Assembly (NCBI RefSeq): GCF_022809125.1
Contig: NZ_JALGBI010000002.1
Coordinates: forward strand, 62,001 to 126,000
Length of the DNA stretch: 64,000 bases
Direction: 5' to 3'
Source: Variovorax terrae
GTDB taxonomy: Bacteria; Pseudomonadota; Gammaproteobacteria; Burkholderiales; Burkholderiaceae_C
Of this stretch, positions 1 to 64,000 are shown one piece after another. A program made the position numbers and the translations under genes. Under the pieces are notes generated by a model. It had not been told where the DNA came from, made no database searches, and saw only the letters and a program-made list of their open reading frames with translations. Numbering within the stretch: the first letter of the stretch is position 1; each line of letters opens with the position of its first letter.

Positions 1-601
1 GCGCGTGCCGGATGATGGTCTGCGCCACCTTGACCTCGCGGTAGTCGAAGTCGCGCAGCGAGCCGTCGGCCTCGATGCCCGAGATGCCGATCAGCGCGAT
101 GTCCACCTTGAACTGCCGGATGAAGTCCACCGCCGCCTCGCCGATGATGCCGCGGTCGCGCGCGCGCACCACGCCGCCGGCCACGATCACCTCGCACTGC
201 GGGTTGCCGCTCAGGATGGCCGCCACGTTGAGGTTGTTGGTGATCACGCGCAGGCCGGTGTGGCGCAGCAGCGCGCGCGCAATGGCCTCGGTGGTGGTGC
301 CGATGTTGAGCATCAGCGCGCAGTCGTTGGGCACCTGGGCCGCGACGGCGCGCGCGATGCGCGCCTTGCCTTCGGCATGCAGGCTTTCGCGCTGCGGGTG
401 GGCCAGGTTCTCGGTGGTCGAGCTCGGCACCCGCACGCCGCCGTGAAAGCGCGCCAGCAGGCCGGCATCGGCCAGCCGCTGCACGTCGCGGCGCACCGTC
501 TGCAGCGTCACGCCCAGCTTGTCGGCCAGCTCCTCGACGGTGACGGAGCCGCGCGAGCGCACCACGTCGAGCAGGTTGATTTGTCTTGGATTGGAGTTCA
601 C
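1..601 (-). CDS. glpR: DeoR-family glycerol-3-phosphate regulon repressor (partial, C-terminus outside window)
   Basis: About 200 codons of a DeoR-type repressor are present; the 3' end lies beyond base 1. The N-terminus has the DeoR winged-helix signature (VTVEELADKLGVTLQTVRRD, then LARFHGGV, residues about 18-55), followed by the start of the sugar-phosphate sensor domain (NIGTTTEAIARAL). The start is taken as GTG at 601-599, because the only nearby ATG is in another frame and hits a stop after three codons. It is divergent from glpD, which fits repression of glpD relieved by glycerol-3-phosphate. The GlpR assignment rests on this neighbour as well as on the family; another DeoR regulator is possible. 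Confidence 0.85.
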   Translation of the reverse strand, partial: MNSNPRQINLLDVVRSRGSVTVEELADKLGVTLQTVRRDVQRLADAGLLARFHGGVRVPSSTTENLAHPQRESLHAEGKARIARAVAAQVPNDCALMLNIGTTTEAIARALLRHTGLRVITNNLNVAAILSGNPQCEVIVAGGVVRARDRGIIGEAAVDFIRQFKVDIALIGISGIEADGSLRDFDYREVKVAQTIIRHA

Positions 602-762
602 GCCAGCATTGTCCCCGGGGCGGCTTTGGGCTCTGAAGAAACTGTAGAACGAAAAGAATAGAAAAATCTAAGGGAAAACTCTGATGAAAAAGATCAGAAA
701 AGAATAAAATAGAAAGAATACGAAAATCAAATCCAGAAAAATCATCCCCATGGAGGTGCTCC
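602..762. promoter_or_regulatory. glpR-glpD divergent control region with A-rich direct repeats
   Basis: This A-rich stretch stands out against its GC-rich surroundings. The decamer GAAAAGAATA occurs at 651-660 and again at 697-706, and GAAAGAATA follows at 712-720. DeoR-family repressors often bind tandem direct repeats, so these are candidate GlpR operators; that is inference. The glpD ribosome binding site GGAGGT lies at 752-757. Confidence 0.55.
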
Positions 763-2358
763 TTGCCCCAGCCGACTGAGACCCGGCCCGCCGAAAGGCT
801 GGCATCTGCGGCGGCCGACTGCGACGTGCTCGTGGTGGGCGGCGGCATCAACGGCGCGGGCATTGCGCGCGACCTGGCCGGCCGGGGCTGGCGCGTGGTG
901 CTGTGCGAGCAGGACGATCTCGCGTCGCACACCTCCTCGTCCTCGACCAAGCTGATCCACGGCGGCCTGCGCTACCTGGAGCACTACGAGTTCGGCCTGG
1001 TGCGCAAGGCGCTGCTGGAGCGCGAGGTGCTGCTTCGGAGCGCGCCGCACATCATGGGGCCGCTGCGCTTCGTGATGCCGCACGACCCCTCGATGCGGCC
1101 GGCCTGGATGATCCGCCTGGGCATCTTCCTGTACGACCACCTGGCGCGGCGCGAGGTGCTGCCCGGCTCCACGGGCGTGGACCTGCGCCGCCACCCGGTG
1201 GGCGCGCCGCTCAAGGACCGGTTCACCCGCGGCTTCATCTATTCCGACGGCTGGGTCAACGACGCGCGGCTGGTGGTGCTCAACGCGCTGGACGCGGTGG
1301 CGCAGGGCGCCAGCGTGCTCACGCGCACGGCTTGCGTGGCGGCCCAGCGCTGCGGCGAGGGCTGGACGGCCACGCTGCAGGGCCGCGACGGCATGCGCCG
1401 CACGCTGCGCGCGCGGGCGCTGGTCAATGCCGCCGGCCCCTGGGCCGAGCGCTTCCTGCGCGACGCGGCGCGGCCCGCACACGGCGAGGCGCTGGCGACC
1501 AGGAGCCTGCGCCTGGTCCAGGGCAGCCACATCGTGGTGCCGCGCTGCTTCGAGCACGACCACGCCTACATCTTCCAGAACCCCGACCAGCGCATCATCT
1601 TCGCCATTCCCTACGAGGACGCGTTCACGCTGATCGGCACCACCGACGTCGAGCTCGGCGGCGACCCGGCGCAGGCCCGCATCAGCGCCGACGAGACGGC
1701 CTATCTGTGCGAGCAGGCCAGCCGCTACTTCAAGAAGCCCGTGGTTCCGTCCGACGTGGTGTGGAGCTATACCGGCGTGCGCCCGCTGCTGGACGACGCC
1801 TCGGGCGACCCCTCGGCCGTGACGCGCGACTACCTGCTGGAGACGCATGCCGGCAGCGGCGCGCCGCTGCTCAGCGTGTGGGGCGGCAAGATCACCACCT
1901 TCCGCAAGCTCGCCGAGGAGGCCGCCGACGAGCTTGGCCGCCTGCTCGGCGAGGCGCGCCCGGCCTGGACCTCGGGGGCCTTCCTGCCGGGCGGCGACCT
2001 GTCGGCCTGGATCGGGCCGGCGCAGCGGCCCGACACCGATTTCGAGCGCTTCGTTGCGGAACTGCGGCGCCGCCATGCCTGGCTGCCCGGTGCGCTGGCG
2101 CGGCGCTATGCCCGGGCCTACGGCGTGCGCGTCGAGCGCCTGCTCGGCGCGGCCGCCGCGCTGGCCGACCTCGGCGCCGAAGTCGCGCCCGGCCTGTACG
2201 AGGCCGAGCTCGACTACCTGCGGCGCGAGGAATGGGCGCTGGATGCCGACGACGTGCTGTGGCGGCGCAGCAAGCTGGGCCTGCACTACAGCGCCGCCGA
2301 GCGCGAGCGCGTGGCGGCCTGGATGAACCGGATGGGCGACGGGCGAACGCCGGCGTGA
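763..2358 (+). CDS. glpD: Glycerol-3-phosphate dehydrogenase, FAD-dependent (first copy)
   Basis: The 531-residue protein would oxidise sn-glycerol-3-phosphate to dihydroxyacetone phosphate at the inner membrane and pass electrons to quinone. The N-terminal FAD-binding motif GGGINGAGIARDLAGRG (about residues 28-44) is followed by the family signature SSSSTKLIHGGLRYLE, and the length is typical. The start is TTG at 763, placed 5 bases after GGAGGT; the ATG at 750 reads into a stop after nine codons. It is divergent from glpR and probably controlled by it. A second paralogue lies at 56.0-57.6 kb. Confidence 0.93.
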   Translation: MPQPTETRPAERLASAAADCDVLVVGGGINGAGIARDLAGRGWRVVLCEQDDLASHTSSSSTKLIHGGLRYLEHYEFGLVRKALLEREVLLRSAPHIMGPLRFVMPHDPSMRPAWMIRLGIFLYDHLARREVLPGSTGVDLRRHPVGAPLKDRFTRGFIYSDGWVNDARLVVLNALDAVAQGASVLTRTACVAAQRCGEGWTATLQGRDGMRRTLRARALVNAAGPWAERFLRDAARPAHGEALATRSLRLVQGSHIVVPRCFEHDHAYIFQNPDQRIIFAIPYEDAFTLIGTTDVELGGDPAQARISADETAYLCEQASRYFKKPVVPSDVVWSYTGVRPLLDDASGDPSAVTRDYLLETHAGSGAPLLSVWGGKITTFRKLAEEAADELGRLLGEARPAWTSGAFLPGGDLSAWIGPAQRPDTDFERFVAELRRRHAWLPGALARRYARAYGVRVERLLGAAAALADLGAEVAPGLYEAELDYLRREEWALDADDVLWRRSKLGLHYSAAERERVAAWMNRMGDGRTPA

Positions 2359-2424
2359 CGCCGCTGCGCCTGGACGCCACGCGGCGGGCCTGGGAGGCCG
2401 CCGGGAGCCCGTCAGCGAGGTTTT

Positions 2425-2483
2425 AGTGAAGAAAACGCCCGGATGTCCACGTCCTGCGGTCGTTTGTTGCTATCAATAATGCA
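2425..2483 (-). repeat. Family A dispersed repeat, intergenic copy 1
   Basis: Read on the minus strand it shows the family A pattern: TTGATAGC, then GACCGC, then GTGGACATCCGGGCG, then a TTTTC end. It lies in the 309-bp gap between glpD and the AhpD-like gene. Apart from this copy I see only the ribosome binding site of the next gene there. Confidence 0.65.
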
Positions 2484-2667
2484 GCGATTCTGAGCGGCGC
2501 GCCTCGCCTGAACGCGGCGTATGGGCATCCTGGGGCCGCGCGCGCCAGGGTTCGCGGGCGGTAACAAATGAATCACCCGAGGGGATTCATCTGCCGGCCC
2601 GATTGCGCAACACTGGGGGTCTGGGCCGGGCGTCCTGCCCGGCCCGCTGCTGCGAAGGAGCATGGCC

Positions 2668-3024
2668 ATGCTGGACTGGATCGACTACCGCAAACAACTG
2701 CTGGGCCGCATCGGCGAGATCGGCCGCCTGAGCCCCGACACCCTCAAGGGCTACCAGGCGCTGTCGGGCGCCGGCGAGAAGACCGGCCACCTCGACGCCA
2801 AGACGCGCGAGCTGATCGCGCTGGCCGTCTCGGTGACCACGCGCTGCGACGGCTGCATCACGGTGCACACCGCGCAGGCCGTCAAGCTGGGGGCCACGCG
2901 CGAGGAAATCGCCGAGGCGCTGGGCGTGGCGGTGGCGCTCAACGCCGGCGCCGCCATGGTGTACTCGGCGCGCGTGATGGACGCCGTGCACGCCTACCAG
3001 CCGCAGCCTCAATCCCAGGCCTGA
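2668..3024 (+). CDS. Carboxymuconolactone decarboxylase / AhpD-like protein
   Basis: A 118-residue all-helical protein of the CMD/AhpD family. It carries the AhpD-type redox motif: a Glu (ELIALAV), then CDGC and a His three residues later (CDGCITVH, about residues 67-74). AhpD-like members act as thiol-dependent peroxidases or peroxidase partners; the substrate here cannot be read. Start is ATG 2668, 7 bases after AGGAG at 2656-2660; ATG 2662 is only one base from that site. It stands alone between glpD and the carboxyltransferase gene. Confidence 0.85.
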   Translation: MLDWIDYRKQLLGRIGEIGRLSPDTLKGYQALSGAGEKTGHLDAKTRELIALAVSVTTRCDGCITVHTAQAVKLGATREEIAEALGVAVALNAGAAMVYSARVMDAVHAYQPQPQSQA

Positions 3025-3102
3025 GAGGCTGAAGACCCAGGGGCGCGGCGCCTGTCGCCCGATTGACGCGGCCCGGCGCCGGGGCTGCCGCAAAATCGTG
3101 GC

Positions 3103-4947
3103 ATGACCGAACTCCGCTCCCCCCTGCAGGCCCAGCTCGTGGAATGGCATGTGCAGCCCGGCGACTGGGTGCGCACGGGCGACGTGCTGCTGATCCTCGA
3201 AGCCATGAAGATGGAGCACGAGCTGCGCGCTCCGGCGCCCGGCCGCGTGCGCGAACTCTTCTTTGCCGAAGGCGAGAGCGTGGGCGAAGGCGAGCTGCTC
3301 TTGATCCTGGAGCGCGTCGAGGCCGACCCATCCGGGCCCGCTGCCAGGCATGTGCCAGACAGGCTGGCCGCCGCCGTGACTGGGCTGCCCGGTGCGGCCG
3401 TGCGCGCCGACTGGCAGCGCGTGGCCGAGCGCCATGCCCGCACGCTCGATGCCGCCCGCCCCGAGGCCGTGGCCCGGCGCCATGCACAGGGCCTGCGCAC
3501 CGCGCGCGAGAACATCGCCGAGCTGTGCGATGCCGGCAGCTTCATCGAATACGGCGCGCTGGCCGTGGCCGCGCAGACGCGCCGGCGCAGCATGAAGGAG
3601 TTGATCGCCGCCACGCCGGCCGACGGCATGGTCACCGGCATCGGCAGCATCAACGGCGCGCTGTTCGGCCCCGAGGCCTCGCGCGCCGCGGTCTTGGCCT
3701 ACGACGCCACCGTGCTGGCCGGCACCCAGGGCATGCGCAACCACCAGAAGACCGACCGGCTGCTGGGCATCGCGCTGCGGCAGAAGCTGCCCGTGGTGCT
3801 GTTCGCCGAAGGCGGCGGCGGCCGGCCCGGCGACACCGACATGCCCATCGTGGCCGGCCTGCACGTGCACACCTTCGCCGCCTACGCGCAACTCTCGGGC
3901 CAGGTGCCGGTGGTGGGCATCGTCGCGGGCCGCTGCTTCGCCGGCAACGCCGCGCTGCTGGGCTGCAGCGACGTGATCATCGCCACGCGAAACAGCAACA
4001 TCGGCATGGGCGGCCCGGCCATGATCGAAGGCGGCGGCCTGGGCGTGTTCCGCCCCGAGGAGATCGGCCCGAGCGAGGTGCAGGCCCGCAACGGCGTGAT
4101 CGATGTGCTGGTGGAGAACGAGCAAGAGGCCGTGGCCGCGGCGAAGCAGTACCTGTCGTACTTCCAGGGCCGGCTCGAGGCCTGGGACTGCGCCGACCAG
4201 GCCCTGCTGCGCGATGCCGTGCCCGAGAACCGGGTGCGCGCCTACGACGTGCGCGCCATCCTGCACACGCTGGCCGACACCGGCTCGCTGCTGGAGCTGC
4301 GCCCCGGCTTCGGGCAGGGCATCCTCACCGCGCTGGCGCGCATCGAGGGCCGGCCGGTCGGCCTGCTGGCCAACAACCCCGCGCACCTGGGCGGCGCCAT
4401 CGACGCCGATGCGGCCGACAAGGCCGCGCGCTTCATGCAGCTGTGCAACGCGCACGGCCTGCCGCTGGTGAGCCTGGTGGATACGCCGGGCTTCATGGTC
4501 GGCCCCGAGACCGAGCGGCAGGCCCAGGTGCGCCATGTGGCGCGCCTGTTCGTCACCGCCGCCAAGCTCGGCGTGCCGTACTTCAGCGTGGTGCTGCGCA
4601 AGGGCTACGGCCTGGGCGCGATGGGCATGACGGCCGGCGGCTTCCACGCGCCGGTGTTCACCGTGGCCTGGCCCAGCGGCGAATTCGGCGCCATGGGGCT
4701 GGAGGGCGCGGTGCGCCTGGGCTACCGCAAGGAGCTCGAGGCGCTGCCCGAGGGGCCGCAGCGCGAGGCGCTGTACGAGCAGCTGGTGGCCCAGCAGTAC
4801 GAGGCGGGGCAGGCCCTCAACATGGCGGCCACGCTGGAGATCGACGCCGTGATCGACCCGGCCGGCACGCGCGCCTGGCTGGTGCGCGGCCTGGCCTCGG
4901 CCGCGCCGGCCCAGCCGGCCGCCACGCGCTTCATCGACACCTGGTGA
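3103..4947 (+). CDS. Biotin carrier-carboxyltransferase fusion (acyl-CoA carboxylase subunit)
   Basis: A 614-residue protein joins two parts of a biotin-dependent acyl-CoA carboxylase. Residues 1-75 form a biotinyl domain with the canonical attachment site EAMKMEHEL, Lys36 being the expected biotinylated residue. Residues about 110-610 form a PccB/MccB-type carboxyltransferase, with a glycine-rich segment near GGGGRPGD and the CoA-pocket sequence VDTPGFMVGPETE. There is no biotin carboxylase domain and no such gene next to it, so the partner must be encoded elsewhere. The acyl-CoA substrate is not evident; propionyl-, methylcrotonyl- and geranyl-type enzymes all share this fold. The gene stands alone on the plus strand. 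Confidence 0.82.
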   Translation: MTELRSPLQAQLVEWHVQPGDWVRTGDVLLILEAMKMEHELRAPAPGRVRELFFAEGESVGEGELLLILERVEADPSGPAARHVPDRLAAAVTGLPGAAVRADWQRVAERHARTLDAARPEAVARRHAQGLRTARENIAELCDAGSFIEYGALAVAAQTRRRSMKELIAATPADGMVTGIGSINGALFGPEASRAAVLAYDATVLAGTQGMRNHQKTDRLLGIALRQKLPVVLFAEGGGGRPGDTDMPIVAGLHVHTFAAYAQLSGQVPVVGIVAGRCFAGNAALLGCSDVIIATRNSNIGMGGPAMIEGGGLGVFRPEEIGPSEVQARNGVIDVLVENEQEAVAAAKQYLSYFQGRLEAWDCADQALLRDAVPENRVRAYDVRAILHTLADTGSLLELRPGFGQGILTALARIEGRPVGLLANNPAHLGGAIDADAADKAARFMQLCNAHGLPLVSLVDTPGFMVGPETERQAQVRHVARLFVTAAKLGVPYFSVVLRKGYGLGAMGMTAGGFHAPVFTVAWPSGEFGAMGLEGAVRLGYRKELEALPEGPQREALYEQLVAQQYEAGQALNMAATLEIDAVIDPAGTRAWLVRGLASAAPAQPAATRFIDTW

Positions 4948-4956
4948 GGCGGCTGC

Positions 4957-5682
4957 TCAGAGCAGCTTGAAGACGAGCGGCATCAGCAGCGAGGCCAGCA
5001 CCACCTGCAGGCCCAGCGCCAGCCCGGCGTAGGCGCCCGCATCGGCATCGACCTGCAGCGCGCGTGCCGCGCCGATGCCATGCGAGGCCGTGCCCAGAGC
5101 GAAGCCGCGCGCGGTCCGGCCCGCGGGCGTGCCGGGAATGCGCAATGCCGCGAACAGGTACTTGCCGCTGAGCGCTCCCACCAGCCCGGTGAGCACCGCG
5201 AACACGGCCGTCAGCGCCGGGATGCCGCCGATCTTGTCCGCGATGCCCATGGCCACGGGCGCCGTCACCGATTTCGGCGCCAGCGACAGCACCACGTCGT
5301 GCGGCAGCCCGAGCGCCCAGGCCAGGCCCACCGCGCTCGCGCTGGCCACGCCGCCGCCGGCCAGTGCCGCCAGCAGCAGCCGGCCCCAGCGCCGGCGCAG
5401 CTCCTCGCGCCGCTGCCACAGCGGCCAGGCCAGTGCCACCACGGCGGGGCCCAGCAGGAAGTGGATGAACTGCGCGCCCGCGAAATAGGTGGGGTAGGGC
5501 ACGCCGGTGGCCAGCAGCACGGCGGCGAGGGCCGCCACGCTCCACAGCACCGGGTTGGCCCAGGGCGCCTGCTGCAGGCGCGCGTACAGCGTCTGCGCCA
5601 GCACGTAGACCACGAGCGTGGCCGTCAGGCCGAACAGCGGCGTGGCCGAGAGGTAGACCCAGAGCTGGACGAAGTCAGGCAT
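4957..5682 (-). CDS. lrgB: LrgB/CidB-family membrane protein
   Basis: A 241-residue polytopic membrane protein of the LrgB/CidB family, with many hydrophobic segments and the family region around LAPKSVTAPVAMGIADKIGG and GTASHGIGAARAL. Homologues work with LrgA/CidA-type proteins in control of murein hydrolase export and cell death, or in export of small metabolites; which applies here is unknown. Start ATG 5682 overlaps the end of the upstream gene by 8 bases, so translation is probably coupled. A start six codons earlier is possible but lies deeper inside that gene. Confidence 0.88.
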   Translation of the reverse strand: MPDFVQLWVYLSATPLFGLTATLVVYVLAQTLYARLQQAPWANPVLWSVAALAAVLLATGVPYPTYFAGAQFIHFLLGPAVVALAWPLWQRREELRRRWGRLLLAALAGGGVASASAVGLAWALGLPHDVVLSLAPKSVTAPVAMGIADKIGGIPALTAVFAVLTGLVGALSGKYLFAALRIPGTPAGRTARGFALGTASHGIGAARALQVDADAGAYAGLALGLQVVLASLLMPLVFKLL

Positions 5683-6025
5683 CGTCCGCCTTCTCACGCA
5701 GCAGGTACAGCACCAGCGCCGTCGCGGCCAGGCCGGCCCAGGTGGACAGCACGATGACCGCCAGCATGCGCCCGCCGTACTGGCTCAGCAGCGACAGGTT
5801 GGCGACCACCCCGACCCCCACCGGCACGAACAGCAGCGACAGGTGCGACAGCAGGAAGTCCGCACAGGCCGCGACCGGCTCACGCACCAGCGGCCAGCGC
5901 AGCGCACCCAGCAACAGGATCATGCCCACCACCGGTCCCGGGAACGGAAGCGACAGGCCGCGCGCCAGCAGTTCGCCGATCGACTGCAGCAACAGCAGCC
6001 AGGTGAAACCGCGCAGCGCCAGCAT
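5675..6025 (-). CDS. lrgA: LrgA/CidA-family holin-like membrane protein
   Basis: A 116-residue protein with four predicted membrane helices, matching the LrgA/CidA family in length and in the motif LSLPFPGPVVGMILLLGAL. LrgA-type proteins are holin-like partners of LrgB. Start ATG 6025 (MLALRGFTW) gives the family length; reading further upstream would run into the family B repeat. It is the first gene of a two-gene unit with lrgB. Confidence 0.86.
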   Translation of the reverse strand: MLALRGFTWLLLLQSIGELLARGLSLPFPGPVVGMILLLGALRWPLVREPVAACADFLLSHLSLLFVPVGVGVVANLSLLSQYGGRMLAVIVLSTWAGLAATALVLYLLREKADDA

Positions 6026-6077
6026 GGTGTATCTCAGTGATCCATGACGCTGCGCGCCATCCACAAAGCATGCAATC

Positions 6078-6181
6078 GGTGCGGCCCAGGCCCGGGCCAC
6101 CGCGGAGCCGGCTTTGCCGGGCCGCTGGTGGCGCCCCCTAGAGGGGGAGGCGCCGCAGGCGCTTCGGGGGTGGTTTTCATA
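6078..6181. repeat. Family B repeat at the glcD stop codon
   Basis: About 104 bp containing two nested inverted repeats: CCCCCTAGAGGGGG flanked by GGCGCC-type arms, and GGCGCCGCAGGCGC. Its end reads, on the minus strand, as a segment beginning GAAAACCACCCCCGAAGCG only a few bases after the glcD stop. Related copies lie at 10103, 22010 and 50503. Sited between glcD and lrgA, it may end or insulate glcD transcription. Confidence 0.7.
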
Positions 6182-6183
6182 TT

Positions 6184-7686
6184 TCAGAAGCGCGGCAGGT
6201 CCGGGTGCGCGATCTGCCCGCCGCGCACCAGCATCTTGCCGTACTCGGCGCAGCGGTTCAGCGTGGGAATCACCTTGCCGGGGTTGAGCAGGCCTTGCGG
6301 GTCGAACGCGCGCTTGACGCCGAACATCTGCTCGTTCTCGGCCGCGCTGAACTGCACGCACATGCTGTTGAGCTTCTCCACGCCCACGCCATGCTCGCCC
6401 GTCACCGTGCCGCCCATGGCCACGCTGGTCTCCAGGATGTCGGCGCCGAACAGTTCTGCGCGGTGCAGCTCGTCGGGGGCGTTGGCGTCGAACAGGATCA
6501 GCGGGTGCAGGTTGCCGTCACCCGCGTGGAACACGTTGGCGCAGCGCAGCCGGTACTTCTTCTCCATCTGCTGGATCGCGAGCAGGATGTCGGCCAGGCG
6601 CTTGCGCGGGATGGTGGAGTCCATGCACATGTAGTCGGGGCTGATGCGGCCGCTGGCGGGAAAGGCGTTCTTGCGCCCGCTCCAGAAGCGCAGGCGCTCG
6701 GCCTCGTCGCGGCTCACGGCGATGGCGGTGGCGCCGGCCGCGCGCAGCACCTCGCTCATGCGGCCGATCTCTTCCTCCACCTCCTCGGGCGTGCCGTCGC
6801 TCTCGCACAGCAGGATGGCCTCGGCCGTGAGGTCGTAGCCCGCGTGCACGAAGTCTTCCACCGCGGCCGTCATCGGCTTGTCCATCATCTCGAGCCCGGC
6901 CGGGATGATGCCGGCCGCGATCACGGCGGCCACCGCATCGCCGGCGCGGCGCACGTCGTCGAAGCTGGCCATGATGCAGCGCGCCAGCTGCGGCTTGGGC
7001 ACCAGCTTCACGGTAACTTCAGTGGTCACCGCCAGCATGCCCTCGGAGCCGACCACGATGGGCAGCAGGTCCAGCCCGGCCACGTCCAGCGCCTCGCTGC
7101 CGAACTCGACCGGCTCGCCCTCGATGGTGAAGCCTTTGACCTTGAGCACGTTGTGCAGCGTCAGGCCGTACTTCAGGCAGTGCACGCCGCCCGAGTTCTC
7201 GGCCACGTTGCCGCCGATGGTGCAGGCGATCTGGCTCGACGGATCGGGCGCGTAGTACAGGCCCAGCGGCGCCGCGGCCTCGCTGATCGCGAGGTTGCGC
7301 ACGCCGCACTGCACCACGGCCGTGCGGCTGAAGGCGTCGAGCTTGAGAATTTTGTTGAACTTGGCCAGCGACAGCGTCACGCCGAGCCTGTGCGGCATCG
7401 CGCCGCCCGAGAGGCCGGTGCCGGCGCCGCGCGCGACCACGGGCACGCGCAGGCGGTGGCAGATCTGCAGCACGGCCTGCACCTGTTCCTCGGTCTCCGG
7501 CAGCGCCACGGCCAGCGGCCGCTGCCGGTAGGCCGTCAGGCCGTCGCATTCGTAGGGGGTGGTGTCTTCGCCGGTCCAGAGCAGGGCATGGGCGGGGAGC
7601 ACGGCCTGGAGCGCAGCAACGACCTGGGCCTGGCGCTCGGCCTGCTTGAGGCGCTGCTGTTCGTCGGAAACAGTGGGTGCGTTCAT
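6184..7686 (-). CDS. glcD: FAD-linked oxidase, glycolate oxidase GlcD / D-lactate dehydrogenase type
   Basis: A 500-residue FAD-binding type 4 oxidase. The FAD-domain signature RGAGTGLSGGA (about residues 88-98) and PDPSSQIACTIGGNVAENSG are present, as is the C-terminal HAGDGNLHPLI and GEHGVG region shared by GlcD and D-lactate dehydrogenases. The family oxidises 2-hydroxy acids such as glycolate or D-lactate. The glcE and glcF partners are not adjacent, because the next gene is lrgA, so the exact substrate is open. A short decayed relative of its N-terminus lies at 35.92-36.05 kb. Confidence 0.87.
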   Translation of the reverse strand: MNAPTVSDEQQRLKQAERQAQVVAALQAVLPAHALLWTGEDTTPYECDGLTAYRQRPLAVALPETEEQVQAVLQICHRLRVPVVARGAGTGLSGGAMPHRLGVTLSLAKFNKILKLDAFSRTAVVQCGVRNLAISEAAAPLGLYYAPDPSSQIACTIGGNVAENSGGVHCLKYGLTLHNVLKVKGFTIEGEPVEFGSEALDVAGLDLLPIVVGSEGMLAVTTEVTVKLVPKPQLARCIMASFDDVRRAGDAVAAVIAAGIIPAGLEMMDKPMTAAVEDFVHAGYDLTAEAILLCESDGTPEEVEEEIGRMSEVLRAAGATAIAVSRDEAERLRFWSGRKNAFPASGRISPDYMCMDSTIPRKRLADILLAIQQMEKKYRLRCANVFHAGDGNLHPLILFDANAPDELHRAELFGADILETSVAMGGTVTGEHGVGVEKLNSMCVQFSAAENEQMFGVKRAFDPQGLLNPGKVIPTLNRCAEYGKMLVRGGQIAHPDLPRF

Positions 7687-7848
7687 AGGCCCTTACTTTA
7701 GGGCAGCCGGGGCGCTGGTGCCATGAAGGATCATGCACAGGTTTGTGAAAGAAATTCGGGAATGCGTCCATCCGGCTCTGCCGGTGCACTGCATGGCCCC
7801 TGTGTCAGGGAGGCGGCTATAGGCCGCATCGGGGGCGTAAAATGGCTT

Positions 7849-7903
7849 GGCGCCGATTTGAGCTACAGCTTGCGGGCGCCTTATAAATGCCGCTAAAGCG
7901 AAC
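7849..7903 (+). promoter_or_regulatory. SAM-II riboswitch aptamer
   Basis: The segment follows the SAM-II layout. Arm GGCGCC (7849-7854) pairs with GGCGCC (7875-7880), and the loop begins GATTTGAGC and ends GCTTGCG. The conserved 3' pseudoknot strand with its A-rich linker is ATAAATGCCGCTAAAGCG. A -10-like TAAAAT lies at 7838-7843. SAM-II RNAs bind S-adenosylmethionine and usually control methionine-biosynthesis genes, which fits the sulfur amino-acid enzyme downstream. Confidence 0.82.
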
Positions 7904-7909
7904 GTGACC

Positions 7910-7946
7910 AGCCCGTTTCGTCTCTGCGGTACGGGCTTTGCTTTTT
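7910..7946 (+). terminator. Rho-independent terminator, riboswitch expression platform
   Basis: Arms AGCCCGT (7910-7916) and ACGGGCT (7931-7937) are followed by TTGCTTTTT. The terminator lies between the SAM-II aptamer and the start codon, so SAM binding probably causes early termination. The ribosome binding site of the gene follows it directly. Confidence 0.8.
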
Positions 7947-7959
7947 GGGAACGAACACC

Positions 7960-9207
7960 ATGACCACCCCACCCCGCCAACACGGACTCACCACCACGCT
8001 GCTGCATTCGGACCGCCGCTTCGGCGTCGAGCACGGCGCGATGCACAAGCCGGTGCACCCGTCGGTGGCCTTCGGCTACGAGGACGCGCGCGACCTCGCG
8101 GCGGCGTTCCAGGGCACCAAGGCCGGCTACACCTACGGCCGCTCGGGCAGCCCGACCTCGGCCGCGCTGGAGGCCAAGATCACGGCGCTGGAGCAGGGCA
8201 CCGGCACGGTCTGCTTCGCCACCGGCATGGCGGCCATCGGTCACACCCTGCTGTCGCTGCTGCGCGCGGGCGACCACATGGTGGCCAGCCGCTTCCTGTT
8301 CGGCAACACCACCAGCCTGTTCGGCACGCTGGCGCTGCAGGGCATCGCCATCGACGAAGCGGACGTGACCGACGTGGCGAACGTGGAGGCGGCGCTGCGG
8401 CCCACTACGCGCGTGGTGTTCCTGGAGACCGTGGCGAATCCGCGCACCCAGGTGGCGGACCTGGCGCGCATCGGCGCGCTGTGCGCCGAGCGCGGCATCC
8501 TCTACATCGTGGACAACACCATGACCTCGCCCGTGCTGTTCAACCCGAAGCAGGTTGGCGCGGGGTTGGTGATGAACTCGCTGACCAAGTACATCGGTGG
8601 CCACGGCAACGCCCTGGGCGGCGCGATCACCGACACCGGCCTGTTCGACTGGACGCGCTTTCCCCACATCCACGAGGCCTACCGCAGCGCCAAGCCCGCG
8701 ATGTGGGGCCTCACGCAGATCCGCAAGAAGGGCCTGCGCGACATGGGCGGCACGATGGCGCCAGAGTCGGCCCACCACATCGCGGTGGGCGCCGAAACCC
8801 TGGCGCTGCGCATGGAGCGCATCTGCGCCAACGCGCTGCGCCTGGCGGGCTGGCTCGAGCAGCAGCCGCAGGTCGCGCATGTGGACTATCCGGGCCTCGC
8901 TTCGCATCCGCAACATGCGCGGGCCGCGCAGCTATTTGGTGGTCGCTACGGCGGCCTGCTGGCGTTCGAGCTGGCCGAGGGCATCGACTGCTTCGACTTC
9001 CTCAACCGGCTGCAGCTGGTGGTCTCTTCCACCCATCTGGGCGACAACCGCACGCTGGGCATCGCGGTGGCGCACACCATCTACTTCGAGATGGGCCGCG
9101 AAAAGCGCGCCGCGCAGGGCATCGCCGAATCGCTGATCCGCATCTCGGTGGGCATCGAGGACGCGGACGATCTGCTGGCGGACTTCGCGCAGGCGCTGGC
9201 CGCGTAG
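7960..9207 (+). CDS. Cystathionine gamma-synthase family PLP enzyme (sulfur amino-acid metabolism)
   Basis: A 415-residue Cys/Met metabolism PLP-dependent enzyme. The PLP lysine lies in NSLTKYIGGHG (about residues 204-214), and YGRSGSPT and CFATGMAAIG give the phosphate and ring-stacking regions. Members make cystathionine, add sulfide to activated homoserine, or split methionine; the sequence does not settle which. The SAM-II riboswitch upstream argues for methionine synthesis, for example a synthase or sulfhydrylase role. Start ATG 7960 follows GGGA; an in-frame TTG at 7945 lies inside the terminator tail. Confidence 0.88.
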   Translation: MTTPPRQHGLTTTLLHSDRRFGVEHGAMHKPVHPSVAFGYEDARDLAAAFQGTKAGYTYGRSGSPTSAALEAKITALEQGTGTVCFATGMAAIGHTLLSLLRAGDHMVASRFLFGNTTSLFGTLALQGIAIDEADVTDVANVEAALRPTTRVVFLETVANPRTQVADLARIGALCAERGILYIVDNTMTSPVLFNPKQVGAGLVMNSLTKYIGGHGNALGGAITDTGLFDWTRFPHIHEAYRSAKPAMWGLTQIRKKGLRDMGGTMAPESAHHIAVGAETLALRMERICANALRLAGWLEQQPQVAHVDYPGLASHPQHARAAQLFGGRYGGLLAFELAEGIDCFDFLNRLQLVVSSTHLGDNRTLGIAVAHTIYFEMGREKRAAQGIAESLIRISVGIEDADDLLADFAQALAA

Positions 9208-9214
9208 CGGCGGC

Positions 9215-10084
9215 TCACGCCACGCTCTTCTGCAGCCACTCGGCGAAGGCCGCACATTCCCAGCGGTCCATGGTGCCGGTGCGCCAGCACAGGTAGTGCG
9301 CATGCGGGCTGGGCACGTTGCGGGCCGACAGGCGCTCGAGCGAGCCGTTCTCGATCCAGGGCGCGCCGAGCTTCAGGCGCACCAGCGCCACGCCCAGGCC
9401 CTGGGCCGCGGCGTCGCACATCAGGCCGATGTCGTTGAACGAGGAACCGTCGGGCGGCTCCGGCCAGTCCAGGCCGTGCGCGCCGAACCAGGTGCGCCAG
9501 GGCTCCAGCGGGCTGCGCAGCAGGGCCGCGCGCTGCAGGTCCTCGGGCGCGTCGAACGGGCCGTTCTCGCGGATGTAGGCGGGCGAGGCCAGCGGCGTGA
9601 CCACGTCCTCAATCAGGCACAGGTGCTCCACGTCGGCATAGCGCCCGGTGCCGAAGCGGATGATCAGGTCGGCGTCCTCGGCCACCACGTCCAGCAGCGG
9701 GATGCTGACCTGCAGCGTGAGGTCGATCTCGGGATAGGCTTCGGTGAACTGGCGCAGCCGCGGCATCAGGATCGAGCGCGCGAACGTCGGCGTGACCGCC
9801 AGCTTGAGCTTGCGCTTGCCCGGCGTCGCGTCGGCGCCTGGAAAGCGCGCCAGCACCGCCAGCCCCTCGCGCACATGGGCCAGGTATTCGCTGCCCTCGG
9901 TGGTGAGCGAGAAGTCAGCCCGGCCGAACAGCCGCGTGCCGATGATCTGTTCGAGCTGGCGCACCCGGTGGCTGACCGCGCTGGGCGTGACGCACAGCTC
10001 CTCGGCCGCCTGCGTCACACTGCGCAGCCGCGCCAGCGCCTCGAAGGTGAGCAGGCACTGGATCGGTGGGATGCGAGCAGTCAT
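9215..10084 (-). CDS. LysR-family transcriptional regulator, GcvA-like
   Basis: A 289-residue LysR regulator. The N-terminal helix-turn-helix reads LTFEALARLRSVTQAAEELC and TPSAVSHRVRQLE, with the GcvA/AmpR-type pattern, and a periplasmic-binding-like effector domain follows. It is convergent with the sulfur enzyme gene, 7 bases separating the ends. Its target cannot be inferred from position. Start ATG 10084 is preferred to an in-frame TTG three codons upstream. Confidence 0.88.
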   Translation of the reverse strand: MTARIPPIQCLLTFEALARLRSVTQAAEELCVTPSAVSHRVRQLEQIIGTRLFGRADFSLTTEGSEYLAHVREGLAVLARFPGADATPGKRKLKLAVTPTFARSILMPRLRQFTEAYPEIDLTLQVSIPLLDVVAEDADLIIRFGTGRYADVEHLCLIEDVVTPLASPAYIRENGPFDAPEDLQRAALLRSPLEPWRTWFGAHGLDWPEPPDGSSFNDIGLMCDAAAQGLGVALVRLKLGAPWIENGSLERLSARNVPSPHAHYLCWRTGTMDRWECAAFAEWLQKSVA

Positions 10085-10102
10085 GGGCGCCAACCCTTTT
10101 CA

Positions 10103-10185
10103 GGAGGCCACCGCGGAACCGGCTCTGCCGGGCCGCTGGTGGCGCCCCCCCTTGGGGGGGAGGCGCCGCAGGCGCTTCGGGGGGG
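10103..10185. repeat. Family B repeat at the purU stop codon
   Basis: A copy of the element at 6078-6181, with the same GGCGCCGCAGGCGCTTCGGGG block and a CCCCCCC/GGGGGGGG hairpin. It ends directly at the purU stop codon (TGA, 10188-10186) and fills the gap to the LysR gene. Confidence 0.7.
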
Positions 10186-11034
10186 TCATTTGAATATCAC
10201 GGTTTTGTGGCCATTCAGCAGCACCCGGTGCTCGCTGTGCCACTTGACGGCGCGAGCCAGTACCTGGCTTTCGGTGTCGCGGCCCATGGCCGTGAGGTCT
10301 TCCACCGTCTTGCTGTGGTCCACGCGGGCCACGTCCTGCTCGATGATCGGGCCCTCGTCGAGGTCGGCCGTCACGTAGTGGGCGGTGGCGCCGATCAGCT
10401 TCACGCCGCGGTCATGGGCCTGGTAGTAGGGCTTGGCGCCCTTGAAGCTAGGCAGGAAGCTGTGGTGGATGTTGATGGCGCGGCCAGCCAGCTTGCGGCA
10501 CAGGTCGTCGCTCAGCACCTGCATGTAGCGCGCCAGCACCACCAGCTCGGCGCCCTCGGTCTCGATGATCTCGTACTGCCTGGCCTCGGCCTGGGCCTTG
10601 GTGGCCGCCGTCACCGGGATGTGGTGGAACGGCACGTTGTAGCTGGCGGCCAGCTGGTAGAACTCGCGGTGGTTGCTGATGATGGCGCGGATGTCCAGCG
10701 GCAGCAGGCCGCTCTTCCAGCGGAACAGCAGGTCGTTCAGGCAGTGGCCTTCCTTGCTGACCATCAGCACGGCCTTGACCGGCTCGGCCGTGGCGTGCAG
10801 CTGCCAGTCCATGGCGAACGGTTCGGCAAAGAGCTTGAGCTGCGCGCGCAGCTCCGCGTGGCTGAGCCGGTCGCAGGCGAACTGTACCCGCATGAAGAAC
10901 AGGCCGGTGCCATGGTCGTTGTACTGCGCGGCTTCCTCGATGTTGCCGCCGCGCTCCAGCAAAAAGCCGGAAACGGCATGCACGATGCCGGTACGGTCAG
11001 GGCAGGACAGGGTCAGGATATAAGCGTGATTCAT
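10186..11034 (-). CDS. purU: Formyltetrahydrofolate deformylase
   Basis: A 282-residue enzyme that hydrolyses 10-formyl-THF to formate and THF, balancing one-carbon pools and feeding PurT. An N-terminal ACT domain (YILTLSCPDRTGIVHAVSGF) precedes the formyltransferase-fold catalytic domain, with NIHHSFLPSFKGAKPYYQA and the Asp of TADLDEGPIIEQ. Length is typical. Start ATG 11034 gives the usual N-terminus. It is divergent from the aminotransferase gene. Confidence 0.94.
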   Translation of the reverse strand: MNHAYILTLSCPDRTGIVHAVSGFLLERGGNIEEAAQYNDHGTGLFFMRVQFACDRLSHAELRAQLKLFAEPFAMDWQLHATAEPVKAVLMVSKEGHCLNDLLFRWKSGLLPLDIRAIISNHREFYQLAASYNVPFHHIPVTAATKAQAEARQYEIIETEGAELVVLARYMQVLSDDLCRKLAGRAINIHHSFLPSFKGAKPYYQAHDRGVKLIGATAHYVTADLDEGPIIEQDVARVDHSKTVEDLTAMGRDTESQVLARAVKWHSEHRVLLNGHKTVIFK

Positions 11035-11117
11035 ACGGGGTGAATTGTCGCAGGGTGCCCTGGCCGCCGTGCTTCGATGCCAAAATGGCCGTTTGCACCG
11101 TATTGCAGGAGACGTTC

Positions 11118-12452
11118 ATGGCCTACAACGATTTCAACATGGACAACCACTGGTTGCCCTTCACACCGAACCGCCATTTCCGCAAGGACCCGCGCGTCTT
11201 CGTGGCCGCCGACGGCATGGAGTTCACCACGCACGACGGCAAGAAGGTGATTGACGGCATCTCCTCGCTGTGGTGCGTGGCCGCGGGCCACAACCGCAAG
11301 CCGATCAACGAAGCCATCAAGAAGCAGCTCGACACGCTGGACTACTCGACCGCGTTCCAGGCCAGCAACGACAAGGCCTTCAAGGCCGCCGAGATGATCG
11401 CCGCCATGGCGCCCGGCGACCTCAACAAGGTGCTGTTCTGCAACTCGGGCTCGGAAGCCGCCGACACCGCGCTCAAGGTCGCGCTGGCCTACCACCGCGC
11501 GCGCGGCGAGGGCCACCGCAACGTGTTCATCGGCCGCGAGAAGGGCTACCACGGCGTGGGCTTCGGCGGCATGTCGGTGGGCGGAATCCCGGGCAACCGC
11601 AAGGTGTTCGGCTCGGCCTTCCTGCCGCGCGTGGACCACATGCGCTTCATCCACGACCCGGTGAACCACGCCTACATCCACAACCAGGAGCCGGTCTGGC
11701 AGGAAGACATCCTGCTCGAGCTGGAGAACCGCATCCTGCCGCTGCACGACCCGAGCAACGTGGCCGCCATCATCGTCGAGCCGGTGGCGGGTTCGGCCGG
11801 CTGGTACCTGCCGCCCAAGGGCTACCTGCAGCGCCTGCGCGAGATCTGCGACAAGCACGGCATCCTGCTGATCTTCGACGAGGTCATCACCGGCTTCGGC
11901 CGCCTGGGGCGCAACTTCGGCGCCGACTACTACGGCGTGGTGCCCGACATGCTGACCTTCGCCAAGTGTGTGACCAACGGCGTGATCCCGCTGGGCGGCG
12001 TGATCTGCCGCGACAAGCTGTACGACGCGATGATGAACACCAATGCGCCCGAGCACGTGGTCGAGTTCTTCCACGGCTACACCTACTCGGGCCACCCGGT
12101 GGCCTGTGCCGCGGCCATCGCGACGCTGGAGCTGTTCCAGCAGGAGAACCTGTTCGCCCGCGCCGGCGAGATGGGCCAGATGCTGGGCGATGCCTTCCAC
12201 AGCGCCTTCAAGGGCCTGCCCAATGTGGTGGGCATCCGCAGCCTGGGCCTCGCGGCCGCAGTCGAGCTGGCGCCCATCGCGGGCACGCCCGGCAAGCGCG
12301 CCTACGACATCTTCCTGGACTGCTTCCACCGGGGCTCGCTGGTGCGCCCGGCCGGCGACGTGGTGGTGATCGCGCCGCCCTACATCGTGGAGAAGTCGCA
12401 CATCGACACGCTGGTCAACACGCTGGCCGACTCGATCAGGAAGCACGCTTGA
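11118..12452 (+). CDS. Class III omega-aminotransferase (beta-alanine:pyruvate transaminase type)
   Basis: A 444-residue PLP enzyme that moves an amino group from beta-alanine or another omega-amino acid to pyruvate. Seen: the class III phosphate region CNSGSEAADTALKVA, the PLP-ring Asp in LLIFDEVITGFGRLG, and the catalytic Lys in LTFAKCVTNG. The N-terminus MDNHWLPFTPNRHF is characteristic of the beta-alanine:pyruvate group. Start ATG 11118 follows CAGGAGA; in-frame codons upstream lack a good site. A strong hairpin terminator follows. Confidence 0.9.
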   Translation: MAYNDFNMDNHWLPFTPNRHFRKDPRVFVAADGMEFTTHDGKKVIDGISSLWCVAAGHNRKPINEAIKKQLDTLDYSTAFQASNDKAFKAAEMIAAMAPGDLNKVLFCNSGSEAADTALKVALAYHRARGEGHRNVFIGREKGYHGVGFGGMSVGGIPGNRKVFGSAFLPRVDHMRFIHDPVNHAYIHNQEPVWQEDILLELENRILPLHDPSNVAAIIVEPVAGSAGWYLPPKGYLQRLREICDKHGILLIFDEVITGFGRLGRNFGADYYGVVPDMLTFAKCVTNGVIPLGGVICRDKLYDAMMNTNAPEHVVEFFHGYTYSGHPVACAAAIATLELFQQENLFARAGEMGQMLGDAFHSAFKGLPNVVGIRSLGLAAAVELAPIAGTPGKRAYDIFLDCFHRGSLVRPAGDVVVIAPPYIVEKSHIDTLVNTLADSIRKHA

Positions 12453-12512
12453 GCCGCCCGAGGCCGCTGCGCCAGTCGTCTGGGTCATTCAGATGATGTT
12501 GAGGGGTTCGGG

Positions 12513-12545
12513 GGCTGCACGTATCGTGCAGCCCTTGTCGTTTGT
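12513..12545 (+). terminator. Hairpin terminator after the aminotransferase gene
   Basis: A perfect 9-bp stem, GGCTGCACG (12513-12521) and CGTGCAGCC (12525-12533), with a 3-base loop, is followed by CTTGTCGTTT. The T-run is interrupted. It separates the aminotransferase gene from yeiH. Confidence 0.75.
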
Positions 12546-12571
12546 CTGCCTTCTTTCCGAGTACCGCGCCC

Positions 12572-13579
12572 ATGTTCCAGCGCCTTCGCCATGTTGTGTC
12601 CACGAATCTGCCCGGTGTGCTGGTGTGCGGTGTCATCGCGCTGGCCGCCACCTTCCTGTCCGAGCACTACGGCGGTCCGCAGCTGCTCTATGCGCTGCTG
12701 ATCGGGCTGGCCTTCCATTTCCTGATGGGCCACCCGCAGGTCAAGCCCGGCATCGATTTCTGCGGCCGCACCGTGCTGCGCATCGGCGTGGCGCTGCTGG
12801 GCGCGCGCATCACGCTCACGCAGGTGGCCAAGCTGGGCGTGGCCTCGGCCGTGGTGGTCGTGCTGGCGGTCGCGCTCACCATCCTGTTCGGTGTGCTGCT
12901 GGCGCGCTGGCTCGGGCGGCCGCGCGAGGAGGGCTTGCTGTCGGGCGGCGCGGTGGGCATCTGCGGCGCCTCGGCCGCGCTGGCCATCTCGTCGGTGCTG
13001 CCGCAGACCAAGGAGAACGAGCGCTTCACGCTGCTGGCCGTGGTCGGCGTCACGGTGCTGTCCACGCTGGCCATGGTGATCTACCCGTTCAGCCTGCAGG
13101 CGCTGGGCCTCACGCCCGAGCAGTCGGGCATCTTCCTGGGTGGCACCATCCATGACGTGGCCCAGGTGGTGGCCGCCGGCATGATGCTCGGCCCGCAGGC
13201 CGGCGACGTGGCCACGGTGGTCAAGCTGTTCCGCGTGATGCTGCTGATGCCGGTGGTGCTGGTGATCGCCATGCTCTACCGCAGCCACCCCGCGGCGCGC
13301 GCGGCCGACGAACAGGTGCCGCTGGTGCCCGGCTTCCTGCTGGCCTTCATCGTGCTGGTGCTGCTGGCCACCGTGGGCGTGTTCACGCCGCCGATGACGC
13401 AGGCCGCCAGCGACACTTCGCGCTGGATGCTGGTGACCGCGATCGCGGCGGCCGGCGTCAAGACCTCGTTCGAGGACTTGCTCAAGCTCGGCTGGCAGCC
13501 GGTGGCCATGCTGGTGGGCGAGACGGTGTTCATCGCCGCGCTGGTGCTGGCGGCGGTGCTCGGCCTACGGCTGGGCTGA
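12572..13579 (+). CDS. yeiH: YeiH/UPF0324-family membrane protein
   Basis: A 335-residue membrane protein with about ten hydrophobic segments. Family landmarks are FLMGHPQVKPGIDFCGRTVLRIGVALLG, GGAVGICGASAALA and LGGTIHDVAQVVAAG. The family is annotated as putative sulfate exporters; the substrate is not shown by sequence. Start ATG 12572 (MFQRLRHVV) is chosen; the upstream in-frame TTG falls just past the terminator. Its 3' end overlaps the convergent chaN-like gene by 15 bases. Confidence 0.85.
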   Translation: MFQRLRHVVSTNLPGVLVCGVIALAATFLSEHYGGPQLLYALLIGLAFHFLMGHPQVKPGIDFCGRTVLRIGVALLGARITLTQVAKLGVASAVVVVLAVALTILFGVLLARWLGRPREEGLLSGGAVGICGASAALAISSVLPQTKENERFTLLAVVGVTVLSTLAMVIYPFSLQALGLTPEQSGIFLGGTIHDVAQVVAAGMMLGPQAGDVATVVKLFRVMLLMPVVLVIAMLYRSHPAARAADEQVPLVPGFLLAFIVLVLLATVGVFTPPMTQAASDTSRWMLVTAIAAAGVKTSFEDLLKLGWQPVAMLVGETVFIAALVLAAVLGLRLG

Positions 13580-14410
13580 CGCGGCGCCCGTGCGCGCGGG
13601 CAAGGCCCGCTCCAGCTCGGCGCAGTGGTCGAGCGGGGGCACCGGCGGCGTGGCCCACACGCTGTCGAAATCTGCTCCGTTTTTCATAGCATCCAACGAC
13701 CCGCCGGCCTGGACCTTGACCGCTTTTGCCTTGAAATCCGGCGGCAGGTGGCGGGCCACGCCGAGCGAGCGGTCGACATGGCCCGCGCCGGCGATCAGCA
13801 GCACGGTGCGGCCCGGCACGGCGGCCTGCTGCAGCGTCTGCGCCATGCTGCGGTCGCGCGCGATCTGGATGCGCGTCATCGGCGTGATCTGGCTTTCGGG
13901 CAGCAGGCCGCAGTGGCCGGCGCGGATGGCCTGCTGCTGCGCCTTGAGCGCCGGGCCGGGCAACTGCTGGTCCAGCGCGGCGTCGGCCATGGCCTCGCGC
14001 AGGCGGCTGCGCGGCAGGTTGGCGCCCAGCACCGGCACACCCGCGCGCACCGCCGCCATCACGGCCGGCCCGTAGGAGCGCCAGGGCCAGGCGCGCTCAT
14101 CCCAGTGCAGGGCGTCGCGCACCCGGGCCTCGCCGGCGTCGCGCGGCAGGCCCGCGGTGGAGCCGCCCTGGTCGGCCATCTCCAGCACCAGGGCTGCCAG
14201 CACGCCGCGCTCGGCCAGCAGCGCGGTGCTGTCGCGTTCGAGGCGGTGATGGTCCTCGGCGTCGTGCTGCTCACCGAGCAGCAGGGCGTCGGCCGGCAGC
14301 AGCGCGTCCAGGCGCGTGGCCAGCGCGGGCCCGGCGGGGCCCGGGCCGGCGCAGGCGGCCAGCAACATGGCGGGCAGCAGCAAGGCCATGACAGTGGTTC
14401 GACAGTGCAT
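13565..14410 (-). CDS. ChaN-family lipoprotein
   Basis: A 281-residue exported protein. Residues 1-20 form a lipoprotein signal peptide ending in the lipobox LLAAC (Cys20). The mature part shows ChaN family landmarks LLLGEQHDAEDH, LVLEMADQG and the C-terminal LLIAGAGHVDRSLGV. ChaN of Campylobacter binds haem and is linked to iron uptake; the role here is unproved. Residues in the region FKAKAVKVQAGGSLDAMKNG are encoded by a family A repeat. It is divergent from the AbrB-type gene, with 33 bases between starts. Confidence 0.82.
   Translation of the reverse strand: MHCRTTVMALLLPAMLLAACAGPGPAGPALATRLDALLPADALLLGEQHDAEDHHRLERDSTALLAERGVLAALVLEMADQGGSTAGLPRDAGEARVRDALHWDERAWPWRSYGPAVMAAVRAGVPVLGANLPRSRLREAMADAALDQQLPGPALKAQQQAIRAGHCGLLPESQITPMTRIQIARDRSMAQTLQQAAVPGRTVLLIAGAGHVDRSLGVARHLPPDFKAKAVKVQAGGSLDAMKNGADFDSVWATPPVPPLDHCAELERALPARTGAASAQP
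13672..13735 (+). repeat. Family A repeat inside the chaN-like gene
   Basis: Read on the plus strand: TTTTTCATAGC, then AACGACCCGCCGGCCTGGACC, then CGCTTTTGCC. This matches the family A pattern. It lies in frame near the C-terminus of the ChaN-like protein without disrupting it. Confidence 0.65.
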
Positions 14411-14443
14411 GGCGCGATACTACGCGTTCAGTTGTTCCGCCTC

Positions 14444-15502
14444 ATGCGCCTGCCTTCCCCCGTCCGTATCGCCCTCACCCTGCTGCTGGCCCTGGCCGCC
14501 GCCGGGCTCTGCCTCTGGCTCAGGACGCCGCTGCCCTGGATGATCGGCCCGCTGCTGGCCACGGCCCTGGTGTCGATGGCCGGCGCGCCCACCGAAAGCT
14601 GGGCGCCGCTGCGCAACACCGGCCAATGGACCATCGGCACCGCGCTGGGCCTGTATTTCACGCCGCAGGTCACGACGCTGGTGGCCGGCTTGTGGTGGGC
14701 CATCGCGCTGGGCATCGTCTGGGCGCTGGTGCTGGGCTGGCTGTTCGGGGCCTGGCTGCAGCGTGTGCACGCGCCGCGCATGCCGGGCCTGTCGCGCGCC
14801 ACCACCTATTTCGCCGGCGCGATCGGCGGCGCTTCCGAGATGACGCTGCTGTCCGAGCGCGAGCAGGCGCGCACCGACCTCGTGGCCTCGGCCCACAGCC
14901 TGCGCGTGCTGCTGGTCACGGTGCTGATTCCGTTTGCCATGCAGTTCAGCGGCCTGCACGGGCTCGACCAGCTGCCGCCGGCGGTGCGCGACGTGCAGGG
15001 CGGCGGCTTCGCGCTGCTGGCCGTGCTCACCGGCGTGGGCGCGCTGCTGATGCGCTGGCTGGGGCGCGCCAACCCGTGGTTCATGGGGGCGCTGCTGGTG
15101 GCCATGGGGCTCACGATGAACGGCATCACGCTGTCAGCGATCCCGCAGTGGCTGTCCAACGCGGCGCAGCTCGTGATCGGCGTCAGCCTGGGCGTGCGCT
15201 TCACGGCCGAGTTCATCCACACCGCGCCGCGCTGGCTGGCCTCGGTGGCGCTGGGCACGCTGGCGATGATGCTGCTGTGCGCGGGCTTCGCCTGGCTGCT
15301 GTCGCTGGGCACGGGGCTGCACCCGGCCACGCTGATCCTGGGCACCTCGCCCGGCGGCATCACCGAGATGTCGATCACGGCCAAGGTGCTGCAGCTCGGC
15401 GTGCCGGTGGTCACGGCGCTGCAGGTGTGCCGGCTGATCGCGGTGCTGATCCTGGTGGAGCCGATGTTCCGCTGGCTGTACCGGCACTCGCAGGGGCGGT
15501 GA
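14444..15502 (+). CDS. AbrB-family (PF05145) membrane protein
   Basis: A 352-residue membrane protein with about ten hydrophobic helices arranged as two similar halves. Each half has the family pattern (LRTPLPWMIGPLLATAL in the first, LGRANPWFMGALLVAMGL in the second) and a GG-E-M motif (AGAIGGASEMTLL, LGTSPGGITEMSITA). The family has been called ammonia monooxygenase-like or AbrB transporters; the substrate is unknown. ATG 14444 is the only start that avoids overlap with the divergent gene. Confidence 0.82.
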   Translation: MRLPSPVRIALTLLLALAAAGLCLWLRTPLPWMIGPLLATALVSMAGAPTESWAPLRNTGQWTIGTALGLYFTPQVTTLVAGLWWAIALGIVWALVLGWLFGAWLQRVHAPRMPGLSRATTYFAGAIGGASEMTLLSEREQARTDLVASAHSLRVLLVTVLIPFAMQFSGLHGLDQLPPAVRDVQGGGFALLAVLTGVGALLMRWLGRANPWFMGALLVAMGLTMNGITLSAIPQWLSNAAQLVIGVSLGVRFTAEFIHTAPRWLASVALGTLAMMLLCAGFAWLLSLGTGLHPATLILGTSPGGITEMSITAKVLQLGVPVVTALQVCRLIAVLILVEPMFRWLYRHSQGR

Positions 15503-15572
15503 ACACACGCCCCCGACTTGGCCGCCGTGCGGGGCGCGGCCCCTCTCTCCTTCGTCTGGAGATGGCTGGGGG

Positions 15573-15600
15573 ACGAAAAAAAGCGCCCCGAAAGGCGCTT
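15573..15600 (-). terminator. Rho-independent terminator of the Gly-rich lipoprotein gene
   Basis: On the minus strand the stem AAGCGCC/GGCGCTT has a 6-base loop and runs directly into a stretch of T. It lies 20 bases after the stop codon at 15620. Confidence 0.85.
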
Positions 15601-15619
15601 GAGCCGCGAGGAGCAAAGG

Positions 15620-17041
15620 TCAAAAGACGGTTTGACGCGAGCAGTTGAGGTTGGGGCTGCCGTTCAACTGGCGCAGACTCATCACGTTGGATGTCGAGCC
15701 GTAAGTCAGGCTGATCTGGGCCGGCCCCGTCGGGTAGCCGGGGAAGGCCGCGGTTTCCGAGTAGCTGCCGCCGGTCTGCAACAGCCAGTCGGCCGGTAGC
15801 GCGCCGCCGCCGGCCAGGCTGCTTTGCACCACGCCGACCGCGGTGTTCGAAAACGAGTAGGTGCTGGGCGAGGTGCCGCAGGTCTTGGGGCCTCCGGCCT
15901 GGTTGCCCAGCAGCTTGCCGATGCGGGCGACTGGGTCGAAGTGGTTGAGCGTGGCGGGCGTCAGCGCGGCCGAGGCGACCTGGGTGCAAGCGTACAGCGC
16001 GGAGGAGGTGATGTACATGCGCAGCGGCTGCGTGTAGGTGCCCGTGGTGTCGTAGTTGAACAGGTTGCCGCTGTTGTCCAGAAGCAGCACGACGAAGCTG
16101 GAGGTGGCATTGGCCGTCATGCTCCAGCGCATGCCGGCGTCCGTGGTCAGGTCGAAGCCGCCATTGTGCGTGGTGTCGAGCGTGCCGGCGACATCGACCC
16201 GCACGCCGTTGCTCTTGCGTGTGAGCGTGAAGGTGGTGGTGCCCAGCGAGGCGGAGGTGCTGCCGCTGTAGATGCAGTCGGTGCCCGTGAAGACCCGCGT
16301 GCCTTGCGTGCCGAACAGCACCCGCCATGGCTGGTAGCCGGGGCTGCCGCCGGCCTGCGCGAACTGCTCGAGCAGGCTGTCGATCGAGGCGCCGCCCAGG
16401 GCGGTCTTGAATTGCTCCAGCAGGCCGTCGAAGGCATCGCCCTGGGCCGCGTTGAAGGCCTGGTTGAGCCAGGCCGCAGTGACGGAGGGCGGCGCCGCGC
16501 CACCCAGCAGCGCGGTCAGCAACTGGCCCACCTGGCCCATGGCGCTGCCCGCGGTGCTGCCGGTCCAGGTGGCGCCGACGGGCTGGCTGCCGCTGGCGAT
16601 GGCCGCGTACACGGCGGCCAGGTCGCTGCCCGGACTGGCGGCGCCGGCCACCAGGGTGCTGAAGGTGGTGAGGTTGATGTTGCCCTTGGCGTCGGCATAG
16701 GCGTACAGCGTGACCGTCGCGCCGTTGACCTGGCCCGTGGCGCGCAGCAGGTAGGGCGCGGCGCAGTCGCTGGGCAGCGTGAGGCTGTATTTGCCGTCGG
16801 CGCCGGCGGTGGCGGTGTTGGCGCGGCCATCGTTGCACAGCAGGCTGATGCTGGCGTTCTGCAGCGCGGCGCCTACCGCGGCCGTGCCGCTCACGGTGGC
16901 GGCCGCGGGCGTGTCACCGCCTCCGCCACCACCTCCACCACCGCCGTTGCTGGAGCCGCCGCCTCCGCCGCCGCAGGCGGTCACGAACAGGGCGAGGGCG
17001 AAAGCGGGCGCGGCCCACCAGGGTGTTGTGCGGAATGACAT
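15620..17041 (-). CDS. Large exported lipoprotein with polyglycine linker, function unknown
   Basis: A 473-residue protein not recognised as a known enzyme. Residues 1-23 are a lipoprotein signal peptide (lipobox VTAC, Cys23). A glycine/serine-rich linker runs to about residue 42, and then a carboxypeptidase-regulatory-like beta domain begins (VSGTAAVGAALQNASISLLC). The rest is rich in Ser, Thr and Gly with few charges, as in extracellular adhesive or surface proteins. Four or more Cys could form disulfides. It has its own terminator and looks like a single-gene unit. Confidence 0.75.
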   Translation of the reverse strand: MSFRTTPWWAAPAFALALFVTACGGGGGGSSNGGGGGGGGGGDTPAAATVSGTAAVGAALQNASISLLCNDGRANTATAGADGKYSLTLPSDCAAPYLLRATGQVNGATVTLYAYADAKGNINLTTFSTLVAGAASPGSDLAAVYAAIASGSQPVGATWTGSTAGSAMGQVGQLLTALLGGAAPPSVTAAWLNQAFNAAQGDAFDGLLEQFKTALGGASIDSLLEQFAQAGGSPGYQPWRVLFGTQGTRVFTGTDCIYSGSTSASLGTTTFTLTRKSNGVRVDVAGTLDTTHNGGFDLTTDAGMRWSMTANATSSFVVLLLDNSGNLFNYDTTGTYTQPLRMYITSSALYACTQVASAALTPATLNHFDPVARIGKLLGNQAGGPKTCGTSPSTYSFSNTAVGVVQSSLAGGGALPADWLLQTGGSYSETAAFPGYPTGPAQISLTYGSTSNVMSLRQLNGSPNLNCSRQTVF

Positions 17042-17139
17042 CGTGAATTCCTCCAGGGTTTTGAGGCTGGCGACGGCATTCTTGGCGCTGGCGCGAGGCG
17101 AGGCAATCCACGAAATCAGGTAATTTGCGGGGCCCGGGC

Positions 17140-17224
17140 ATGAAAAATGGCCCCCACGCTCCGCCGCTGCGCGGGTCGCTTCCCCCCGAGGGGGCGCTTT
17201 TCGTCTTGGGGCGGCCCGGCAACG
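17140..17224. repeat. Family C repeat next to the DUF3567 gene terminator
   Basis: Contains CCCCCACGCTCCGCCGCTGC, a CCCCCCGAGGGGGCG hairpin, and TTGGGGCGGCCCGGC. Related copies lie at 49568-49664 (inside recG) and 53457-53512. The 237-bp gap between the lipoprotein and DUF3567 genes holds only this repeat, the terminator beside it and the lipoprotein gene's upstream region. Confidence 0.7.
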
Positions 17225-17257
17225 AAAAACCCCCGGCTGCGGTGCGCAGGCGGGGTT
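17225..17257 (-). terminator. Rho-independent terminator of the DUF3567 gene
   Basis: On the minus strand AACCCC pairs with GGGGTT around an inner CTGCG/CGCAG stem and continues into TTTT. It starts about 22 bases after the stop codon. Confidence 0.75.
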
Positions 17258-17278
17258 GGGGGGAGGGCGCTCAGCCGC

Positions 17279-17569
17279 TCAGTGCACCACGACGGGGTTC
17301 TGTGCGAGTTCGGCGTAGCGGTCCAGCATGTCTTCCACTTCTTCCTGGGTCGGGGTGTTGAGCTGCCAGGCGGTGATCTGCTGCTGGAACAGCTCGGCCC
17401 AGGAGCCGTCGAGGTAGACCTCCTTGCCGGAACGTTTGTCCACGATCTCGAACCCGTGGCGCGCCAGCATGGGCGTGCTGGGCTGTGGCGCATCCTCGGC
17501 CGCGGCATCGGCCTGCATGTGCACAACCACAAAGGAGTCGGAATCGTAGAGCATGTGCATGGTGTTCAT
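17279..17569 (-). CDS. DUF3567 family protein
   Basis: A 96-residue cytosolic protein matching DUF3567, a family I know mainly from Burkholderiales: MNTMHMLYDSDSFVVVHM at the N-terminus and GFEIVDKRSGKEVYLDG in the middle. Function is unknown. Start ATG 17569 follows AGAAGGA. It is transcribed alone and has its own terminator. Confidence 0.82.
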   Translation of the reverse strand: MNTMHMLYDSDSFVVVHMQADAAAEDAPQPSTPMLARHGFEIVDKRSGKEVYLDGSWAELFQQQITAWQLNTPTQEEVEDMLDRYAELAQNPVVVH

Positions 17570-17667
17570 GGTCCTTCTGCGTATACCTGTTAGATAGCAA
17601 CGCCCGGGCCAGTTTCAAGGCCGACCGGGTTTTCAGGACTTTTGTCCGCTTCTGGCAAATTTTTGTG

Positions 17668-18699
17668 TCAAGGCTTCTCGACGGAGCGCAACTGCTGGTC
17701 CGCGAAGTCGCCGTTGGACTGCGTCAGCTTCAGGCGCACCGGCAGGTAGCCGAGCGAGGGCGCCAGCCAGAGCTCCACCTTCTGGTCGAACTCGCGGCGC
17801 GGGCTGCGCACCAGCTTCAGCGCCGGCATGGTGCCGGCGGGCAGGCTCAGCGGTTCCTCGCCTTCCACGGTGAATAGCCAGACGTCGGCCTCGCGCGCGC
17901 CGACGGTCTGCATGCTGAGGGCGGTGCCTGCGGGGTAGCGGGCCGGGTCGCCGGCGATCATGGCGCCGAGCTGCAGGAACACGCTCAGGCGGTCCTGCGC
18001 GCCGGCCAGCAGCGGCGCGTCGGGCGTGTTGGCGCTGAACACCACCTTGCCCTTGTCGCGCTCGAAATGCGCAGCCTGCTCGCTGCGCTGCTTGTCGCCA
18101 AACCGGGTGGGGGCCAGCCCCTCGGCGGTGATGCGTCCGGCGCTGCTCTGCGTGCGCGAGCCCATCAGGAAGGCGCTGACCTCGAGCCGGGCGTCGTAGC
18201 TGCTGCCGTCCTGCAGCCACAGCAGCTCGCTGCGCACGTTGTAGGACTGCTTCCTGGATTCGCCGTTGACGCTGTAGCCGAGCCGGACCGAGCCGGGAAT
18301 GCTGAAGGCCGTGGTGCGCGCGGCATCCACCGGCGGCGCGGCAGGGGGCACGGGCGCGGCGGCCACGGCTTCGGCGGCTGGCGGCGGTACCTCGGATGCT
18401 ATCGAATCAATAGCAGAAAATGACCGCTGCACCTGGACCTGCGGCGTATTTGCATCTGAAACGGAGCTGCGCGGCGGCCGGGGCGCCGGCCGCGCGGCCG
18501 GTGGGGCGGCGGGCGGGGCCGGCGCGGGTGCCGCGGGCTTGATCTCGATGCTGCGCGTGATGAACTGGCGCAGGGCGGGCGGCGCGCGCCCGTCCGGCGC
18601 CGGAGGAACGGCCCGCAGCAGCGCCAGGTGCGCCAGCACGACCGCCGCCCCCAGCGCGGCCAGCGGCCGCCAGCGCACCGCGGGCGCCGCCCCGTTCAT
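17668..18699 (-). CDS. DUF3108 domain protein with N-terminal membrane anchor
   Basis: A 343-residue protein. Residues about 10-28 form a membrane segment, and residues 30-125 are rich in Pro and Ala, as in periplasm-spanning linkers. The C-terminal part (from about FSIPGSVRLGYSVNG to KLTQSNGDFADQQL) is a DUF3108 beta-rich domain. Its job is unknown; DUF3108 proteins are periplasmic. Residues about 82-105 are encoded by a family A repeat. Start ATG 18699 overlaps the stop of the upstream iclR-type gene as ATGA, so the two are probably translationally coupled. Confidence 0.78.
   Translation of the reverse strand: MNGAAPAVRWRPLAALGAAVVLAHLALLRAVPPAPDGRAPPALRQFITRSIEIKPAAPAPAPPAAPPAARPAPRPPRSSVSDANTPQVQVQRSFSAIDSIASEVPPPAAEAVAAAPVPPAAPPVDAARTTAFSIPGSVRLGYSVNGESRKQSYNVRSELLWLQDGSSYDARLEVSAFLMGSRTQSSAGRITAEGLAPTRFGDKQRSEQAAHFERDKGKVVFSANTPDAPLLAGAQDRLSVFLQLGAMIAGDPARYPAGTALSMQTVGAREADVWLFTVEGEEPLSLPAGTMPALKLVRSPRREFDQKVELWLAPSLGYLPVRLKLTQSNGDFADQQLRSVEKP
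18391..18455 (+). repeat. Family A repeat inside the DUF3108 gene
   Basis: Read on the plus strand: TGCTATCGAATCAATAGC, then GACCGCTGCACCTGGACCTG, then CGGCGTATTTGCATCTGA. This is one of the best-preserved copies. It lies in frame in the Pro/Ala-rich linker, where extra residues should be tolerated. Confidence 0.75.
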
Positions 18700-19472
18700 C
18701 CGCCGCCGTACCCCAGGTCGCTCGACAGCTGCGCGGCGGCCTTCTTGAGGGACTGGGCCACCTTGCCGTCCCACTGGGCGTCGAAGCTCGAGGCTGGCCC
18801 GAGCGAGACGATGCCCAGGGCGATGTGGCCGTCCGAATCGAACACCGGCGCGCAAAAGCCCACCACGCCCGGCAGCAGCGAGTCGATCACGCGCCCGAGG
18901 CCGTGGCGGCGCACCTCGTCGAGCATGCCGTCGACCTCGGCCAGGCTGGTCGGCAGGTCGCGCCGGTTGAGCTTCTGCGCGCGCGCCAGCTCCGCGTTGA
19001 GCAGCGGCGCGATGGCCTCGCGCGACATGTGGGCCGCAAAGCAGCGGCCGGTGGCCGACGACAGCAGCGGCATCACGTCGCCCAGGCGCAGGATGGTCAT
19101 GGCGTTGGGCGATTCCTCCCAGTGCACGATGGTGGGCCCGTGGTTGCCCCAGACCGCCAGCGCCAGCGTGTGGCCGATCTGCTCCATCAGCGGCACCACG
19201 CGCTCGCGCGCCAGCTTCACGGCGTCCAGCCGCGACAGCGAGGCCAGGCCCAGCTTGAGCGCGGCGGGGCCGAGGTCGTAACGGGTGCTGGTGGCGTCCT
19301 GCGTCACCAGATCGAGCCGCTGGAAGCTCACCAGGTAGCGGTGCGCCTTGGCCGCGCTCATGCCGGCAGCGGCGGCCAGGTCGCGCAGCATCAGCGGGCC
19401 GGCGGCCTGGGCCAGCACGCCCAGCAAGCTGAACCCCACTTCGACAGACTGGATACCGGCGCGCTCTTTCAT
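18696..19472 (-). CDS. IclR-family transcriptional regulator
   Basis: A 258-residue IclR regulator. The winged helix-turn-helix (residues about 8-70, LRDLAAAAGMSAAKAHRYLV) precedes the effector domain with the family motif LPGVVGFCAPVFDSDGHI. It is divergent from the FAH-family hydrolase gene and probably controls it; IclR regulators often respond to aromatic breakdown products. Start ATG 19472. Its stop codon overlaps the start of the DUF3108 gene. Confidence 0.9.
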   Translation of the reverse strand: MKERAGIQSVEVGFSLLGVLAQAAGPLMLRDLAAAAGMSAAKAHRYLVSFQRLDLVTQDATSTRYDLGPAALKLGLASLSRLDAVKLARERVVPLMEQIGHTLALAVWGNHGPTIVHWEESPNAMTILRLGDVMPLLSSATGRCFAAHMSREAIAPLLNAELARAQKLNRRDLPTSLAEVDGMLDEVRRHGLGRVIDSLLPGVVGFCAPVFDSDGHIALGIVSLGPASSFDAQWDGKVAQSLKKAAAQLSSDLGYGGG

Positions 19473-19573
19473 GACGTTCTCATCGGTTTCTTATACAATT
19501 ACGTTTAGGTAAATTCATTCAACAATGCGTAACGGTCAAAGACTTTAGCGCATTCATCCACTGGGGACATTTC
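19473..19573. promoter_or_regulatory. Divergent iclR-FAH control region with a candidate operator
   Basis: This AT-richer gap contains an inverted repeat at 19497-19515: AATTAC, six bases, GTAAATT (TTAC/GTAA core). It is a candidate IclR operator by position and symmetry only. GGGGA precedes the hydrolase start. Confidence 0.4.
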
Positions 19574-20584
19574 ATGAAATTGGCTACGTACAAGGATGGC
19601 TCGCGTGACGGTCAACTGGTTGTGGTGTCGCGTGACCTGAGCACCGCGCATTATGCGACCGGCATTGCCAGCAAACTGCAGCAGGTGCTCGACGACTGGA
19701 GCTTCCTGTCGCCCCAGTTGCAGGACCTGTACGCCACGCTCAACAGCGGCAAGGCCCGCCATGCGTTCCCGTTCGACCCGGCCCAGTGCATGGCGCCGCT
19801 GCCGCGCGCCTACCAGTGGGCCGACGGCTCGGCCTACATCAACCACGTGGAGCTGGTGCGCCTGGCGCGCCACGCGGAGGTGCCGGCCAACTACTACACC
19901 GAGCCGCTGATGTACCAGGGCGGCAGCGACGACTTCATCGGCCCGACCGACGACGTGGTCTCGCCCAGCGAGGATTTCGGCATCGATTTCGAGGCCGAGG
20001 TGGCCGTGATCACCGGCGACGTGCCCATGACCGCCACGCCCGAGCAGGCGCTGGACGGCATCCGCCTGGTGATGCTGGCCAACGACGTCTCGCTGCGCAA
20101 CCTGATCCCCGACGAGCTGGCCAAGAGCTTCGGCTTCTTCCAGAGCAAGCCCGCCACCGCCTTCAGCCCGGTGACCGTGACGCTGGACGAACTCGGCGAG
20201 GCCTGGGACGGCGGCCGCCTGCACCTGACCATCCAGAGCACCTGGAACGGCCGCACCGTCGGCATGTGCGACGCCGGCAAGGAGATGACCTTCCACTTCG
20301 GCCAGCTGATCGCCCACATCTGCAAGACCCGCAACGTGCGCGCCGGCAGCATCGTCGGCTCGGGCACGGTGAGCAACCGCGCCGCGGAAGTCAACGGCAA
20401 GAAGGAATGGACCAAGGGCTACAGCTGCATCGCCGAGAAGCGCGCGATCGAGACCATCCTCGACGGCAAGCCCGCCACCGGCTACATGAAGTACGGCGAC
20501 ACCATCCGCATCGAGATGAAGGGCCGCGACGGGCAATCCGTGTTCGGCGCGATCGACCAGAAGATCGTCCCGCTGGCCAAATAA
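19574..20584 (+). CDS. Fumarylacetoacetate hydrolase family protein
   Basis: A 336-residue FAH-family enzyme that would cleave a C-C bond in a dioxo acid, as in tyrosine/homogentisate or other aromatic breakdown. Metal-ligand regions are visible: the Glu pair in DFGIDFEAEVAVITG and the Asp of MLANDVSLRN. The C-terminal FAH core has GSIVGSGTVSN. Typical FAH neighbours (homogentisate dioxygenase, maleylacetoacetate isomerase) are absent, so the substrate is open. The divergent IclR gene is the probable regulator. Confidence 0.87.
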   Translation: MKLATYKDGSRDGQLVVVSRDLSTAHYATGIASKLQQVLDDWSFLSPQLQDLYATLNSGKARHAFPFDPAQCMAPLPRAYQWADGSAYINHVELVRLARHAEVPANYYTEPLMYQGGSDDFIGPTDDVVSPSEDFGIDFEAEVAVITGDVPMTATPEQALDGIRLVMLANDVSLRNLIPDELAKSFGFFQSKPATAFSPVTVTLDELGEAWDGGRLHLTIQSTWNGRTVGMCDAGKEMTFHFGQLIAHICKTRNVRAGSIVGSGTVSNRAAEVNGKKEWTKGYSCIAEKRAIETILDGKPATGYMKYGDTIRIEMKGRDGQSVFGAIDQKIVPLAK

Positions 20585-20608
20585 CAGCCGGCCGCCGCGC
20601 GCCGCCGC

Positions 20609-21997
<1,389 letters not shown>

Positions 21998-22009
21998 CTC
22001 AGCGATCCA

Positions 22010-22096
22010 GGCCAGGGCACCCGCGGAGCGGGCTGGGCCCGGCCGCTGGGTGCGTCCCCCTCGAGGGGGAAGGCGCGAAGCGACTCAGGGGGTGCT
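22010..22096. repeat. Family B-like repeat between GH15 and otsA
   Basis: A more diverged copy of family B: CCCCCTCGAGGGGG hairpin, then GCGCGAAGCGACTCAGGGGG, ending directly at the GH15 stop codon. It fills the intercistronic gap before otsA and could lower readthrough into otsA. Confidence 0.6.
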
Positions 22097-23920
22097 TCAT
22101 ATGACACTGTCCCACGGCGCCGACAGCCGCACCGCGGCGTTGATCAGGCCGACCATGGAGTAGGTCTGCGGGAAGTTGCCCCACATCTCGCCGGTGACCG
22201 GGTGCGTGTCCTCCGACAGCAGGCCCAGCGGGTTGCGCCGCGCCAGCATGGTCTCGAAGATCTCGCGCGCCTGCGCCTTGCGGCCGATGCGCGCCAGCGC
22301 GTCGATGCGCCAGAAGGTGCAGATGTTGAAGGCGGTCTCGGGCCGGCCGAAGTCGTCGGGCGCCTCGTAGCGGCGCATGTAGGGGCCGTCGCACAGCGTC
22401 TGCTCGAGCGCCTCCACCGTGGCCAGGAAGCGGGCGTCGTGCGGGTCGATGAAGCCGACCTCGGCCATCAGCAGCACGCTGGCGTCGAGGTCGCTGCCGC
22501 CGAAGCTCTCGGCGAAGGCCTGGCGCGGCTCGCTCCAGGCCTCCTGCAGGATGCGCGTGCGGATGGTGTCGGCGCGCTGGCGCCAGTGCAGGATGCGCTC
22601 GGGCAGGGCCAGCGTGGCCGCCACCTTGGCCAGCCGGTCGCAGGCGGCCCAGCTCATCAGCGCCGACGAGGTGTGGATGCGGGTGCGCGTGCGCAGCTCC
22701 CACATGCCGGCGTCGGGCTGGTCGTACAGCGCCCAGGCCTGCTCGCCCACGGCCTCCAGGTGGATGAATTCGACGCGCCCGCCGCGGCGGAACAGCCGGT
22801 GGTCGTGGAAGGCCTGGGCCGCGCCGAGCACGATGTTGCCGTAGACGTCGTGCTGGAAATGCTCGTGCGCCTGGTTGCCCGCGCGCACCGGGCCCTGGCC
22901 GCGGTAGCCGGGCAGGTGGTCGATCACGGCCTCGTGCAGCGCCTCTTCCTGGCCGATGCCGTACAGCGGCTGGATGTGGCCGCCGCGCGAGCGCACGATC
23001 ACGTTGCCGAGCCAGCGCAGGTAGTCCTCCATGGTGCCCACTTCCGACAGGCTGTTGAGAGCGCGCACCACGAAGAAGGCGTCGCGCAGCCAGCAGTAGC
23101 GGTAGTCCCAGGTGCGCCCGCTGTGCGGCGCCTCGGGGATGCTGGTGGTCATGGCCGCGACGATGGCGCCGGTGTCCTCGAACAGCGAGAGCTTGAGCGT
23201 GAGGGCGGCGCGGATCACCGCGTCCTGCCATTCGAGCGGGATCGCCAGGCGCCGCGTCCAGCTGCGCCAGTAGGTGGCGGTTTCCACCTCGAAGGCGTGG
23301 GCCGTGTCCTCGATGCCGCCGCTCAGGGTCTCGTCGGGCCCGAGGATGAAGTTCATGGCGTGGCCCGGCACGAACCAGCTCTGCGCCAGCACGTAGCTCA
23401 GCGGCGCGTCGCTGGTCACGCGCAGCACCTGGCCGGTGCCCACGTAGCGGATGTGGTGGCTGCCCTGCGTGACCACGGGCGCCTGGCGGCCCCAGTCGAA
23501 GCGCGGGCGCAGCAGCACGCGCACGCGCGGCGTGCCGGCCAGCAGCTTGACGCGCCGCACCAGCGTGAGCGGGCGGAACATGCGGTCACGGCTCATGAAG
23601 CGCGGCGCGAAGTCGGTGATCTCGATGGCCTGGCCGCGCGCGTCGTACAGCCGGGTGCGCAGGATCGCGGTGTTGGGTTCGTAGGCCTGCTCGCTGCGCG
23701 CGAAGTCCTCGATCTCGAACGACCAGTCGCTGCCCGCGTCGCCCGGGTCGAGCAGCGCGTTGAACACCGGGTCGCCGTCAAAGCGCGGCAGGCAGCACCA
23801 GACGACGCGTCCGCGCGCGTCGATCAGGGCGCTGTAGGCGCAGTTGCCGACCAGGCCGAGGTTCAGCGAGGCGGCCAGCGGGCCGGTGTCGGCCCGCGCG
23901 AGGCTGGGAATGGAGGTCAT
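22097..23920 (-). CDS. Glycoside hydrolase family 15 protein (glucoamylase/trehalase type)
   Basis: A 607-residue GH15 protein: an N-terminal beta-sandwich domain (LGLVGNCAYSALIDARGRVV, CCLPRFDGDPVF) followed by the alpha/alpha barrel with the characteristic WDYRYCWLRDAFF. Family members hydrolyse terminal alpha-glucosidic bonds, and bacterial enzymes of this group next to ots genes may act as trehalases. Start ATG 23920 overlaps the otsB stop as ATGA, so translation is coupled. Sitting between otsB and otsA, it probably turns over trehalose or related glucans. Confidence 0.9.
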   Translation of the reverse strand: MTSIPSLARADTGPLAASLNLGLVGNCAYSALIDARGRVVWCCLPRFDGDPVFNALLDPGDAGSDWSFEIEDFARSEQAYEPNTAILRTRLYDARGQAIEITDFAPRFMSRDRMFRPLTLVRRVKLLAGTPRVRVLLRPRFDWGRQAPVVTQGSHHIRYVGTGQVLRVTSDAPLSYVLAQSWFVPGHAMNFILGPDETLSGGIEDTAHAFEVETATYWRSWTRRLAIPLEWQDAVIRAALTLKLSLFEDTGAIVAAMTTSIPEAPHSGRTWDYRYCWLRDAFFVVRALNSLSEVGTMEDYLRWLGNVIVRSRGGHIQPLYGIGQEEALHEAVIDHLPGYRGQGPVRAGNQAHEHFQHDVYGNIVLGAAQAFHDHRLFRRGGRVEFIHLEAVGEQAWALYDQPDAGMWELRTRTRIHTSSALMSWAACDRLAKVAATLALPERILHWRQRADTIRTRILQEAWSEPRQAFAESFGGSDLDASVLLMAEVGFIDPHDARFLATVEALEQTLCDGPYMRRYEAPDDFGRPETAFNICTFWRIDALARIGRKAQAREIFETMLARRNPLGLLSEDTHPVTGEMWGNFPQTYSMVGLINAAVRLSAPWDSVI

Positions 23921-24660
23921 CGCAGCGCCTTTCCGGTCCGGGCCAAGGCGGCCTGGGCCAATTCATGCCGCAGCGCGGCGGCGCTGCCCAGCCGGTGCCA
24001 GGCCACGCTGGCCCCGCTGCCGATCTTCACACCGAGCCCGCCCAGGCGCTGCACGGTGCTGAAGCCCACTTCGTCGGTGAGGTCGTCGCCGGCGAACACG
24101 GGGGTGCGGCCGGCGAACGGCGGCTCGCGCAGGAAGGCCTCGATCGCCAGCCCCTTGCTGGCGCCGCCCGGCTTGGCCTCCACCACCATCTTGCCGCGCA
24201 GCAGCGTGAGCCCCGGCGAGTCGGCCACCGCGGCCTGCAGGGCCTCGAGGCACAGGTTCTCCAGCGCCGGGGCCTGACGGTAGTGCAGGGCCACCGAGCC
24301 GCGCTTGAACTCCACGCGCAGGGCCGGGTAGCTTTGGGCCAGCGCCCGGGCGGCCTGCTCCACGCGCTCCAGCGGCACGGTGGGCAGCAGCGCCAGCGCG
24401 CCGTCGGCGCCGCGCCGCTCGGCGCCGTGCACGCCGGCCGCCGGCAGGCGCAGGGGGAACAGGTAGGCGTCGATCTGCGCGATGGGCCGGCCCGAGATCA
24501 CGGCCAGCGCGCCGTCCAGGTAGCCGGCCAGCGCCTCCAGGCTGTCCACCAGCCCGGCGGGCACGCGCACCGCTTCGGGCTGCGGGGCCAGATCCACCAG
24601 GGTGCCGTCGAAGTCCAGGAACAGCGCGCACGACGGACAGAGGATGTCCACGAAATTCAT
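23917..24660 (-). CDS. otsB: Trehalose-6-phosphate phosphatase
   Basis: A 247-residue HAD phosphatase that converts trehalose-6-phosphate to trehalose. HAD motif I is LFLDFDGTLVDLAP, and the C-terminal motif is VFAGDDLTDEVGF. Start ATG 24660 follows AAGGTGG; an in-frame GTG three codons upstream overlaps that site. It is the first gene of otsB-GH15-otsA. Confidence 0.92.
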   Translation of the reverse strand: MNFVDILCPSCALFLDFDGTLVDLAPQPEAVRVPAGLVDSLEALAGYLDGALAVISGRPIAQIDAYLFPLRLPAAGVHGAERRGADGALALLPTVPLERVEQAARALAQSYPALRVEFKRGSVALHYRQAPALENLCLEALQAAVADSPGLTLLRGKMVVEAKPGGASKGLAIEAFLREPPFAGRTPVFAGDDLTDEVGFSTVQRLGGLGVKIGSGASVAWHRLGSAAALRHELAQAALARTGKALR

Positions 24661-24746
24661 CCGGACCACCTTAGCAGCGCGGTGGCGCGCGGGCTAGGCC
24701 GCGGCGGCCCGTGTGCGTGTAGGACGGCGCCTACGGGGCGCCGGCG

Positions 24747-25175
24747 TCAGGCGGCGTAGACGCTGTCCAGCGAGCGGAAGCCCTTGATCTCGATCGGGTT
24801 GCCGAACGGGTCGCAGAAGAACATGGTCCACTGCTCGCCGGGCTGGCCCTCGAAGCGCACCTGGGGCGCCAGCACGAAGTCGGTGCCGGCTTCGGTGAGC
24901 CGCTGCGCCAGCGCCTGCCAGTCGGGCAGCGCCAGCACCAGGCCGAAGTGCGGCATCGGCACCAGCACGTCGCCCACGTGGCCGGTGCGCTCGGTCTTGA
25001 ACGGCGGGCCCAGGTGCAGCGAGATCTGGTGGCTGAAAAAATCGAAATCGACCCAGGTGCCGGTGCTGCGCCCTTCGGCGCAGCCGAGCACGCCGCCATA
25101 GAAGCGGCGCGCCTGGTCGAGGTCGGTGACGTTGAAGGCCAAATGGAACAGGCTGCGGGGGCGGGCATCACTCAT
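24747..25175 (-). CDS. VOC-family (glyoxalase/dioxygenase fold) protein
   Basis: A 142-residue protein with the vicinal oxygen chelate pattern. Likely metal ligands are His11 in LFHLAFNV and a C-terminal Glu in FGNPIEIKGF, with a central HFGLVLAL. VOC proteins include glyoxalases, dioxygenases and resistance proteins; this substrate is unknown. ATG 25175 is chosen; an ATG four codons upstream is also possible. It is divergent from the GumN-like gene. Confidence 0.82.
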   Translation of the reverse strand: MSDARPRSLFHLAFNVTDLDQARRFYGGVLGCAEGRSTGTWVDFDFFSHQISLHLGPPFKTERTGHVGDVLVPMPHFGLVLALPDWQALAQRLTEAGTDFVLAPQVRFEGQPGEQWTMFFCDPFGNPIEIKGFRSLDSVYAA

Positions 25176-25213
25176 GCCGGCGAGCATAGCAGCGCGCTGC
25201 GTATCATGGCCGC

Positions 25214-26209
25214 ATGATGGTTCTCGCCCCTTCCCCGCGCCGGGCGCTCGCCGCCGCACTGCTGGCGCTGTCGGCCTGGGCGGCGCAGGCACAGCCCGCG
25301 CCCACCGCGCCCACCGCCTCCGATTGCCCGCCGGCGCCGCCGGCCCTCACGCCCGAGCGCCTGCAGCAGGAGGTGCGCGCGGCGCGCGACCGTGGCCTGC
25401 TGTGGCGCGTGGAAAAAGACGGGCGCCGCTCCTGGCTCTACGGCACGCTGCACGTGGCGCGCGCCGACTGGGTGGTTCCCGGCCCCACGGTGCTGCGCGC
25501 GCTGCAGGGCAGCGACCTGCTGGCGCTGGAGCTCAATCCGCTCGATGCCGAATCGCTGCGGCCGCTGATGGCGCCGGCCGATCCCGCGATCGCGCAGCGC
25601 GTGCTCGGCCTTGCGCGGCGCGCGCGGCTGGCCACCCAGGCCGCCGCCCTGTGCCTGCCGCTGCAGGCGCTGGCCCACCAGCGGCCGGTGATGCAGGCCG
25701 TCACGCTCACGGTGCTGGCGGCGCGCCGCGAGGCGCTGTATGCCGAGTTCGCCGTCGACGCGGTGCTGGCCAGCACCGCGCAGGCGCAGCGCCAGCCCAT
25801 CGTCGCGCTGGAGCAGGCCAGCGAGCAACTGGCGCTGCTGGCCGGGCGCGACGATGCCGAGGAGGGCGATCTGTTCGACAGCGCGCTCGACGAGCTGGCG
25901 TCGGGCGAGGGCGCCGAGCAGTTGCGCGCCCTGGCGCAGGCCTGGGCCGACGGCGACCTGGCGATGCTGGAGCGCTACCCGCAGTGGTGCCACTGTCTGG
26001 ACACGCCGGTCGAGCGCGAGCAGATGAAGCGCCTGCTGGACGACCGCAACGCGCCGATGGCCGGCAAGATCGCCGCGCTGCACGAGGGCGGGCGCCGCGT
26101 GTTCGCGGCGGTGGGCGCACTGCACATGATCGGGCCGCAGGGCCTGCCCACGCTGCTGCGTGCGCGCGGCTTCAGCGTGACGCGCGAGCCCTGGCCGGCG
26201 GCTCCCTGA
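25214..26209 (+). CDS. TraB/GumN-family exported protein
   Basis: A 331-residue protein with a signal peptide (cleavage near AWAAQAQ, about residue 27). The family signature is SWLYGTLHVA, with the C-terminal motif FAAVGALHMIGPQGL. TraB/GumN proteins are putative metal-dependent proteases of the periplasm or membrane; the two conserved GTLH and GALHM His residues are present. Substrate unknown. A family A repeat follows the stop. Confidence 0.83.
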   Translation: MMVLAPSPRRALAAALLALSAWAAQAQPAPTAPTASDCPPAPPALTPERLQQEVRAARDRGLLWRVEKDGRRSWLYGTLHVARADWVVPGPTVLRALQGSDLLALELNPLDAESLRPLMAPADPAIAQRVLGLARRARLATQAAALCLPLQALAHQRPVMQAVTLTVLAARREALYAEFAVDAVLASTAQAQRQPIVALEQASEQLALLAGRDDAEEGDLFDSALDELASGEGAEQLRALAQAWADGDLAMLERYPQWCHCLDTPVEREQMKRLLDDRNAPMAGKIAALHEGGRRVFAAVGALHMIGPQGLPTLLRARGFSVTREPWPAAP

Positions 26210-26216
26210 TTGCTCC

Positions 26217-26283
26217 TGATTTGATAGCTAAAAAAGACCGCTGCACCTGGACATCCGGCACTTTTCTTTCTGAAAACACCTTT
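26217..26283 (+). repeat. Family A repeat, intergenic copy
   Basis: TGATTTGATAGC, then GACCGCTGCACCTGGACATC, then CGGCACTTTTCTTTCTGA. This copy shows the family consensus clearly. It lies between the gumN-like and enoyl-CoA hydratase genes. Confidence 0.75.
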
Positions 26284-26300
26284 TTGGAGGCTCCCACGCC

Positions 26301-27101
26301 ATGCCCGCCGACTACACCCGCTACCAGACCCTGAACATCACGCGCCGCGGCCCCGCGGGCGCTGTGCTGGACATCCAGATGAAGGCCCAGAACGGCAAGC
26401 TGCCCACCGCCGGGCATGAGGGCCACTGGGAGCTCAGCGAAATCTGGCGCGACGTCGGCGCCGACGACAGCGTGCGCTGCGCCGTGCTGCGCGGCGAGGG
26501 CCTGGGCTTCTCGGGCGGCGGCGACCTCGCGCTGGTGCAGGATATGGCGGACGATTTCGCCGTGCGCACCCGCGTCTGGAAGGAGGCGCGCGACCTGGTC
26601 TACAACGTCATCAACTGCGACAAGCCCATCGTCTCCGCGCTGCACGGCCCGGCCGTGGGCGCGGGCTTGGTGGCCGGGCTGCTGGCCGACATCTCCATCG
26701 CCAGCAGGACGGCGAAGATCGTGGACGGCCACACCCGCCTGGGCGTGGCTGCCGGCGACCACGCGGCCATCGTCTGGCCGCTGTTGTGCGGCATGGCCAA
26801 GGCCAAGTACTACCTGATGCTGTGCGAGCCCGTGAGCGGCGAGGAGGCCGAGCGCATCGGCCTGGTGTCGCTGGCGGTCGATGAGGCCGACCTGCTGCCC
26901 AAGGCCTACGAGGTGGCCGAGCGCCTGGCCGCCGGCAGCCAGACCGCCATCCGCTGGACCAAGTACGCGCTCAACAACTGGCTGCGCCAGGCCGGGCCGA
27001 GCTTCGATACCTCACTGGCGCTCGAATTCATGGGCTTCGGCGGGCCCGATGTGAAGGAGGGCGTAGCCTCGCTGCGGGAGCGCCGGGCGCCGAAGTTTTG
27101 A
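26301..27101 (+). CDS. Enoyl-CoA hydratase/isomerase family protein
   Basis: A 266-residue crotonase-fold protein. The first oxyanion-hole region is [11 protein letters not shown] (about residues 68-78), and the second is [20 protein letters not shown]. The position usually held by the first catalytic Glu falls in [16 protein letters not shown] and lacks an obvious Glu, so the reaction may differ from simple hydration. GGAGG lies 10-12 bases before ATG 26301. No fatty-acid or aromatic CoA genes adjoin it. Confidence 0.84.
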
Positions 27102-27225
27102 GCGTGTTCAGGGCCGGCCCCACCCGGCCTGCCTGTTGCGCCGGAGCGCGAGCCCGCGTGGGCTGCGGCCCCGGCGACGCTTCCCCAAAAAGCCGCTCCC
27201 GCCACATCCGCGATAATCCTCCCCC

Positions 27226-27579
27226 ATGCATGTCCTGCGCAACGCCCAACTGCTCACCCGCCTCGTGCTGGTGTGGTTCGCGTTGTCCATCGGCGCGGCC
27301 ATTGCCTCGCCGGTCATCAAGCCGGTGCCGATGGAGCTGGTGTGCTCGTCTTCCGGCGCGATGAAGCTGCTGGTCAAGACCGACGACGGCGTCAAGGAAG
27401 TGCGCAGCCACACGCTCGACTGCCCGCTGTGCGCCGGCACCGGGCCGCTGCCGCCCGCCGTGCAGACCACGGCCGAGCCGGCCAGCCCGCTGGCCCATGT
27501 GCTGCGCCCGATTCCCGCGGCGCACATCGCCTGGCTGACCGCGGCACCCCTGCCCGCGCGCGGGCCCCCGCTTCTCTGA
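27226..27579 (+). CDS. DUF2946-like small membrane protein
   Basis: A 117-residue protein with an N-terminal membrane segment or uncleaved signal (residues about 10-28), a Cys at MELVCSS and the motif DCPLCAG. This matches the DUF2946 pattern found beside TonB receptors for copper. Its function is unknown, but the Cys spacing and context suggest metal handling. It is followed by the TonB receptor after a family A repeat. Confidence 0.7.
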
Positions 27580-27583
27580 ACTA

Positions 27584-27650
27584 TCAAATTCATAGCGCCT
27601 GATGACCGCTGCATGCGGACATCCGGTGGTTTTGGTTGATTTTTCGGAGT
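27584..27650 (+). repeat. Family A repeat, intergenic copy
   Basis: CTATCAAATTCATAGC, then GACCGCTGCATGCGGACATC, then CGGTGGTTTTGG. It lies between the DUF2946-like gene and the TonB receptor gene and covers the receptor's leader region. Confidence 0.7.
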
Positions 27651-27660
27651 TGTTCCACCC

Positions 27661-30012
27661 ATGCGTCTCCCACGCACGGCTGCGGCCCTGGCCGCGGTCT
27701 TTCCTCTTTCGTTCGTTGCCCCGGTGCGGGCCGCCGAGTCCCCGGCCGAACCGCCGGCGCAGACCAAGTCGCTCGGCGTCGTCACCATCCACAGCGGCCA
27801 GCCGACTTCGCTGCCCACGCAGATTCCCACCACCATGGAGGGCATCACGCGCGAGCAGATCGAGCAGACCGTCAACGCCACCGACAGCGAGGACGCGCTC
27901 AAGTACTTCCCCAGCCTGCTGGTGCGCAAGCGCTACATCGGCGACTACAACCACGCCATCCTGTCCAGCCGCGCCTCGGGCACGGGCAACAGCGCGCGCT
28001 CGGCGGTCTATGCCGACGGCATCCTGCTGTCCAACTACCTGGGCAACGGCGTCGGCGGCCTGAGTTTCCCGCCGCGCTGGGGCATGGTCACGCCCGAGGA
28101 GATCGAGCGCGTGGACGTGATGTATGGCCCGTTCTCGGCCGCCTACCCGGGCAACTCGGTGGGCGCGGTGGTGGACTACGTGACGCGCATGCCCACCAAG
28201 TTCGAGGCCCACGCGCAGATGGGGTTCACGAGCCAGCCGTTCTCGCTCTACAACACCAGCGCCACCTACCGGTCCTGGCAGACCAGCGCCTCGCTGGGCA
28301 ACAGGAGCGGCGACTGGTCGTGGTGGCTCAACGTCAACCACACCGACAGCCAGGGCCAGCCGCTGACCTTCGCGACCCGGCTCGCCAGCGCCGGCACGCC
28401 GGGCGCCGGCGGCACGCCCGTGAGCGGCGCGGTGGCCGGCCTCAACAGCGCCGGCCAGCCCTGGGTCATCCTGGGCACGGGCACCCAGTACCACACGCGC
28501 CAGGACCACCTCAAGGCCAAGCTGGCCTACGACCTCACGCCCACGGTGCGCGCCACCTACACCCTGGGCTTGTGGGAGAACCGCTCGGAAGGCCGCCCGG
28601 TGTCCTACCTGCGCAACGCGGCCGGCCAGAGCGTCACCAGCGGCGGCATCAACATCAACGGCACGGCCTTCACCGGCGCGCAGGCGCTCGCGGGCGGCGA
28701 CTTCGCGCTCACCAACCAGAGCAGCCTGCACCTGATGCACGGCCTGTCGGTCAAGAGCCACACCCAGGGCCGCTGGGACTGGGAGGCCGTGGCCAGCGTC
28801 TACGACTACCAGCGCGACACCCTGCGCCAGAATGCCGCCGCCAACCCCCTGCCCGGCGCCGCCGCCGGCGGCCCCGGCACGGTGGCCGACGGCAGCGGCA
28901 CCGGCTGGCGCAACCTGGCGCTCAAGGGCACCTGGCGCCCGCAGGGCGTGAAGGGCGCGCACATCGTGGATTTCGGCTGGCAGCTTGACGACTACACCCT
29001 GAGCTACCTCACCTCGGGCATCGCCGCCAACTGGCAGGCCGATCCGGCCGGCGCCCTCGTCAGCAACGTGCAGGGCCGCACGCAGCTGCAAAGCCTCTGG
29101 GCGCAGGACGCCTGGGCCCTGGCCGAGCGCTGGAAGACGGTGCTGGGCCTGCGCGCCGAGCAGTGGCGGGCCTTCGACGGCGCGACGGTGTTCTCGGCCG
29201 CCAGTGCGCTGGCCTACCCGGCGCGCCGCGAAACCTATCTCTCGCCCAAGGCCGCGCTGTCCTACCAGTGGGCGCCGGACCTGGTGCTCAAGGCCTCGGC
29301 CGGCCGCGCGGTGCGCATGCCCACGGTGGGCGAGCTGTACGGCGCCACCTCCACCACCAACTCGCAGTACCTCAACGACCCGAACCTGCGGCCCGAGCGC
29401 TCGGTGACCACCGAACTCTCGGCCGAGAAGGACCTGGGCAGCGCGCTGCTGCGCCTGACCTTCTTCACCGAGGACACGCACGACTCGCTGTACTCGCAGA
29501 CCACCTACGACCCGGTGGCCAACCGCAACATCAGCCGTGTGCAGAACGTGGGGCGCATCCAGACCCGGGGCCTGGAGATGGCCTACAGCGGCAGCGACGT
29601 GGGCACCAAGGGCCTGGACCTGAACGCCAGCCTCACCTATGCCGACTCCGTCATCAAGGAGAACGCCGGCTTCGTGAGCGTGCCCGGCGACACCCTGGGC
29701 AAGCAGCAGCCCAACATCCCGAAGTGGCGCGCCACCGCGCTGGCCAGCTACCGCCTCGGCGAGCGCTGGAGCGTGGCCTTCGGCGCGCGCTACAGCGGCA
29801 GCCAGTACCGCACGCTCAACAACAGCGACACCAACGGCTTCGCCTACATGGGGGTGAGCAAGTACTTCACCACCGACCTGCGCGTGCGCTATCGCATCAG
29901 CAGGCAGCTGGCCGCGAGCTTCGGCATCGACAACCTCAACAACGCCCAGTACTGGAACTTCCACCCCTACCCGCAGCGCAGCTATTCGGCCGAGCTGAAA
30001 TTCGACCTCTGA
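27661..30012 (+). CDS. TonB-dependent outer membrane receptor, probably for copper
   Basis: A 783-residue receptor. Signal peptide residues 1-24 end near APVRAAES, the plug domain spans about residues 50-165 (MEGITREQIEQTVNATDSED, then GPFSAAYPGNSVGAVVDYVT), and a 22-strand barrel ends in YSAELKFDL with the C-terminal aromatic/hydrophobic pattern needed for outer membrane insertion. The two genes after it encode YcnI and PCuAC copper proteins, so the likely cargo is copper, as for OprC/NosA receptors; this is inferred from context. CGGAG lies 11 bases before the start. Confidence 0.85.
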   Translation: MRLPRTAAALAAVFPLSFVAPVRAAESPAEPPAQTKSLGVVTIHSGQPTSLPTQIPTTMEGITREQIEQTVNATDSEDALKYFPSLLVRKRYIGDYNHAILSSRASGTGNSARSAVYADGILLSNYLGNGVGGLSFPPRWGMVTPEEIERVDVMYGPFSAAYPGNSVGAVVDYVTRMPTKFEAHAQMGFTSQPFSLYNTSATYRSWQTSASLGNRSGDWSWWLNVNHTDSQGQPLTFATRLASAGTPGAGGTPVSGAVAGLNSAGQPWVILGTGTQYHTRQDHLKAKLAYDLTPTVRATYTLGLWENRSEGRPVSYLRNAAGQSVTSGGININGTAFTGAQALAGGDFALTNQSSLHLMHGLSVKSHTQGRWDWEAVASVYDYQRDTLRQNAAANPLPGAAAGGPGTVADGSGTGWRNLALKGTWRPQGVKGAHIVDFGWQLDDYTLSYLTSGIAANWQADPAGALVSNVQGRTQLQSLWAQDAWALAERWKTVLGLRAEQWRAFDGATVFSAASALAYPARRETYLSPKAALSYQWAPDLVLKASAGRAVRMPTVGELYGATSTTNSQYLNDPNLRPERSVTTELSAEKDLGSALLRLTFFTEDTHDSLYSQTTYDPVANRNISRVQNVGRIQTRGLEMAYSGSDVGTKGLDLNASLTYADSVIKENAGFVSVPGDTLGKQQPNIPKWRATALASYRLGERWSVAFGARYSGSQYRTLNNSDTNGFAYMGVSKYFTTDLRVRYRISRQLAASFGIDNLNNAQYWNFHPYPQRSYSAELKFDL

Positions 30013-30025
30013 CAGGACGCTTCCC

Positions 30026-30565
30026 ATGACTTCATTTGCTATCAAAACCATCGCAGCCTGCGCCCTCGCGGCGGGGACCCTGGGCGCTTTTTCCACTGCC
30101 CATGCCCACATCACGCTGGAATACCAGGTGGCGCCCGCCAACAGCAGCTACAAGGCCACCTTCAAGGTCGGCCACGGCTGCGCGGGCTCGCCGATCCGCC
30201 AGATCGTCGTCACCCTGCCGCCGGGCGTGCGCGGCGCCAAGCCCATGCCCAAGCCGGGCTGGCAGATCGAGATCGAGCGCCAGCCGGCGGCCCCGGGTGC
30301 GGCCGGCGAAGCCCGCCGCATCAGCTGGACCGCCCGCACCCGCGAAGACATGCTGCCCGATGCGTACTACGATGAGTTCGTGCTGCAGGCCCGCCTGCCC
30401 GGCCAGAGCGGCGCGCTGTACTGGCCGGTCAGCCAGGTCTGCGAGCAGGGCCGCGCCGACTGGACCGAGGTGCCCGGCCCGGGCCAGAAGCTGTCCGACC
30501 TCCAGGCCCCGGCCGCCTACCTCGAGATCCTGCCGGCCGAGGGCGGCGGCGGCCATCAGCACTGA
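30026..30565 (+). CDS. ycnI: YcnI-domain (DUF1775) periplasmic copper protein
   Basis: A 179-residue exported protein. Signal peptide cleavage after AHA (residue 27) would leave His28 as the mature N-terminus (HITLEYQV). YcnI proteins use an N-terminal His and a Trp to bind Cu(II), and Trp candidates are present. The DUF1775 domain fills the rest, and the C-terminus GGGHQH is His-rich. Signal-peptide residues 4-24 are encoded by a family A repeat. It lies between the TonB receptor and the PCuAC gene, with 13 bases to the receptor stop. Confidence 0.87.
   Translation: MTSFAIKTIAACALAAGTLGAFSTAHAHITLEYQVAPANSSYKATFKVGHGCAGSPIRQIVVTLPPGVRGAKPMPKPGWQIEIERQPAAPGAAGEARRISWTARTREDMLPDAYYDEFVLQARLPGQSGALYWPVSQVCEQGRADWTEVPGPGQKLSDLQAPAAYLEILPAEGGGGHQH
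30036..30096 (+). repeat. Family A repeat encoding the YcnI signal peptide
   Basis: TTGCTATCAAAACCATCGC, then AGCCTGCGCCCTCGCGG, then GGGCGCTTTTTCC. It belongs to the A2 subtype, also seen in phaM. Read in frame it gives a hydrophobic stretch rich in Ala, Ile and Leu that forms most of the export signal. Confidence 0.7.
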
Positions 30566-30614
30566 AGCCGTGCCCCGTCCCTTTTTTTCAACTTCATTGA
30601 TATCGGAGAACACC

Positions 30615-31112
30615 ATGAAATCGACTTCCCTCCTGGCCGGCCTGGCCCTGGGCTTCGGCCTGATCGCGGGCGCCGTGGCGCAGCCGGCCGCCACCGGCAT
30701 CACCGTGGACGGCGCCTGGGCGCGCGCCAGCGTGCAGGGGCAGAAAGCCTCGGGCGCCTTCATGAAGCTCACCTCGAAGGAGGCCACCCGGCTGGTGGCC
30801 GTCTCGACGCCGGTGGCCGGCGTGGCCGAGGTGCACGAGATGAAGATGGAGGGCGACGTGATGAAGATGCGTGCCCTGCCCGGGCTCGACCTGCCCGCGG
30901 GCCAGACCGTCGAGCTCAAGCCCGGCGGCTACCACGTGATGCTGATGGACCTCAAGGCGCCGCTGGCCAAGGGCACGAGCGTGCCGCTGACGCTGACCTT
31001 CAAGGATGCCAAGGGCGCCGACAGCAAGCTCGAGATCCAGGTGCCCGTGGCCACGGCGGCGCCGGGCGCGATGCCGGGCATGGGCGGCGGCATGGCCGGC
31101 CACAAGCACTGA
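30615..31112 (+). CDS. PCu(A)C-family periplasmic copper chaperone
   Basis: A 165-residue exported protein with a signal peptide (residues 1-22, ending AVAQ). The H-M...H-x-M copper motif is present: HEMKMEG, MKMRALPG and, 20-odd residues on, GGYHVMLMDL. A Met/Gly/His tail (PGMGGGMAGHKH) may bind more metal. PCuAC proteins carry Cu(I) to cytochrome oxidase or receive it from importers. Start ATG 30615 follows GGAGA. It is the last gene of the copper cluster. Confidence 0.88.
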   Translation: MKSTSLLAGLALGFGLIAGAVAQPAATGITVDGAWARASVQGQKASGAFMKLTSKEATRLVAVSTPVAGVAEVHEMKMEGDVMKMRALPGLDLPAGQTVELKPGGYHVMLMDLKAPLAKGTSVPLTLTFKDAKGADSKLEIQVPVATAAPGAMPGMGGGMAGHKH

Positions 31113-31222
31113 AGGCTGGCGGGCTACTGCGGGGCCGGCGCGCCGGGCAAGGCCGGGCATCGCTCGCGCCACGAGAGCCGAATGGACCCGTGGAGTGATG
31201 GCCGCCTTGAAGGGCGCACCCG

Positions 31223-31558
31223 TCATCCTCCGAGAGCGTGGCCAACCGAAATCGACCCAAAGCCCGTCAACGCCGCGAGAACGCAGGCCGCCATCACCGC
31301 TCTCGCGGCGCTCGCACTCACGGGCGCAACGGATCGGCCTGTTGTCAGCACAAGCCGCCGCTGCCGACCGAATCCGAACGTCGCTGCGGCCGCGATCAGC
31401 AGCATGCACGACAGGCCGAGGAGAGGCAGGGACTCGCTCGCGTAGCCCACGCGCAGGTTGAGCACGCCGTTGAGCAACAGGCCCGAAGCCGTGCGCGTCC
31501 AGGACAGAGACGTGCGTTCCGGCTGCAGTCCTGGGTCTCTGGAGAGGGGTGGCCTCAC
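31223..31558 (-). CDS. yidG: YidG-like DUF202 membrane protein
   Basis: A 111-residue protein with three hydrophobic segments and the DUF202 signature DPGLQPERTSLSWTRT, as in E. coli YidG. Function is unknown. Start GTG 31558 overlaps the stop of the upstream yidH-like gene as GTGA, so translation is probably coupled. Base composition from here to about 35.9 kb is visibly less GC-rich than elsewhere. Confidence 0.82.
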   Translation of the reverse strand: MRPPLSRDPGLQPERTSLSWTRTASGLLLNGVLNLRVGYASESLPLLGLSCMLLIAAAATFGFGRQRRLVLTTGRSVAPVSASAARAVMAACVLAALTGFGSISVGHALGG

Positions 31559-32019
31559 GATTGGATCCCGATGATTGAGGCTGTGATGAGCACCGCGAGC
31601 GCGGCGCTCGTGGCGAGAACGGCCCCGGCCAGCCAGGCAAGAACGCGCGAGTGTGGGAGCGGCGACTTGTGACGCATGGCGATTTCGTTGTGCTGCCAGC
31701 GCCGGTACGCCATCACGCTCAGCATGGCCGCGAGCAGGCATAGTGCACTTGCCACGAGTACCACCAACAGGTGCGGGCGCAGCTTCGTGGAAAACTGATC
31801 CAGCAGCACGCCCGCCGCGAGGACTGCGAGTGCTGTCCGGATCCACGCAAGAAATGTGCGCTCGTTGGCGAGCGTGAAACGATAGTCGGGCTCTTCGCCC
31901 GTCGTTCGCCACTCAGGTTCGCGCGCGCGCTGCGCATCCATTCGATTGCCGGAACGAAGGTGGTTCATCTCTCGTGTTGGTTGATCATGCCGATCCATGG
32001 GGGCGTGAGGAATCGCCAT
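31555..32019 (-). CDS. yidH: YidH-like DUF202 membrane protein
   Basis: A 154-residue membrane protein. After a charged N-terminal tail of about 48 residues comes the YidH signature PDYRFTLANERTFLAWIRTA, followed by three membrane segments. It is about 40 residues longer than E. coli YidH because of the tail. Start ATG 32019 follows GGAG by 9 bases. It forms a pair with yidG; function unknown. The 217 bp upstream, to the aconitase X gene, hold no gene I can support. Confidence 0.83.
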   Translation of the reverse strand: MAIPHAPMDRHDQPTREMNHLRSGNRMDAQRAREPEWRTTGEEPDYRFTLANERTFLAWIRTALAVLAAGVLLDQFSTKLRPHLLVVLVASALCLLAAMLSVMAYRRWQHNEIAMRHKSPLPHSRVLAWLAGAVLATSAALAVLITASIIGIQS

Positions 32020-32236
32020 GGCACGTGTCTCCTCGACCACCACGATTCAGCGGCGGCTGCCTGCTGCGGGCCAAGCTGACGATGGGCTGGACTGTCGACC
32101 TCCGCGCCGAAGACCGCTCGCCCGGGTGGCGCGAAGCATCCGGGCAGCGTCGGCCACCTTGTCGTTCGACTCCATGGCGGTCCGAAGAGGGCTGCGCGGC
32201 TTGGGGCGCCATGCCAAGCCGCGTCAAAAGTATCGC

Positions 32237-32710
32237 CTAGAGAAGACCGTGGATTTTCCGGGTGTCCGGGGCGCCTGGCGCTTCGGCCGGATACTCGCTC
32301 GGGTCCAATACACGGATGGTGAACGTGTCGGGATCAACCTCCACCATGGCCCCATGAGGAATCTGAGCGGTGATGTCAACGTCGAAGCCCGCCAGCATCG
32401 TGACGTCGCCCAGCGCCGCACCTTGAGCGAGGATGGTGTTGACCGTGTTGAAGACGATGGCCGACGGCACCATGTTGCGAGAGCGCATCTCGTGAAGCAT
32501 CCAGGCCGTGGCGACACCGCCCTTGGCCGTGTCGAGGACGAGGATCTTGTCAACATAGGATTGGCCGACGAGCTTGTGCGCCGGCCGCGAGAAGACGCCC
32601 TGCAGCCGATTCAAGTCGTAGCGCGCGGAGAGCCCATCATGGGCGACGAGCGCCTGGCCGATGACGCGCCGACCCATCGCGTGGCGGGATTGGTATCTGG
32701 TGGTGCTCAT
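32237..32710 (-). CDS. Aconitase X small (swivel) subunit, DUF126
   Basis: A 157-residue protein of the aconitase X swivel domain family, with the motif GGVATAWMLHEMRSR and the IPHGAMVEVD region. It pairs with the large subunit encoded just upstream; in many organisms the two are fused. Start ATG 32710 overlaps the large-subunit stop as ATGA. Bacterial relatives dehydrate cis-3-hydroxy-L-proline; archaeal ones act on mevalonate phosphates. Which substrate applies here is not shown. Confidence 0.87.
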   Translation of the reverse strand: MSTTRYQSRHAMGRRVIGQALVAHDGLSARYDLNRLQGVFSRPAHKLVGQSYVDKILVLDTAKGGVATAWMLHEMRSRNMVPSAIVFNTVNTILAQGAALGDVTMLAGFDVDITAQIPHGAMVEVDPDTFTIRVLDPSEYPAEAPGAPDTRKIHGLL

Positions 32711-33936
32711 TGCAGTTCTCCCGATTCGGCGGCACTGACGCAGGCTTGCATGGAGGCAAGCATCGGCACGTAGCCATAGCCGCCCAGAATGTTGACCAGC
32801 TTGGCGCTGTTGGTCGCCAGGCGCTTCCATCCTTTTGCCTCGCTCATTTCACGCGCATAGGACTGGTAGAAACACATCCCCGCGAGGACCGTGCCGCCCG
32901 CCTCTTCAATTGCCTTGGTGTAGCCGAAGCGATCGCAGTCCGGTTTGACCTGGGGGCTGGTGACTGCCAGCAGCGGACGCTTGAAGTTCCTGCCTTCGCA
33001 AAGCCTGGCCAGGTCTCGCAGCTCGAAGATGCTCAGCTGCGGTGCGGAGAAGACCACCACGTCGATGCCGGCATCGACCAGGTAGCTTTGCTTGAGGGCG
33101 TTCACATCGGATTCGCCGATCCGGTGGGTCACCGCCAGCTTGTCGCCGCCCACGTCGGAGAGCCGCAGGGCCTCGGGCGTGATACCCAGGAGGTGGAACA
33201 AGGCGGTCGAACCGAAGCTCGCCATTGCCGCGCCGAAGTGCTTGAGTTCGTCCGAGGTCGGAGCGGTTTCCAGGCCCTCCACCAGAGGGACTTGCCAATA
33301 GTTGTTGGAAAGCCGGCCGACGATCCCGCCCAGTGCGCCCCAGTCGTCAAGTGTGCGCGGCGTCCAGTCCGTACGGATGCGCAGCGTGGCTTGGCGATGG
33401 CTGTCAAGGTGGTATCCGTATCGTGGCGTACGGCCGGTGAGGCCGGCCGACAGCGCGGAGGGACCGCCTTCGAAATTCGAACGCGCGCCTCCCACCGAAT
33501 TGGAGTAGATGACCACACCCGTGTCACCGAATGCGACATGTTCGCCGCGCGTTGCTGCCAGCACGGTCTGGTAGTTGATGCAGGTATCGGTCATGCTGAC
33601 CCCGAGCCGGGTGAACGCTTCGATCGCGCGCCGCTCAAGCTCGAGCATCCAGTCCGCCTGGCCCAGGAGCGAGGCCTTCTCGAAATCCGTGCCGCGTGGA
33701 TCGGTGATGGTCGGGATCCGGACTCCCGCCTCGCCCGCATCGGCCAGCTTCTCCAGCCACATGACGCCGGCCTGGCCGAGGCTTTCGGTATCGGCCATGA
33801 TGTGCGCTTGCGTGACCGGTACGAAGTCCTCTGCCTTGAAGAAGCGTCCAACCTTGATCTGGTGCTCTATGGCGATCTTGGCGACACTTCCGGCTTCGCC
33901 GGCGAGCATCGCCTGCTCTTCATCGTTGAGTCTCAT
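32707..33936 (-). CDS. Aconitase X catalytic subunit, DUF521
   Basis: A 409-residue aconitase X large subunit, a Fe-S dehydratase. Conserved Cys are present in SMTDTCINYQTV and LAGMCFYQ, and the Ser/Asn-rich segment YSNSVGGARSNFEGGPSAL is typical. It starts 4 bases after the Bug receptor gene ends, with its GGAG inside that gene's last codons, so they share one transcript. With a GntR regulator and a solute receptor it makes a small catabolic cassette, probably for a hydroxyproline-like or hydroxy-acid substrate. Confidence 0.88.
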   Translation of the reverse strand: MRLNDEEQAMLAGEAGSVAKIAIEHQIKVGRFFKAEDFVPVTQAHIMADTESLGQAGVMWLEKLADAGEAGVRIPTITDPRGTDFEKASLLGQADWMLELERRAIEAFTRLGVSMTDTCINYQTVLAATRGEHVAFGDTGVVIYSNSVGGARSNFEGGPSALSAGLTGRTPRYGYHLDSHRQATLRIRTDWTPRTLDDWGALGGIVGRLSNNYWQVPLVEGLETAPTSDELKHFGAAMASFGSTALFHLLGITPEALRLSDVGGDKLAVTHRIGESDVNALKQSYLVDAGIDVVVFSAPQLSIFELRDLARLCEGRNFKRPLLAVTSPQVKPDCDRFGYTKAIEEAGGTVLAGMCFYQSYAREMSEAKGWKRLATNSAKLVNILGGYGYVPMLASMQACVSAAESGELQ

Positions 33937-33940
33937 GCTT

Positions 33941-34924
33941 TCACTCCAGGGTTAGGCCAGAGGTGCGCACGGCGGCGCCCCACTTGGCAGTCTCATCCCG
34001 CTGCAACTGCGCAAGCGGTACGTTCAGGGGCTGGACACCCATATTGCCCAGGCCACGTTCGAACTCGGGGCTTTTCGTCAAGCGTTGGATCTCATTCACG
34101 AGGCGCGTGGTTACGTGAGGCGGCATCCGCGCCGGTCCATAGACCGCCCACCAGGCGACCATCTCAAAATCGGGAATGACACTCTCTGCGACCGTGGGAA
34201 TGGTTGGCACGGCCGTGGCGCGTTGGCGGCTGGTGACGCCGAGAATCTTGAGCTTCCCCGCTTGCACATGGGGCAAGACCGACTGGAGCGGATCAAACAT
34301 CACCTGGATCGTCCCGCCCAGAAGGTCCGTCACTGCCGGGGCGCTGCCTTTGTATGGCACATGGCGAAGCTTGATGCCCGCGCCAGAACAGAACATGGCG
34401 CCGGCGAGATGGCCTGGTGTGCCGTTGCCAGCAGACCCGTACGTCAGCGTGTCCGGTTGTGCCTTGGCTTTTGCCACGAGATCGGCAAGTGAATTGATTC
34501 CCGTCGCAGGATTCACCACGACGGCGACGGGCGCGCTGGCGACAGTCGCCAACGGTGTGAAGTCGGCAACCGGGTCGTAACCCATTTTCTTGTAGAGCGC
34601 CGGGTTGATCGCACTTGTCCCGACGGTCCCCATGAACAGCGTGTATCCATCCGGACTGGAGGCGGCCACGCTGCTGGCGCCGATGCCGCCGCCTGCTCCG
34701 CCGCGGTTGTCGATGTAGACCTGTTGGCCCAAGGAGTCGCCTAGCAGCTTGGCAAAAGGCCGCGCCACGATGTCTGTTGGCCCGCCGGCCGGAAAGGGGA
34801 CGACCATGCGCAGGGGCTTGGAGGGAAAGCCTTCTGCCAAGGCCCGCCATGGTGCGAGGGCAGCCACGGCTCCCGCAGCCGCCGGAAGCTTCAGCAATAG
34901 GCGACGAAATCGATCGTTGTTCAT
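33941..34924 (-). CDS. Bug/TctC-family periplasmic solute receptor
   Basis: A 327-residue tripartite tricarboxylate transport receptor. The signal peptide (residues about 1-30, MNNDRFRRLLLKLPAAAGA to ALAEG) may be Tat-like, though it has only RR-LLL rather than a full motif. The mature domain begins FPSKPLRMVVPFPAGGPTD, the Bug signature. No TctA/TctB membrane genes are nearby, as usual for orphan Bug receptors. It probably binds the substrate of the aconitase X pair. Confidence 0.9.
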   Translation of the reverse strand: MNNDRFRRLLLKLPAAAGAVAALAPWRALAEGFPSKPLRMVVPFPAGGPTDIVARPFAKLLGDSLGQQVYIDNRGGAGGGIGASSVAASSPDGYTLFMGTVGTSAINPALYKKMGYDPVADFTPLATVASAPVAVVVNPATGINSLADLVAKAKAQPDTLTYGSAGNGTPGHLAGAMFCSGAGIKLRHVPYKGSAPAVTDLLGGTIQVMFDPLQSVLPHVQAGKLKILGVTSRQRATAVPTIPTVAESVIPDFEMVAWWAVYGPARMPPHVTTRLVNEIQRLTKSPEFERGLGNMGVQPLNVPLAQLQRDETAKWGAAVRTSGLTLE

Positions 34925-34967
34925 TGTGGGGTCTCCATCGTTGGGGGTGAGGGCGTCATGACCTCTG

Positions 34968-35765
34968 TCAAGAAACCATGGCCGGCTGAATGGCTGACGC
35001 GAGTTGCATGGGCCCGGGGACACTCATGCGGAACGTGTAGCGCTCCGGCACGATGTAGATGCGCATGTGCTCGCACGGGGCGCCAGATACGGCGAATGAA
35101 GTTCGTTGCATCAGAAGCACGTGACTGCGTGGAGGCAGGCCCAGTTCGGCGGAGATCCTGTTTTTCGGCTTCGCGCACTGAATGGCGATGTCTGCTCGAC
35201 CGATCCGAAGGCCAAGGAACTGCTGAAGGATGTCGTACACCGACAGGCGTTCCGCCCGCACTGGACCGACTGCTTCTGCTTCGGCAGGAAGGTAGGCCTC
35301 GACAACGGCAAAGGCTTCGCCGTCAACGCAGTAGCGCCTGCGCAGGCGCACTGGCAAATTGAGGCCTGTTGGCAGCTGGCCGTCGATCCGGCCTGCCGAT
35401 GCAGAAAACTCCAGCAGCTCCGTCTCCGGCTCGATACCTTGCAGGCGCAAGGCCTCCTGGAACCCTTGCAGGCTGGAGAGATCCTGCTGAAACGACGCCC
35501 GCGAGACGAAGGTTCCCTTCCCCCTCCTCGACACAACCTGGCCATTGCGAGTCAGCAGCTGGATCGCTTGTCGAACCGTGACGCGGCTGATTCCGAAGTC
35601 GCTCATCAGCCTCGCTTCCGGCGGGAGTTGCTGGCCGGGGCCGTAGGTCCCGCTGGAAATCGCATCGGCAAGCCGGTTGGCCAGCTGGACATAAAGCGGG
35701 TCAGCGCTTGAGGCATCCAGCGGCTTGTCCATGGCCTGCGAACGGGAAGTGATTGGCTTGGTCAT
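34968..35765 (-). CDS. GntR/HutC-family regulator with UTRA domain
   Basis: A 265-residue regulator. The GntR winged helix (PLYVQLANRLADAISSGTYG, then SRVTVRQAIQLL, residues about 23-90) is followed by a UTRA ligand domain of HutC type. It is the first gene of the minus-strand unit with the Bug receptor and aconitase X subunits, and probably represses it until substrate binds. Start ATG 35765 is used; ATG 35732 is also possible. Confidence 0.88.
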   Translation of the reverse strand: MTKPITSRSQAMDKPLDASSADPLYVQLANRLADAISSGTYGPGQQLPPEARLMSDFGISRVTVRQAIQLLTRNGQVVSRRGKGTFVSRASFQQDLSSLQGFQEALRLQGIEPETELLEFSASAGRIDGQLPTGLNLPVRLRRRYCVDGEAFAVVEAYLPAEAEAVGPVRAERLSVYDILQQFLGLRIGRADIAIQCAKPKNRISAELGLPPRSHVLLMQRTSFAVSGAPCEHMRIYIVPERYTFRMSVPGPMQLASAIQPAMVS

Positions 35766-35800
35766 GACATGTATTTTGTTGTATTAAAACGTATTGGTCA
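35766..35800. promoter_or_regulatory. Candidate GntR operator with phased GTATT repeats
   Basis: GTATT occurs at 35771, 35781 and 35791, exactly 10 bases apart and so on one face of the helix, directly upstream of the GntR start. The stretch is AT-rich and likely holds the promoter. Operator role is inferred from position and spacing. Confidence 0.45.
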
Positions 35801-35920
35801 AGGCTGAATGTGGTTGATGCAATCAGGGCCATGTTTTCAACCTTGCTTTTCCGCCCGGTGCCTGCCGGACACGCGTCTTTGCCAAACGGCAACGCCGAGC
35901 GCCGTGGTCCGCCGTCGCCC

Positions 35921-36046
35921 ATCCTGAAGGCGCTTCACGCCAGCCTGCCCGGCCACCTCCTGCTCTGGCAGTCTGAAGACGCCACGCCCTGCGAATGCGA
36001 CGGTCGCCCGGGCCCGCCCATCGCCAGTCGCGCGGTCTTGGAGTAA
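35921..36046 (+). pseudogene. Decayed glcD N-terminal fragment
   Basis: In frame this segment reads ILKALHASLPGHLLLWQSED then ATPCECDG, which aligns with AALQAVLPAHALLWTGED then TTPYECDG near the N-terminus of the intact GlcD at 6.2-7.7 kb. Similarity stops after ECDG, and a stop codon follows at 36044-36046. Only about 30 residues of match remain out of 500. It lies between the GntR gene and phaM, at the edge of the less GC-rich block. Confidence 0.6.
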
Positions 36047-36085
36047 GCTGTCATGGCGCAGTAAAACAACGACCCAGGAGCGGCC

Positions 36086-36802
36086 ATGAGCGACACCCCC
36101 AACCCCTTCGGCTTCGGTAAATTCGTCCCCGGATTCGACTTCCTGCAGAACCTGGCCAAGGGGGCGTCGCAGAACATCCCCCAGATGCCCAACCTCGCCA
36201 ACTGGGTGGCGCCCACGCTCAACGTCGAGGAGCTGGACAAGCGCATCGAGGAGCTCAAGGCCGTGCAGTTCTGGCTCGACCAGAACGCCACCGCGCTCAA
36301 GGCCACCATCCAGGCGCTGGAGGTGCAGAAGATGACGCTGGCCACGCTCAAGGGCATGAACTTCAACATGGGCGACGTGGCCAATGCGTTCAAGCTCAAG
36401 GCCGCCGACACCGTGCTGTCGGGCGTGCAGAAGGTGACCGACACCGCCGCCGACACGGCCAAGACCCTGTCCGGCGTGGCCGCCAAGGGCCGCGCCTCGC
36501 GCAAGAAGAGCGCGGCCGCACCGGCCGCGGCGGCCGGCGTGGTCGATCCGATGCAGTGGTGGGGCGCGCTCACCAGCCAGTTCCAGCAGATCGCGGCCGG
36601 CGCGATGAAGGACGCGGCGCGCCAGACCGCGGTCGACACCACCCGGAACATGGCCACCGGCCTCGCCAAGGGCGCGCTCAAGACAGCCGCCGATATGGCC
36701 CAGGTTGCTACCAAAACCGTAGCAGCCAGTGTCGGCGGGACGCGGACCCCGGCCCGAAAATCCGCTAAAAAGAGCCCCGCGCGCAGCCGCCGGGCCGGCT
36801 GA
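36086..36802 (+). CDS. phaM: PhaM-type polyhydroxyalkanoate granule regulatory protein
   Basis: A 238-residue protein resembling Ralstonia PhaM: VPGFDFLQNLAKGASQN, NWVAPTLNVEELDKRIEELK, VQFWLDQNATALKATIQALE, then MTLATLKGMNFNM. PhaM activates PHA synthase and links granules to DNA through a basic tail. Here the tail is [18 protein letters not shown]. Much of residues 207-229 is encoded by a family A2 repeat. AGGAG precedes ATG 36086. The FIST gene follows after 10 bases, so they may be cotranscribed. Confidence 0.85.
   Translation: MSDTPNPFGFGKFVPGFDFLQNLAKGASQNIPQMPNLANWVAPTLNVEELDKRIEELKAVQFWLDQNATALKATIQALEVQKMTLATLKGMNFNMGDVANAFKLKAADTVLSGVQKVTDTAADTAKTLSGVAAKGRASRKKSAAAPAAAAGVVDPMQWWGALTSQFQQIAAGAMKDAARQTAVDTTRNMATGLAKGALKTAADMAQVATKTVAASVGGTRTPARKSAKKSPARSRRAG
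36704..36766 (+). repeat. Family A repeat in the 3' part of phaM
   Basis: TTGCTACCAAAACCGTAGC, then AGCCAGTGTCGGCGGGACGC, then CCCGAAAATCCGC. It is of the A2 subtype, like the copy at 30036. It lies in frame in the linker just before the basic DNA-binding tail. Confidence 0.6.
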
Positions 36803-36812
36803 GCCGCCGCGC

Positions 36813-38081
36813 ATGAAGCTGTTTCCCTACGGCCACGCCACCCATCCGCAATGGCGCATGGCGGCCGGCCTCGTGCTGGCGCAGCTGCGCGCGCACATGG
36901 CGCTGCCGGACTACGCCAGCGCCCCCACGCTGGGGCTGCTCTACATCACCGACCACTACGCCGGCGCGGCGCAGGACATCCTGGACCACCTGGGCGCCGA
37001 GCTGCCCGAGATCACCGACTGGTCGGGCACGGTGGGCGTGGGCATCGCCTCGAACAACGTCGAGTACTTCGACGAGCCCGCGCTGGCCGTGATGCTGTGC
37101 GAGCTGCCGCCCGAGCAGTACCGCGTGTTCTCCGGGGTGGCGCCGCTGGGCCTCAACTTCGAGCCGCACACCGCGCTGATCCATGCCGACGCCGCCACGC
37201 CCGACGTGGCCGAGCTGATCGGCGAGATGGCCGCGCGCACCGCCACCGGCTACCTGTTCGGCGGGCTGGCCTCGAGCCGCTCGCGGACGGTGCAGTTCGC
37301 CGTGGGCGGCAACGGCAACATCAAGGGCCATGGCGCGGCGCGCGGCGTGTTCAGCGGCGGCCTCTCGGGCGTGGCCTTCGGCGAGGGCGTGGCCCTGGTG
37401 TCGCGCGTGACCCAGGGCTGCCAGCCGGTGTCGCCGGTGCACGAGATCACCGCGGCCGAGGGCAACGTGGTCACCGGGCTCGACGGGCAGCCCGCGCTCG
37501 AGGTGCTGATGCGCGACCTCGGCGTCTCGCTCGACGAGCCGCGCGGCGCGCTGGCCAAGGTGCGCGCCACGCTGGTGGGCCTGATGCGGCCCGGCGACGG
37601 CGCGGCGGGCGAGCTGGTCAACCGCGCCGGCCATTTCGGCGTCGACACCCAGGTGCGCCACATCATCGGCCTCGACCCGGCGCGCCAGGGCGTGGCGGTG
37701 GCCGACCCGGTGCAGCCCGGCACGCGCCTGGCGTTCTGCCAGCGCAATGCGCAGGCCGCGCGCGCCGACCTGATCCGCGTCTGCGCCGAGATCCGCGAGG
37801 AGCTCGAGCCCGAGGAAATGCCGCTGTCCGCGGCGGCCGCGCTGGCCGCACCCGAGGCCGAGTCGGCCCCCAACCCGGCGCGGCGCATTGCCGGCGCGGT
37901 CTACGTGAGCTGCGCCGGGCGCGGCGGCCCGCATTTCGGCGCGCCCAGCGCCGAGCTGCAGATCGTGCGCCGCGCGCTCGGCGACGTGCCGCTGGTGGGC
38001 TTCTTCGCCGGCGGCGAGATCGCGCGCCACCACCTGTATGGCTACACCGGCGTGCTCACGGTGTTCACGGCGGCAGACTGA
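36813..38081 (+). CDS. FIST-domain protein (FIST_N and FIST_C)
   Basis: A 422-residue protein with a FIST_N domain (about residues 30-240, with YLFGGLASSRSRTVQFA) and a FIST_C domain (about 260-415, with GDVPLVGFFAGGEIARHHLYG). FIST domains are thought to sense small ligands such as amino acids in signalling proteins. No kinase or methyl-acceptor partner adjoins it. Start ATG 36813 lies 10 bases after the phaM stop. Confidence 0.86.
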   Translation: MKLFPYGHATHPQWRMAAGLVLAQLRAHMALPDYASAPTLGLLYITDHYAGAAQDILDHLGAELPEITDWSGTVGVGIASNNVEYFDEPALAVMLCELPPEQYRVFSGVAPLGLNFEPHTALIHADAATPDVAELIGEMAARTATGYLFGGLASSRSRTVQFAVGGNGNIKGHGAARGVFSGGLSGVAFGEGVALVSRVTQGCQPVSPVHEITAAEGNVVTGLDGQPALEVLMRDLGVSLDEPRGALAKVRATLVGLMRPGDGAAGELVNRAGHFGVDTQVRHIIGLDPARQGVAVADPVQPGTRLAFCQRNAQAARADLIRVCAEIREELEPEEMPLSAAAALAAPEAESAPNPARRIAGAVYVSCAGRGGPHFGAPSAELQIVRRALGDVPLVGFFAGGEIARHHLYGYTGVLTVFTAAD

Positions 38082-38088
38082 GGCGGGG

Positions 38089-38460
38089 ATGACGCGCCGC
38101 CTCCTGCCGTTGCTGCTGCTGGGCCTAGGCCTGCTCGCCGGCACCGGCGAGGCCGCGCAGTGCTACCGCAACCCGCAGGGCGCGCTGCGCTGCCGCGCCG
38201 CGCCCGACACGCCCTGCATGGCCGGCCGCAACGGCGAGGTGATGTGCGCGCCTAGGGGCGGCGGCATCGTGGCCGACCGCGAAGGCAACCCGCTGTGCGG
38301 CATCGGCCGCTGCGTGCAGGCGCCCAACGGCGACCCGGTCTGCGCCACGCAACTGCGCGGCGCCGTGACCATGCGCACCGACGGCACGCCGGTCTGCGCC
38401 GGCGGCTGCGTGCCGGGCCAGGCCGGGCTGTGCCGGCCCGAGACGCCGCAAAGCCCCTGA
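38089..38460 (+). CDS. Small secreted cysteine-rich protein, unknown
   Basis: A 123-residue protein, not recognised as a named family. Residues 1-23 form a signal peptide (LLPLLLLGLGLLAGTGEAA). The mature part has about ten Cys in a repeated layout (QCYRNPQGALRC, PCMAGRNGEVMC, LCGIGRC, PVCATQ, PVCAGGC, GLC), so it is probably a disulfide-rich periplasmic or secreted protein. Start ATG 38089 follows GGCGGGG, 7 bases after the FIST stop. Confidence 0.72.
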   Translation: MTRRLLPLLLLGLGLLAGTGEAAQCYRNPQGALRCRAAPDTPCMAGRNGEVMCAPRGGGIVADREGNPLCGIGRCVQAPNGDPVCATQLRGAVTMRTDGTPVCAGGCVPGQAGLCRPETPQSP

Positions 38461-38491
38461 GCCATGGACGTGCCGGCATAAACTCCGCTCC

Positions 38492-39601
38492 ATGAACCCT
38501 GCCGACGCTGCCGCCACCGATTCCAAGCCGCCCGGCCTCGGGCGCAGCCTGTCATGGGCCTGGCAGGCCCCGCCCGCCGGCGGCGTGTCGCGGCTGAACC
38601 TCACCTGGCGCCTGCTGAAGGCGCAGCTGCGCTCCAACCTGGCCTTGCGCCGCTGGATGGCGGTGGTCCACGAGCACCACGAGCGCGGCCTGATGCCCGA
38701 CCTGCCGGCCGAATTCCTGCGCGCGGTGCGGCCCGACGTGAACCGGGGCGTGTCGCTGCCCCAGCGCATCACGCACCTGATCGACCATGCCGACTGGCTG
38801 GAGACGGCGTTCCAGCCCGCCGCGCTGCAGCAGCTGGCGGCTGGGCAGCCGGTGGTGCTGGCCGAGCTGCCGTCGTCCGGCCATGACCCGCTGCGCCTGC
38901 AGCTGCAGCGCGCCGCGCCCCACAGCCTGGAAGGCGACCTGCTGCTCACGCTGACGACGCTGCCGGACGACGGCCGCGCGGTGGACCTCGCGGCGCTCGC
39001 GTTCAGCTGCTTTCGCATCCAGGGCCAGCCCTGCCTGGCGATCGGCGGCCTGCGCGGGCCGCGGCAGCCCGGCGGGCGCCTGAGTCCGGAAGACCTGCTG
39101 CGGGCCCTGCGGGGCTGGAGAACGCCGGTGTTCCTGGTGCGCGTGATGCAGTCGCTGGCCCAGTTCTGGAACCTGCCGCTGGTTGGCCTGGACCCGGCCT
39201 GGCACTCGCTGCAGGCCGGCGGCCGGCTGCCGCGGGACGCCGGCCGCCGCGAGCTGGCCCAGCGCATTGCCGACAGCCACAACGCCCTGTGGGAGCACTT
39301 CGGCGCCAAGCATGGCGCCGAAGGCTGGCGCGTGCTGTCGCGCGAATCCGACGACGCGCTGGCGGCCACCGCCTCGTCGGCCGACAAGCGTGCGCGCCAG
39401 GCCCGGCGCGCAGACTACTGGATCCGTGTCAACACCCGGCTGAGCCGCGGCCTGGGCGAGGTGCTGCTGCGCCCCGGCCGGCACGCCAGCCTGCACGGCA
39501 TGACCGAGAGCCACACGATCCAGGACAACCCGTTCACCCGTTCGGGCGCGCCCTCCAGCGTGCTGGACTCGGGGCCCGGCGAACTGATCGGCCGGCTCTG
39601 A
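38492..39601 (+). CDS. VirK/YbjX-family (DUF535) protein
   Basis: A 369-residue protein of the VirK/YbjX family. Recognisable parts are the N-terminal LTWRLLKAQLRSNLALRRWM and the C-terminal segment with ADYWIRVNTRL. Relatives affect envelope stress resistance and virulence-protein localisation in enteric bacteria; the biochemical role is unknown. It is convergent with dadA, with 39 bases between ends. Confidence 0.75.
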   Translation: MNPADAAATDSKPPGLGRSLSWAWQAPPAGGVSRLNLTWRLLKAQLRSNLALRRWMAVVHEHHERGLMPDLPAEFLRAVRPDVNRGVSLPQRITHLIDHADWLETAFQPAALQQLAAGQPVVLAELPSSGHDPLRLQLQRAAPHSLEGDLLLTLTTLPDDGRAVDLAALAFSCFRIQGQPCLAIGGLRGPRQPGGRLSPEDLLRALRGWRTPVFLVRVMQSLAQFWNLPLVGLDPAWHSLQAGGRLPRDAGRRELAQRIADSHNALWEHFGAKHGAEGWRVLSRESDDALAATASSADKRARQARRADYWIRVNTRLSRGLGEVLLRPGRHASLHGMTESHTIQDNPFTRSGAPSSVLDSGPGELIGRL

Positions 39602-39640
39602 GGTTCGCCTGCCGGCAGGGCAGGGCGCGCACGGTCCCGT

Positions 39641-40963
39641 TCAGGCCTTGCCGGCGGGCTGCGGCAGCGTCATCGAGGCACCGGCGCCGCGCCGCACGCT
39701 GCCCGTGAACGCAAAATCGACCTCGGGCGCGAGCCCGCTCACGATGCGCGCGATCGACTTGCCCGAGCCGCAGGCATGGGTCCAGCCCAGCGTGCCGTGG
39801 CCGGTGTTGAGGAACAGGTTCGGCAGCTTCGTCCCGCCGATCAGCGGCACGTTGCTCGGCGTGGCGGGGCGCAGGCCGGTCCAGAACTGGGCCTGCGTGG
39901 TGTCGCCGGCGCCAGGGAACAGTTCTTCGACGCGGCGCACGATGGCTTCGCAGCGCACGCGGTTCAGGTCGCGGTCGTAGCCGTTGAGCTCGGCCGTGCC
40001 GGCGATGCGCAGGCGGTCGCCCGACTCGGAGGTGTAGCGCGAGAACACGAGCTTGAACTCGTCGTCGGTCAGCGAGACCTGGTGCGCCTTCGAGGCGTCC
40101 TTCACGGGCAGCGTCACCGAGTAGCCCTTGGCCGGATAGATCGGCAGGCGAATGCCCAGCGGCGCGGCGTACAGCGGGCTCAGCGAGCCCATGGCCAGCA
40201 CGAAGGCGTCGCCGCGGATGCGCTGGAAACGGCCTTCGCTGTCGGTGGCCTCGACGTGGTCGATGCTGCCGCCGGCTTCGCGCAGCGCGGTCACCGTGTG
40301 GCTCATCAGGAACCGGACGCCGGCGGCCTGTGCCAGCGTGACGAGCTCGCGCGCGAAGCGGTTGGCGTCGCCCGATTCGTCCTCGGCCGTGTAGGTGGCG
40401 CCGGCCAGTTGCGGACGGATGTGGGCGAGCGCGGGCTCGATCTTCACGGCCTCGTCGGCCGAGATCACCCGGCGCTCGCAGCCCAGCGCGCGCATCTGCT
40501 CGGCGGGCTGGAGGGCGGCGTCGAACTCCTTTTGCGTCGTGTAGAAGTGCAGGATGCCCTGCGTGCGCTGGTCGTAGGCCAGGCCGGTGTCGCGGCGCAG
40601 CTGCTGCAGCACGTTGCGGCTGTAGGTGCCCAGGCGCACGATCTGCTCGATGTTGTGCCGGGTGCGCGCCGGCGTGCATTCGCGCAGGAACTGCAGGCCC
40701 CAGAGCCACTGGCGCAGGTCGGCGCGCAGGCGGAACAGCAGCGGCGCGTCTTCCTTGCCCAGCCACTGCAGCACCTTGAGCGGCGCACTCGGGTTGGCCC
40801 AGGGCTCGGCATGGCTGACCGAGATCTGCCCGCCGTTGGCGAAGCTGGTTTCGGCGGCCGGGGTGGCCTGCCGGTCGATCACGGTCACGTCGTGGCCGAG
40901 CTGCTGGAGGTAATACGCCGAGGTGACGCCGAGCAGGCCGGCGCCGAGAACGATCACTCGCAT
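39641..40963 (-). CDS. dadA: D-amino acid dehydrogenase
   Basis: A 440-residue FAD enzyme that oxidises D-amino acids to keto acids and ammonia, feeding electrons to the respiratory chain. The N-terminal FAD motif is VIVLGAGLLGVTSAYYLQQLG, followed by ETSFANGGQISVSHAEPWAN; the C-terminal NTGHGTLGWTHACGSGK is typical of DadA. No alanine racemase gene adjoins it. The glycine riboswitch upstream suggests glycine, or an amine breakdown product of it, matters for this enzyme; that is inference. Confidence 0.9.
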   Translation of the reverse strand: MRVIVLGAGLLGVTSAYYLQQLGHDVTVIDRQATPAAETSFANGGQISVSHAEPWANPSAPLKVLQWLGKEDAPLLFRLRADLRQWLWGLQFLRECTPARTRHNIEQIVRLGTYSRNVLQQLRRDTGLAYDQRTQGILHFYTTQKEFDAALQPAEQMRALGCERRVISADEAVKIEPALAHIRPQLAGATYTAEDESGDANRFARELVTLAQAAGVRFLMSHTVTALREAGGSIDHVEATDSEGRFQRIRGDAFVLAMGSLSPLYAAPLGIRLPIYPAKGYSVTLPVKDASKAHQVSLTDDEFKLVFSRYTSESGDRLRIAGTAELNGYDRDLNRVRCEAIVRRVEELFPGAGDTTQAQFWTGLRPATPSNVPLIGGTKLPNLFLNTGHGTLGWTHACGSGKSIARIVSGLAPEVDFAFTGSVRRGAGASMTLPQPAGKA

Positions 40964-41011
40964 GATGAGAGCCTTTTTGACAGAAGGTCCGCGCGGGGTG
41001 GACGCGAGCTG

Positions 41012-41060
41012 CTATCAAAAGAGGAGCAACCCGGCGCTGTCCGCGTGGTTGCCGCTCCCC
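41012..41060 (-). terminator. Terminator hairpin of the glycine riboswitch
   Basis: On the minus strand GGAGCGGCAACC pairs, with a small bulge, with GGGTTGCTCC and runs into TCTTTT. It lies between the aptamer and dadA and is the likely expression platform. Confidence 0.65.
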
Positions 41061-41148
41061 CTGTCCTTGGTACCTGAGAGATTCACCCGCCGGTTCTCCG
41101 GGGGGCTTGCTCCTTCGGTGCATCACGGTGGTGATGGCTCTCCAGACG
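41061..41148 (-). promoter_or_regulatory. Glycine riboswitch (single aptamer)
   Basis: On the minus strand the core reads CTGGAGAG, a hairpin (CCATCACCACCGTGATG), CACCGAAGGAGCAAGCC, then GGAGAA, and closes GGTGAATCTCTCAGGTACC with AAGGACAG. These are the conserved glycine aptamer blocks. I see one aptamer only. Glycine riboswitches usually raise expression of glycine-use genes when glycine is abundant. It lies about 100 bases upstream of dadA. Confidence 0.85.
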
Positions 41149-41459
41149 GCTTTTCAGTGTGTGCAGTACGGAACCTGAGCGTGTATGGGAGTTTGCGCCT
41201 TCGGTGGAACGCGGCTGGCGCGTTCGCTCTCCTGCAGCTGTCCATTGTAGAGGGAGTCGGGCAGTGCGGTATCGCCTGCCGGTACGCGGCGTGCCGCCTG
41301 GCAGGCCCCGGCGAAGCAGCGCCGCCGGCCGGGGGCCGCGCGGCCACACTGGCGCCGTGGATGCCACCCGGGAGAAGGCATGAGCCGCCCCCGGAACCGC
41401 CACAGGCCTGCGGCACAATCTGCCGCAACATCGACGCCGACCGTGAAGAGGAGCCCCGT
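41149..41459. other. Divergent upstream region without a gene
   Basis: No credible coding sequence is seen in these 311 bp between the glycine riboswitch and the LplT-PlsC gene. On the minus strand TACAAT (about 41244-41249) could be a -10 box for the riboswitch transcript, but no good -35 is seen. GAAGAGGAG at 41445-41453 is the ribosome binding site of the plus-strand gene. Confidence 0.5.
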
Positions 41460-43382
41460 ATGACGAGCCAGAGCAGCCCCGCCGCCGCCCCCGCGCCGGG
41501 CGAGCACCCCAACCAGTTCGCGCTGCTCCGGCAACGCCGCTTCGCGCCCTTCTTCTGGACGCAGTTCTCGGGCGCGGCCAACGACAACCTGTTCAAGTTC
41601 GCCTTCACCGTGATGGTGACCTACCAGCTCAGCGTGGGCTGGCTGCCGCCGGCGATGGCGGGGCTGGTGATCGGTGCGCTGTTCATCCTGCCGTTCCTGC
41701 TGTTCTCGGCCACCAGCGGCCAGCTCACCGACAAGCACGACAAGACGGTGATGATCCGCTTCGTGAAGAACCTGGAGATCGTGATCATGGCGATCGCGGC
41801 CTGGGGCTTCTACAGCGAGAACGCGGCGGTGCTGCTGGGCTGCACCTTCCTCATGGGCCTGCACTCCACGCTGTTCGGCCCGGTCAAGTTCGCCTATCTG
41901 CCGCAGGTGCTCAATGAGCGCGAACTGACCGGCGGCAACGGCATGGTGGAGATGGGCACCTTCGTCGCGATCCTGCTGGGCAACGTCGTGGGCGGGCTGA
42001 TCATGGCGGTGCCCGAGGTCGGCCACCGCGACGTGGCCATCGCCTGCGTGCTGCTGGCGCTGGCGGGGCGCGCGGTGGCGCAGTTCATCCCGAGCGCGCC
42101 GGCCACCGACCCGGGCCTGAAGATCAACTGGAACCCGGTCAGCGAGACCTGGCGCAACCTGCGGCTGGCGCACGACAACATCGTGGTCTTCCGATCGCTG
42201 CTGGGCATCAGCTGGATGTGGTTCTTCGGCGCGGTGTTCCTGAGCCAGTTCCCGAGCTTCGCCAAGGAGGTGCTGCACGGCAACGAGCAGGTGGCCTCGC
42301 TGCTGCTGGTGGTGTTCTCCATCGGCATCGGCACCGGCTCGCTCCTGTGCGAGGTGCTGAGCCGCCGCCACATCGAGATCGGCCTGGTGCCGCTGGGCGC
42401 GATCGGCATGAGCGTGTTCGCGGTGGACCTGTACTTCGCCGCGCGCGGCCTGCCGCCGGCCGACAGCCTCACGTTGGGCCAGTTCGTGGCGATCGGCGCG
42501 CACTGGCGCGTGATGGCCGACCTGGCGCTGCTGAGCCTGTTCGCGGGCCTGTACAGCGTGCCGATGTACGCGCTGATCCAGATGCGCGCGCAGCCCACGC
42601 ACCGCGCCCGCATCATCGCGGCCAACAACATCCTCAATGCGCTGTTCATGATCGCCAGCTCGGTGATCGCGGGCGGGCTGCTCGAGGCCGGCTTCACCAT
42701 CCCGCAGATCTTCCTGCTGGTGGGCCTGGCCAATGCGGTGGTGGCCTTCTACATCTTCATGCTGGTGCCCGAGTACCTGCTGCGCTTCATCGCCTGGGGC
42801 GCCTCGCGCTTCATCTACCGCTTCCGGGTGCGGGGCGACGAGCACATCCCGATGCAGGGCGCGGCCGTGCTGGTGTGCAACCATGTGAGCTTCGTCGATG
42901 CGGTGCTGCTGATGGCGGCCAGCCCGCGGCCGATCCGCTTCCTGATGGATCACCGCATCTTCCGTTTCCCGGTGCTGGGCTGGCTGTTCCGGCTGGCCAA
43001 GGCCATCCCGATCGCGCCGCAGAAGGAAGACCCGGCCGCCTACGAGGCCGCCTTCGAGCAGGCCGCCGAGGTGTTGCGTGAGGGCGACCTGCTGGCCATC
43101 TTTCCCGAGGGCGGCATCACGCGCGACGGGCAGATCCAGGAGTTCAAGGGCGGCATCATGAAGATCCTCGAGCGCGCGCCGGCGCCGGTGATCCCGATGG
43201 CGCTGACCAACCTCTGGGGCTCGTACTTCAGCCGCATCGAGAAGGAAGGCGCCATGGTGCGGCCGTTCCGGCGCGGCATGTTCAGCCGCGTCGGCCTCAA
43301 CGTGGGCGCGGCCCTGGCGCCGGCCGAGGTCCAGCCGCAGCCGCTGCGCGAACGCGTGGCGGCCCTGCTGGCGCAGGGCTGA
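41460..43382 (+). CDS. LplT-type MFS transporter fused to PlsC-type acyltransferase
   Basis: A 640-residue fusion. Residues about 25-425 form an MFS transporter related to lysophospholipid flippase LplT (FWTQFSGAANDNLFKFAF at the first helix). Residues about 430-635 form a 1-acylglycerol-3-phosphate acyltransferase domain with the catalytic HVSFVD (H-x4-D) and the FPEGGITRDG block. Together they could import and re-acylate lysophospholipids. Many relatives carry a third acyl-ACP synthetase domain (Aas); it is absent here. Start ATG 41460 follows GAAGAGGAG. Confidence 0.86.
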   Translation: MTSQSSPAAAPAPGEHPNQFALLRQRRFAPFFWTQFSGAANDNLFKFAFTVMVTYQLSVGWLPPAMAGLVIGALFILPFLLFSATSGQLTDKHDKTVMIRFVKNLEIVIMAIAAWGFYSENAAVLLGCTFLMGLHSTLFGPVKFAYLPQVLNERELTGGNGMVEMGTFVAILLGNVVGGLIMAVPEVGHRDVAIACVLLALAGRAVAQFIPSAPATDPGLKINWNPVSETWRNLRLAHDNIVVFRSLLGISWMWFFGAVFLSQFPSFAKEVLHGNEQVASLLLVVFSIGIGTGSLLCEVLSRRHIEIGLVPLGAIGMSVFAVDLYFAARGLPPADSLTLGQFVAIGAHWRVMADLALLSLFAGLYSVPMYALIQMRAQPTHRARIIAANNILNALFMIASSVIAGGLLEAGFTIPQIFLLVGLANAVVAFYIFMLVPEYLLRFIAWGASRFIYRFRVRGDEHIPMQGAAVLVCNHVSFVDAVLLMAASPRPIRFLMDHRIFRFPVLGWLFRLAKAIPIAPQKEDPAAYEAAFEQAAEVLREGDLLAIFPEGGITRDGQIQEFKGGIMKILERAPAPVIPMALTNLWGSYFSRIEKEGAMVRPFRRGMFSRVGLNVGAALAPAEVQPQPLRERVAALLAQG

Positions 43383-43500
43383 ACGGTACTGCCAACCGAT
43401 ACCGGCCGACGCATCCGCCACGACTTTGCAGCGCCGCGCGGGTACCCGGCCGCGCCGCGCCACACTGCGCTCCATGTTCAACCAACCGGAGGGGTTTTTT

Positions 43501-43971
43501 ATGCAAGTGATGGTGCATCGCGATTCCAAGGCCTGGCAGCTGCAGGTGTGGGCGTCCTTCGGGATCGCCGTTTTTCTGTGTGCCGTGGGGCTGGCCTGGC
43601 TGCCGGGCCGGGACCTGGACCGGGCGTTCATGATCATGGGCTACTTCTTCTGCCTGTCCGCGGCCTTCGTCCTCGCCAAGTTCGTGCGCGACAACGAAGC
43701 GGGCCGCGCCGAACGCCGCCCGTCCGATACGCCGATGTTCCGCATGGTGGTGTGGGGCGGCTTCTTCCTGGCCATGGGGCTGACCGGCTGGGGCCTGTGG
43801 CGCATGGAGGTCAACGAGACCTACAAGGCCTTCCTGCTGGTGAGCTGGCTCTACCTGATCACCTGCACCTTCACGCTGGCCAAGACCCTGCGCGACCGCC
43901 ACGAAGCCGACCTCGCCGAAGCGCGCCTGCAGGGCCGCATGGCGCGCGGCGAAGAAGCCGCTGCCCGCTGA
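43501..43971 (+). CDS. yiaA: YiaA/YiaB-family inner membrane protein
   Basis: A 156-residue membrane protein built from two similar two-helix units (WASFGIAVFLCAVGLAWLPG and WGGFFLAMGLTGWGLWRME), the YiaAB domain. Function is unknown. Start ATG 43501 follows GGAGG by about 8 bases; ATG 43474 is in frame but would put the ribosome binding site inside the gene. Confidence 0.8.
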   Translation: MQVMVHRDSKAWQLQVWASFGIAVFLCAVGLAWLPGRDLDRAFMIMGYFFCLSAAFVLAKFVRDNEAGRAERRPSDTPMFRMVVWGGFFLAMGLTGWGLWRMEVNETYKAFLLVSWLYLITCTFTLAKTLRDRHEADLAEARLQGRMARGEEAAAR

Positions 43972-44004
43972 AGCACCGGCACCCATAACGACGAAGGAAT
44001 CCTC

Positions 44005-44466
44005 ATGAAACTCCGAATGACGGCATCGGCCTGCCTCCTGGCCGCCAGTCTTCTGTCCGGCCTGCCTGCGCAGGCCCATGCCCAGGGCGCGGCCTCGGCC
44101 GTGAGCGCCGTCTCGGCCCTGCCGCTGGCCTCCGTGGTGACGGTGGGCGCCAGCGCTGCCAGTGCCGCGCTGGCGCTGCCGCTGCCGGTCGCGCTGTCGG
44201 CGGGGGGCGCGGTGCTCACGGTCAAGGCCGTGGAGGCCAGTGCCCGCGGCACGGTGTACCTGCTGGAGCGGGCCTCTGACGGCGCGCGCGTGAGCGTGGA
44301 GGTGGTGGGCCGGGGCGCGAGCCAGGCCGTGCTGTCGGCCGGAACGGCGGTGACCGTCAGCGTCATCGGCGCGGGCGTGGTGCTGTCGGCGCTGGGCGAG
44401 GCCATCGCCTTCGTGCCCAATGAACTGGGCCGCGCCCTGCTGCACAACGAGCGCATCACGTTCTGA
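44005..44466 (+). CDS. Exported protein, unknown, paired with the DUF2145 gene
   Basis: A 153-residue protein I do not recognise. Residues 1-27 form a signal peptide (ASLLSGLPAQAHAQ). The mature part is strongly Ala/Val/Ser-rich with long hydrophobic stretches and few charges, and might be membrane-associated. Its stop is 4 bases before the next gene, so the two are surely one operon. Confidence 0.7.
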   Translation: MKLRMTASACLLAASLLSGLPAQAHAQGAASAVSAVSALPLASVVTVGASAASAALALPLPVALSAGGAVLTVKAVEASARGTVYLLERASDGARVSVEVVGRGASQAVLSAGTAVTVSVIGAGVVLSALGEAIAFVPNELGRALLHNERITF

Positions 44467-44470
44467 CGCC

Positions 44471-45271
44471 ATGAAGCTGCACCTGTGGCCGGTCGTCGTG
44501 CTGGCGGGCCTGCTGGCCCTGGCGCCGCCCGCGCAGGCCGGCCGCTCCTGCGAAGCCGGCAAACCCACCGCGCAGACGATCGAGAAGGGGCTCACGCTGG
44601 CCGAACGCACGATGCAGGCGCTGGACGCCGAGCATGCGCGTTCGGGCGCGAAGCTGGTGGTGCTGGCCCGCATGGGGCAGAACCTGAGCGCGTACGGGCT
44701 GCGCTACTCGCACCTCGGCTATGCCTACAAGACCCCCGAGGGGCCCTGGCGCGTGGCGCACAAGCTCAACACCTGCGGCACGGCCGAGTCGGCGCTGTAC
44801 CGCCAGGGGCTGGGCGAGTTCTTCCTGGACGACCTGTGGCAGTACGAGGCGGCCTGGGTGGTTCCCACGCGCGAGGTGCAGGAGCGGCTGTACGCGCTGT
44901 TGCAGGACGACGGCCGGACCGCCGCGCTGCATGGCAAAGCCTACAGCATCGTGAGCTACGCCTGGGCGCAGAAGTACCAGCAGTCCAACCAATGGGCGAT
45001 CGAGACGCTGGCGCTGGCCATGGAGCCGGCGGCCGGCACGCGCGAGCGGGCCCAGGCCTGGCTCAGGGCGCAGGGCTACGAGCCCGGCGTGCTGACGATC
45101 GGGCCGCTCACGCGGCTGGGCGGGCGCATCGGCTCGGCCAATGTGGCGTTCGACGACCACCCGCCCGGCAAGCGCTTCTCGGACCGCATCGAAACCGTCA
45201 CGGTGGACTCGGTGTTCGCCTGGCTGGCGCGCGCCCGGCTCGGCGGCGCGCCGGTGGCGATCCGGCTGTAG
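44471..45271 (+). CDS. DUF2145 exported protein
   Basis: A 266-residue protein with a signal peptide ending near PPAQAGRSC (about residue 24) and a DUF2145 domain (KLVVLARMGQNLSAYGLRYS, HLGYAYKTPEGPW, LNTCGTAESALYRQGLGEFF). Arrangement of Cys and His residues hints at a peptidase-like fold, but no activity is established. It is cotranscribed with the preceding exported protein gene. Confidence 0.75.
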   Translation: MKLHLWPVVVLAGLLALAPPAQAGRSCEAGKPTAQTIEKGLTLAERTMQALDAEHARSGAKLVVLARMGQNLSAYGLRYSHLGYAYKTPEGPWRVAHKLNTCGTAESALYRQGLGEFFLDDLWQYEAAWVVPTREVQERLYALLQDDGRTAALHGKAYSIVSYAWAQKYQQSNQWAIETLALAMEPAAGTRERAQAWLRAQGYEPGVLTIGPLTRLGGRIGSANVAFDDHPPGKRFSDRIETVTVDSVFAWLARARLGGAPVAIRL

Positions 45272-45306
45272 CAGGCGTCGGCCCGGGCGGGCCCGCAGCA
45301 GGGCGC

Positions 45307-45993
45307 TCAGGCGCTGCGGATGCCGCAGCCGTGCAGCACGAAGGCAATGACTTCGCGCGCGATGGCTTCGCGGTCCAGCGGCTCGCCGTCGGCCTGCCCG
45401 AGCAGGGCGCGGGCCTGCAGCGCGAAATCGGCGTAGTGCTGGGTCATGGCCCAGATGTGCATGAGCAGCAGGCGCGCATCCATCGGCCGCAGCAGGCCGG
45501 CGGCGGTCCATCCCTGGATGATGTCGACCTTCTTTTGCGTCCAGGCACGGGCATTGGGCCAGTAGCGCTCGAGGTTGTGGCCGCCGTCGAGCACCTCGCG
45601 CGTGAAGATGCGCGAGATCTCGGGGTGGTCGAAGGCGTGGTCGAGCTTCTGGCGGATGTAGCCGGCCAGCACCGCGCCGGGATCGCTGCCCGCTTCCTCG
45701 ACCGGGAACACCACCTTCCAGTCGTTCAGCACCGAGGTCAGGAGTTCCTCGTAGAGCTCCTCCTTGCCGGCGATGTAGTAGTGCAGCTGCGGCTTGGTCA
45801 GGCCGGCGCGTTCGGCGATGGCCTGGGTCGAGGTGCCCTTGAGGCCGTGCAGGCTGAACTCGGCGATGGCCGCCGCGCGGATCGCCGCCATGATGCGCTG
45901 GCGTGCCGGCCGCGTCCGCGACGGCGCTGCGCTGGGCGCGGGGCGGCCGGAGGCGGTGGCTGGGTGGGAGCGGGTCGGGCGGTCCAGGGACAT
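45307..45993 (-). CDS. TetR-family regulator, RutR-like
   Basis: A 228-residue regulator. After a Pro/Arg-rich tail of about 30 residues comes the TetR helix-turn-helix (FSLHGLKGTSTQAIAERAGL, then TKPQLHYYIAGKEELYEEL). The C-terminal domain resembles RutR, with IWAMTQHYADFALQ. RutR senses uracil and controls pyrimidine breakdown; no such genes adjoin it, so the ligand is unknown. Confidence 0.85.
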   Translation of the reverse strand: MSLDRPTRSHPATASGRPAPSAAPSRTRPARQRIMAAIRAAAIAEFSLHGLKGTSTQAIAERAGLTKPQLHYYIAGKEELYEELLTSVLNDWKVVFPVEEAGSDPGAVLAGYIRQKLDHAFDHPEISRIFTREVLDGGHNLERYWPNARAWTQKKVDIIQGWTAAGLLRPMDARLLLMHIWAMTQHYADFALQARALLGQADGEPLDREAIAREVIAFVLHGCGIRSA

Positions 45994-46058
45994 GGGGGTT
46001 CTGGCAGGAGCGGAGTCTGGGCGGCATCCTACTCCGAGCCCGGCGCGGCGGGCCCGCG

Positions 46059-48261
<2,203 letters not shown>

Positions 48262-48330
48262 GTGCTTGAGGGCCTGACAAACCCGTGCCAAGTGGGAAGG
48301 GAAAAAGAAAAGACAGGGCAGAATTGTCCC

Positions 48331-50502
48331 ATGACCGACAAGAAGGAGATGTCCGCGCCGCAAAAAGCCTTGCTCAAGCTTGGCCTGGCGCGTGACATCG
48401 ACCTGGCCCTGCACCTGCCGCTGCGCTACGAGGACGAGACCCGCATCGTGAAGCTGAGCGAGGCGCGCGAGGGCGACACGGCGCAGATCGAGGCCACGGT
48501 CACGGCCTGCGAGGTGACGTTCCGCCCGCGCCGGCAGCTGCTGGTGACGGTGGACGACGGCAGCGACACCTGCGTGCTGCGCTTCTTCAACTTCTACCCC
48601 TCGCAGCAGAAGGCGCTGGCCGTGGGCACGCGCATCCGGGCGCGCGGCGAGCTCAAGGGCGGCTTCCTGGGCTGGACCATGATGCATCCCTCGTTCCGCG
48701 CCGCCGGCGGCGAGCTGCCCAACGCGCTGACGCCGGTCTATTCCACGGTGGCCGGCCTGCCCCAGGCCTACCTGCGCCGCGCCGTGCTGGGCGGCCTGGC
48801 GCGCGCCGACCTGTCGGACACCTTCCCGCCGGGCGTGGCGGTGCCCGAGGCCGTTTTTTCAAGGAAAAATGGCCAGAGGTCCGCGTGGGGCCTACGTGAG
48901 TCGCTATCATTTTTGCACCAACCTGCGCCCGATGTGGCACTCGCCACGCTGGAGGACCACAGCCACCCGGCCTGGCAGCGGCTCAAGGCCGAGGAACTGC
49001 TGGCGCAGCAGCTGTCGCAGCTGCAGTCCAAGCGCGAGCGCGCCCGGCACCGCGCGCCCGCGCTGGCGGCGCCGGCCGGCGGCCTGCACGAGAAGCTGCT
49101 GGCGGTGCTGCCGTTCCAGCTCACGCGCGCCCAGCACCGCGTGGGCGAGGACATCGCGCGCGATCTGGCGCGCCCCGTGCCCATGCACCGCCTGCTGCAG
49201 GGCGACGTGGGCTCGGGCAAGACCGTGGTGGCCGCGCTGGCCGCGGCGATCTGCATCGACGCCGGGCGCCAGTGCGCGCTGATGGCGCCCACCGAAATCC
49301 TGGCCGAGCAGCATTTCCGCAAGCTCATCGGCTGGCTCGAGCCGCTGGGCGTGCGCGTGGCCTGGCTCACCGGCGGCCAGAAGAAGAAGGAGCGCGCCGC
49401 CATGCTCGCGCTGATCGCCAGCGGCGAGGCCGGCCTGGTGGTGGGCACGCATGCGGTGATCCAGGACCAGGTGCAGTTCCGCAGCCTGGCGCTGGCCATC
49501 ATCGACGAGCAGCACCGCTTCGGCGTGGCGCAGCGGCTGGCGCTGCGCGGCAAGATGCAGGAAAGCGCGCGGCCCGGCAGCATCGCCGCCAGGCCGCCCC
49601 AAGGCGATGCTGCCCCCTCGGGGGGCAGCGACCCGCGCAGCGGCGGAGCGTGGGGGCTGTCAGTTTCCGAGCCGCATCTGCTGATGATGACCGCCACGCC
49701 GATCCCGCGCACGCTGGCCATGAGCTACTACGCCGACCTCGACGTCTCCACCATCGACGAGCTGCCGCCAGGGCGCACGCCCATCGTCACCAAAGTGATC
49801 GCCGAACAGCGGCGCGAGCAGGTGGTCGAGCGCATCCGCGCGCAGCTCGCGCAGGGCCGGCAGGTCTACTGGGTCTGCCCGCTGATCGAAGAGAGCGAGA
49901 CCGTGGACCTGACCAACGCCACGGCCACGCACGAGGCCCTGAGCGCGGCCCTGCCCGGCGTCATGGTGGGCCTGCTGCATTCGCGCATGCCGGCGGCCGA
50001 GAAGAAGGCGGTGATGTCGCTGTTCACCGGCGGCCAGATGGGCGTGCTGGTCTCCACCACCGTGATCGAGGTCGGCGTGGACGTGCCCAATGCCTCGCTG
50101 ATGGTGATCGAGCATGCCGAGCGCTTCGGCCTGTCGCAGCTGCACCAGCTGCGCGGGCGCGTTGGGCGCGGCGCGGCGGCCTCGGCCTGCGTGCTGCTGT
50201 ACTCGGCGGGTGACAGCGGCCGGCTCGGCGAGACCGCGCGGGCGCGGCTCAAGGCCATGGCCGAGACCGGCGACGGCTTCGAGATCGCGCGGCGTGACCT
50301 CGACATCCGCGGCCCCGGCGAGTTCCTGGGTGCGCGCCAGTCGGGCGCGGCGCTGCTGCGTTTTGCCGATCTGGCCACCGACACCGACCTGCTGGAATGG
50401 GCGCGCGCAACTGCACCGGCCATGCTGGATCGGCACCTCGAATGGGCCCGCCGGCACGCCGAACGCTGGTTGGGTGGAAAATCGGAGTATCTGAAGGCCT
50501 GA
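48331..50502 (+). CDS. recG: ATP-dependent DNA helicase RecG with two repeat-derived insertions
   Basis: A 723-residue branch-migration helicase that remodels stalled forks and Holliday junctions. The wedge/OB domain spans about residues 1-150; Walker A is GDVGSGKT, the DExH box DEQHRFGV, and motif VI lies in [10 protein letters not shown]. It is some 30 residues longer than E. coli RecG. Two segments explain this: about residues 177-197 (family A repeat) and about 413-445 (family C repeat, a Gly/Ser/Pro-rich stretch between DEQH and TATPIPRT). Both keep the frame. Confidence 0.93.
48860..48920 (-). repeat. Family A repeat inside recG
   Basis: On the minus strand: AAAAATGATAGCGACTC, then GGCCCCACGCGGACCTCTGG, then CCATTTTTCC. 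It is a diverged copy. It adds roughly 12-16 residues between the RecG wedge domain and the segment [15 protein letters not shown]. Confidence 0.6.
49568..49664. repeat. Family C repeat inside recG
   Basis: On the minus strand it reads CCCCCACGCTCCGCCGCTGC, GCGGGTCGCTGCCCCCCGAGG, then CTTGGGGCGGCC, matching the intergenic copies at 17140 and 53457. It is in frame, adds about 33 residues, and lies between helicase motif II and motif III. Confidence 0.8.
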
Positions 50503-50690
50503 AATGAAAACCACCCCCGAAGCGCCTGTGGCGCCCCGTGCACGCAGCCAGAGGCTGCGGCTCTTCGGGCTGTCCAAGCCTGCGCAGGCAGGCTTGGAGC
50601 CGCAGCCCTCAGCTCCCAAGGGGGCGCCACCCGCGGCCCGGCCAAGCCGGCTCCGCGGTGGCCGGGGTCTGGGCCGCACCGCTATGGATA
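50503..50690. repeat. Family B repeat between recG and oxyR
   Basis: It begins one base after the recG stop with ATGAAAACCACCCCCGAAGCG and contains GGGGGCGCCACC and AGCCGGCTCCGCGGTGGCC, the same blocks as 6078-6181 in reverse. An extra internal inverted repeat (CAAGCCTGCGCAGGCAGGCTTG) enlarges this copy to about 188 bp. It fills the gap and overlaps the oxyR upstream region. Confidence 0.7.
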
Positions 50691-50696
50691 AATGAA

Positions 50697-51659
50697 ATGA
50701 CTCTGACGGAGCTCAAGTACATCGTCGCCGTTGCGCGCGAAAAGCACTTCGGCAAGGCCGCCGAGGCCTGCTACGTCTCGCAGCCCACGCTGTCGGTGGC
50801 GATCAAGAAGCTGGAGGACGAGCTCGAGGTCAAGCTGTTCGAGCGCAGCGCCAACGAGGTCACCGTCACGCCGCTGGGCGAGGAGATCGTGCGCCAGGCG
50901 CAGAGCGTGCTGGAGCAGGCCGCCAACATCAAGGAAATCGCCAAGCGCGGCAAGGACCCGCTGGCCGGGCCGCTGAAGCTGGGCATCATCTACACCATCG
51001 GCCCCTACCTGCTGCCCGACCTGGTGCGCCAGGCGATCGCGCACACGCCGCAGATGCCGCTGATGCTGCAGGAGAACTTCACCGTCAAGCTGCTGGAGAT
51101 GCTGCGCACCGGCGAGATCGACTGCGCCATCCTGGCCGAGCCCTTCCCCGACACCGGCCTGGCGATGGCGCCGCTGTACGACGAGCCGTTCATGGCCGCC
51201 GTGCCGAGCCACCACGCGCTGGCCACGCGCCAGGCCGTCACCGCCCAGGAGCTCAAGAGCGAGACCATGCTGCTGCTGGGCACCGGCCACTGCTTTCGCG
51301 ACCACGTGCTCGAGGTCTGCCCCGAGTTCGCGCGCTTCTCCAGCGATGCCGAAGGCATCCGCAAGAGCTTCGAGGGCTCGTCGCTGGAGACCATCAAGCA
51401 CATGGTGGCGGCCGGCATGGGCGTGACGCTGGTGCCGCGGCTGAGCGTGCCCCGGGAGGCGTTCGAGCCCAAGAAGCGCAAGAAGGACGAGGACGCTTTC
51501 GTCAAGTACCTGCCGATCACCGACGAGCAAGGCGGTGGCCCGCCGATGCGCCGCGTGGTGCTGGCCTGGCGCCGCAGCTTCACCCGCTACGAAGCCATCG
51601 CCGCCTTGCGCAACGCCATCTACGCCTGCGAGCTGCCAGGCGTGAAGCGCCTGTCCTGA
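50697..51659 (+). CDS. oxyR: Hydrogen peroxide sensor regulator OxyR
   Basis: A 320-residue LysR regulator with the OxyR redox pair: Cys199 and Cys208 in GTGHCFRDHVLEVCPE, the same numbering as E. coli. The N-terminal helix-turn-helix is FGKAAEACYVSQPTLSVAIK. Oxidation to a disulfide would switch on peroxide-defence genes. A DyP peroxidase gene follows 31 bases after the stop and is a likely partner. Start ATG 50697. Confidence 0.94.
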   Translation: MTLTELKYIVAVAREKHFGKAAEACYVSQPTLSVAIKKLEDELEVKLFERSANEVTVTPLGEEIVRQAQSVLEQAANIKEIAKRGKDPLAGPLKLGIIYTIGPYLLPDLVRQAIAHTPQMPLMLQENFTVKLLEMLRTGEIDCAILAEPFPDTGLAMAPLYDEPFMAAVPSHHALATRQAVTAQELKSETMLLLGTGHCFRDHVLEVCPEFARFSSDAEGIRKSFEGSSLETIKHMVAAGMGVTLVPRLSVPREAFEPKKRKKDEDAFVKYLPITDEQGGGPPMRRVVLAWRRSFTRYEAIAALRNAIYACELPGVKRLS

Positions 51660-51690
51660 CCCCTGCCTTCTTGACTGCCCCTTGACTGGA

Positions 51691-52590
51691 ATGATGAACC
51701 ACGCACAACCCGGCATCCTGCCTCCCGTGCCCGCCGTCGGGCGCTACGTCTTTTTCTCGCTGGCGCACCGCGAGGGCGCGCGCGACGCCCTGGCCCGGCT
51801 GGCGCCGCTGGCGGATGGCGCGACGGTGGTGGTGGCGCTCGGGCCGTCGCTGGTGGCCGCCGTGGGCGCCGCGGTGCCTGGCCTGCGGGAGTTTCCCGCG
51901 ATGGCGGGCCCTGGCGTCGAAGTGCCTTCCACGCCCACGGCGCTGCTGTGCTGGCTGCGCGGCAGCGACCGCGGCGACCTGGTGCTCAAGACGCGCCTGC
52001 TCGAAAAGGCCCTGGCGCCGGCGTTCCACCTGGACCGCGCGATCGAGGCCTTCCGCCACGGCCCGGTGGACAGCGACCATGGCCGCGACCTCACGGGCTA
52101 TGAGGACGGCACCGAAAACCCCGAAGGCGAGGCTGCCGAGGCAGCCGCCTTCGTGCAGGCCGGCGGGCCGGGGCTGGACGGGTCGAGCTTCGTGGCCGTG
52201 CAGCAGTGGGTGCACGATTTCGACGCCTTCGAGCGCATGAGCCCCGCCGAGCAGGACAATGCCATCGGCCGCCGGCGCAGCGACAACGAGGAGCTGGAAG
52301 ACGCGCCCGAGGCCTCGCACGTCAAGCGCACGGCGCAGGAGAGCTTCGATCCCGAGGCCTTCGTGCTGCGCCGCTCCATGCCCTGGGCCATGGGGTCGCG
52401 CGCCGGCCTGCTGTTCGTGGCCTTCGGCAAGTCGCTGGACGCGTTCGAGGCGCAGATGCGCCGCATGGCCGGGCAGGACGACGGCATCGTGGACGCGCTG
52501 TTCGGTTTCTCCCGGCCGCTGTCGGGCGCCTACTTCTGGTGCCCGCCGATGCTGGGCGGCCGGCTCGACCTGCGGCAGCTCGGCCTGTGA
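51691..52590 (+). CDS. DyP-type haem peroxidase
   Basis: A 299-residue dye-decolourising peroxidase. The family motif GxxDG appears as [13 protein letters not shown], with the catalytic Asp, and the proximal haem His is in [13 protein letters not shown]. The end has [15 protein letters not shown]. It lacks an export signal, so it acts in the cytosol or in an encapsulin. It follows oxyR and overlaps the ubiA start (TGATG). Start ATG 51691 or 51694. Confidence 0.9.
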
Positions 52591-53450
52591 TGCGGCGCGA
52601 GCGGCTGCGGCTGTACCTGGACCTGATCCGCTGGGATCGCCCGGCCGGCTGGCTGCTGCTGCTGTGGCCCTCGCTGAGCGCGCTCTGGATCGCCGCCCAC
52701 GGCTTCCCCGGCTGGCCCCTGGTGGCGGTGTTCACGCTGGGCACCATCCTGATGCGCAGCGCGGGCTGCTGCGTCAACGACGTGGCCGACCGCGAGTTCG
52801 ACCGCCACGTCAAGCGCACCGCGCAGCGGCCGGTGACGGCCGGCAAGGTGTCGGTGAAGGAAGCGCTGGTGCTCGGGGCCGTGCTGGCCCTGGCGGCCTT
52901 CGCGCTGGTGCTGACCACCAACGCCGCCGCCATCGCCTGGTCGTTCGCGGCGCTGGCCGTCGCGCTGATCTATCCCTATGCCAAGCGCTACGTGTCGATG
53001 CCGCAGGCGGTGCTGGGCGTGGCCTTCAGCTTCGGCATCCCGATGGCGTTCGCCGCCGTGCAGTCGCGCGTGCCGCTGACGGCCTGGGTGCTGCTGCTGG
53101 GCAACCTGTTCTGGGTGCTGGCCTACGACACCGAGTACGCCATGGTGGACCGCGACGACGACCTGAAGATCGGCATGAAGACCTCGGCCATCACGCTCGG
53201 CCGCCTCGATGTGGCCGTGGTCATGCTCAGCTACCTGGCTTACCTGGCAATTTGGGTCGGGGTCCTTGCCAGCCGGTCATTGGGTGCTATCTTTTATGTA
53301 GCAATCGGCATCGCGGCGGCGCAGGCGGCCTGGCACTACACGCTGATCCGCGGGCGCACCCGCGAGGGCTGCTTCAAGGCTTTCCGGCTCAACCACTGGG
53401 TCGGGTTCACCGTGTTCGCGGGCATCGCGGGCAGCTACGCGCTGGCGTGA
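52590..53450 (+). CDS. ubiA: 4-hydroxybenzoate polyprenyltransferase
   Basis: A 286-residue membrane enzyme that prenylates 4-hydroxybenzoate in ubiquinone synthesis. The two Asp-rich motifs are [19 protein letters not shown] and [18 protein letters not shown], and about nine membrane helices are visible. Residues about 223-241 are encoded by a family A repeat that lies within a membrane segment. Start ATG 52590 overlaps the DyP stop. Confidence 0.92.
53256..53312 (-). repeat. Family A repeat inside ubiA
   Basis: On the minus strand: TTGCTACATAAAAGATAGC, then ATGACCGGCTGGCAAGGACC, then CCGACCC. Read in the ubiA frame it gives [18 protein letters not shown], part of a hydrophobic helix pair. 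Confidence 0.6.
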
Positions 53451-53456
53451 GACCTG

Positions 53457-53512
53457 ACCCCCACGCTCCGCCGCTACGCGGGGCTTTTCATTCTGGGGCG
53501 GCCCGGCGACGA
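53457..53512. repeat. Family C repeat after ubiA
   Basis: CCCCCACGCTCCGCCGCTAC, then GGGGCTTTTCATTCTGGGGC and GGCCCGGCGACG. It is shorter than the other two copies, lacking the central hairpin. It runs straight into the terminator of the next minus-strand gene. Confidence 0.65.
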
Positions 53513-53535
53513 AAAAGCCGCCCGGCGGGCGGCTT
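53511..53535 (-). terminator. Rho-independent terminator of the small basic protein gene
   Basis: On the minus strand AAGCCGCCC pairs with GGGCGGCTT around a 3-base loop, followed by TTT. It lies just after the stop at 53558. Confidence 0.85.
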
Positions 53536-53557
53536 GGCGGGTGGCGCCGCGGGGCGC

Positions 53558-53749
53558 TCAGTGCTTGGTGTGCGACGCCGTGCGGGCCTTGGACTTGGCC
53601 TTCTTGGCTTTCTTGCCCTTCTTGGCGTGCGTTCCCTTCTTCTTGCTGTGGGCGTGCGTCTGCGCCTTGGCGGAAGCCGTCGAGGGGATCACGGCCAGGG
53701 GCACGGCCAGCACGGCTGCGCTGAGCACAGCGCAAAGCAGTTTCTTCAT
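53558..53749 (-). CDS. Small exported Lys/His-rich peptide, unknown
   Basis: A 63-residue protein. Residues 1-27 form a clean signal peptide (VLAVPLAVIPSTASA). The mature part is almost all Lys, Ala, Thr, Ser and His (THAHSKKKGTHAKKGKKAKK), strongly basic. I do not know a function; binding to nucleic acid, LPS or metal by charge is possible. A good terminator follows, supporting a real gene. Confidence 0.7.
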   Translation of the reverse strand: MKKLLCAVLSAAVLAVPLAVIPSTASAKAQTHAHSKKKGTHAKKGKKAKKAKSKARTASHTKH

Positions 53750-53876
53750 GAATGACTCTTCAAATGGTGTGATGTTTTTCTAGGGCCTGCAGACCGTCGG
53801 CAGGCTCTTGGAGAACGCCCGCCGGCAGGCCGGCGGACGCCGCGCTTTATAGCATGCGCTGCGCGCGAAACAAGGC

Positions 53877-54695
53877 TCAGCCCGCGCCGAATTCGTCGCC
53901 CAGCTCGTGGGCGCGGCGCCGGGCGGCGTGCAGGGCGCGCTCGAACAGCGTCTTGAGGTTGTCCTGCTCCATCGAGCTGATGGCGGCATGCGTGGTGCCG
54001 CCCTTGGAGGTGACGCGCTGGCGCAGGATCTCGGGCGGCTCGTTGGAGCTGCGGGCCAGCTCGGAGGCGCCGACGAACGTGCCCACCGACAACTGGTGCG
54101 CCTGCTCGCGCGACAGGCCCATGTCGGTGCCGGCCTGCGTCATGGCCTCGAGGAAATAGAACACATAGGCCGGGCCCGAGCCTGACAGCGCCGTCACCGC
54201 GTCGAGCAGGTCTTCGCGCTCGACCCAGAGGAACTCGCCCGTGGTGCGGATGACCTGCTCCGCCGCCTGCCGGTCCTGCGCCGTGACGGCGGGCCGCGCG
54301 TACAGGCCCGTCATGCCCTTGCGCACCAGGGCCGGCGTGTTGGGCATGCAGCGCACCACGCGCTCGGTGCCGAGCCAGCGGGCGATGCTGTCGCTGGGGA
54401 TGCCGGCCGCCACGCTCAGGTGCAGCGCGGCCTTGGTGTGGAAGCGGCTTTGCAGGGCGGCGTCCTTGAAGCTCTGCGGCTTGACGGCCCAGACCACCAG
54501 GGTGGCCCGGTCCAGCGCCGCGCCGGGGCCTTCCAGGGCGGTGATGCCGAACTGCTGCTGGAGCTTGGCGCGGGCCTCGGCAAACGGCTCGACCACGTCG
54601 ATCTGGCCCGCGGTGAAGCCCTGCTTGAGCAGGCCGCCGATGATGGCGCTGGCCATGTTGCCGCCGCCGACGAAGGCAATGTGCTGTGTGTTCAT
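53877..54695 (-). CDS. proC: Pyrroline-5-carboxylate reductase
   Basis: A 272-residue enzyme for the last step of proline synthesis. The N-terminal NAD(P)H-binding motif is IAFVGGGNMASAIIGGLL. The C-terminal signature is LSGSGPAYVFYFLEAM, then SKGGTTHAAISSME. Start ATG 54695 gives the standard N-terminus. It follows the frameshifted esterase gene by 13 bases and is likely on the same transcript. Confidence 0.94.
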   Translation of the reverse strand: MNTQHIAFVGGGNMASAIIGGLLKQGFTAGQIDVVEPFAEARAKLQQQFGITALEGPGAALDRATLVVWAVKPQSFKDAALQSRFHTKAALHLSVAAGIPSDSIARWLGTERVVRCMPNTPALVRKGMTGLYARPAVTAQDRQAAEQVIRTTGEFLWVEREDLLDAVTALSGSGPAYVFYFLEAMTQAGTDMGLSREQAHQLSVGTFVGASELARSSNEPPEILRQRVTSKGGTTHAAISSMEQDNLKTLFERALHAARRRAHELGDEFGAG

Positions 54696-54708
54696 GGGAA
54701 GGGTGCCC

Positions 54709-55871
54709 TCATTCGATGAATTCAAAGGCCGCGAACTGGGTGATCTGGCCGGGGTTGAAATTGTCGTCGCTCACGAAGACCAGCGTGCGCCCGCCGCCGG
54801 GCAGGGGCGGGCCCCAGGTCATGCCCTCGGTGTTGTCGAGGCGGCGCAGGCCGGTGTGCGCGAAATCGGCCACCAGGGCCTTGGCGGCCGGGCGGTGGTT
54901 GCCGGGCTGCAGCGCCGGCAGCGCCAGCGTGTCGCTGGCCTGGCGCGTGTCGATCAGATAGAGCCGCAGCGAGGTGCCCACGCCGGCCATGTAGGCGCGC
55001 TCCAGCACCAGCAGCGCTCGCCGTCGACCATCAGGATCTCGCTCACGCCGTTGTCGGCCGGGCCGCCGGGCGGCACCGGGGCCTGCGGGATGGCGTCGGG
55101 CACGTAGGCGATCTGGCGCACGGCCTCGCCCCGGTCCAGATCGACCAGCGTGAAGCGGCAGGGGCCGCCGGGCGCGCCCACCGTGGGCATGGGGCCGTCC
55201 TGCACCAGCGCGTTCTCCATCGCCACCCAGGCCTGGCGGCCGTCGGGCGTCAGGCTCAGGCCCTCGAAGCCGAGGTTGTCGCGCGGCCCCCGCGCGGCAT
55301 CGGGCGAGGGCTGGAACAGGGCCGGCAGGTTGAATTCGCGCAGCAGCGTGCCGTCGGGGCGGGCTTCGCGCAGCGCCGGGCCGAAGCCGCGCCGCAGGTC
55401 GCCCTCGCTGGTCCACAGCAGCGTGCCGGTCTCTGGGCGCCGGCGCAGGGCCTCGGGGTCGGGCACGTCCACGCCCGGCGCCGGGCTGCGGCGTCCCGGG
55501 TAGGGCTGGCCGTCGGCGCGCCGCAGCGTGACCACGGCCTGCAGCTCCACCGGGCCGAGCCGGTCCGCCTGCAGCGCCATGCGGGCCGTGTAGAGGCGGG
55601 CCGGCTGCAGATCGGAGCGGTCGTCGCTGAGCAGGTAGTAGAGGCCGCTGGCCGGGTCGTAGTCGATGCCCGACAGGCCGCCCACGGTGGTGCCCTGGAA
55701 CGCCAGCCGGTGCGCCAGCGTGGTGTCGCCGATCAGGCGCAGGCGCGGCGTTGCGCGCGCCGCCGGGCCGGCCGTCGAGGCGCAGCCCGCAGTGGCGCCG
55801 AGGGCCACCGCGCCGGCGCCGAGCAGCAGGCGGCGGCGGGCGAGGAGGGCGGGCATCGGGGAGGTCGTCAT
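54709..55871 (-). pseudogene. Phytase-like esterase family lipoprotein, frameshifted
   Basis: Two overlapping frames together give one protein of the esterase-like phytase family (PF13449). The N-terminal frame (ATG 55871) has a signal with RRRLLLGAGAVALGATAGC, a lipoprotein/Tat-like export signal, then GGLSGIDYDPASGLYYLLSD. It loses sense after ILMVDGER. The other frame resumes with ALLVLERAYMAGVGTSLRLY and ends NFNPGQITQFAAFEFIE. The shift lies at about 55013-55022. No slippery heptamer is seen, so it is either a true pseudogene or a sequencing error. Confidence 0.75.
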
Positions 55872-55921
55872 GGCCGGAAGTTTAGAGCTTGCCGCGCCCT
55901 CTGGGGCGGCGCCGGAGGCCC

Positions 55922-55990
55922 GGATCAGGTCCAAAAAGGGCGGAGGTCCAGGTGTGCTGGTCGTTGGGTGCTATTGATTTTGTAGCATTC
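55922..55990 (-). repeat. Family A repeat, intergenic copy upstream of the second glpD
   Basis: On the minus strand: ATGCTACAAAATCAATAGC, then CGACCAGCACACCTGGACC, then TCCGCCCTTTTTGGACC. It fills most of the gap between the divergent esterase and glpD genes. Confidence 0.7.
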
Positions 55991-56046
55991 TGCATAACCG
56001 GCTCCTGCGGGCGCATGGCCCCGGGGCGGTGTGGACAATGGAGCCC

Positions 56047-57642
56047 ATGACGACCGACCTCCTTCCCCGGCCGACACACCGCGCCGAGCTGATGGCCCGC
56101 CTGGGCGAGCCGCGCCGCTACGACGTGGCCGTGATCGGCGGCGGCGCCACCGGCCTGGGCGTGGCGCTGGACGCCGCCGCGCGCGGTTTTTCGGTGGTGC
56201 TGGTCGAGTCGCACGATTTCGCCAAGGGCACGTCCTCGCGCGCCACCAAGCTGGTGCACGGCGGCGTGCGCTACCTCGCGCAGGGCAACATCTCGCTGGT
56301 GCGCGAGGCCCTGCACGAGCGCGCCACGCTGCTGCGCAACGCGCCGCACCTGGCCCAGCCGCTGCCGTTCGTGATGCCGTCCTACCGCCTCTGGGAGACC
56401 CCGTTCTACGGCGCCGGCCTCAAGATGTATGACGCGCTGGCCGGCCAGGCCGGCCTGGGCGCGACCGAGTTCCTGGGCCGCGAGGCCGCCCTGCGCCACC
56501 TGCCCAACGCGCAGCCGCAAGGACTGCGCGGCGGCGTGAAGTACTGGGACGGCCAGTTCGACGACGCCCGGCTGGCGCTGGCGCTGGCGCGCACGGCGGC
56601 GGCCCGGGGGGCGCTGCTGGTCAATTACTGCGCGGCCACCGGCCTGGTCCACGAGGACGGCAAGGTGGCCGGGCTGCTTTGCCAGGACCGCGAAACCGGG
56701 CGCGAGTACCGGCTGCAGGCCGGCTGCGTCGTCAATGCCGCCGGCGTCTGGGTGGACGAGCTCCGCCAGAAGGACGGCGAGGCCGGCGGCCGGGCGACCC
56801 GGCCCCTGGTGGCGCCCAGCCAGGGCACGCACCTCGTGGTGGACCGGTCGTTCTCGCCCACGGACCACGCCATCCTGGTGCCCCGAACCGCCGACGGGCG
56901 GGTGCTGTTCGTCGTGCCCTGGCTGGGCAAGACGATCCTCGGCACCACCGACACGCCGCGCCATGACCTGGCGCGCGAACCGGATGCGTTTGCCGCCGAC
57001 ATCGAATTCATCCTGGGCGAATCGGCCCGCTACCTGCGCCGCGCGCCCACCCGCGCCGATGTCCGCAGCCTCTGGGTCGGCCTGCGGCCGCTGGTCCGGC
57101 CGCAGGGCGACGACGGCGACAGCACCAAGGGCCTGAGCCGCGAGCACACGGTGCTGGTCAGCCGCAGCCGCCTCGTCACCGTGACCGGCGGCAAATGGAC
57201 CACCTACCGCGCTATGGCCGAGGATGTGCTCGACAAGTGCTTCGAGCATGGGCTGCTGCCCCGGGCCCGGCCCGGGGCGACCGTGCACCTGCCGCTGGTG
57301 GGGGCCCGGGAGCGCCAGCCGGGCCAGCCCGGCATCAGCGATCCGCCCGGCCTGCATGCCTACGGCAGCGAGGAGGACGCGGTGGCCGCCCTGCCCGGGG
57401 CGCAGCGCGAGCTGGGCGGCGGCCTGACCGAGGCGATGGTGCGCTTCGCCGCCCGGCATGAATATGCGCGGACGGTGGAAGACGTGCTGGCAAGGCGCTC
57501 CCGGCTGCTGTTCCTGGACGCCCGCCAGGCCGGCGCCCTGGCCACGGAGGCGGGCGCCATCCTGCAGCAGGAAACCGGGGCCGACCCCCAGGTGGTCGCG
57601 TTTTCGGCCCTGGCGCGACACTATGGCCAATTGCCCGGCTGA
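56047..57642 (+). CDS. glpD: Glycerol-3-phosphate dehydrogenase family protein (second copy)
   Basis: A 531-residue FAD enzyme of the GlpD family. The FAD motif [19 protein letters not shown] (about residues 25-43) and [20 protein letters not shown] match the family. It differs widely from the first GlpD (763-2358), for example in YDVAVIGGG and GTSSRA. It has no adjacent glpR. The same reaction is likely, but a different electron partner or substrate is possible. Start chosen as ATG 56047, 3 bases after GGAG; ATG 56038 and GTG 56029 are also in frame. Confidence 0.88.
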
Positions 57643-57648
57643 AGGCAG

Positions 57649-57677
57649 TTGACAGCCCCTTCAGGGTTTGCCATAAT
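57649..57677 (+). promoter_or_regulatory. Sigma-70 promoter of the spc ribosomal operon
   Basis: TTGACA (57649-57654) and CATAAT (57672-57677) are separated by 17 bases: a full -35 consensus and one mismatch at -10. It lies 5 bases after the glpD stop and would start transcription near 57684. Confidence 0.85.
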
Positions 57678-57683
57678 CGCTGG

Positions 57684-57836
57684 CTGCGCTTTAAAAGCGT
57701 GTGGAAGTTCGGAAGAGCTTCCAGTTCTGCCCAGCGAAAACGCCGTGAGTGGTTCATGGCGCGGACGACGGGCCCAAGACTGACTGCGGCGTCTTTGCGA
57801 GGCAAAGACCCTTGGTACAAGTTGGGAATATTTGAA
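57684..57836 (+). promoter_or_regulatory. Structured leader of the spc operon
   Basis: About 150 untranslated bases. Three short hairpins are visible: CGCTT/AAGCG (57687-57699), GGAAG/CTTCC (57703-57722) and GTCTTTG/CAAAGAC (57791-57809). An autoregulatory site for a ribosomal protein is possible, but no known motif is recognised. Confidence 0.5.
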
Positions 57837-58205
57837 ATGATCCAGACTGAATCCCGGTTAGAGGTTGCCGACAACACCGGCGCGAAGTCCGTTCTGTGCA
57901 TCAAGGTGCTCGGCGGCTCCAAGCGTCGTTACGCAAGCGTTGGCGACATCATCAAGGTGAGCATCAAGGAAGCTGCTCCGCGTGGCCGCGTCAAAAAAGG
58001 CGAGGTTTACAGTGCGGTGGTGGTGCGTACGGCCAAGGGCATCCGCCGTGGCGATGGCTCGCTCGTCAAATTCGATGGCAACGCAGCCGTGTTGCTGAAC
58101 AACAAGCTGGAGCCCATCGGCACCCGCATCTTCGGACCCGTGACGCGTGAACTGCGTACCGAGAAGTTCATGAAGATCGTGTCCCTGGCTCCTGAAGTTC
58201 TGTAA
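57837..58205 (+). CDS. rplN: 50S ribosomal protein L14
   Basis: 122 residues, the usual length, beginning [20 protein letters not shown] with the L14 signature further on. L14 binds 23S rRNA at the subunit interface. It is the first gene of the spc operon here. ATG 57837 is chosen because it gives the canonical N-terminus. rpsQ, which often precedes it, is not adjacent. Confidence 0.97.
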
Positions 58206-58214
58206 GGACGCGCC

Positions 58215-58535
58215 ATGAACAAGATTCGCAAAGGCGACGAAATCATCGTGCTCGCGGGGCGCGACAAGGGCAAGCGCGGCAAGGTATCGCTGCGCAAGGA
58301 CGATTCCCATCTGGTGGTCGACGGCATCAATCTGGTGAAGAAACACACCAAGCCGAACCCCCTCAAGGGCACCACCGGTGGCATCGTCGAGAAGGCCATG
58401 CCGATCCACCAGTCCAACGTGGCGATCTTCAACGCCGCCACGGGCAAGGCTGACCGCGTGGGCATCAAGTTGCTGGCTGACGGCAAGCGCGTTCGCGTTT
58501 ACAAGTCCAGCGGCGAAGAAATCAAGGTGGCATGA
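58215..58535 (+). CDS. rplX: 50S ribosomal protein L24
   Basis: 106 residues with the KOW motif [19 protein letters not shown] near the N-terminus. L24 starts assembly of the large subunit. It begins 9 bases after rplN. Confidence 0.97.
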
Positions 58536-58537
58536 CC

Positions 58538-59077
58538 ATGGCACGACTGCAACAACACTACCGCGAAAAAGTGGCTCCCGAGCTCACGCAGAAGTTCGGC
58601 TACAAGTCGCCCATGGAGGTGCCGCGCATCACCAAGATCACGCTCAACATGGGCGTGAGCGAGGCGGTGTCCGACAAGAAGGTCATGGACAACGCTGTGG
58701 GCGACCTGACCAAGATCGCCGGCCAGAAGCCGGTGGTGACCAAGGCCAAGAAGGCCATCGCGGGCTTCAAGATCCGCGAAGGCCAGGCCATCGGCGCCAT
58801 GGTCACGCTGCGCGGCGTGCGCATGTATGAGTTCCTGGACCGTTTCGTCACCGTGGCCCTGCCGCGCGTGCGCGACTTCCGCGGCATTTCCGGCCGCGCG
58901 TTCGACGGCCGCGGCAACTACAACATCGGCGTCAAGGAACAGATCATTTTCCCCGAGATCGAGTACGACAAGGTTGATGCCCTGCGCGGTCTGAATATCA
59001 GCATCACCACGACGGCCAAGACCGATGAAGAGTGCAAGGCACTGCTCGCCGGCTTCCGTTTCCCGTTCAAGAACTGA
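58538..59077 (+). CDS. rplE: 50S ribosomal protein L5
   Basis: 179 residues, [21 protein letters not shown]5 binds 5S rRNA and touches the P-site tRNA. ATG 58538 is chosen over ATG 58532 because AAGGTGG (58524-58530) is then 7 bases away and the N-terminus is canonical. Confidence 0.97.
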
Positions 59078-59085
59078 GGTGGCGT

Positions 59086-59391
59086 GTGGCTAAAGTAGCT
59101 TTGATCGAGCGTGAGCTCAAGCGAGAAAAACTGGCTGCCAAGTACGCGAAGAAATACGCGGAACTCAAGGCCATTGCAAATGATGCCAAGCGTAGCGACG
59201 AAGAGCGCGCTGCAGCCCGTCTGGGCCTGCAGAAGCTCCCGCGCAACGCCAACCCGACGCGTCAGCGCAACCGTTGCGAGATCACGGGCCGTCCGCGCGG
59301 AACCTTCCGCCAGTTCGGCCTGGGTCGCGCCAAGATCCGTGAACTGGCCTTCGCCGGTGACATCCCCGGTGTCACCAAGGCCAGCTGGTAA
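59086..59391 (+). CDS. rpsN: 30S ribosomal protein S14
   Basis: 101 residues from a GTG start (59086): [19 protein letters not shown]. This is the long, zinc-free form, with only one Cys and no CxxC pairs. The signature [19 protein letters not shown] is present. Confidence 0.96.
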
Positions 59392-59412
59392 GCCAGGCAG
59401 GAGAGATTAAAC

Positions 59413-59808
59413 ATGAGCATGAGTGATCCCATCGCCGACCTGCTGACCCGTATCCGCAATGCGCAAATGGTGGCCAAGGCCACCGTGTCGGTGCCCTCTT
59501 CCAAGGTGAAGGTGGCCATTGCGCAGGTGCTGAAGGACGAAGGTTACATCGACGGCTTCCAGGTCAAGACCGAAGCCGGCAAGTCCGAGCTTGAAATTGC
59601 CCTGAAGTATTACGCCGGCCGCCCCGTGATCGAGCGTATCGAGCGCGTGAGCCGTCCCGGTCTGCGCGTGTACAAGGGCCGCGACGCCATTCCCCAGGTC
59701 CAGAACGGCCTGGGTGTGGCCATCGTCACTACGCCTAAGGGCGTGATGACCGACCGCAAGGCGCGCGCTACCGGTGTCGGTGGCGAAGTGCTGTGCTACG
59801 TGGCTTAA
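59413..59808 (+). CDS. rpsH: 30S ribosomal protein S8
   Basis: 131 residues, [20 protein letters not shown], with a C-terminal half ending [13 protein letters not shown]8 binds 16S rRNA and in E. coli represses the spc operon; the same is possible here. Confidence 0.97.
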
Positions 59809-59823
59809 AGCGGAGAAACTGAA

Positions 59824-60357
59824 ATGTCCCGTGTAGGAAAAATGCCCGTCGCCGTCCCCGCTGGTGTGGACGTGTCGATCAAGGAAGACCAGATCAGCGT
59901 CAAGGGCGCCGGCGGCACGCTGTCGCTGGCCCTGAACGTGCTGGTCAACGTAAAGAACGATGCCGGCAAGCTGAGCTTCGAGCCCGCGAACGAATCGCGC
60001 GAAGCCAACGCCATGAGCGGCACCATGCGTCAGCTGGTGAACAACATGGTGGTCGGCGTGACCAAGGGCTTCGAGAAGAAGCTGAGCCTGGTCGGCGTGG
60101 GCTACAAGGCCCAGGCGCAAGGCGCCAAGCTGAACCTGTCGGTGGGCTTCTCCCACCCGGTCAACAAGGACATGCCCGCCGGTATCACCGTGGCGACGCC
60201 TGCCCCGACCGAAATCGTGATCAAGGGCGCTGACCGTCAGCGCGTGGGTCAAGTGGCCGCTGAGATTCGTGCGATTCGCCCGCCCGAGCCCTACAAGGGC
60301 AAGGGCATCCGCTATGCGGATGAGAAGATCACGATCAAAGAGACCAAGAAGAAATAA
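59824..60357 (+). CDS. rplF: 50S ribosomal protein L6
   Basis: 177 residues, [20 protein letters not shown], with the C-terminal signature [19 protein letters not shown]6 lies near the sarcin-ricin loop. Length is typical. Confidence 0.97.
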
Positions 60358-60368
60358 GGAGCTGCAAC

Positions 60369-60734
60369 ATGTTGACCAAGAAAGAGCAGCGTCTTCGCCG
60401 GGCCCGTCAGACCCGCATCCGCATCGCCACGCAAGGCGTTGCGCGCCTGACGGTGAACCGTACCAATCTGCATATCTATGCCAGCGTGATCTCGGGCGAC
60501 GGCGCCAAGGTGCTGGCCAGCGCGTCCACGGCCGAGGCCGATGTGCGCAAGGCGCTGGGCGGCTCCGGCAAGGGTGGCAACACCGCCGCGGCCCAGGCCA
60601 TCGGCAAGCGCATCGCCGAGAAGGCGAAGGCTGCCGGCGTCGAGAAGGTGGCATTCGACCGCTCGGGCTTTGCCTACCACGGTCGCGTCAAGGCGCTGGC
60701 CGATGCCGCGCGTGAAGCCGGCTTGCAGTTCTAA
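60369..60734 (+). CDS. rplR: 50S ribosomal protein L18
   Basis: 121 residues, [19 protein letters not shown], ending [22 protein letters not shown]18 bridges 5S rRNA to the large subunit. AAGGAG lies just upstream. Confidence 0.97.
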
Positions 60735-60751
60735 CGGACACGGAAACAGAC

Positions 60752-61282
60752 ATGGCTAAAGTTCAAGCAAAAATGCAAACTAAGGGTCAGGACGAAGGTC
60801 GTGACGATGGTCTGCGCGAAAAAATGATCGCGGTCAACCGCGTGACCAAGGTGGTGAAGGGGGGCCGTATCCTCGGTTTCGCCGCACTGACCGTGGTCGG
60901 CGACGGTGACGGCCGCGTGGGCATGGGCAAAGGCAAGTCCAAGGAAGTGCCGGCCGCCGTGCAGAAGGCGATGGAAGAAGCCCGCCGCAACATGACCAAG
61001 GTCACGCTGAAGAACGGCTCGCTGCACCACAAGGTGTTCGGCCAGCACGGCGCCGCTTCCGTCATGATGAGCCCCGCCCCCAAGGGTACCGGCATCATCG
61101 CCGGCGGCCCGATGCGCGCGGTGTTCGAAGTCATGGGCATCACCGATATCGTGGCCAAGAGCCATGGTTCGACCAATCCCTACAACATGGTTCGTGCCAC
61201 GTTCGACGCGCTGAAGAACTCCACCACCCCGGCGGAAGTTGCAGCCAAGCGCGGCAAGACCGTTGAAGAACTCTTCGCCTGA
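60752..61282 (+). CDS. rpsE: 30S ribosomal protein S5
   Basis: 176 residues. The S5 signature [20 protein letters not shown] is present. S5 supports decoding accuracy and translocation. It opens with [20 protein letters not shown]. Confidence 0.97.
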
Positions 61283-61296
61283 TCGGGAGTTTCAAG

Positions 61297-61479
61297 ATGA
61301 CGACGCAACAAACAGTCAAGATCCAGCTGGTTCGCAGCCCTATCGGCTGCAAGGAATCGCACCGCGCCACCGTTCGCGGCCTGGGCCTGCGCAAGCTCAA
61401 CAGCACGAGCGAACTGCAGGATACGCCCGCGGTGCGCGGCATGATCAACAAGATCAGCTACCTGATCAAAGTGCTTTAA
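61297..61479 (+). CDS. rpmD: 50S ribosomal protein L30
   Basis: 60 residues, the usual size, with [20 protein letters not shown] and [20 protein letters not shown]. Start ATG 61297. Confidence 0.96.
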
Positions 61480-61489
61480 GAGGTTGATG

Positions 61490-61924
61490 ATGGAACTCAA
61501 TGGCATCAAGCCCGCCGCCGGCGCCAAGCACGCCAAGCGCCGCGTGGGCCGCGGCATCGGCTCCGGCCTGGGCAAGACCGCAGGCCGCGGTCACAAGGGC
61601 CAGAAGTCGCGTTCGGGCGGCTACCACAAGGTGGGCTTCGAAGGCGGTCAAATGCCGCTGCAGCGCCGCCTGCCCAAGCGCGGCTTCAAGTCGCACCTGC
61701 TGAAGTTCAACGCCGAAGTCACCCTGAGCGCGCTCGAGCAGCTCGGCGCCGCCGAGGTGGACCTGCTGGCACTCAAGCAGGCTGGCTTGGTCGGCGAACT
61801 CGCCAAGGTGGTCAAGGTCATCAAGTCGGGCTCGATCAGCAAGGCTGTCAAGCTCACCGGGATCGGTGCAACTGCGGGTGCCAAGGCTGCCATTGAAGCG
61901 GCTGGTGGCAGCGTGGCCGCCTGA
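61490..61924 (+). CDS. rplO: 50S ribosomal protein L15
   Basis: 144 residues, [20 protein letters not shown], with the Gly/Arg-rich N-terminal tail typical of L15. ATG 61490 is preferred to 61487 because AGAGG is then 6 bases away. It is 10 bases after rpmD. Confidence 0.96.
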
Positions 61925-61951
61925 CCTGTGCTGGTGAAAGAAGGCATTTAA

Positions 61952-63271
61952 GTGGCAACCAGCGCGGCACAAATCGCAAAGACGGGCAAGTTCGGCGACC
62001 TGCGTCGCCGGCTGGTCTTCTTGCTGCTGGCCCTGGTGGTGTACCGTATCGGTGCCCACATTCCGGTGCCCGGCATCGACCCCGGCCAGCTGCAGCAGCT
62101 GTTCAAGGGCCAGCAGGGCGGCATCCTGAGCCTGTTCAACATGTTCTCGGGTGGCGCTCTGTCGCGCTTCACGGTGTTCGCGCTGGGCATCATGCCGTAC
62201 ATTTCGGCGTCGATCATCATGCAGCTGCTCACCTATGTCGTTCCGACATTCGAGCAGCTCAAGAAGGAAGGCGAAGCCGGCCGTCGCAAGATCACGCAGT
62301 ACACGCGCTATGGCACGCTGGGTCTCGCGATTTTCCAATCGCTCAGCATTGCGCTGGCGCTGGAAAGCTCGCAAGGGCTGGTTCTGTCTCCCGGTTTCGG
62401 CTTTCGCATGACGGCTGTGGTCAGCCTGACGGCGGGAACGATGTTCCTGATGTGGCTGGGTGAGCAGATCACCGAGCGCGGCCTGGGTAACGGGATCTCG
62501 ATCCTGATCTTTGCCGGTATTGCAGCGGGCCTGCCCAATGCGATCGGCGGCCTGCTGGAACTGGTTCGCACGGGTGCCATGAGCATCCTGGTGTCGGTGT
62601 TCATCGTGGCCGTGGTGGCGCTGGTGACCTACTTCGTGGTGTTCGTCGAGCGCGGCCAGCGGAAGATTCTGGTCAACTACGCACGCCGCCAGGTGGGCAA
62701 CAAGGTGTATGGCGGGCAGTCGTCGCACCTGCCGCTGAAGCTGAACATGGCGGGCGTCATTCCGCCGATCTTCGCTTCGTCGATCATCTTGCTGCCGGCA
62801 ACGGTGGTGAGCTGGGTCAGCTCCGGCGACTCGATGCGCTGGTTGAAGGACATTGCCGGTGCGTTGACGCCCGGGCAGCCGATCTACGTGATGCTGTACG
62901 CAACGGCGATCGTGTTCTTCTGCTTCTTCTACACGGCGCTGGTGTTCAACAGCCGTGAGACGGCGGACAACCTGAAGAAGAGTGGTGCGTTCATCCCCGG
63001 TATTCGTCCCGGTGAACAAACGGCTCGGTATATCGACAAGATCCTGGTCCGGTTGACGCTGGCGGGGGCGGTCTACATCACGTTCGTGTGTCTGTTGCCC
63101 GAGTTCCTGATCCTGAAATACAACGTACCGTTCTATTTTGGGGGCACGTCGCTGCTGATCATCGTGGTGGTGACCATGGACTTCATGGCCCAGGTTCAGA
63201 ACTACATGATGTCTCAGCAGTACGAATCGCTGTTGAAGAAAGCTAACTTTAGGACTTCATTAGGTGGTTGA
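61952..63271 (+). CDS. secY: Preprotein translocase subunit SecY
   Basis: A 439-residue channel protein with ten membrane helices. Family motifs: [30 protein letters not shown] and the plug/pore region around [20 protein letters not shown]. Start GTG 61952 follows GAAGG. It sits in the spc operon, as in most bacteria. Confidence 0.96.
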
Positions 63272-63276
63272 CTTGC

Positions 63277-63495
63277 ATGGCAAAGGACGATGTCATTCAG
63301 ATGCAGGGCGAGGTGGTTGAAAACCTGCCCAACGCGACCTTCCGAGTGAAGCTGGAAAATGGACATGTGGTCCTGGGCCACATTTCCGGAAAGATGAGGA
63401 TGCATTACATCCGCATCCTTCCTGGTGACAAAGTCACCGTTGAGTTGACGCCCTACGACCTGTCGCGGGCACGCATTGTGTTTCGCGCCAAATAG
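63277..63495 (+). CDS. infA: Translation initiation factor IF-1
   Basis: 72 residues with an OB fold: [20 protein letters not shown], then [22 protein letters not shown]-1 blocks the A site during initiation. ATG 63277 gives the standard length. It follows secY by 5 bases. Confidence 0.97.
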
Positions 63496-63518
63496 GCTAA
63501 GAGTTTTAGGAGAATGAA

Positions 63519-63632
63519 ATGAGAGTTTCGGCTTCGGTCAAGAAAATTTGCCGCAACTGCAAAATCATCCGCCGTAAAGGCGTGGTTCGCGTGATCTGTA
63601 CGGATCCGCGTCACAAGCAGCGCCAAGGCTGA
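63519..63632 (+). CDS. rpmJ: 50S ribosomal protein L36
   Basis: 37 residues, [20 protein letters not shown] then [17 protein letters not shown]. The zinc ligands C-x2-C, C and H are all present (zinc-bound form). AGGAG lies just upstream. Confidence 0.96.
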
Positions 63633-63656
63633 TTGCAAGAGTTATAGAGGACGCAC

Positions 63657-64000
63657 ATGGCACGTATCGCTGGCATCAACATTCCGCCGCATCAGCATGC
63701 TGAAATTGGCTTGACCGCCATTTACGGCATCGGTCGCACCCGCGCTCGCAAGATCTGCGAGGCTTGCGGCATTGCTTATTCCAAGAAGGTCAAGGATTTG
63801 ACCGACGGTGACTTGGAAAAAATCCGCGACCAGATCGCCCAGTTCACGATCGAGGGTGACCTGCGCCGCGAAACGACGATGAACATCAAGCGCTTGATGG
63901 ACATCGGTTGCTACCGTGGCTTCCGCCACCGCCGTGGTTTGCCGATGCGGGGTCAACGTACCCGCACCAATGCCCGCACCCGCAAGGGCCCGCGTAAGGC
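63657..64000 (+). CDS. rpsM: 30S ribosomal protein S13 (partial, C-terminus outside window)
   Basis: About 114 of roughly 121 residues are present: [20 protein letters not shown] to [14 protein letters not shown]13 contacts the P-site tRNA and bridges the subunits. The window ends inside it. Confidence 0.96.

Follow-up and report, generated by a model that had tools for sequence, protein, structure and literature searches.

A genome-wide repeat of about 65 bp in Variovorax terrae, respelled between related genera, as a candidate DNA recognition signal

We report that a repeat of about 65 bp in Variovorax terrae (assembly GCF_022809125.1) is a real, genome-wide family, with some copies inside genes for core enzymes. 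In those genes that were compared, the motif often stands at the same positions in related genera, in a spelling of their own. We tentatively take it for a recognition signal read in double-stranded DNA, with dialects proper to genera and most like the DNA uptake sequences (DUS in Neisseriaceae, USS in Pasteurellaceae), a reading to which we give just under an even chance. The window, i.e., the whole stretch of DNA that was analysed, has 64,000 nucleotides (contig NZ_JALGBI010000002.1, positions 62,001 to 126,000); coordinates below refer to it.

The nhmmer model was made from 30 copies of the genome picked by their core, and its information content is inflated because of this choice. In a sample of 864 kb (the window and 40 stretches of 20 kb) it gave 99 matches of at least 12 bits against none in the reversed and none in the locally shuffled decoy, an abundance of similar copies far above chance, as in DUS and USS; at 10 bits or more, the counts were 106 real, 1 reversed and 0 shuffled. 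A 23-nt core pattern with up to 3 mismatches matched 72 times genome-wide, and its reversal did not match. At least 150 copies of the genome were scored with the model (all those scored, from 4316 first-look candidates); extrapolation gives a total of about 550, and the density is about 1 per 9 kb. The original prediction listed ten sites of a repeat of about 60 bp and called for a profile search of the genome. Nine of the ten reach 12 bits, a level attained by neither decoy, and the search gives copies far more numerous than chance allows. A literature search, with most subscription journals outside its reach, found no description of the repeat, and six exact forms of the palindrome returned 0 papers.

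The motif consists of the palindrome GCTATC-A/T-tract-ATAGC, then a 32-nt core, then downstream A/T-tracts, and its conserved positions are distributed across about 65 columns instead of a short core of about 9-12 bp of the DUS/USS type. Among 96 copies the outer three pairs of the palindrome are nearly invariant; pair 6-16 is formed in 59/96 copies (61.3 after shuffling) and pair 7-15 in 40 (43.9 after shuffling). There is no covariation of the arms in these two variable pairs, that is, none of the compensatory hairpin changes typical of REP/RAYT systems, and a hairpin or RNA function was rejected for this lack. Of the 96 copies, 34 have an A-rich spacer and 46 a T-rich one. From the non-covarying arms and the two kinds of spacer we presume that recognition would occur at the level of double-stranded DNA. 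Linkage along the repeat is short-range only, but not nil: p<0.01 was obtained for 1 of 55 feature pairs in the 96 copies and for 2 of 55 in the 47 intergenic ones, and 36 of 703 column pairs lie above z 4, of which 19 are non-adjacent and 5 at least 5 bases apart. No subfamilies with linked variants, such as would mark a MITE or a Rickettsia palindromic element (RPE), are seen among the 96 copies.

In the window, the intergenic copies lie at 2422..2486 (minus strand, full length; 39.3 bits in nhmmer and 39.5 bits in cmsearch), 26211..26276 (plus; 61.6 bits), 27581..27638 (plus, ahead of the TonB receptor ORF 27661-30012; 38.3 bits) and 55925..55987 (minus; 36.6 bits). The copy at 26211 stands just past the stop codon of ORF 25214-26209, a member of the TraB/PrgY/GumN family (PF01963), and its core is exactly the search pattern. 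Six sites had been proposed to lie in genes without breaking the frame, and all six are indeed within open frames. Copy 13673..13737 (plus; 20.0 bits) is antisense in the ChaN gene 13565-14410 (minus; Pfam PF04187), with the peptide DFKAKAVKVQAGGSLDAMKNGA; copy 18397..18461 (plus; 61.5 bits) runs antisense through the Pro/Ala-rich region of the DUF3108 ORF 17668-18855 (minus; Pfam PF11306), with the peptide VSDANTPQVQVQRSFSAIDSIA. Degenerate copies are found at 36705..36770 (plus; 13.4 bits), near the C-terminus of ORF 36086-36802 (plus), which was formerly named PhaM and has no Pfam match, and at 48856..48914 (minus; 12.7 bits), inside RecG 47641-50502 (plus; RecG domains in Pfam). Copy 53239..53304 (minus; 17.0 bits) lies inside ORF 52587-53450 (plus), which we take to be UbiA; its core is degenerate, its nhmmer match covers 53274-53304 only (the palindrome and the first core bases), and palindromes occur at the orthologous place in genomes G002 and G014. 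At 30036..30101 (plus), in the signal-peptide-like start of the DUF1775/YcnI gene 30026-30565 (plus), the left palindrome alone is present (PWM 17.6) and the site does not pass for a complete copy (cmsearch E 1.8); its non-local core scores -4.3 with the local core model and 4.4 with that of the relatives described below. The presumed division into two subtypes, based on this site and on 36704, may hold for 30036, the core of which is slightly nearer to the relatives' type, but not for 36704 (our 36705), the core of which is local (13.6 against -5.6 with the relatives' model).

Of 58 copies outside called genes, 24 are in convergent gaps (42/363 of all gaps) and 1 is in a divergent gap (93/363); the adjacent gene ends include 63 3' ends and 17 5' ends. 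Orientation relative to the adjacent 3' ends is even (31 vs 32), and inside genes 13 copies are same-strand and 12 antisense. The figure of 25/83 copies inside genes, obtained with a home-made gene caller, is a lower bound, since the caller set at least two in-gene copies of the window (ChaN and DUF3108) as intergenic. Low-GC stretches, only a proxy for acquired DNA, make up 120 kb of the 864 kb and have 3/98 copies. The exact form typical of the relatives occurs in at least 120 stretches of genome contigs among the matches listed and, searched as one exact pattern, in 0 viral contigs; a similar stretch was found in 1 of 72,556 plasmid records. The gap types, the 3/98 low-GC copies and the absence from viral contigs resemble the permissive sites and the depletion in acquired DNA of DUS and USS, which are often placed as terminators between convergent genes. 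On contig C1, 67/98 copies are oriented with the replichore (Fisher p 0.0012, an optimistic value, given that some of these copies had first revealed the switch point), and contigs C2 and C3 show no replichore-linked orientation. Such polarity was rejected as a general rule: 89 of all 150 scored copies are concordant (C2 taken as '-', C3 as '+'), a weak effect with ambiguous skew. We know of no replichore-linked orientation bias for DUS or USS.

The palindrome was found in 50 of 140 genera of the family, which we take to be the Comamonadaceae, with at least 5 matches in 35 of those. The local core, matched 72 times here, gave 16 matches in 13 of the 298 other genomes of the family, and reversing the pattern gave about 20; within the family's 299 genomes it is thus private to this one. 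The consensus cores are equal in length, and their terminal GGC falls at identical columns. For the relatives' core model, a simple consensus score retained 44 of 45 rows, of which 42 are distinct; 8 stretches of one genome (G031), whose core differs, were not included.

To compare orthologous positions, 16 in-gene sites were chosen by hand and prepared, 14 were searched and 13 compared, leaving aside YgjP (motif at the N-terminus), AceF and ChrA. The model's 30 copies include 9 of these 13 sites of the genome and none of their orthologues. The count was restricted to orthologues that extend across the element (118 pairs), and a palindrome was called at a PWM score of at least 10. It is present in 29/65 orthologues of motif-bearing genera, in 0/35 of motif-free genera, in 0/18 of other families and in 1/232 control windows of the same genes. 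The 29 shared palindromes come from 11 of the 13 genes and 7 genera, and 24 of them are at the identical offset. The relatives' core model is positive at 25 of the 29 and the local one at 0, on a background of 45/5000 and 2/5000, respectively, for random 32-mers of the same loci; at the sites of motif-free genera and other families, both models are positive in 0/29. Positive scores were counted because a relatives' score above the local one, found at 29/29 shared sites, is also found in 4700/5000 random 32-mers. In the Dxr gene of genome G003 the local core scores 12.3 and the palindrome is absent, so a part of the local-core match may be host resemblance. The remaining 36/65 orthologues of motif-bearing genera have no clear palindrome, which counts against the uptake-signal reading. 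The private core and the respelled shared sites correspond to the lineage-specific dialects of DUS and USS; sites shared in a genus spelling are more what one would expect of a DNA signal for a protein reader than of a jumping insert.

The original prediction proposed a short mobile or gene-conversion element that adds protein sequence. We believe that one part of it stands, namely that the copies are homogenised, the core being private even at sites shared across genera; mobility with added protein sequence is not borne out. Net length was obtained from tblastn alignments by summing the gaps up to 12-15 aa from the element. At 4 of the 13 sites (Dxr, SelO, UbiA and IleS) no compared motif-free orthologue is shorter than the protein of this genome, so there is no net insertion there. 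At Dxr, UbiA and IleS, moreover, the motif-free orthologue is matched better by the residues that lie under the motif than by any other same-frame motif peptide (11/11 comparisons); the earlier idea was to be abandoned if orthologues lacking the repeat showed the same protein sequence, and at these three sites this is partly so. At 8 sites (Pgi, PurL, KdtA, EamA, a peptidase-like gene, P450, FdhB and DprA) the protein is longer here than in most or all motif-free orthologues compared, and insertion is therefore possible there. The full gain of 21-22 aa is seen in DprA only, against 2 of 3 motif-free genera, and nearly so in FdhB (one orthologue). Element length added to the host gene, the mark of a MITE or RPE, is thus compatible with DprA, absent at 4/13 sites and partial or mixed at the others. 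In-gene mismatches are not enriched at codon positions 1-2, so this test gave no support to an in-place origin.

As to a driver of mobility, a reverse transcriptase was rejected: RVT_1 is present in 11 of 40 genomes searched and has no match in this one. Y1_Tnp has a single match here, and the surroundings of the gene, out to about 2.5-3.2 kb, are free of full motifs. Full-model matches near the Y1_Tnp gene are 0 here and in 12 relatives, unlike the flanking copies of REP/RAYT systems; since the model represents the local dialect, this result tells little about the relatives. A palindrome scan of 13 Y1_Tnp stretches gave matches in four. Since Y1_Tnp occurs across genomes with or without the motif, and genome G020 has 39 palindromes without a Y1_Tnp match, a RAYT transposase was also rejected.

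Among known systems, RPE are insertions adding residues. The likeness to them lies in in-frame copies in unrelated protein genes, a palindromic part and extragenic copies as well; the present repeat differs in the four sites without net addition and in sites common to genera with other cores. REP elements are likewise short, palindromic, mainly extragenic and variable by genome, but here there is neither a copy-flanked Y1 transposase nor arm covariation. DUS and USS span roughly 10-30 bp (DUS about 10-12 bp, USS about 30 bp) and occur about once per 1 kb, so that the present repeat, with its palindrome and core, is longer and sparser. According to PMC2397512 and PMC3630211, DUS are dispersed in hundreds in both orientations at permissive sites, are scarce in acquired DNA and have dialects among related lineages; the repeat resembles DUS and USS in all these respects. 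In the REP/RAYT survey PMC3733652, none of six taxon names looked for occurs. The Betaproteobacteria repeat element (BRE), as described in PMC3110155, is also dispersed, listed in Comamonadaceae too and partly in coding sequences, but it has about 90 bp and 69% G+C and is often tandem in variable number; identity with the Bordetella BRE was rejected on size and composition, by description and not by alignment.

The readings can now be weighed. A mobile repeat of the MITE or RPE kind, inserted early in the family and later homogenised in each genome by gene conversion or template switching, would explain the DprA gain, the failure to find a palindrome there in any of 7 motif-bearing orthologues, and the fact that KdtA, Pgi, EamA and PurL are 2-15 aa longer here than most motif-free orthologues; other genera's cores at orthologous sites are also what conversion would give. 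We nevertheless consider it distinctly improbable in view of the four gain-free sites, with host residues kept at three of these, of DprA in G002, which is equally long without the motif, of the short-range linkage and non-covarying arms, and of the want of RVT_1 or of a Y1 gene near full copies. An element acting in RNA (a terminator, mRNA stabiliser or sRNA target) would suit the clustering at gene 3' ends, and single copies of the relatives can form a hairpin within the core; the even orientation at 3' ends and inside genes and the non-covarying arms make it very improbable indeed, and none of the three Rfam matches in the window is at a repeat site.

It is tempting to propose instead a binding site of a chromosome-wide protein (of the nucleoid, segregation, replication or repair), the specificity of which drifts by genus, with the sites following by selection and no link to transformation. 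All results at the double-strand level fit this equally well, and the orientation on C1 suits a site of replication or segregation; the bias is missing on C2 and C3, however, and several hundred long sites, oriented both ways and many of them located between convergent 3' ends or within genes, are unlike the segregation and repair sites familiar to us. We regard this explanation as somewhat unlikely; if it were true, the signal would be an unusually long one. The presence of competence genes is uninformative: ComEC occurs in 34 of 36 family genomes, whether or not they carry the motif. We know of no uptake receptor in Comamonadaceae.

Under the uptake-signal reading, the signal would be maintained at several hundred places on the chromosome and, in at least some of them, would have arisen in place on tolerant sequence without a 65-bp insertion. 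Genera would own their core dialects, and orthologous sites would be respelled when the dialect changed. We presume that a putative receptor at the cell surface or in DNA processing favours DNA with the local dialect, and that transformation and homologous recombination may then swap poorer matches for better ones, a form of molecular drive. In a bolder version, possible but on balance doubtful, Comamonadaceae would have an uptake-type signal of self-recognition, the longest and most modular known, in which the palindrome is family-wide, the genus core acts as a species barrier, and hundreds of positions were respelled together as the reader protein changed.

For annotation, such stretches should not be presumed to be inserted peptides. 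To our knowledge, genome-wide DNA signals with dialects are established only in Neisseriaceae and Pasteurellaceae. If the uptake reading is true, the repeat would be a third case, independent of these two, and would belong to a large environmental family; it would have fixed and switchable parts, with orthologous sites showing the switch base by base, and the origin of such a signal, by drive or selection and by substitution or recombination, would become directly testable.

The ten sites recognised in the window (contig C2, 62001-126000) were oriented and compared with each other, and the source genome (4.93 Mb, 5 contigs) was searched with the 23-nt core GACCGCTGCACCTGGACATCCGG; at no more than three mismatches, the whole genome gives 72 matches vs 0 for the reversed pattern. 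A sequence model built from 30 of these 72 copies retrieved 150 copies, which is all that were scored and hence a lower bound. At 12 bits or more, the window together with 40 stretches of 20 kb (864 kb in all) held 99 matches in 98 distinct places, vs none in reversed or shuffled sequence; by extrapolation, a whole genome would have roughly 550. In the window the model accepts nine of the ten sites, the exception, 30036, showing the palindrome alone, and the frame is open at all six in-gene sites. The original prediction of a repeat family with copies in open frames inside genes is confirmed, including by the whole-genome profile search that it proposed; the family is real and unusual.

The consensus of 30 copies is a palindrome, tGCTAT-nnA/T-tract-ATAGCa, followed on its 3' side by nCCAATGACCGCTGCACCTGGACATCCGGC and two A/T-tracts at a spacing of about 9 bp. 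Among 96 copies, 34 have an A-rich palindrome spacer and 46 a T-rich one. Core columns 38-39 take discrete dinucleotide states with few intermediates (CT 65, GC 31 and AA 13 among 121 copies, 25 of which had been chosen by core). The parts of the motif vary near-independently (1 of 55 feature pairs at p<0.01; 2 of 55 in intergenic copies alone), and neighbouring columns are linked, with z >4 in 36 of 703 column pairs, 19 of them non-adjacent and 5 separated by at least five bases. Covariation between the palindrome arms was looked for and none was seen. A hairpin or RNA-based function would be expected to show arm covariation, and recent copying from master elements to show linked variants; the opposite was observed, which disfavours both, although it is possible that the copies are old and that linkage was lost through mutation.

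With at most one mismatch, 18 of 60 relatives have the palindrome; all 18 belong to the family, represented here by 36 genomes (source genome included), and the 24 genomes of other families have none. At the level of genera, 50 of the family's 140 have it, 35 of them with at least five matches; the reversed pattern gave 3 matches in all. The local core is essentially private to the source genome, which has 72 matches; the other 298 genomes of the family have 16 between them, spread over 13 genomes (reversed control, about 20). The exact local form was absent from genome_contigs, where records near the source genome were possibly left out. Other genera fill the slot with cores of their own, for example AGCGCTT..AAGCGCT..GGCC in relatives G010 and G023, TTGGCGC..CAAGGG..GGCC in G014 and AATACGCC..GGCGTATT in G031. 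An exact form of the relatives is present in at least 120 stretches of genome_contigs; of the 80 matches listed, 66 are Comamonadaceae by name or by genera that we take to be members (Acidovorax, Polaromonas, Rhodoferax, Curvibacter, Giesbergeria and others); the remainder have broad names, apart from one Bacteroidetes MAG. Searched in the relatives' rather than the local spelling, viral contigs gave no exact match. A similarity search matched one of 72,556 plasmid records. Among 99 source-genome palindromes (PWM >=13), 74 have the local core, 8 lean towards the relatives' type and 17 towards neither, some of the last surely being chance matches. In the relative G003, where strict palindromes are few, the match to the ComEC family (C1 1836740-1837544) is split into three pieces, seemingly in different frames, which suggests that the gene is broken.

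Thirteen genes that contain a copy, presumably Pgi, Dxr, SelO, PurL, KdtA, HrpA, P450, FdhB, an EamA protein, DprA, a peptidase-like protein, UbiA and IleS, were compared with their orthologues. The aligned stretch carries a palindrome (PWM >=10) in 29 of 65 orthologues from motif-bearing genera, vs 1 of 232 same-gene controls; a clear one is missing in 36. None was found in 35 orthologues from motif-free genera (controls 0/108) or in 18 from other families (controls 0/60). Seven genera and 11 of the 13 genes contribute shared palindromes, 24 of the 29 at an identical offset; DprA (0/7) and P450 (0/1) have none. The relatives' core model is positive at 25 of these 29 sites and the local model at none, vs 45 and 2 for 5000 random 32-mers from these loci; neither is positive at 29 motif-free and other-family sites. 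Many sites thus probably predate the genus, their cores having been re-spelled since. Three results keep this from being clear-cut: the 36 orthologues with no clear palindrome, the two genes with none shared, and Dxr of G003, which lacks a palindrome but reaches 12.3 on the local core. The differences of Dxr from G003 and G004 are, by eye on the alignment, mostly towards the local consensus. Homogenisation of the copies, as suspected originally, is supported.

With orthologues of motif-free genera and other families as the length reference, Dxr, SelO, UbiA and IleS contradict the proposal that a mobile element adds protein sequence; at eight other sites the local protein is longer than most or all motif-free orthologues. 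Dxr aligns without gaps to 7 of 8 orthologues, the remaining one being longer; IleS and UbiA do so to 2 of 3 each, again with a longer remaining one, and all five SelO orthologues are of equal or greater length. Every motif-free orthologue compared is shorter for Pgi, KdtA, EamA and the peptidase-like gene (by 2-15 aa), as are 7 of 8 for PurL (3-8 aa); P450 (-11) and FdhB (-20) have one orthologue each, DprA orthologues stand at -14, -21 and -21, and HrpA is mixed. The DprA of motif-bearing G002 has the local length and no motif. In Dxr, UbiA and IleS, the three genes that supply this result, residues under the motif match motif-free or other-family orthologues better than any other same-frame motif peptide does in 11 of 11 cases.

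Placement was assessed on 83 copies, 8 from the window and the others from the 40 stretches at E<=0.001, against genes called by a home-made program (88% coding): 25 lie inside genes, 44 are intergenic and 14 overlap gene ends. One phase accounts for 11 of 13 same-strand and 11 of 12 antisense in-gene copies; judging from the consensus, stop codons in the other frames must account for part of this bias. Of the 58 copies not inside genes, 24 are in convergent gaps and 1 in a divergent gap (background gaps >=60 bp, n=363: 42 and 93), and at adjacent 3' ends the motif orientation is even. Low-GC DNA, in six stretches that make up 120 of the 864 kb, contains 3 of the 98 copies. In the low-GC stretch L107 (about 16293; source contig C1 near 526 kb) a palindrome has a core unlike the local dialect, and this could be an acquired island with a foreign dialect. 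Two similar stretches with non-local cores, at about 10670 of the sampled stretch L106 and at window 30036, possibly belong to paralogous genes; the latter encodes AIKTIAACAL in a signal-peptide-like start. At about 1.86 Mb of C1 the GC skew changes sign close to a flip of the predominant motif orientation; nothing comparable is seen on C2 or C3.

The window also holds a second, G+C-rich repeat family, whose pieces measure ~30-65 bp, contain CCCCC..GGGGG runs and have inverted copies up to 98% alike (6077-6180, 10106-10158, 17150-17195, 22016-22068, 49612-49657, 50504-50535 and 50619-50681); in composition it appears to resemble BRE as outlined in PMC3110155. Two 269-nt stretches (819-1087 and 56118-56386, 71% identical) are probably paralogous coding sequence. 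Rfam matches are a SAM_alpha riboswitch (7840-7917, + strand), a glycine riboswitch (41051-41155, - strand) and the Burkholderia sRNA Bcj11 (42154-42275, + strand), the last inside a called gene.

It is tempting to propose an uptake signal of the DUS/USS type, although by analogy and with some hesitation. DUS and USS are likewise in-place signals read as double strand with changing dialects. As outlined by Treangen and co-workers (PMC2397512), DUS are conserved, lie at permissive sites of the core genome and are absent from recent acquisitions, many new ones arising through recombination; PMC3630211 describes their dialects. The motif has these traits in common with DUS and is longer and sparser. 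A chromosomal protein whose binding site drifts would account for almost as much as the uptake reading; we consider it somewhat less likely. Be it for uptake or otherwise, the motif is probably a double-stranded, in-place signal of some kind.
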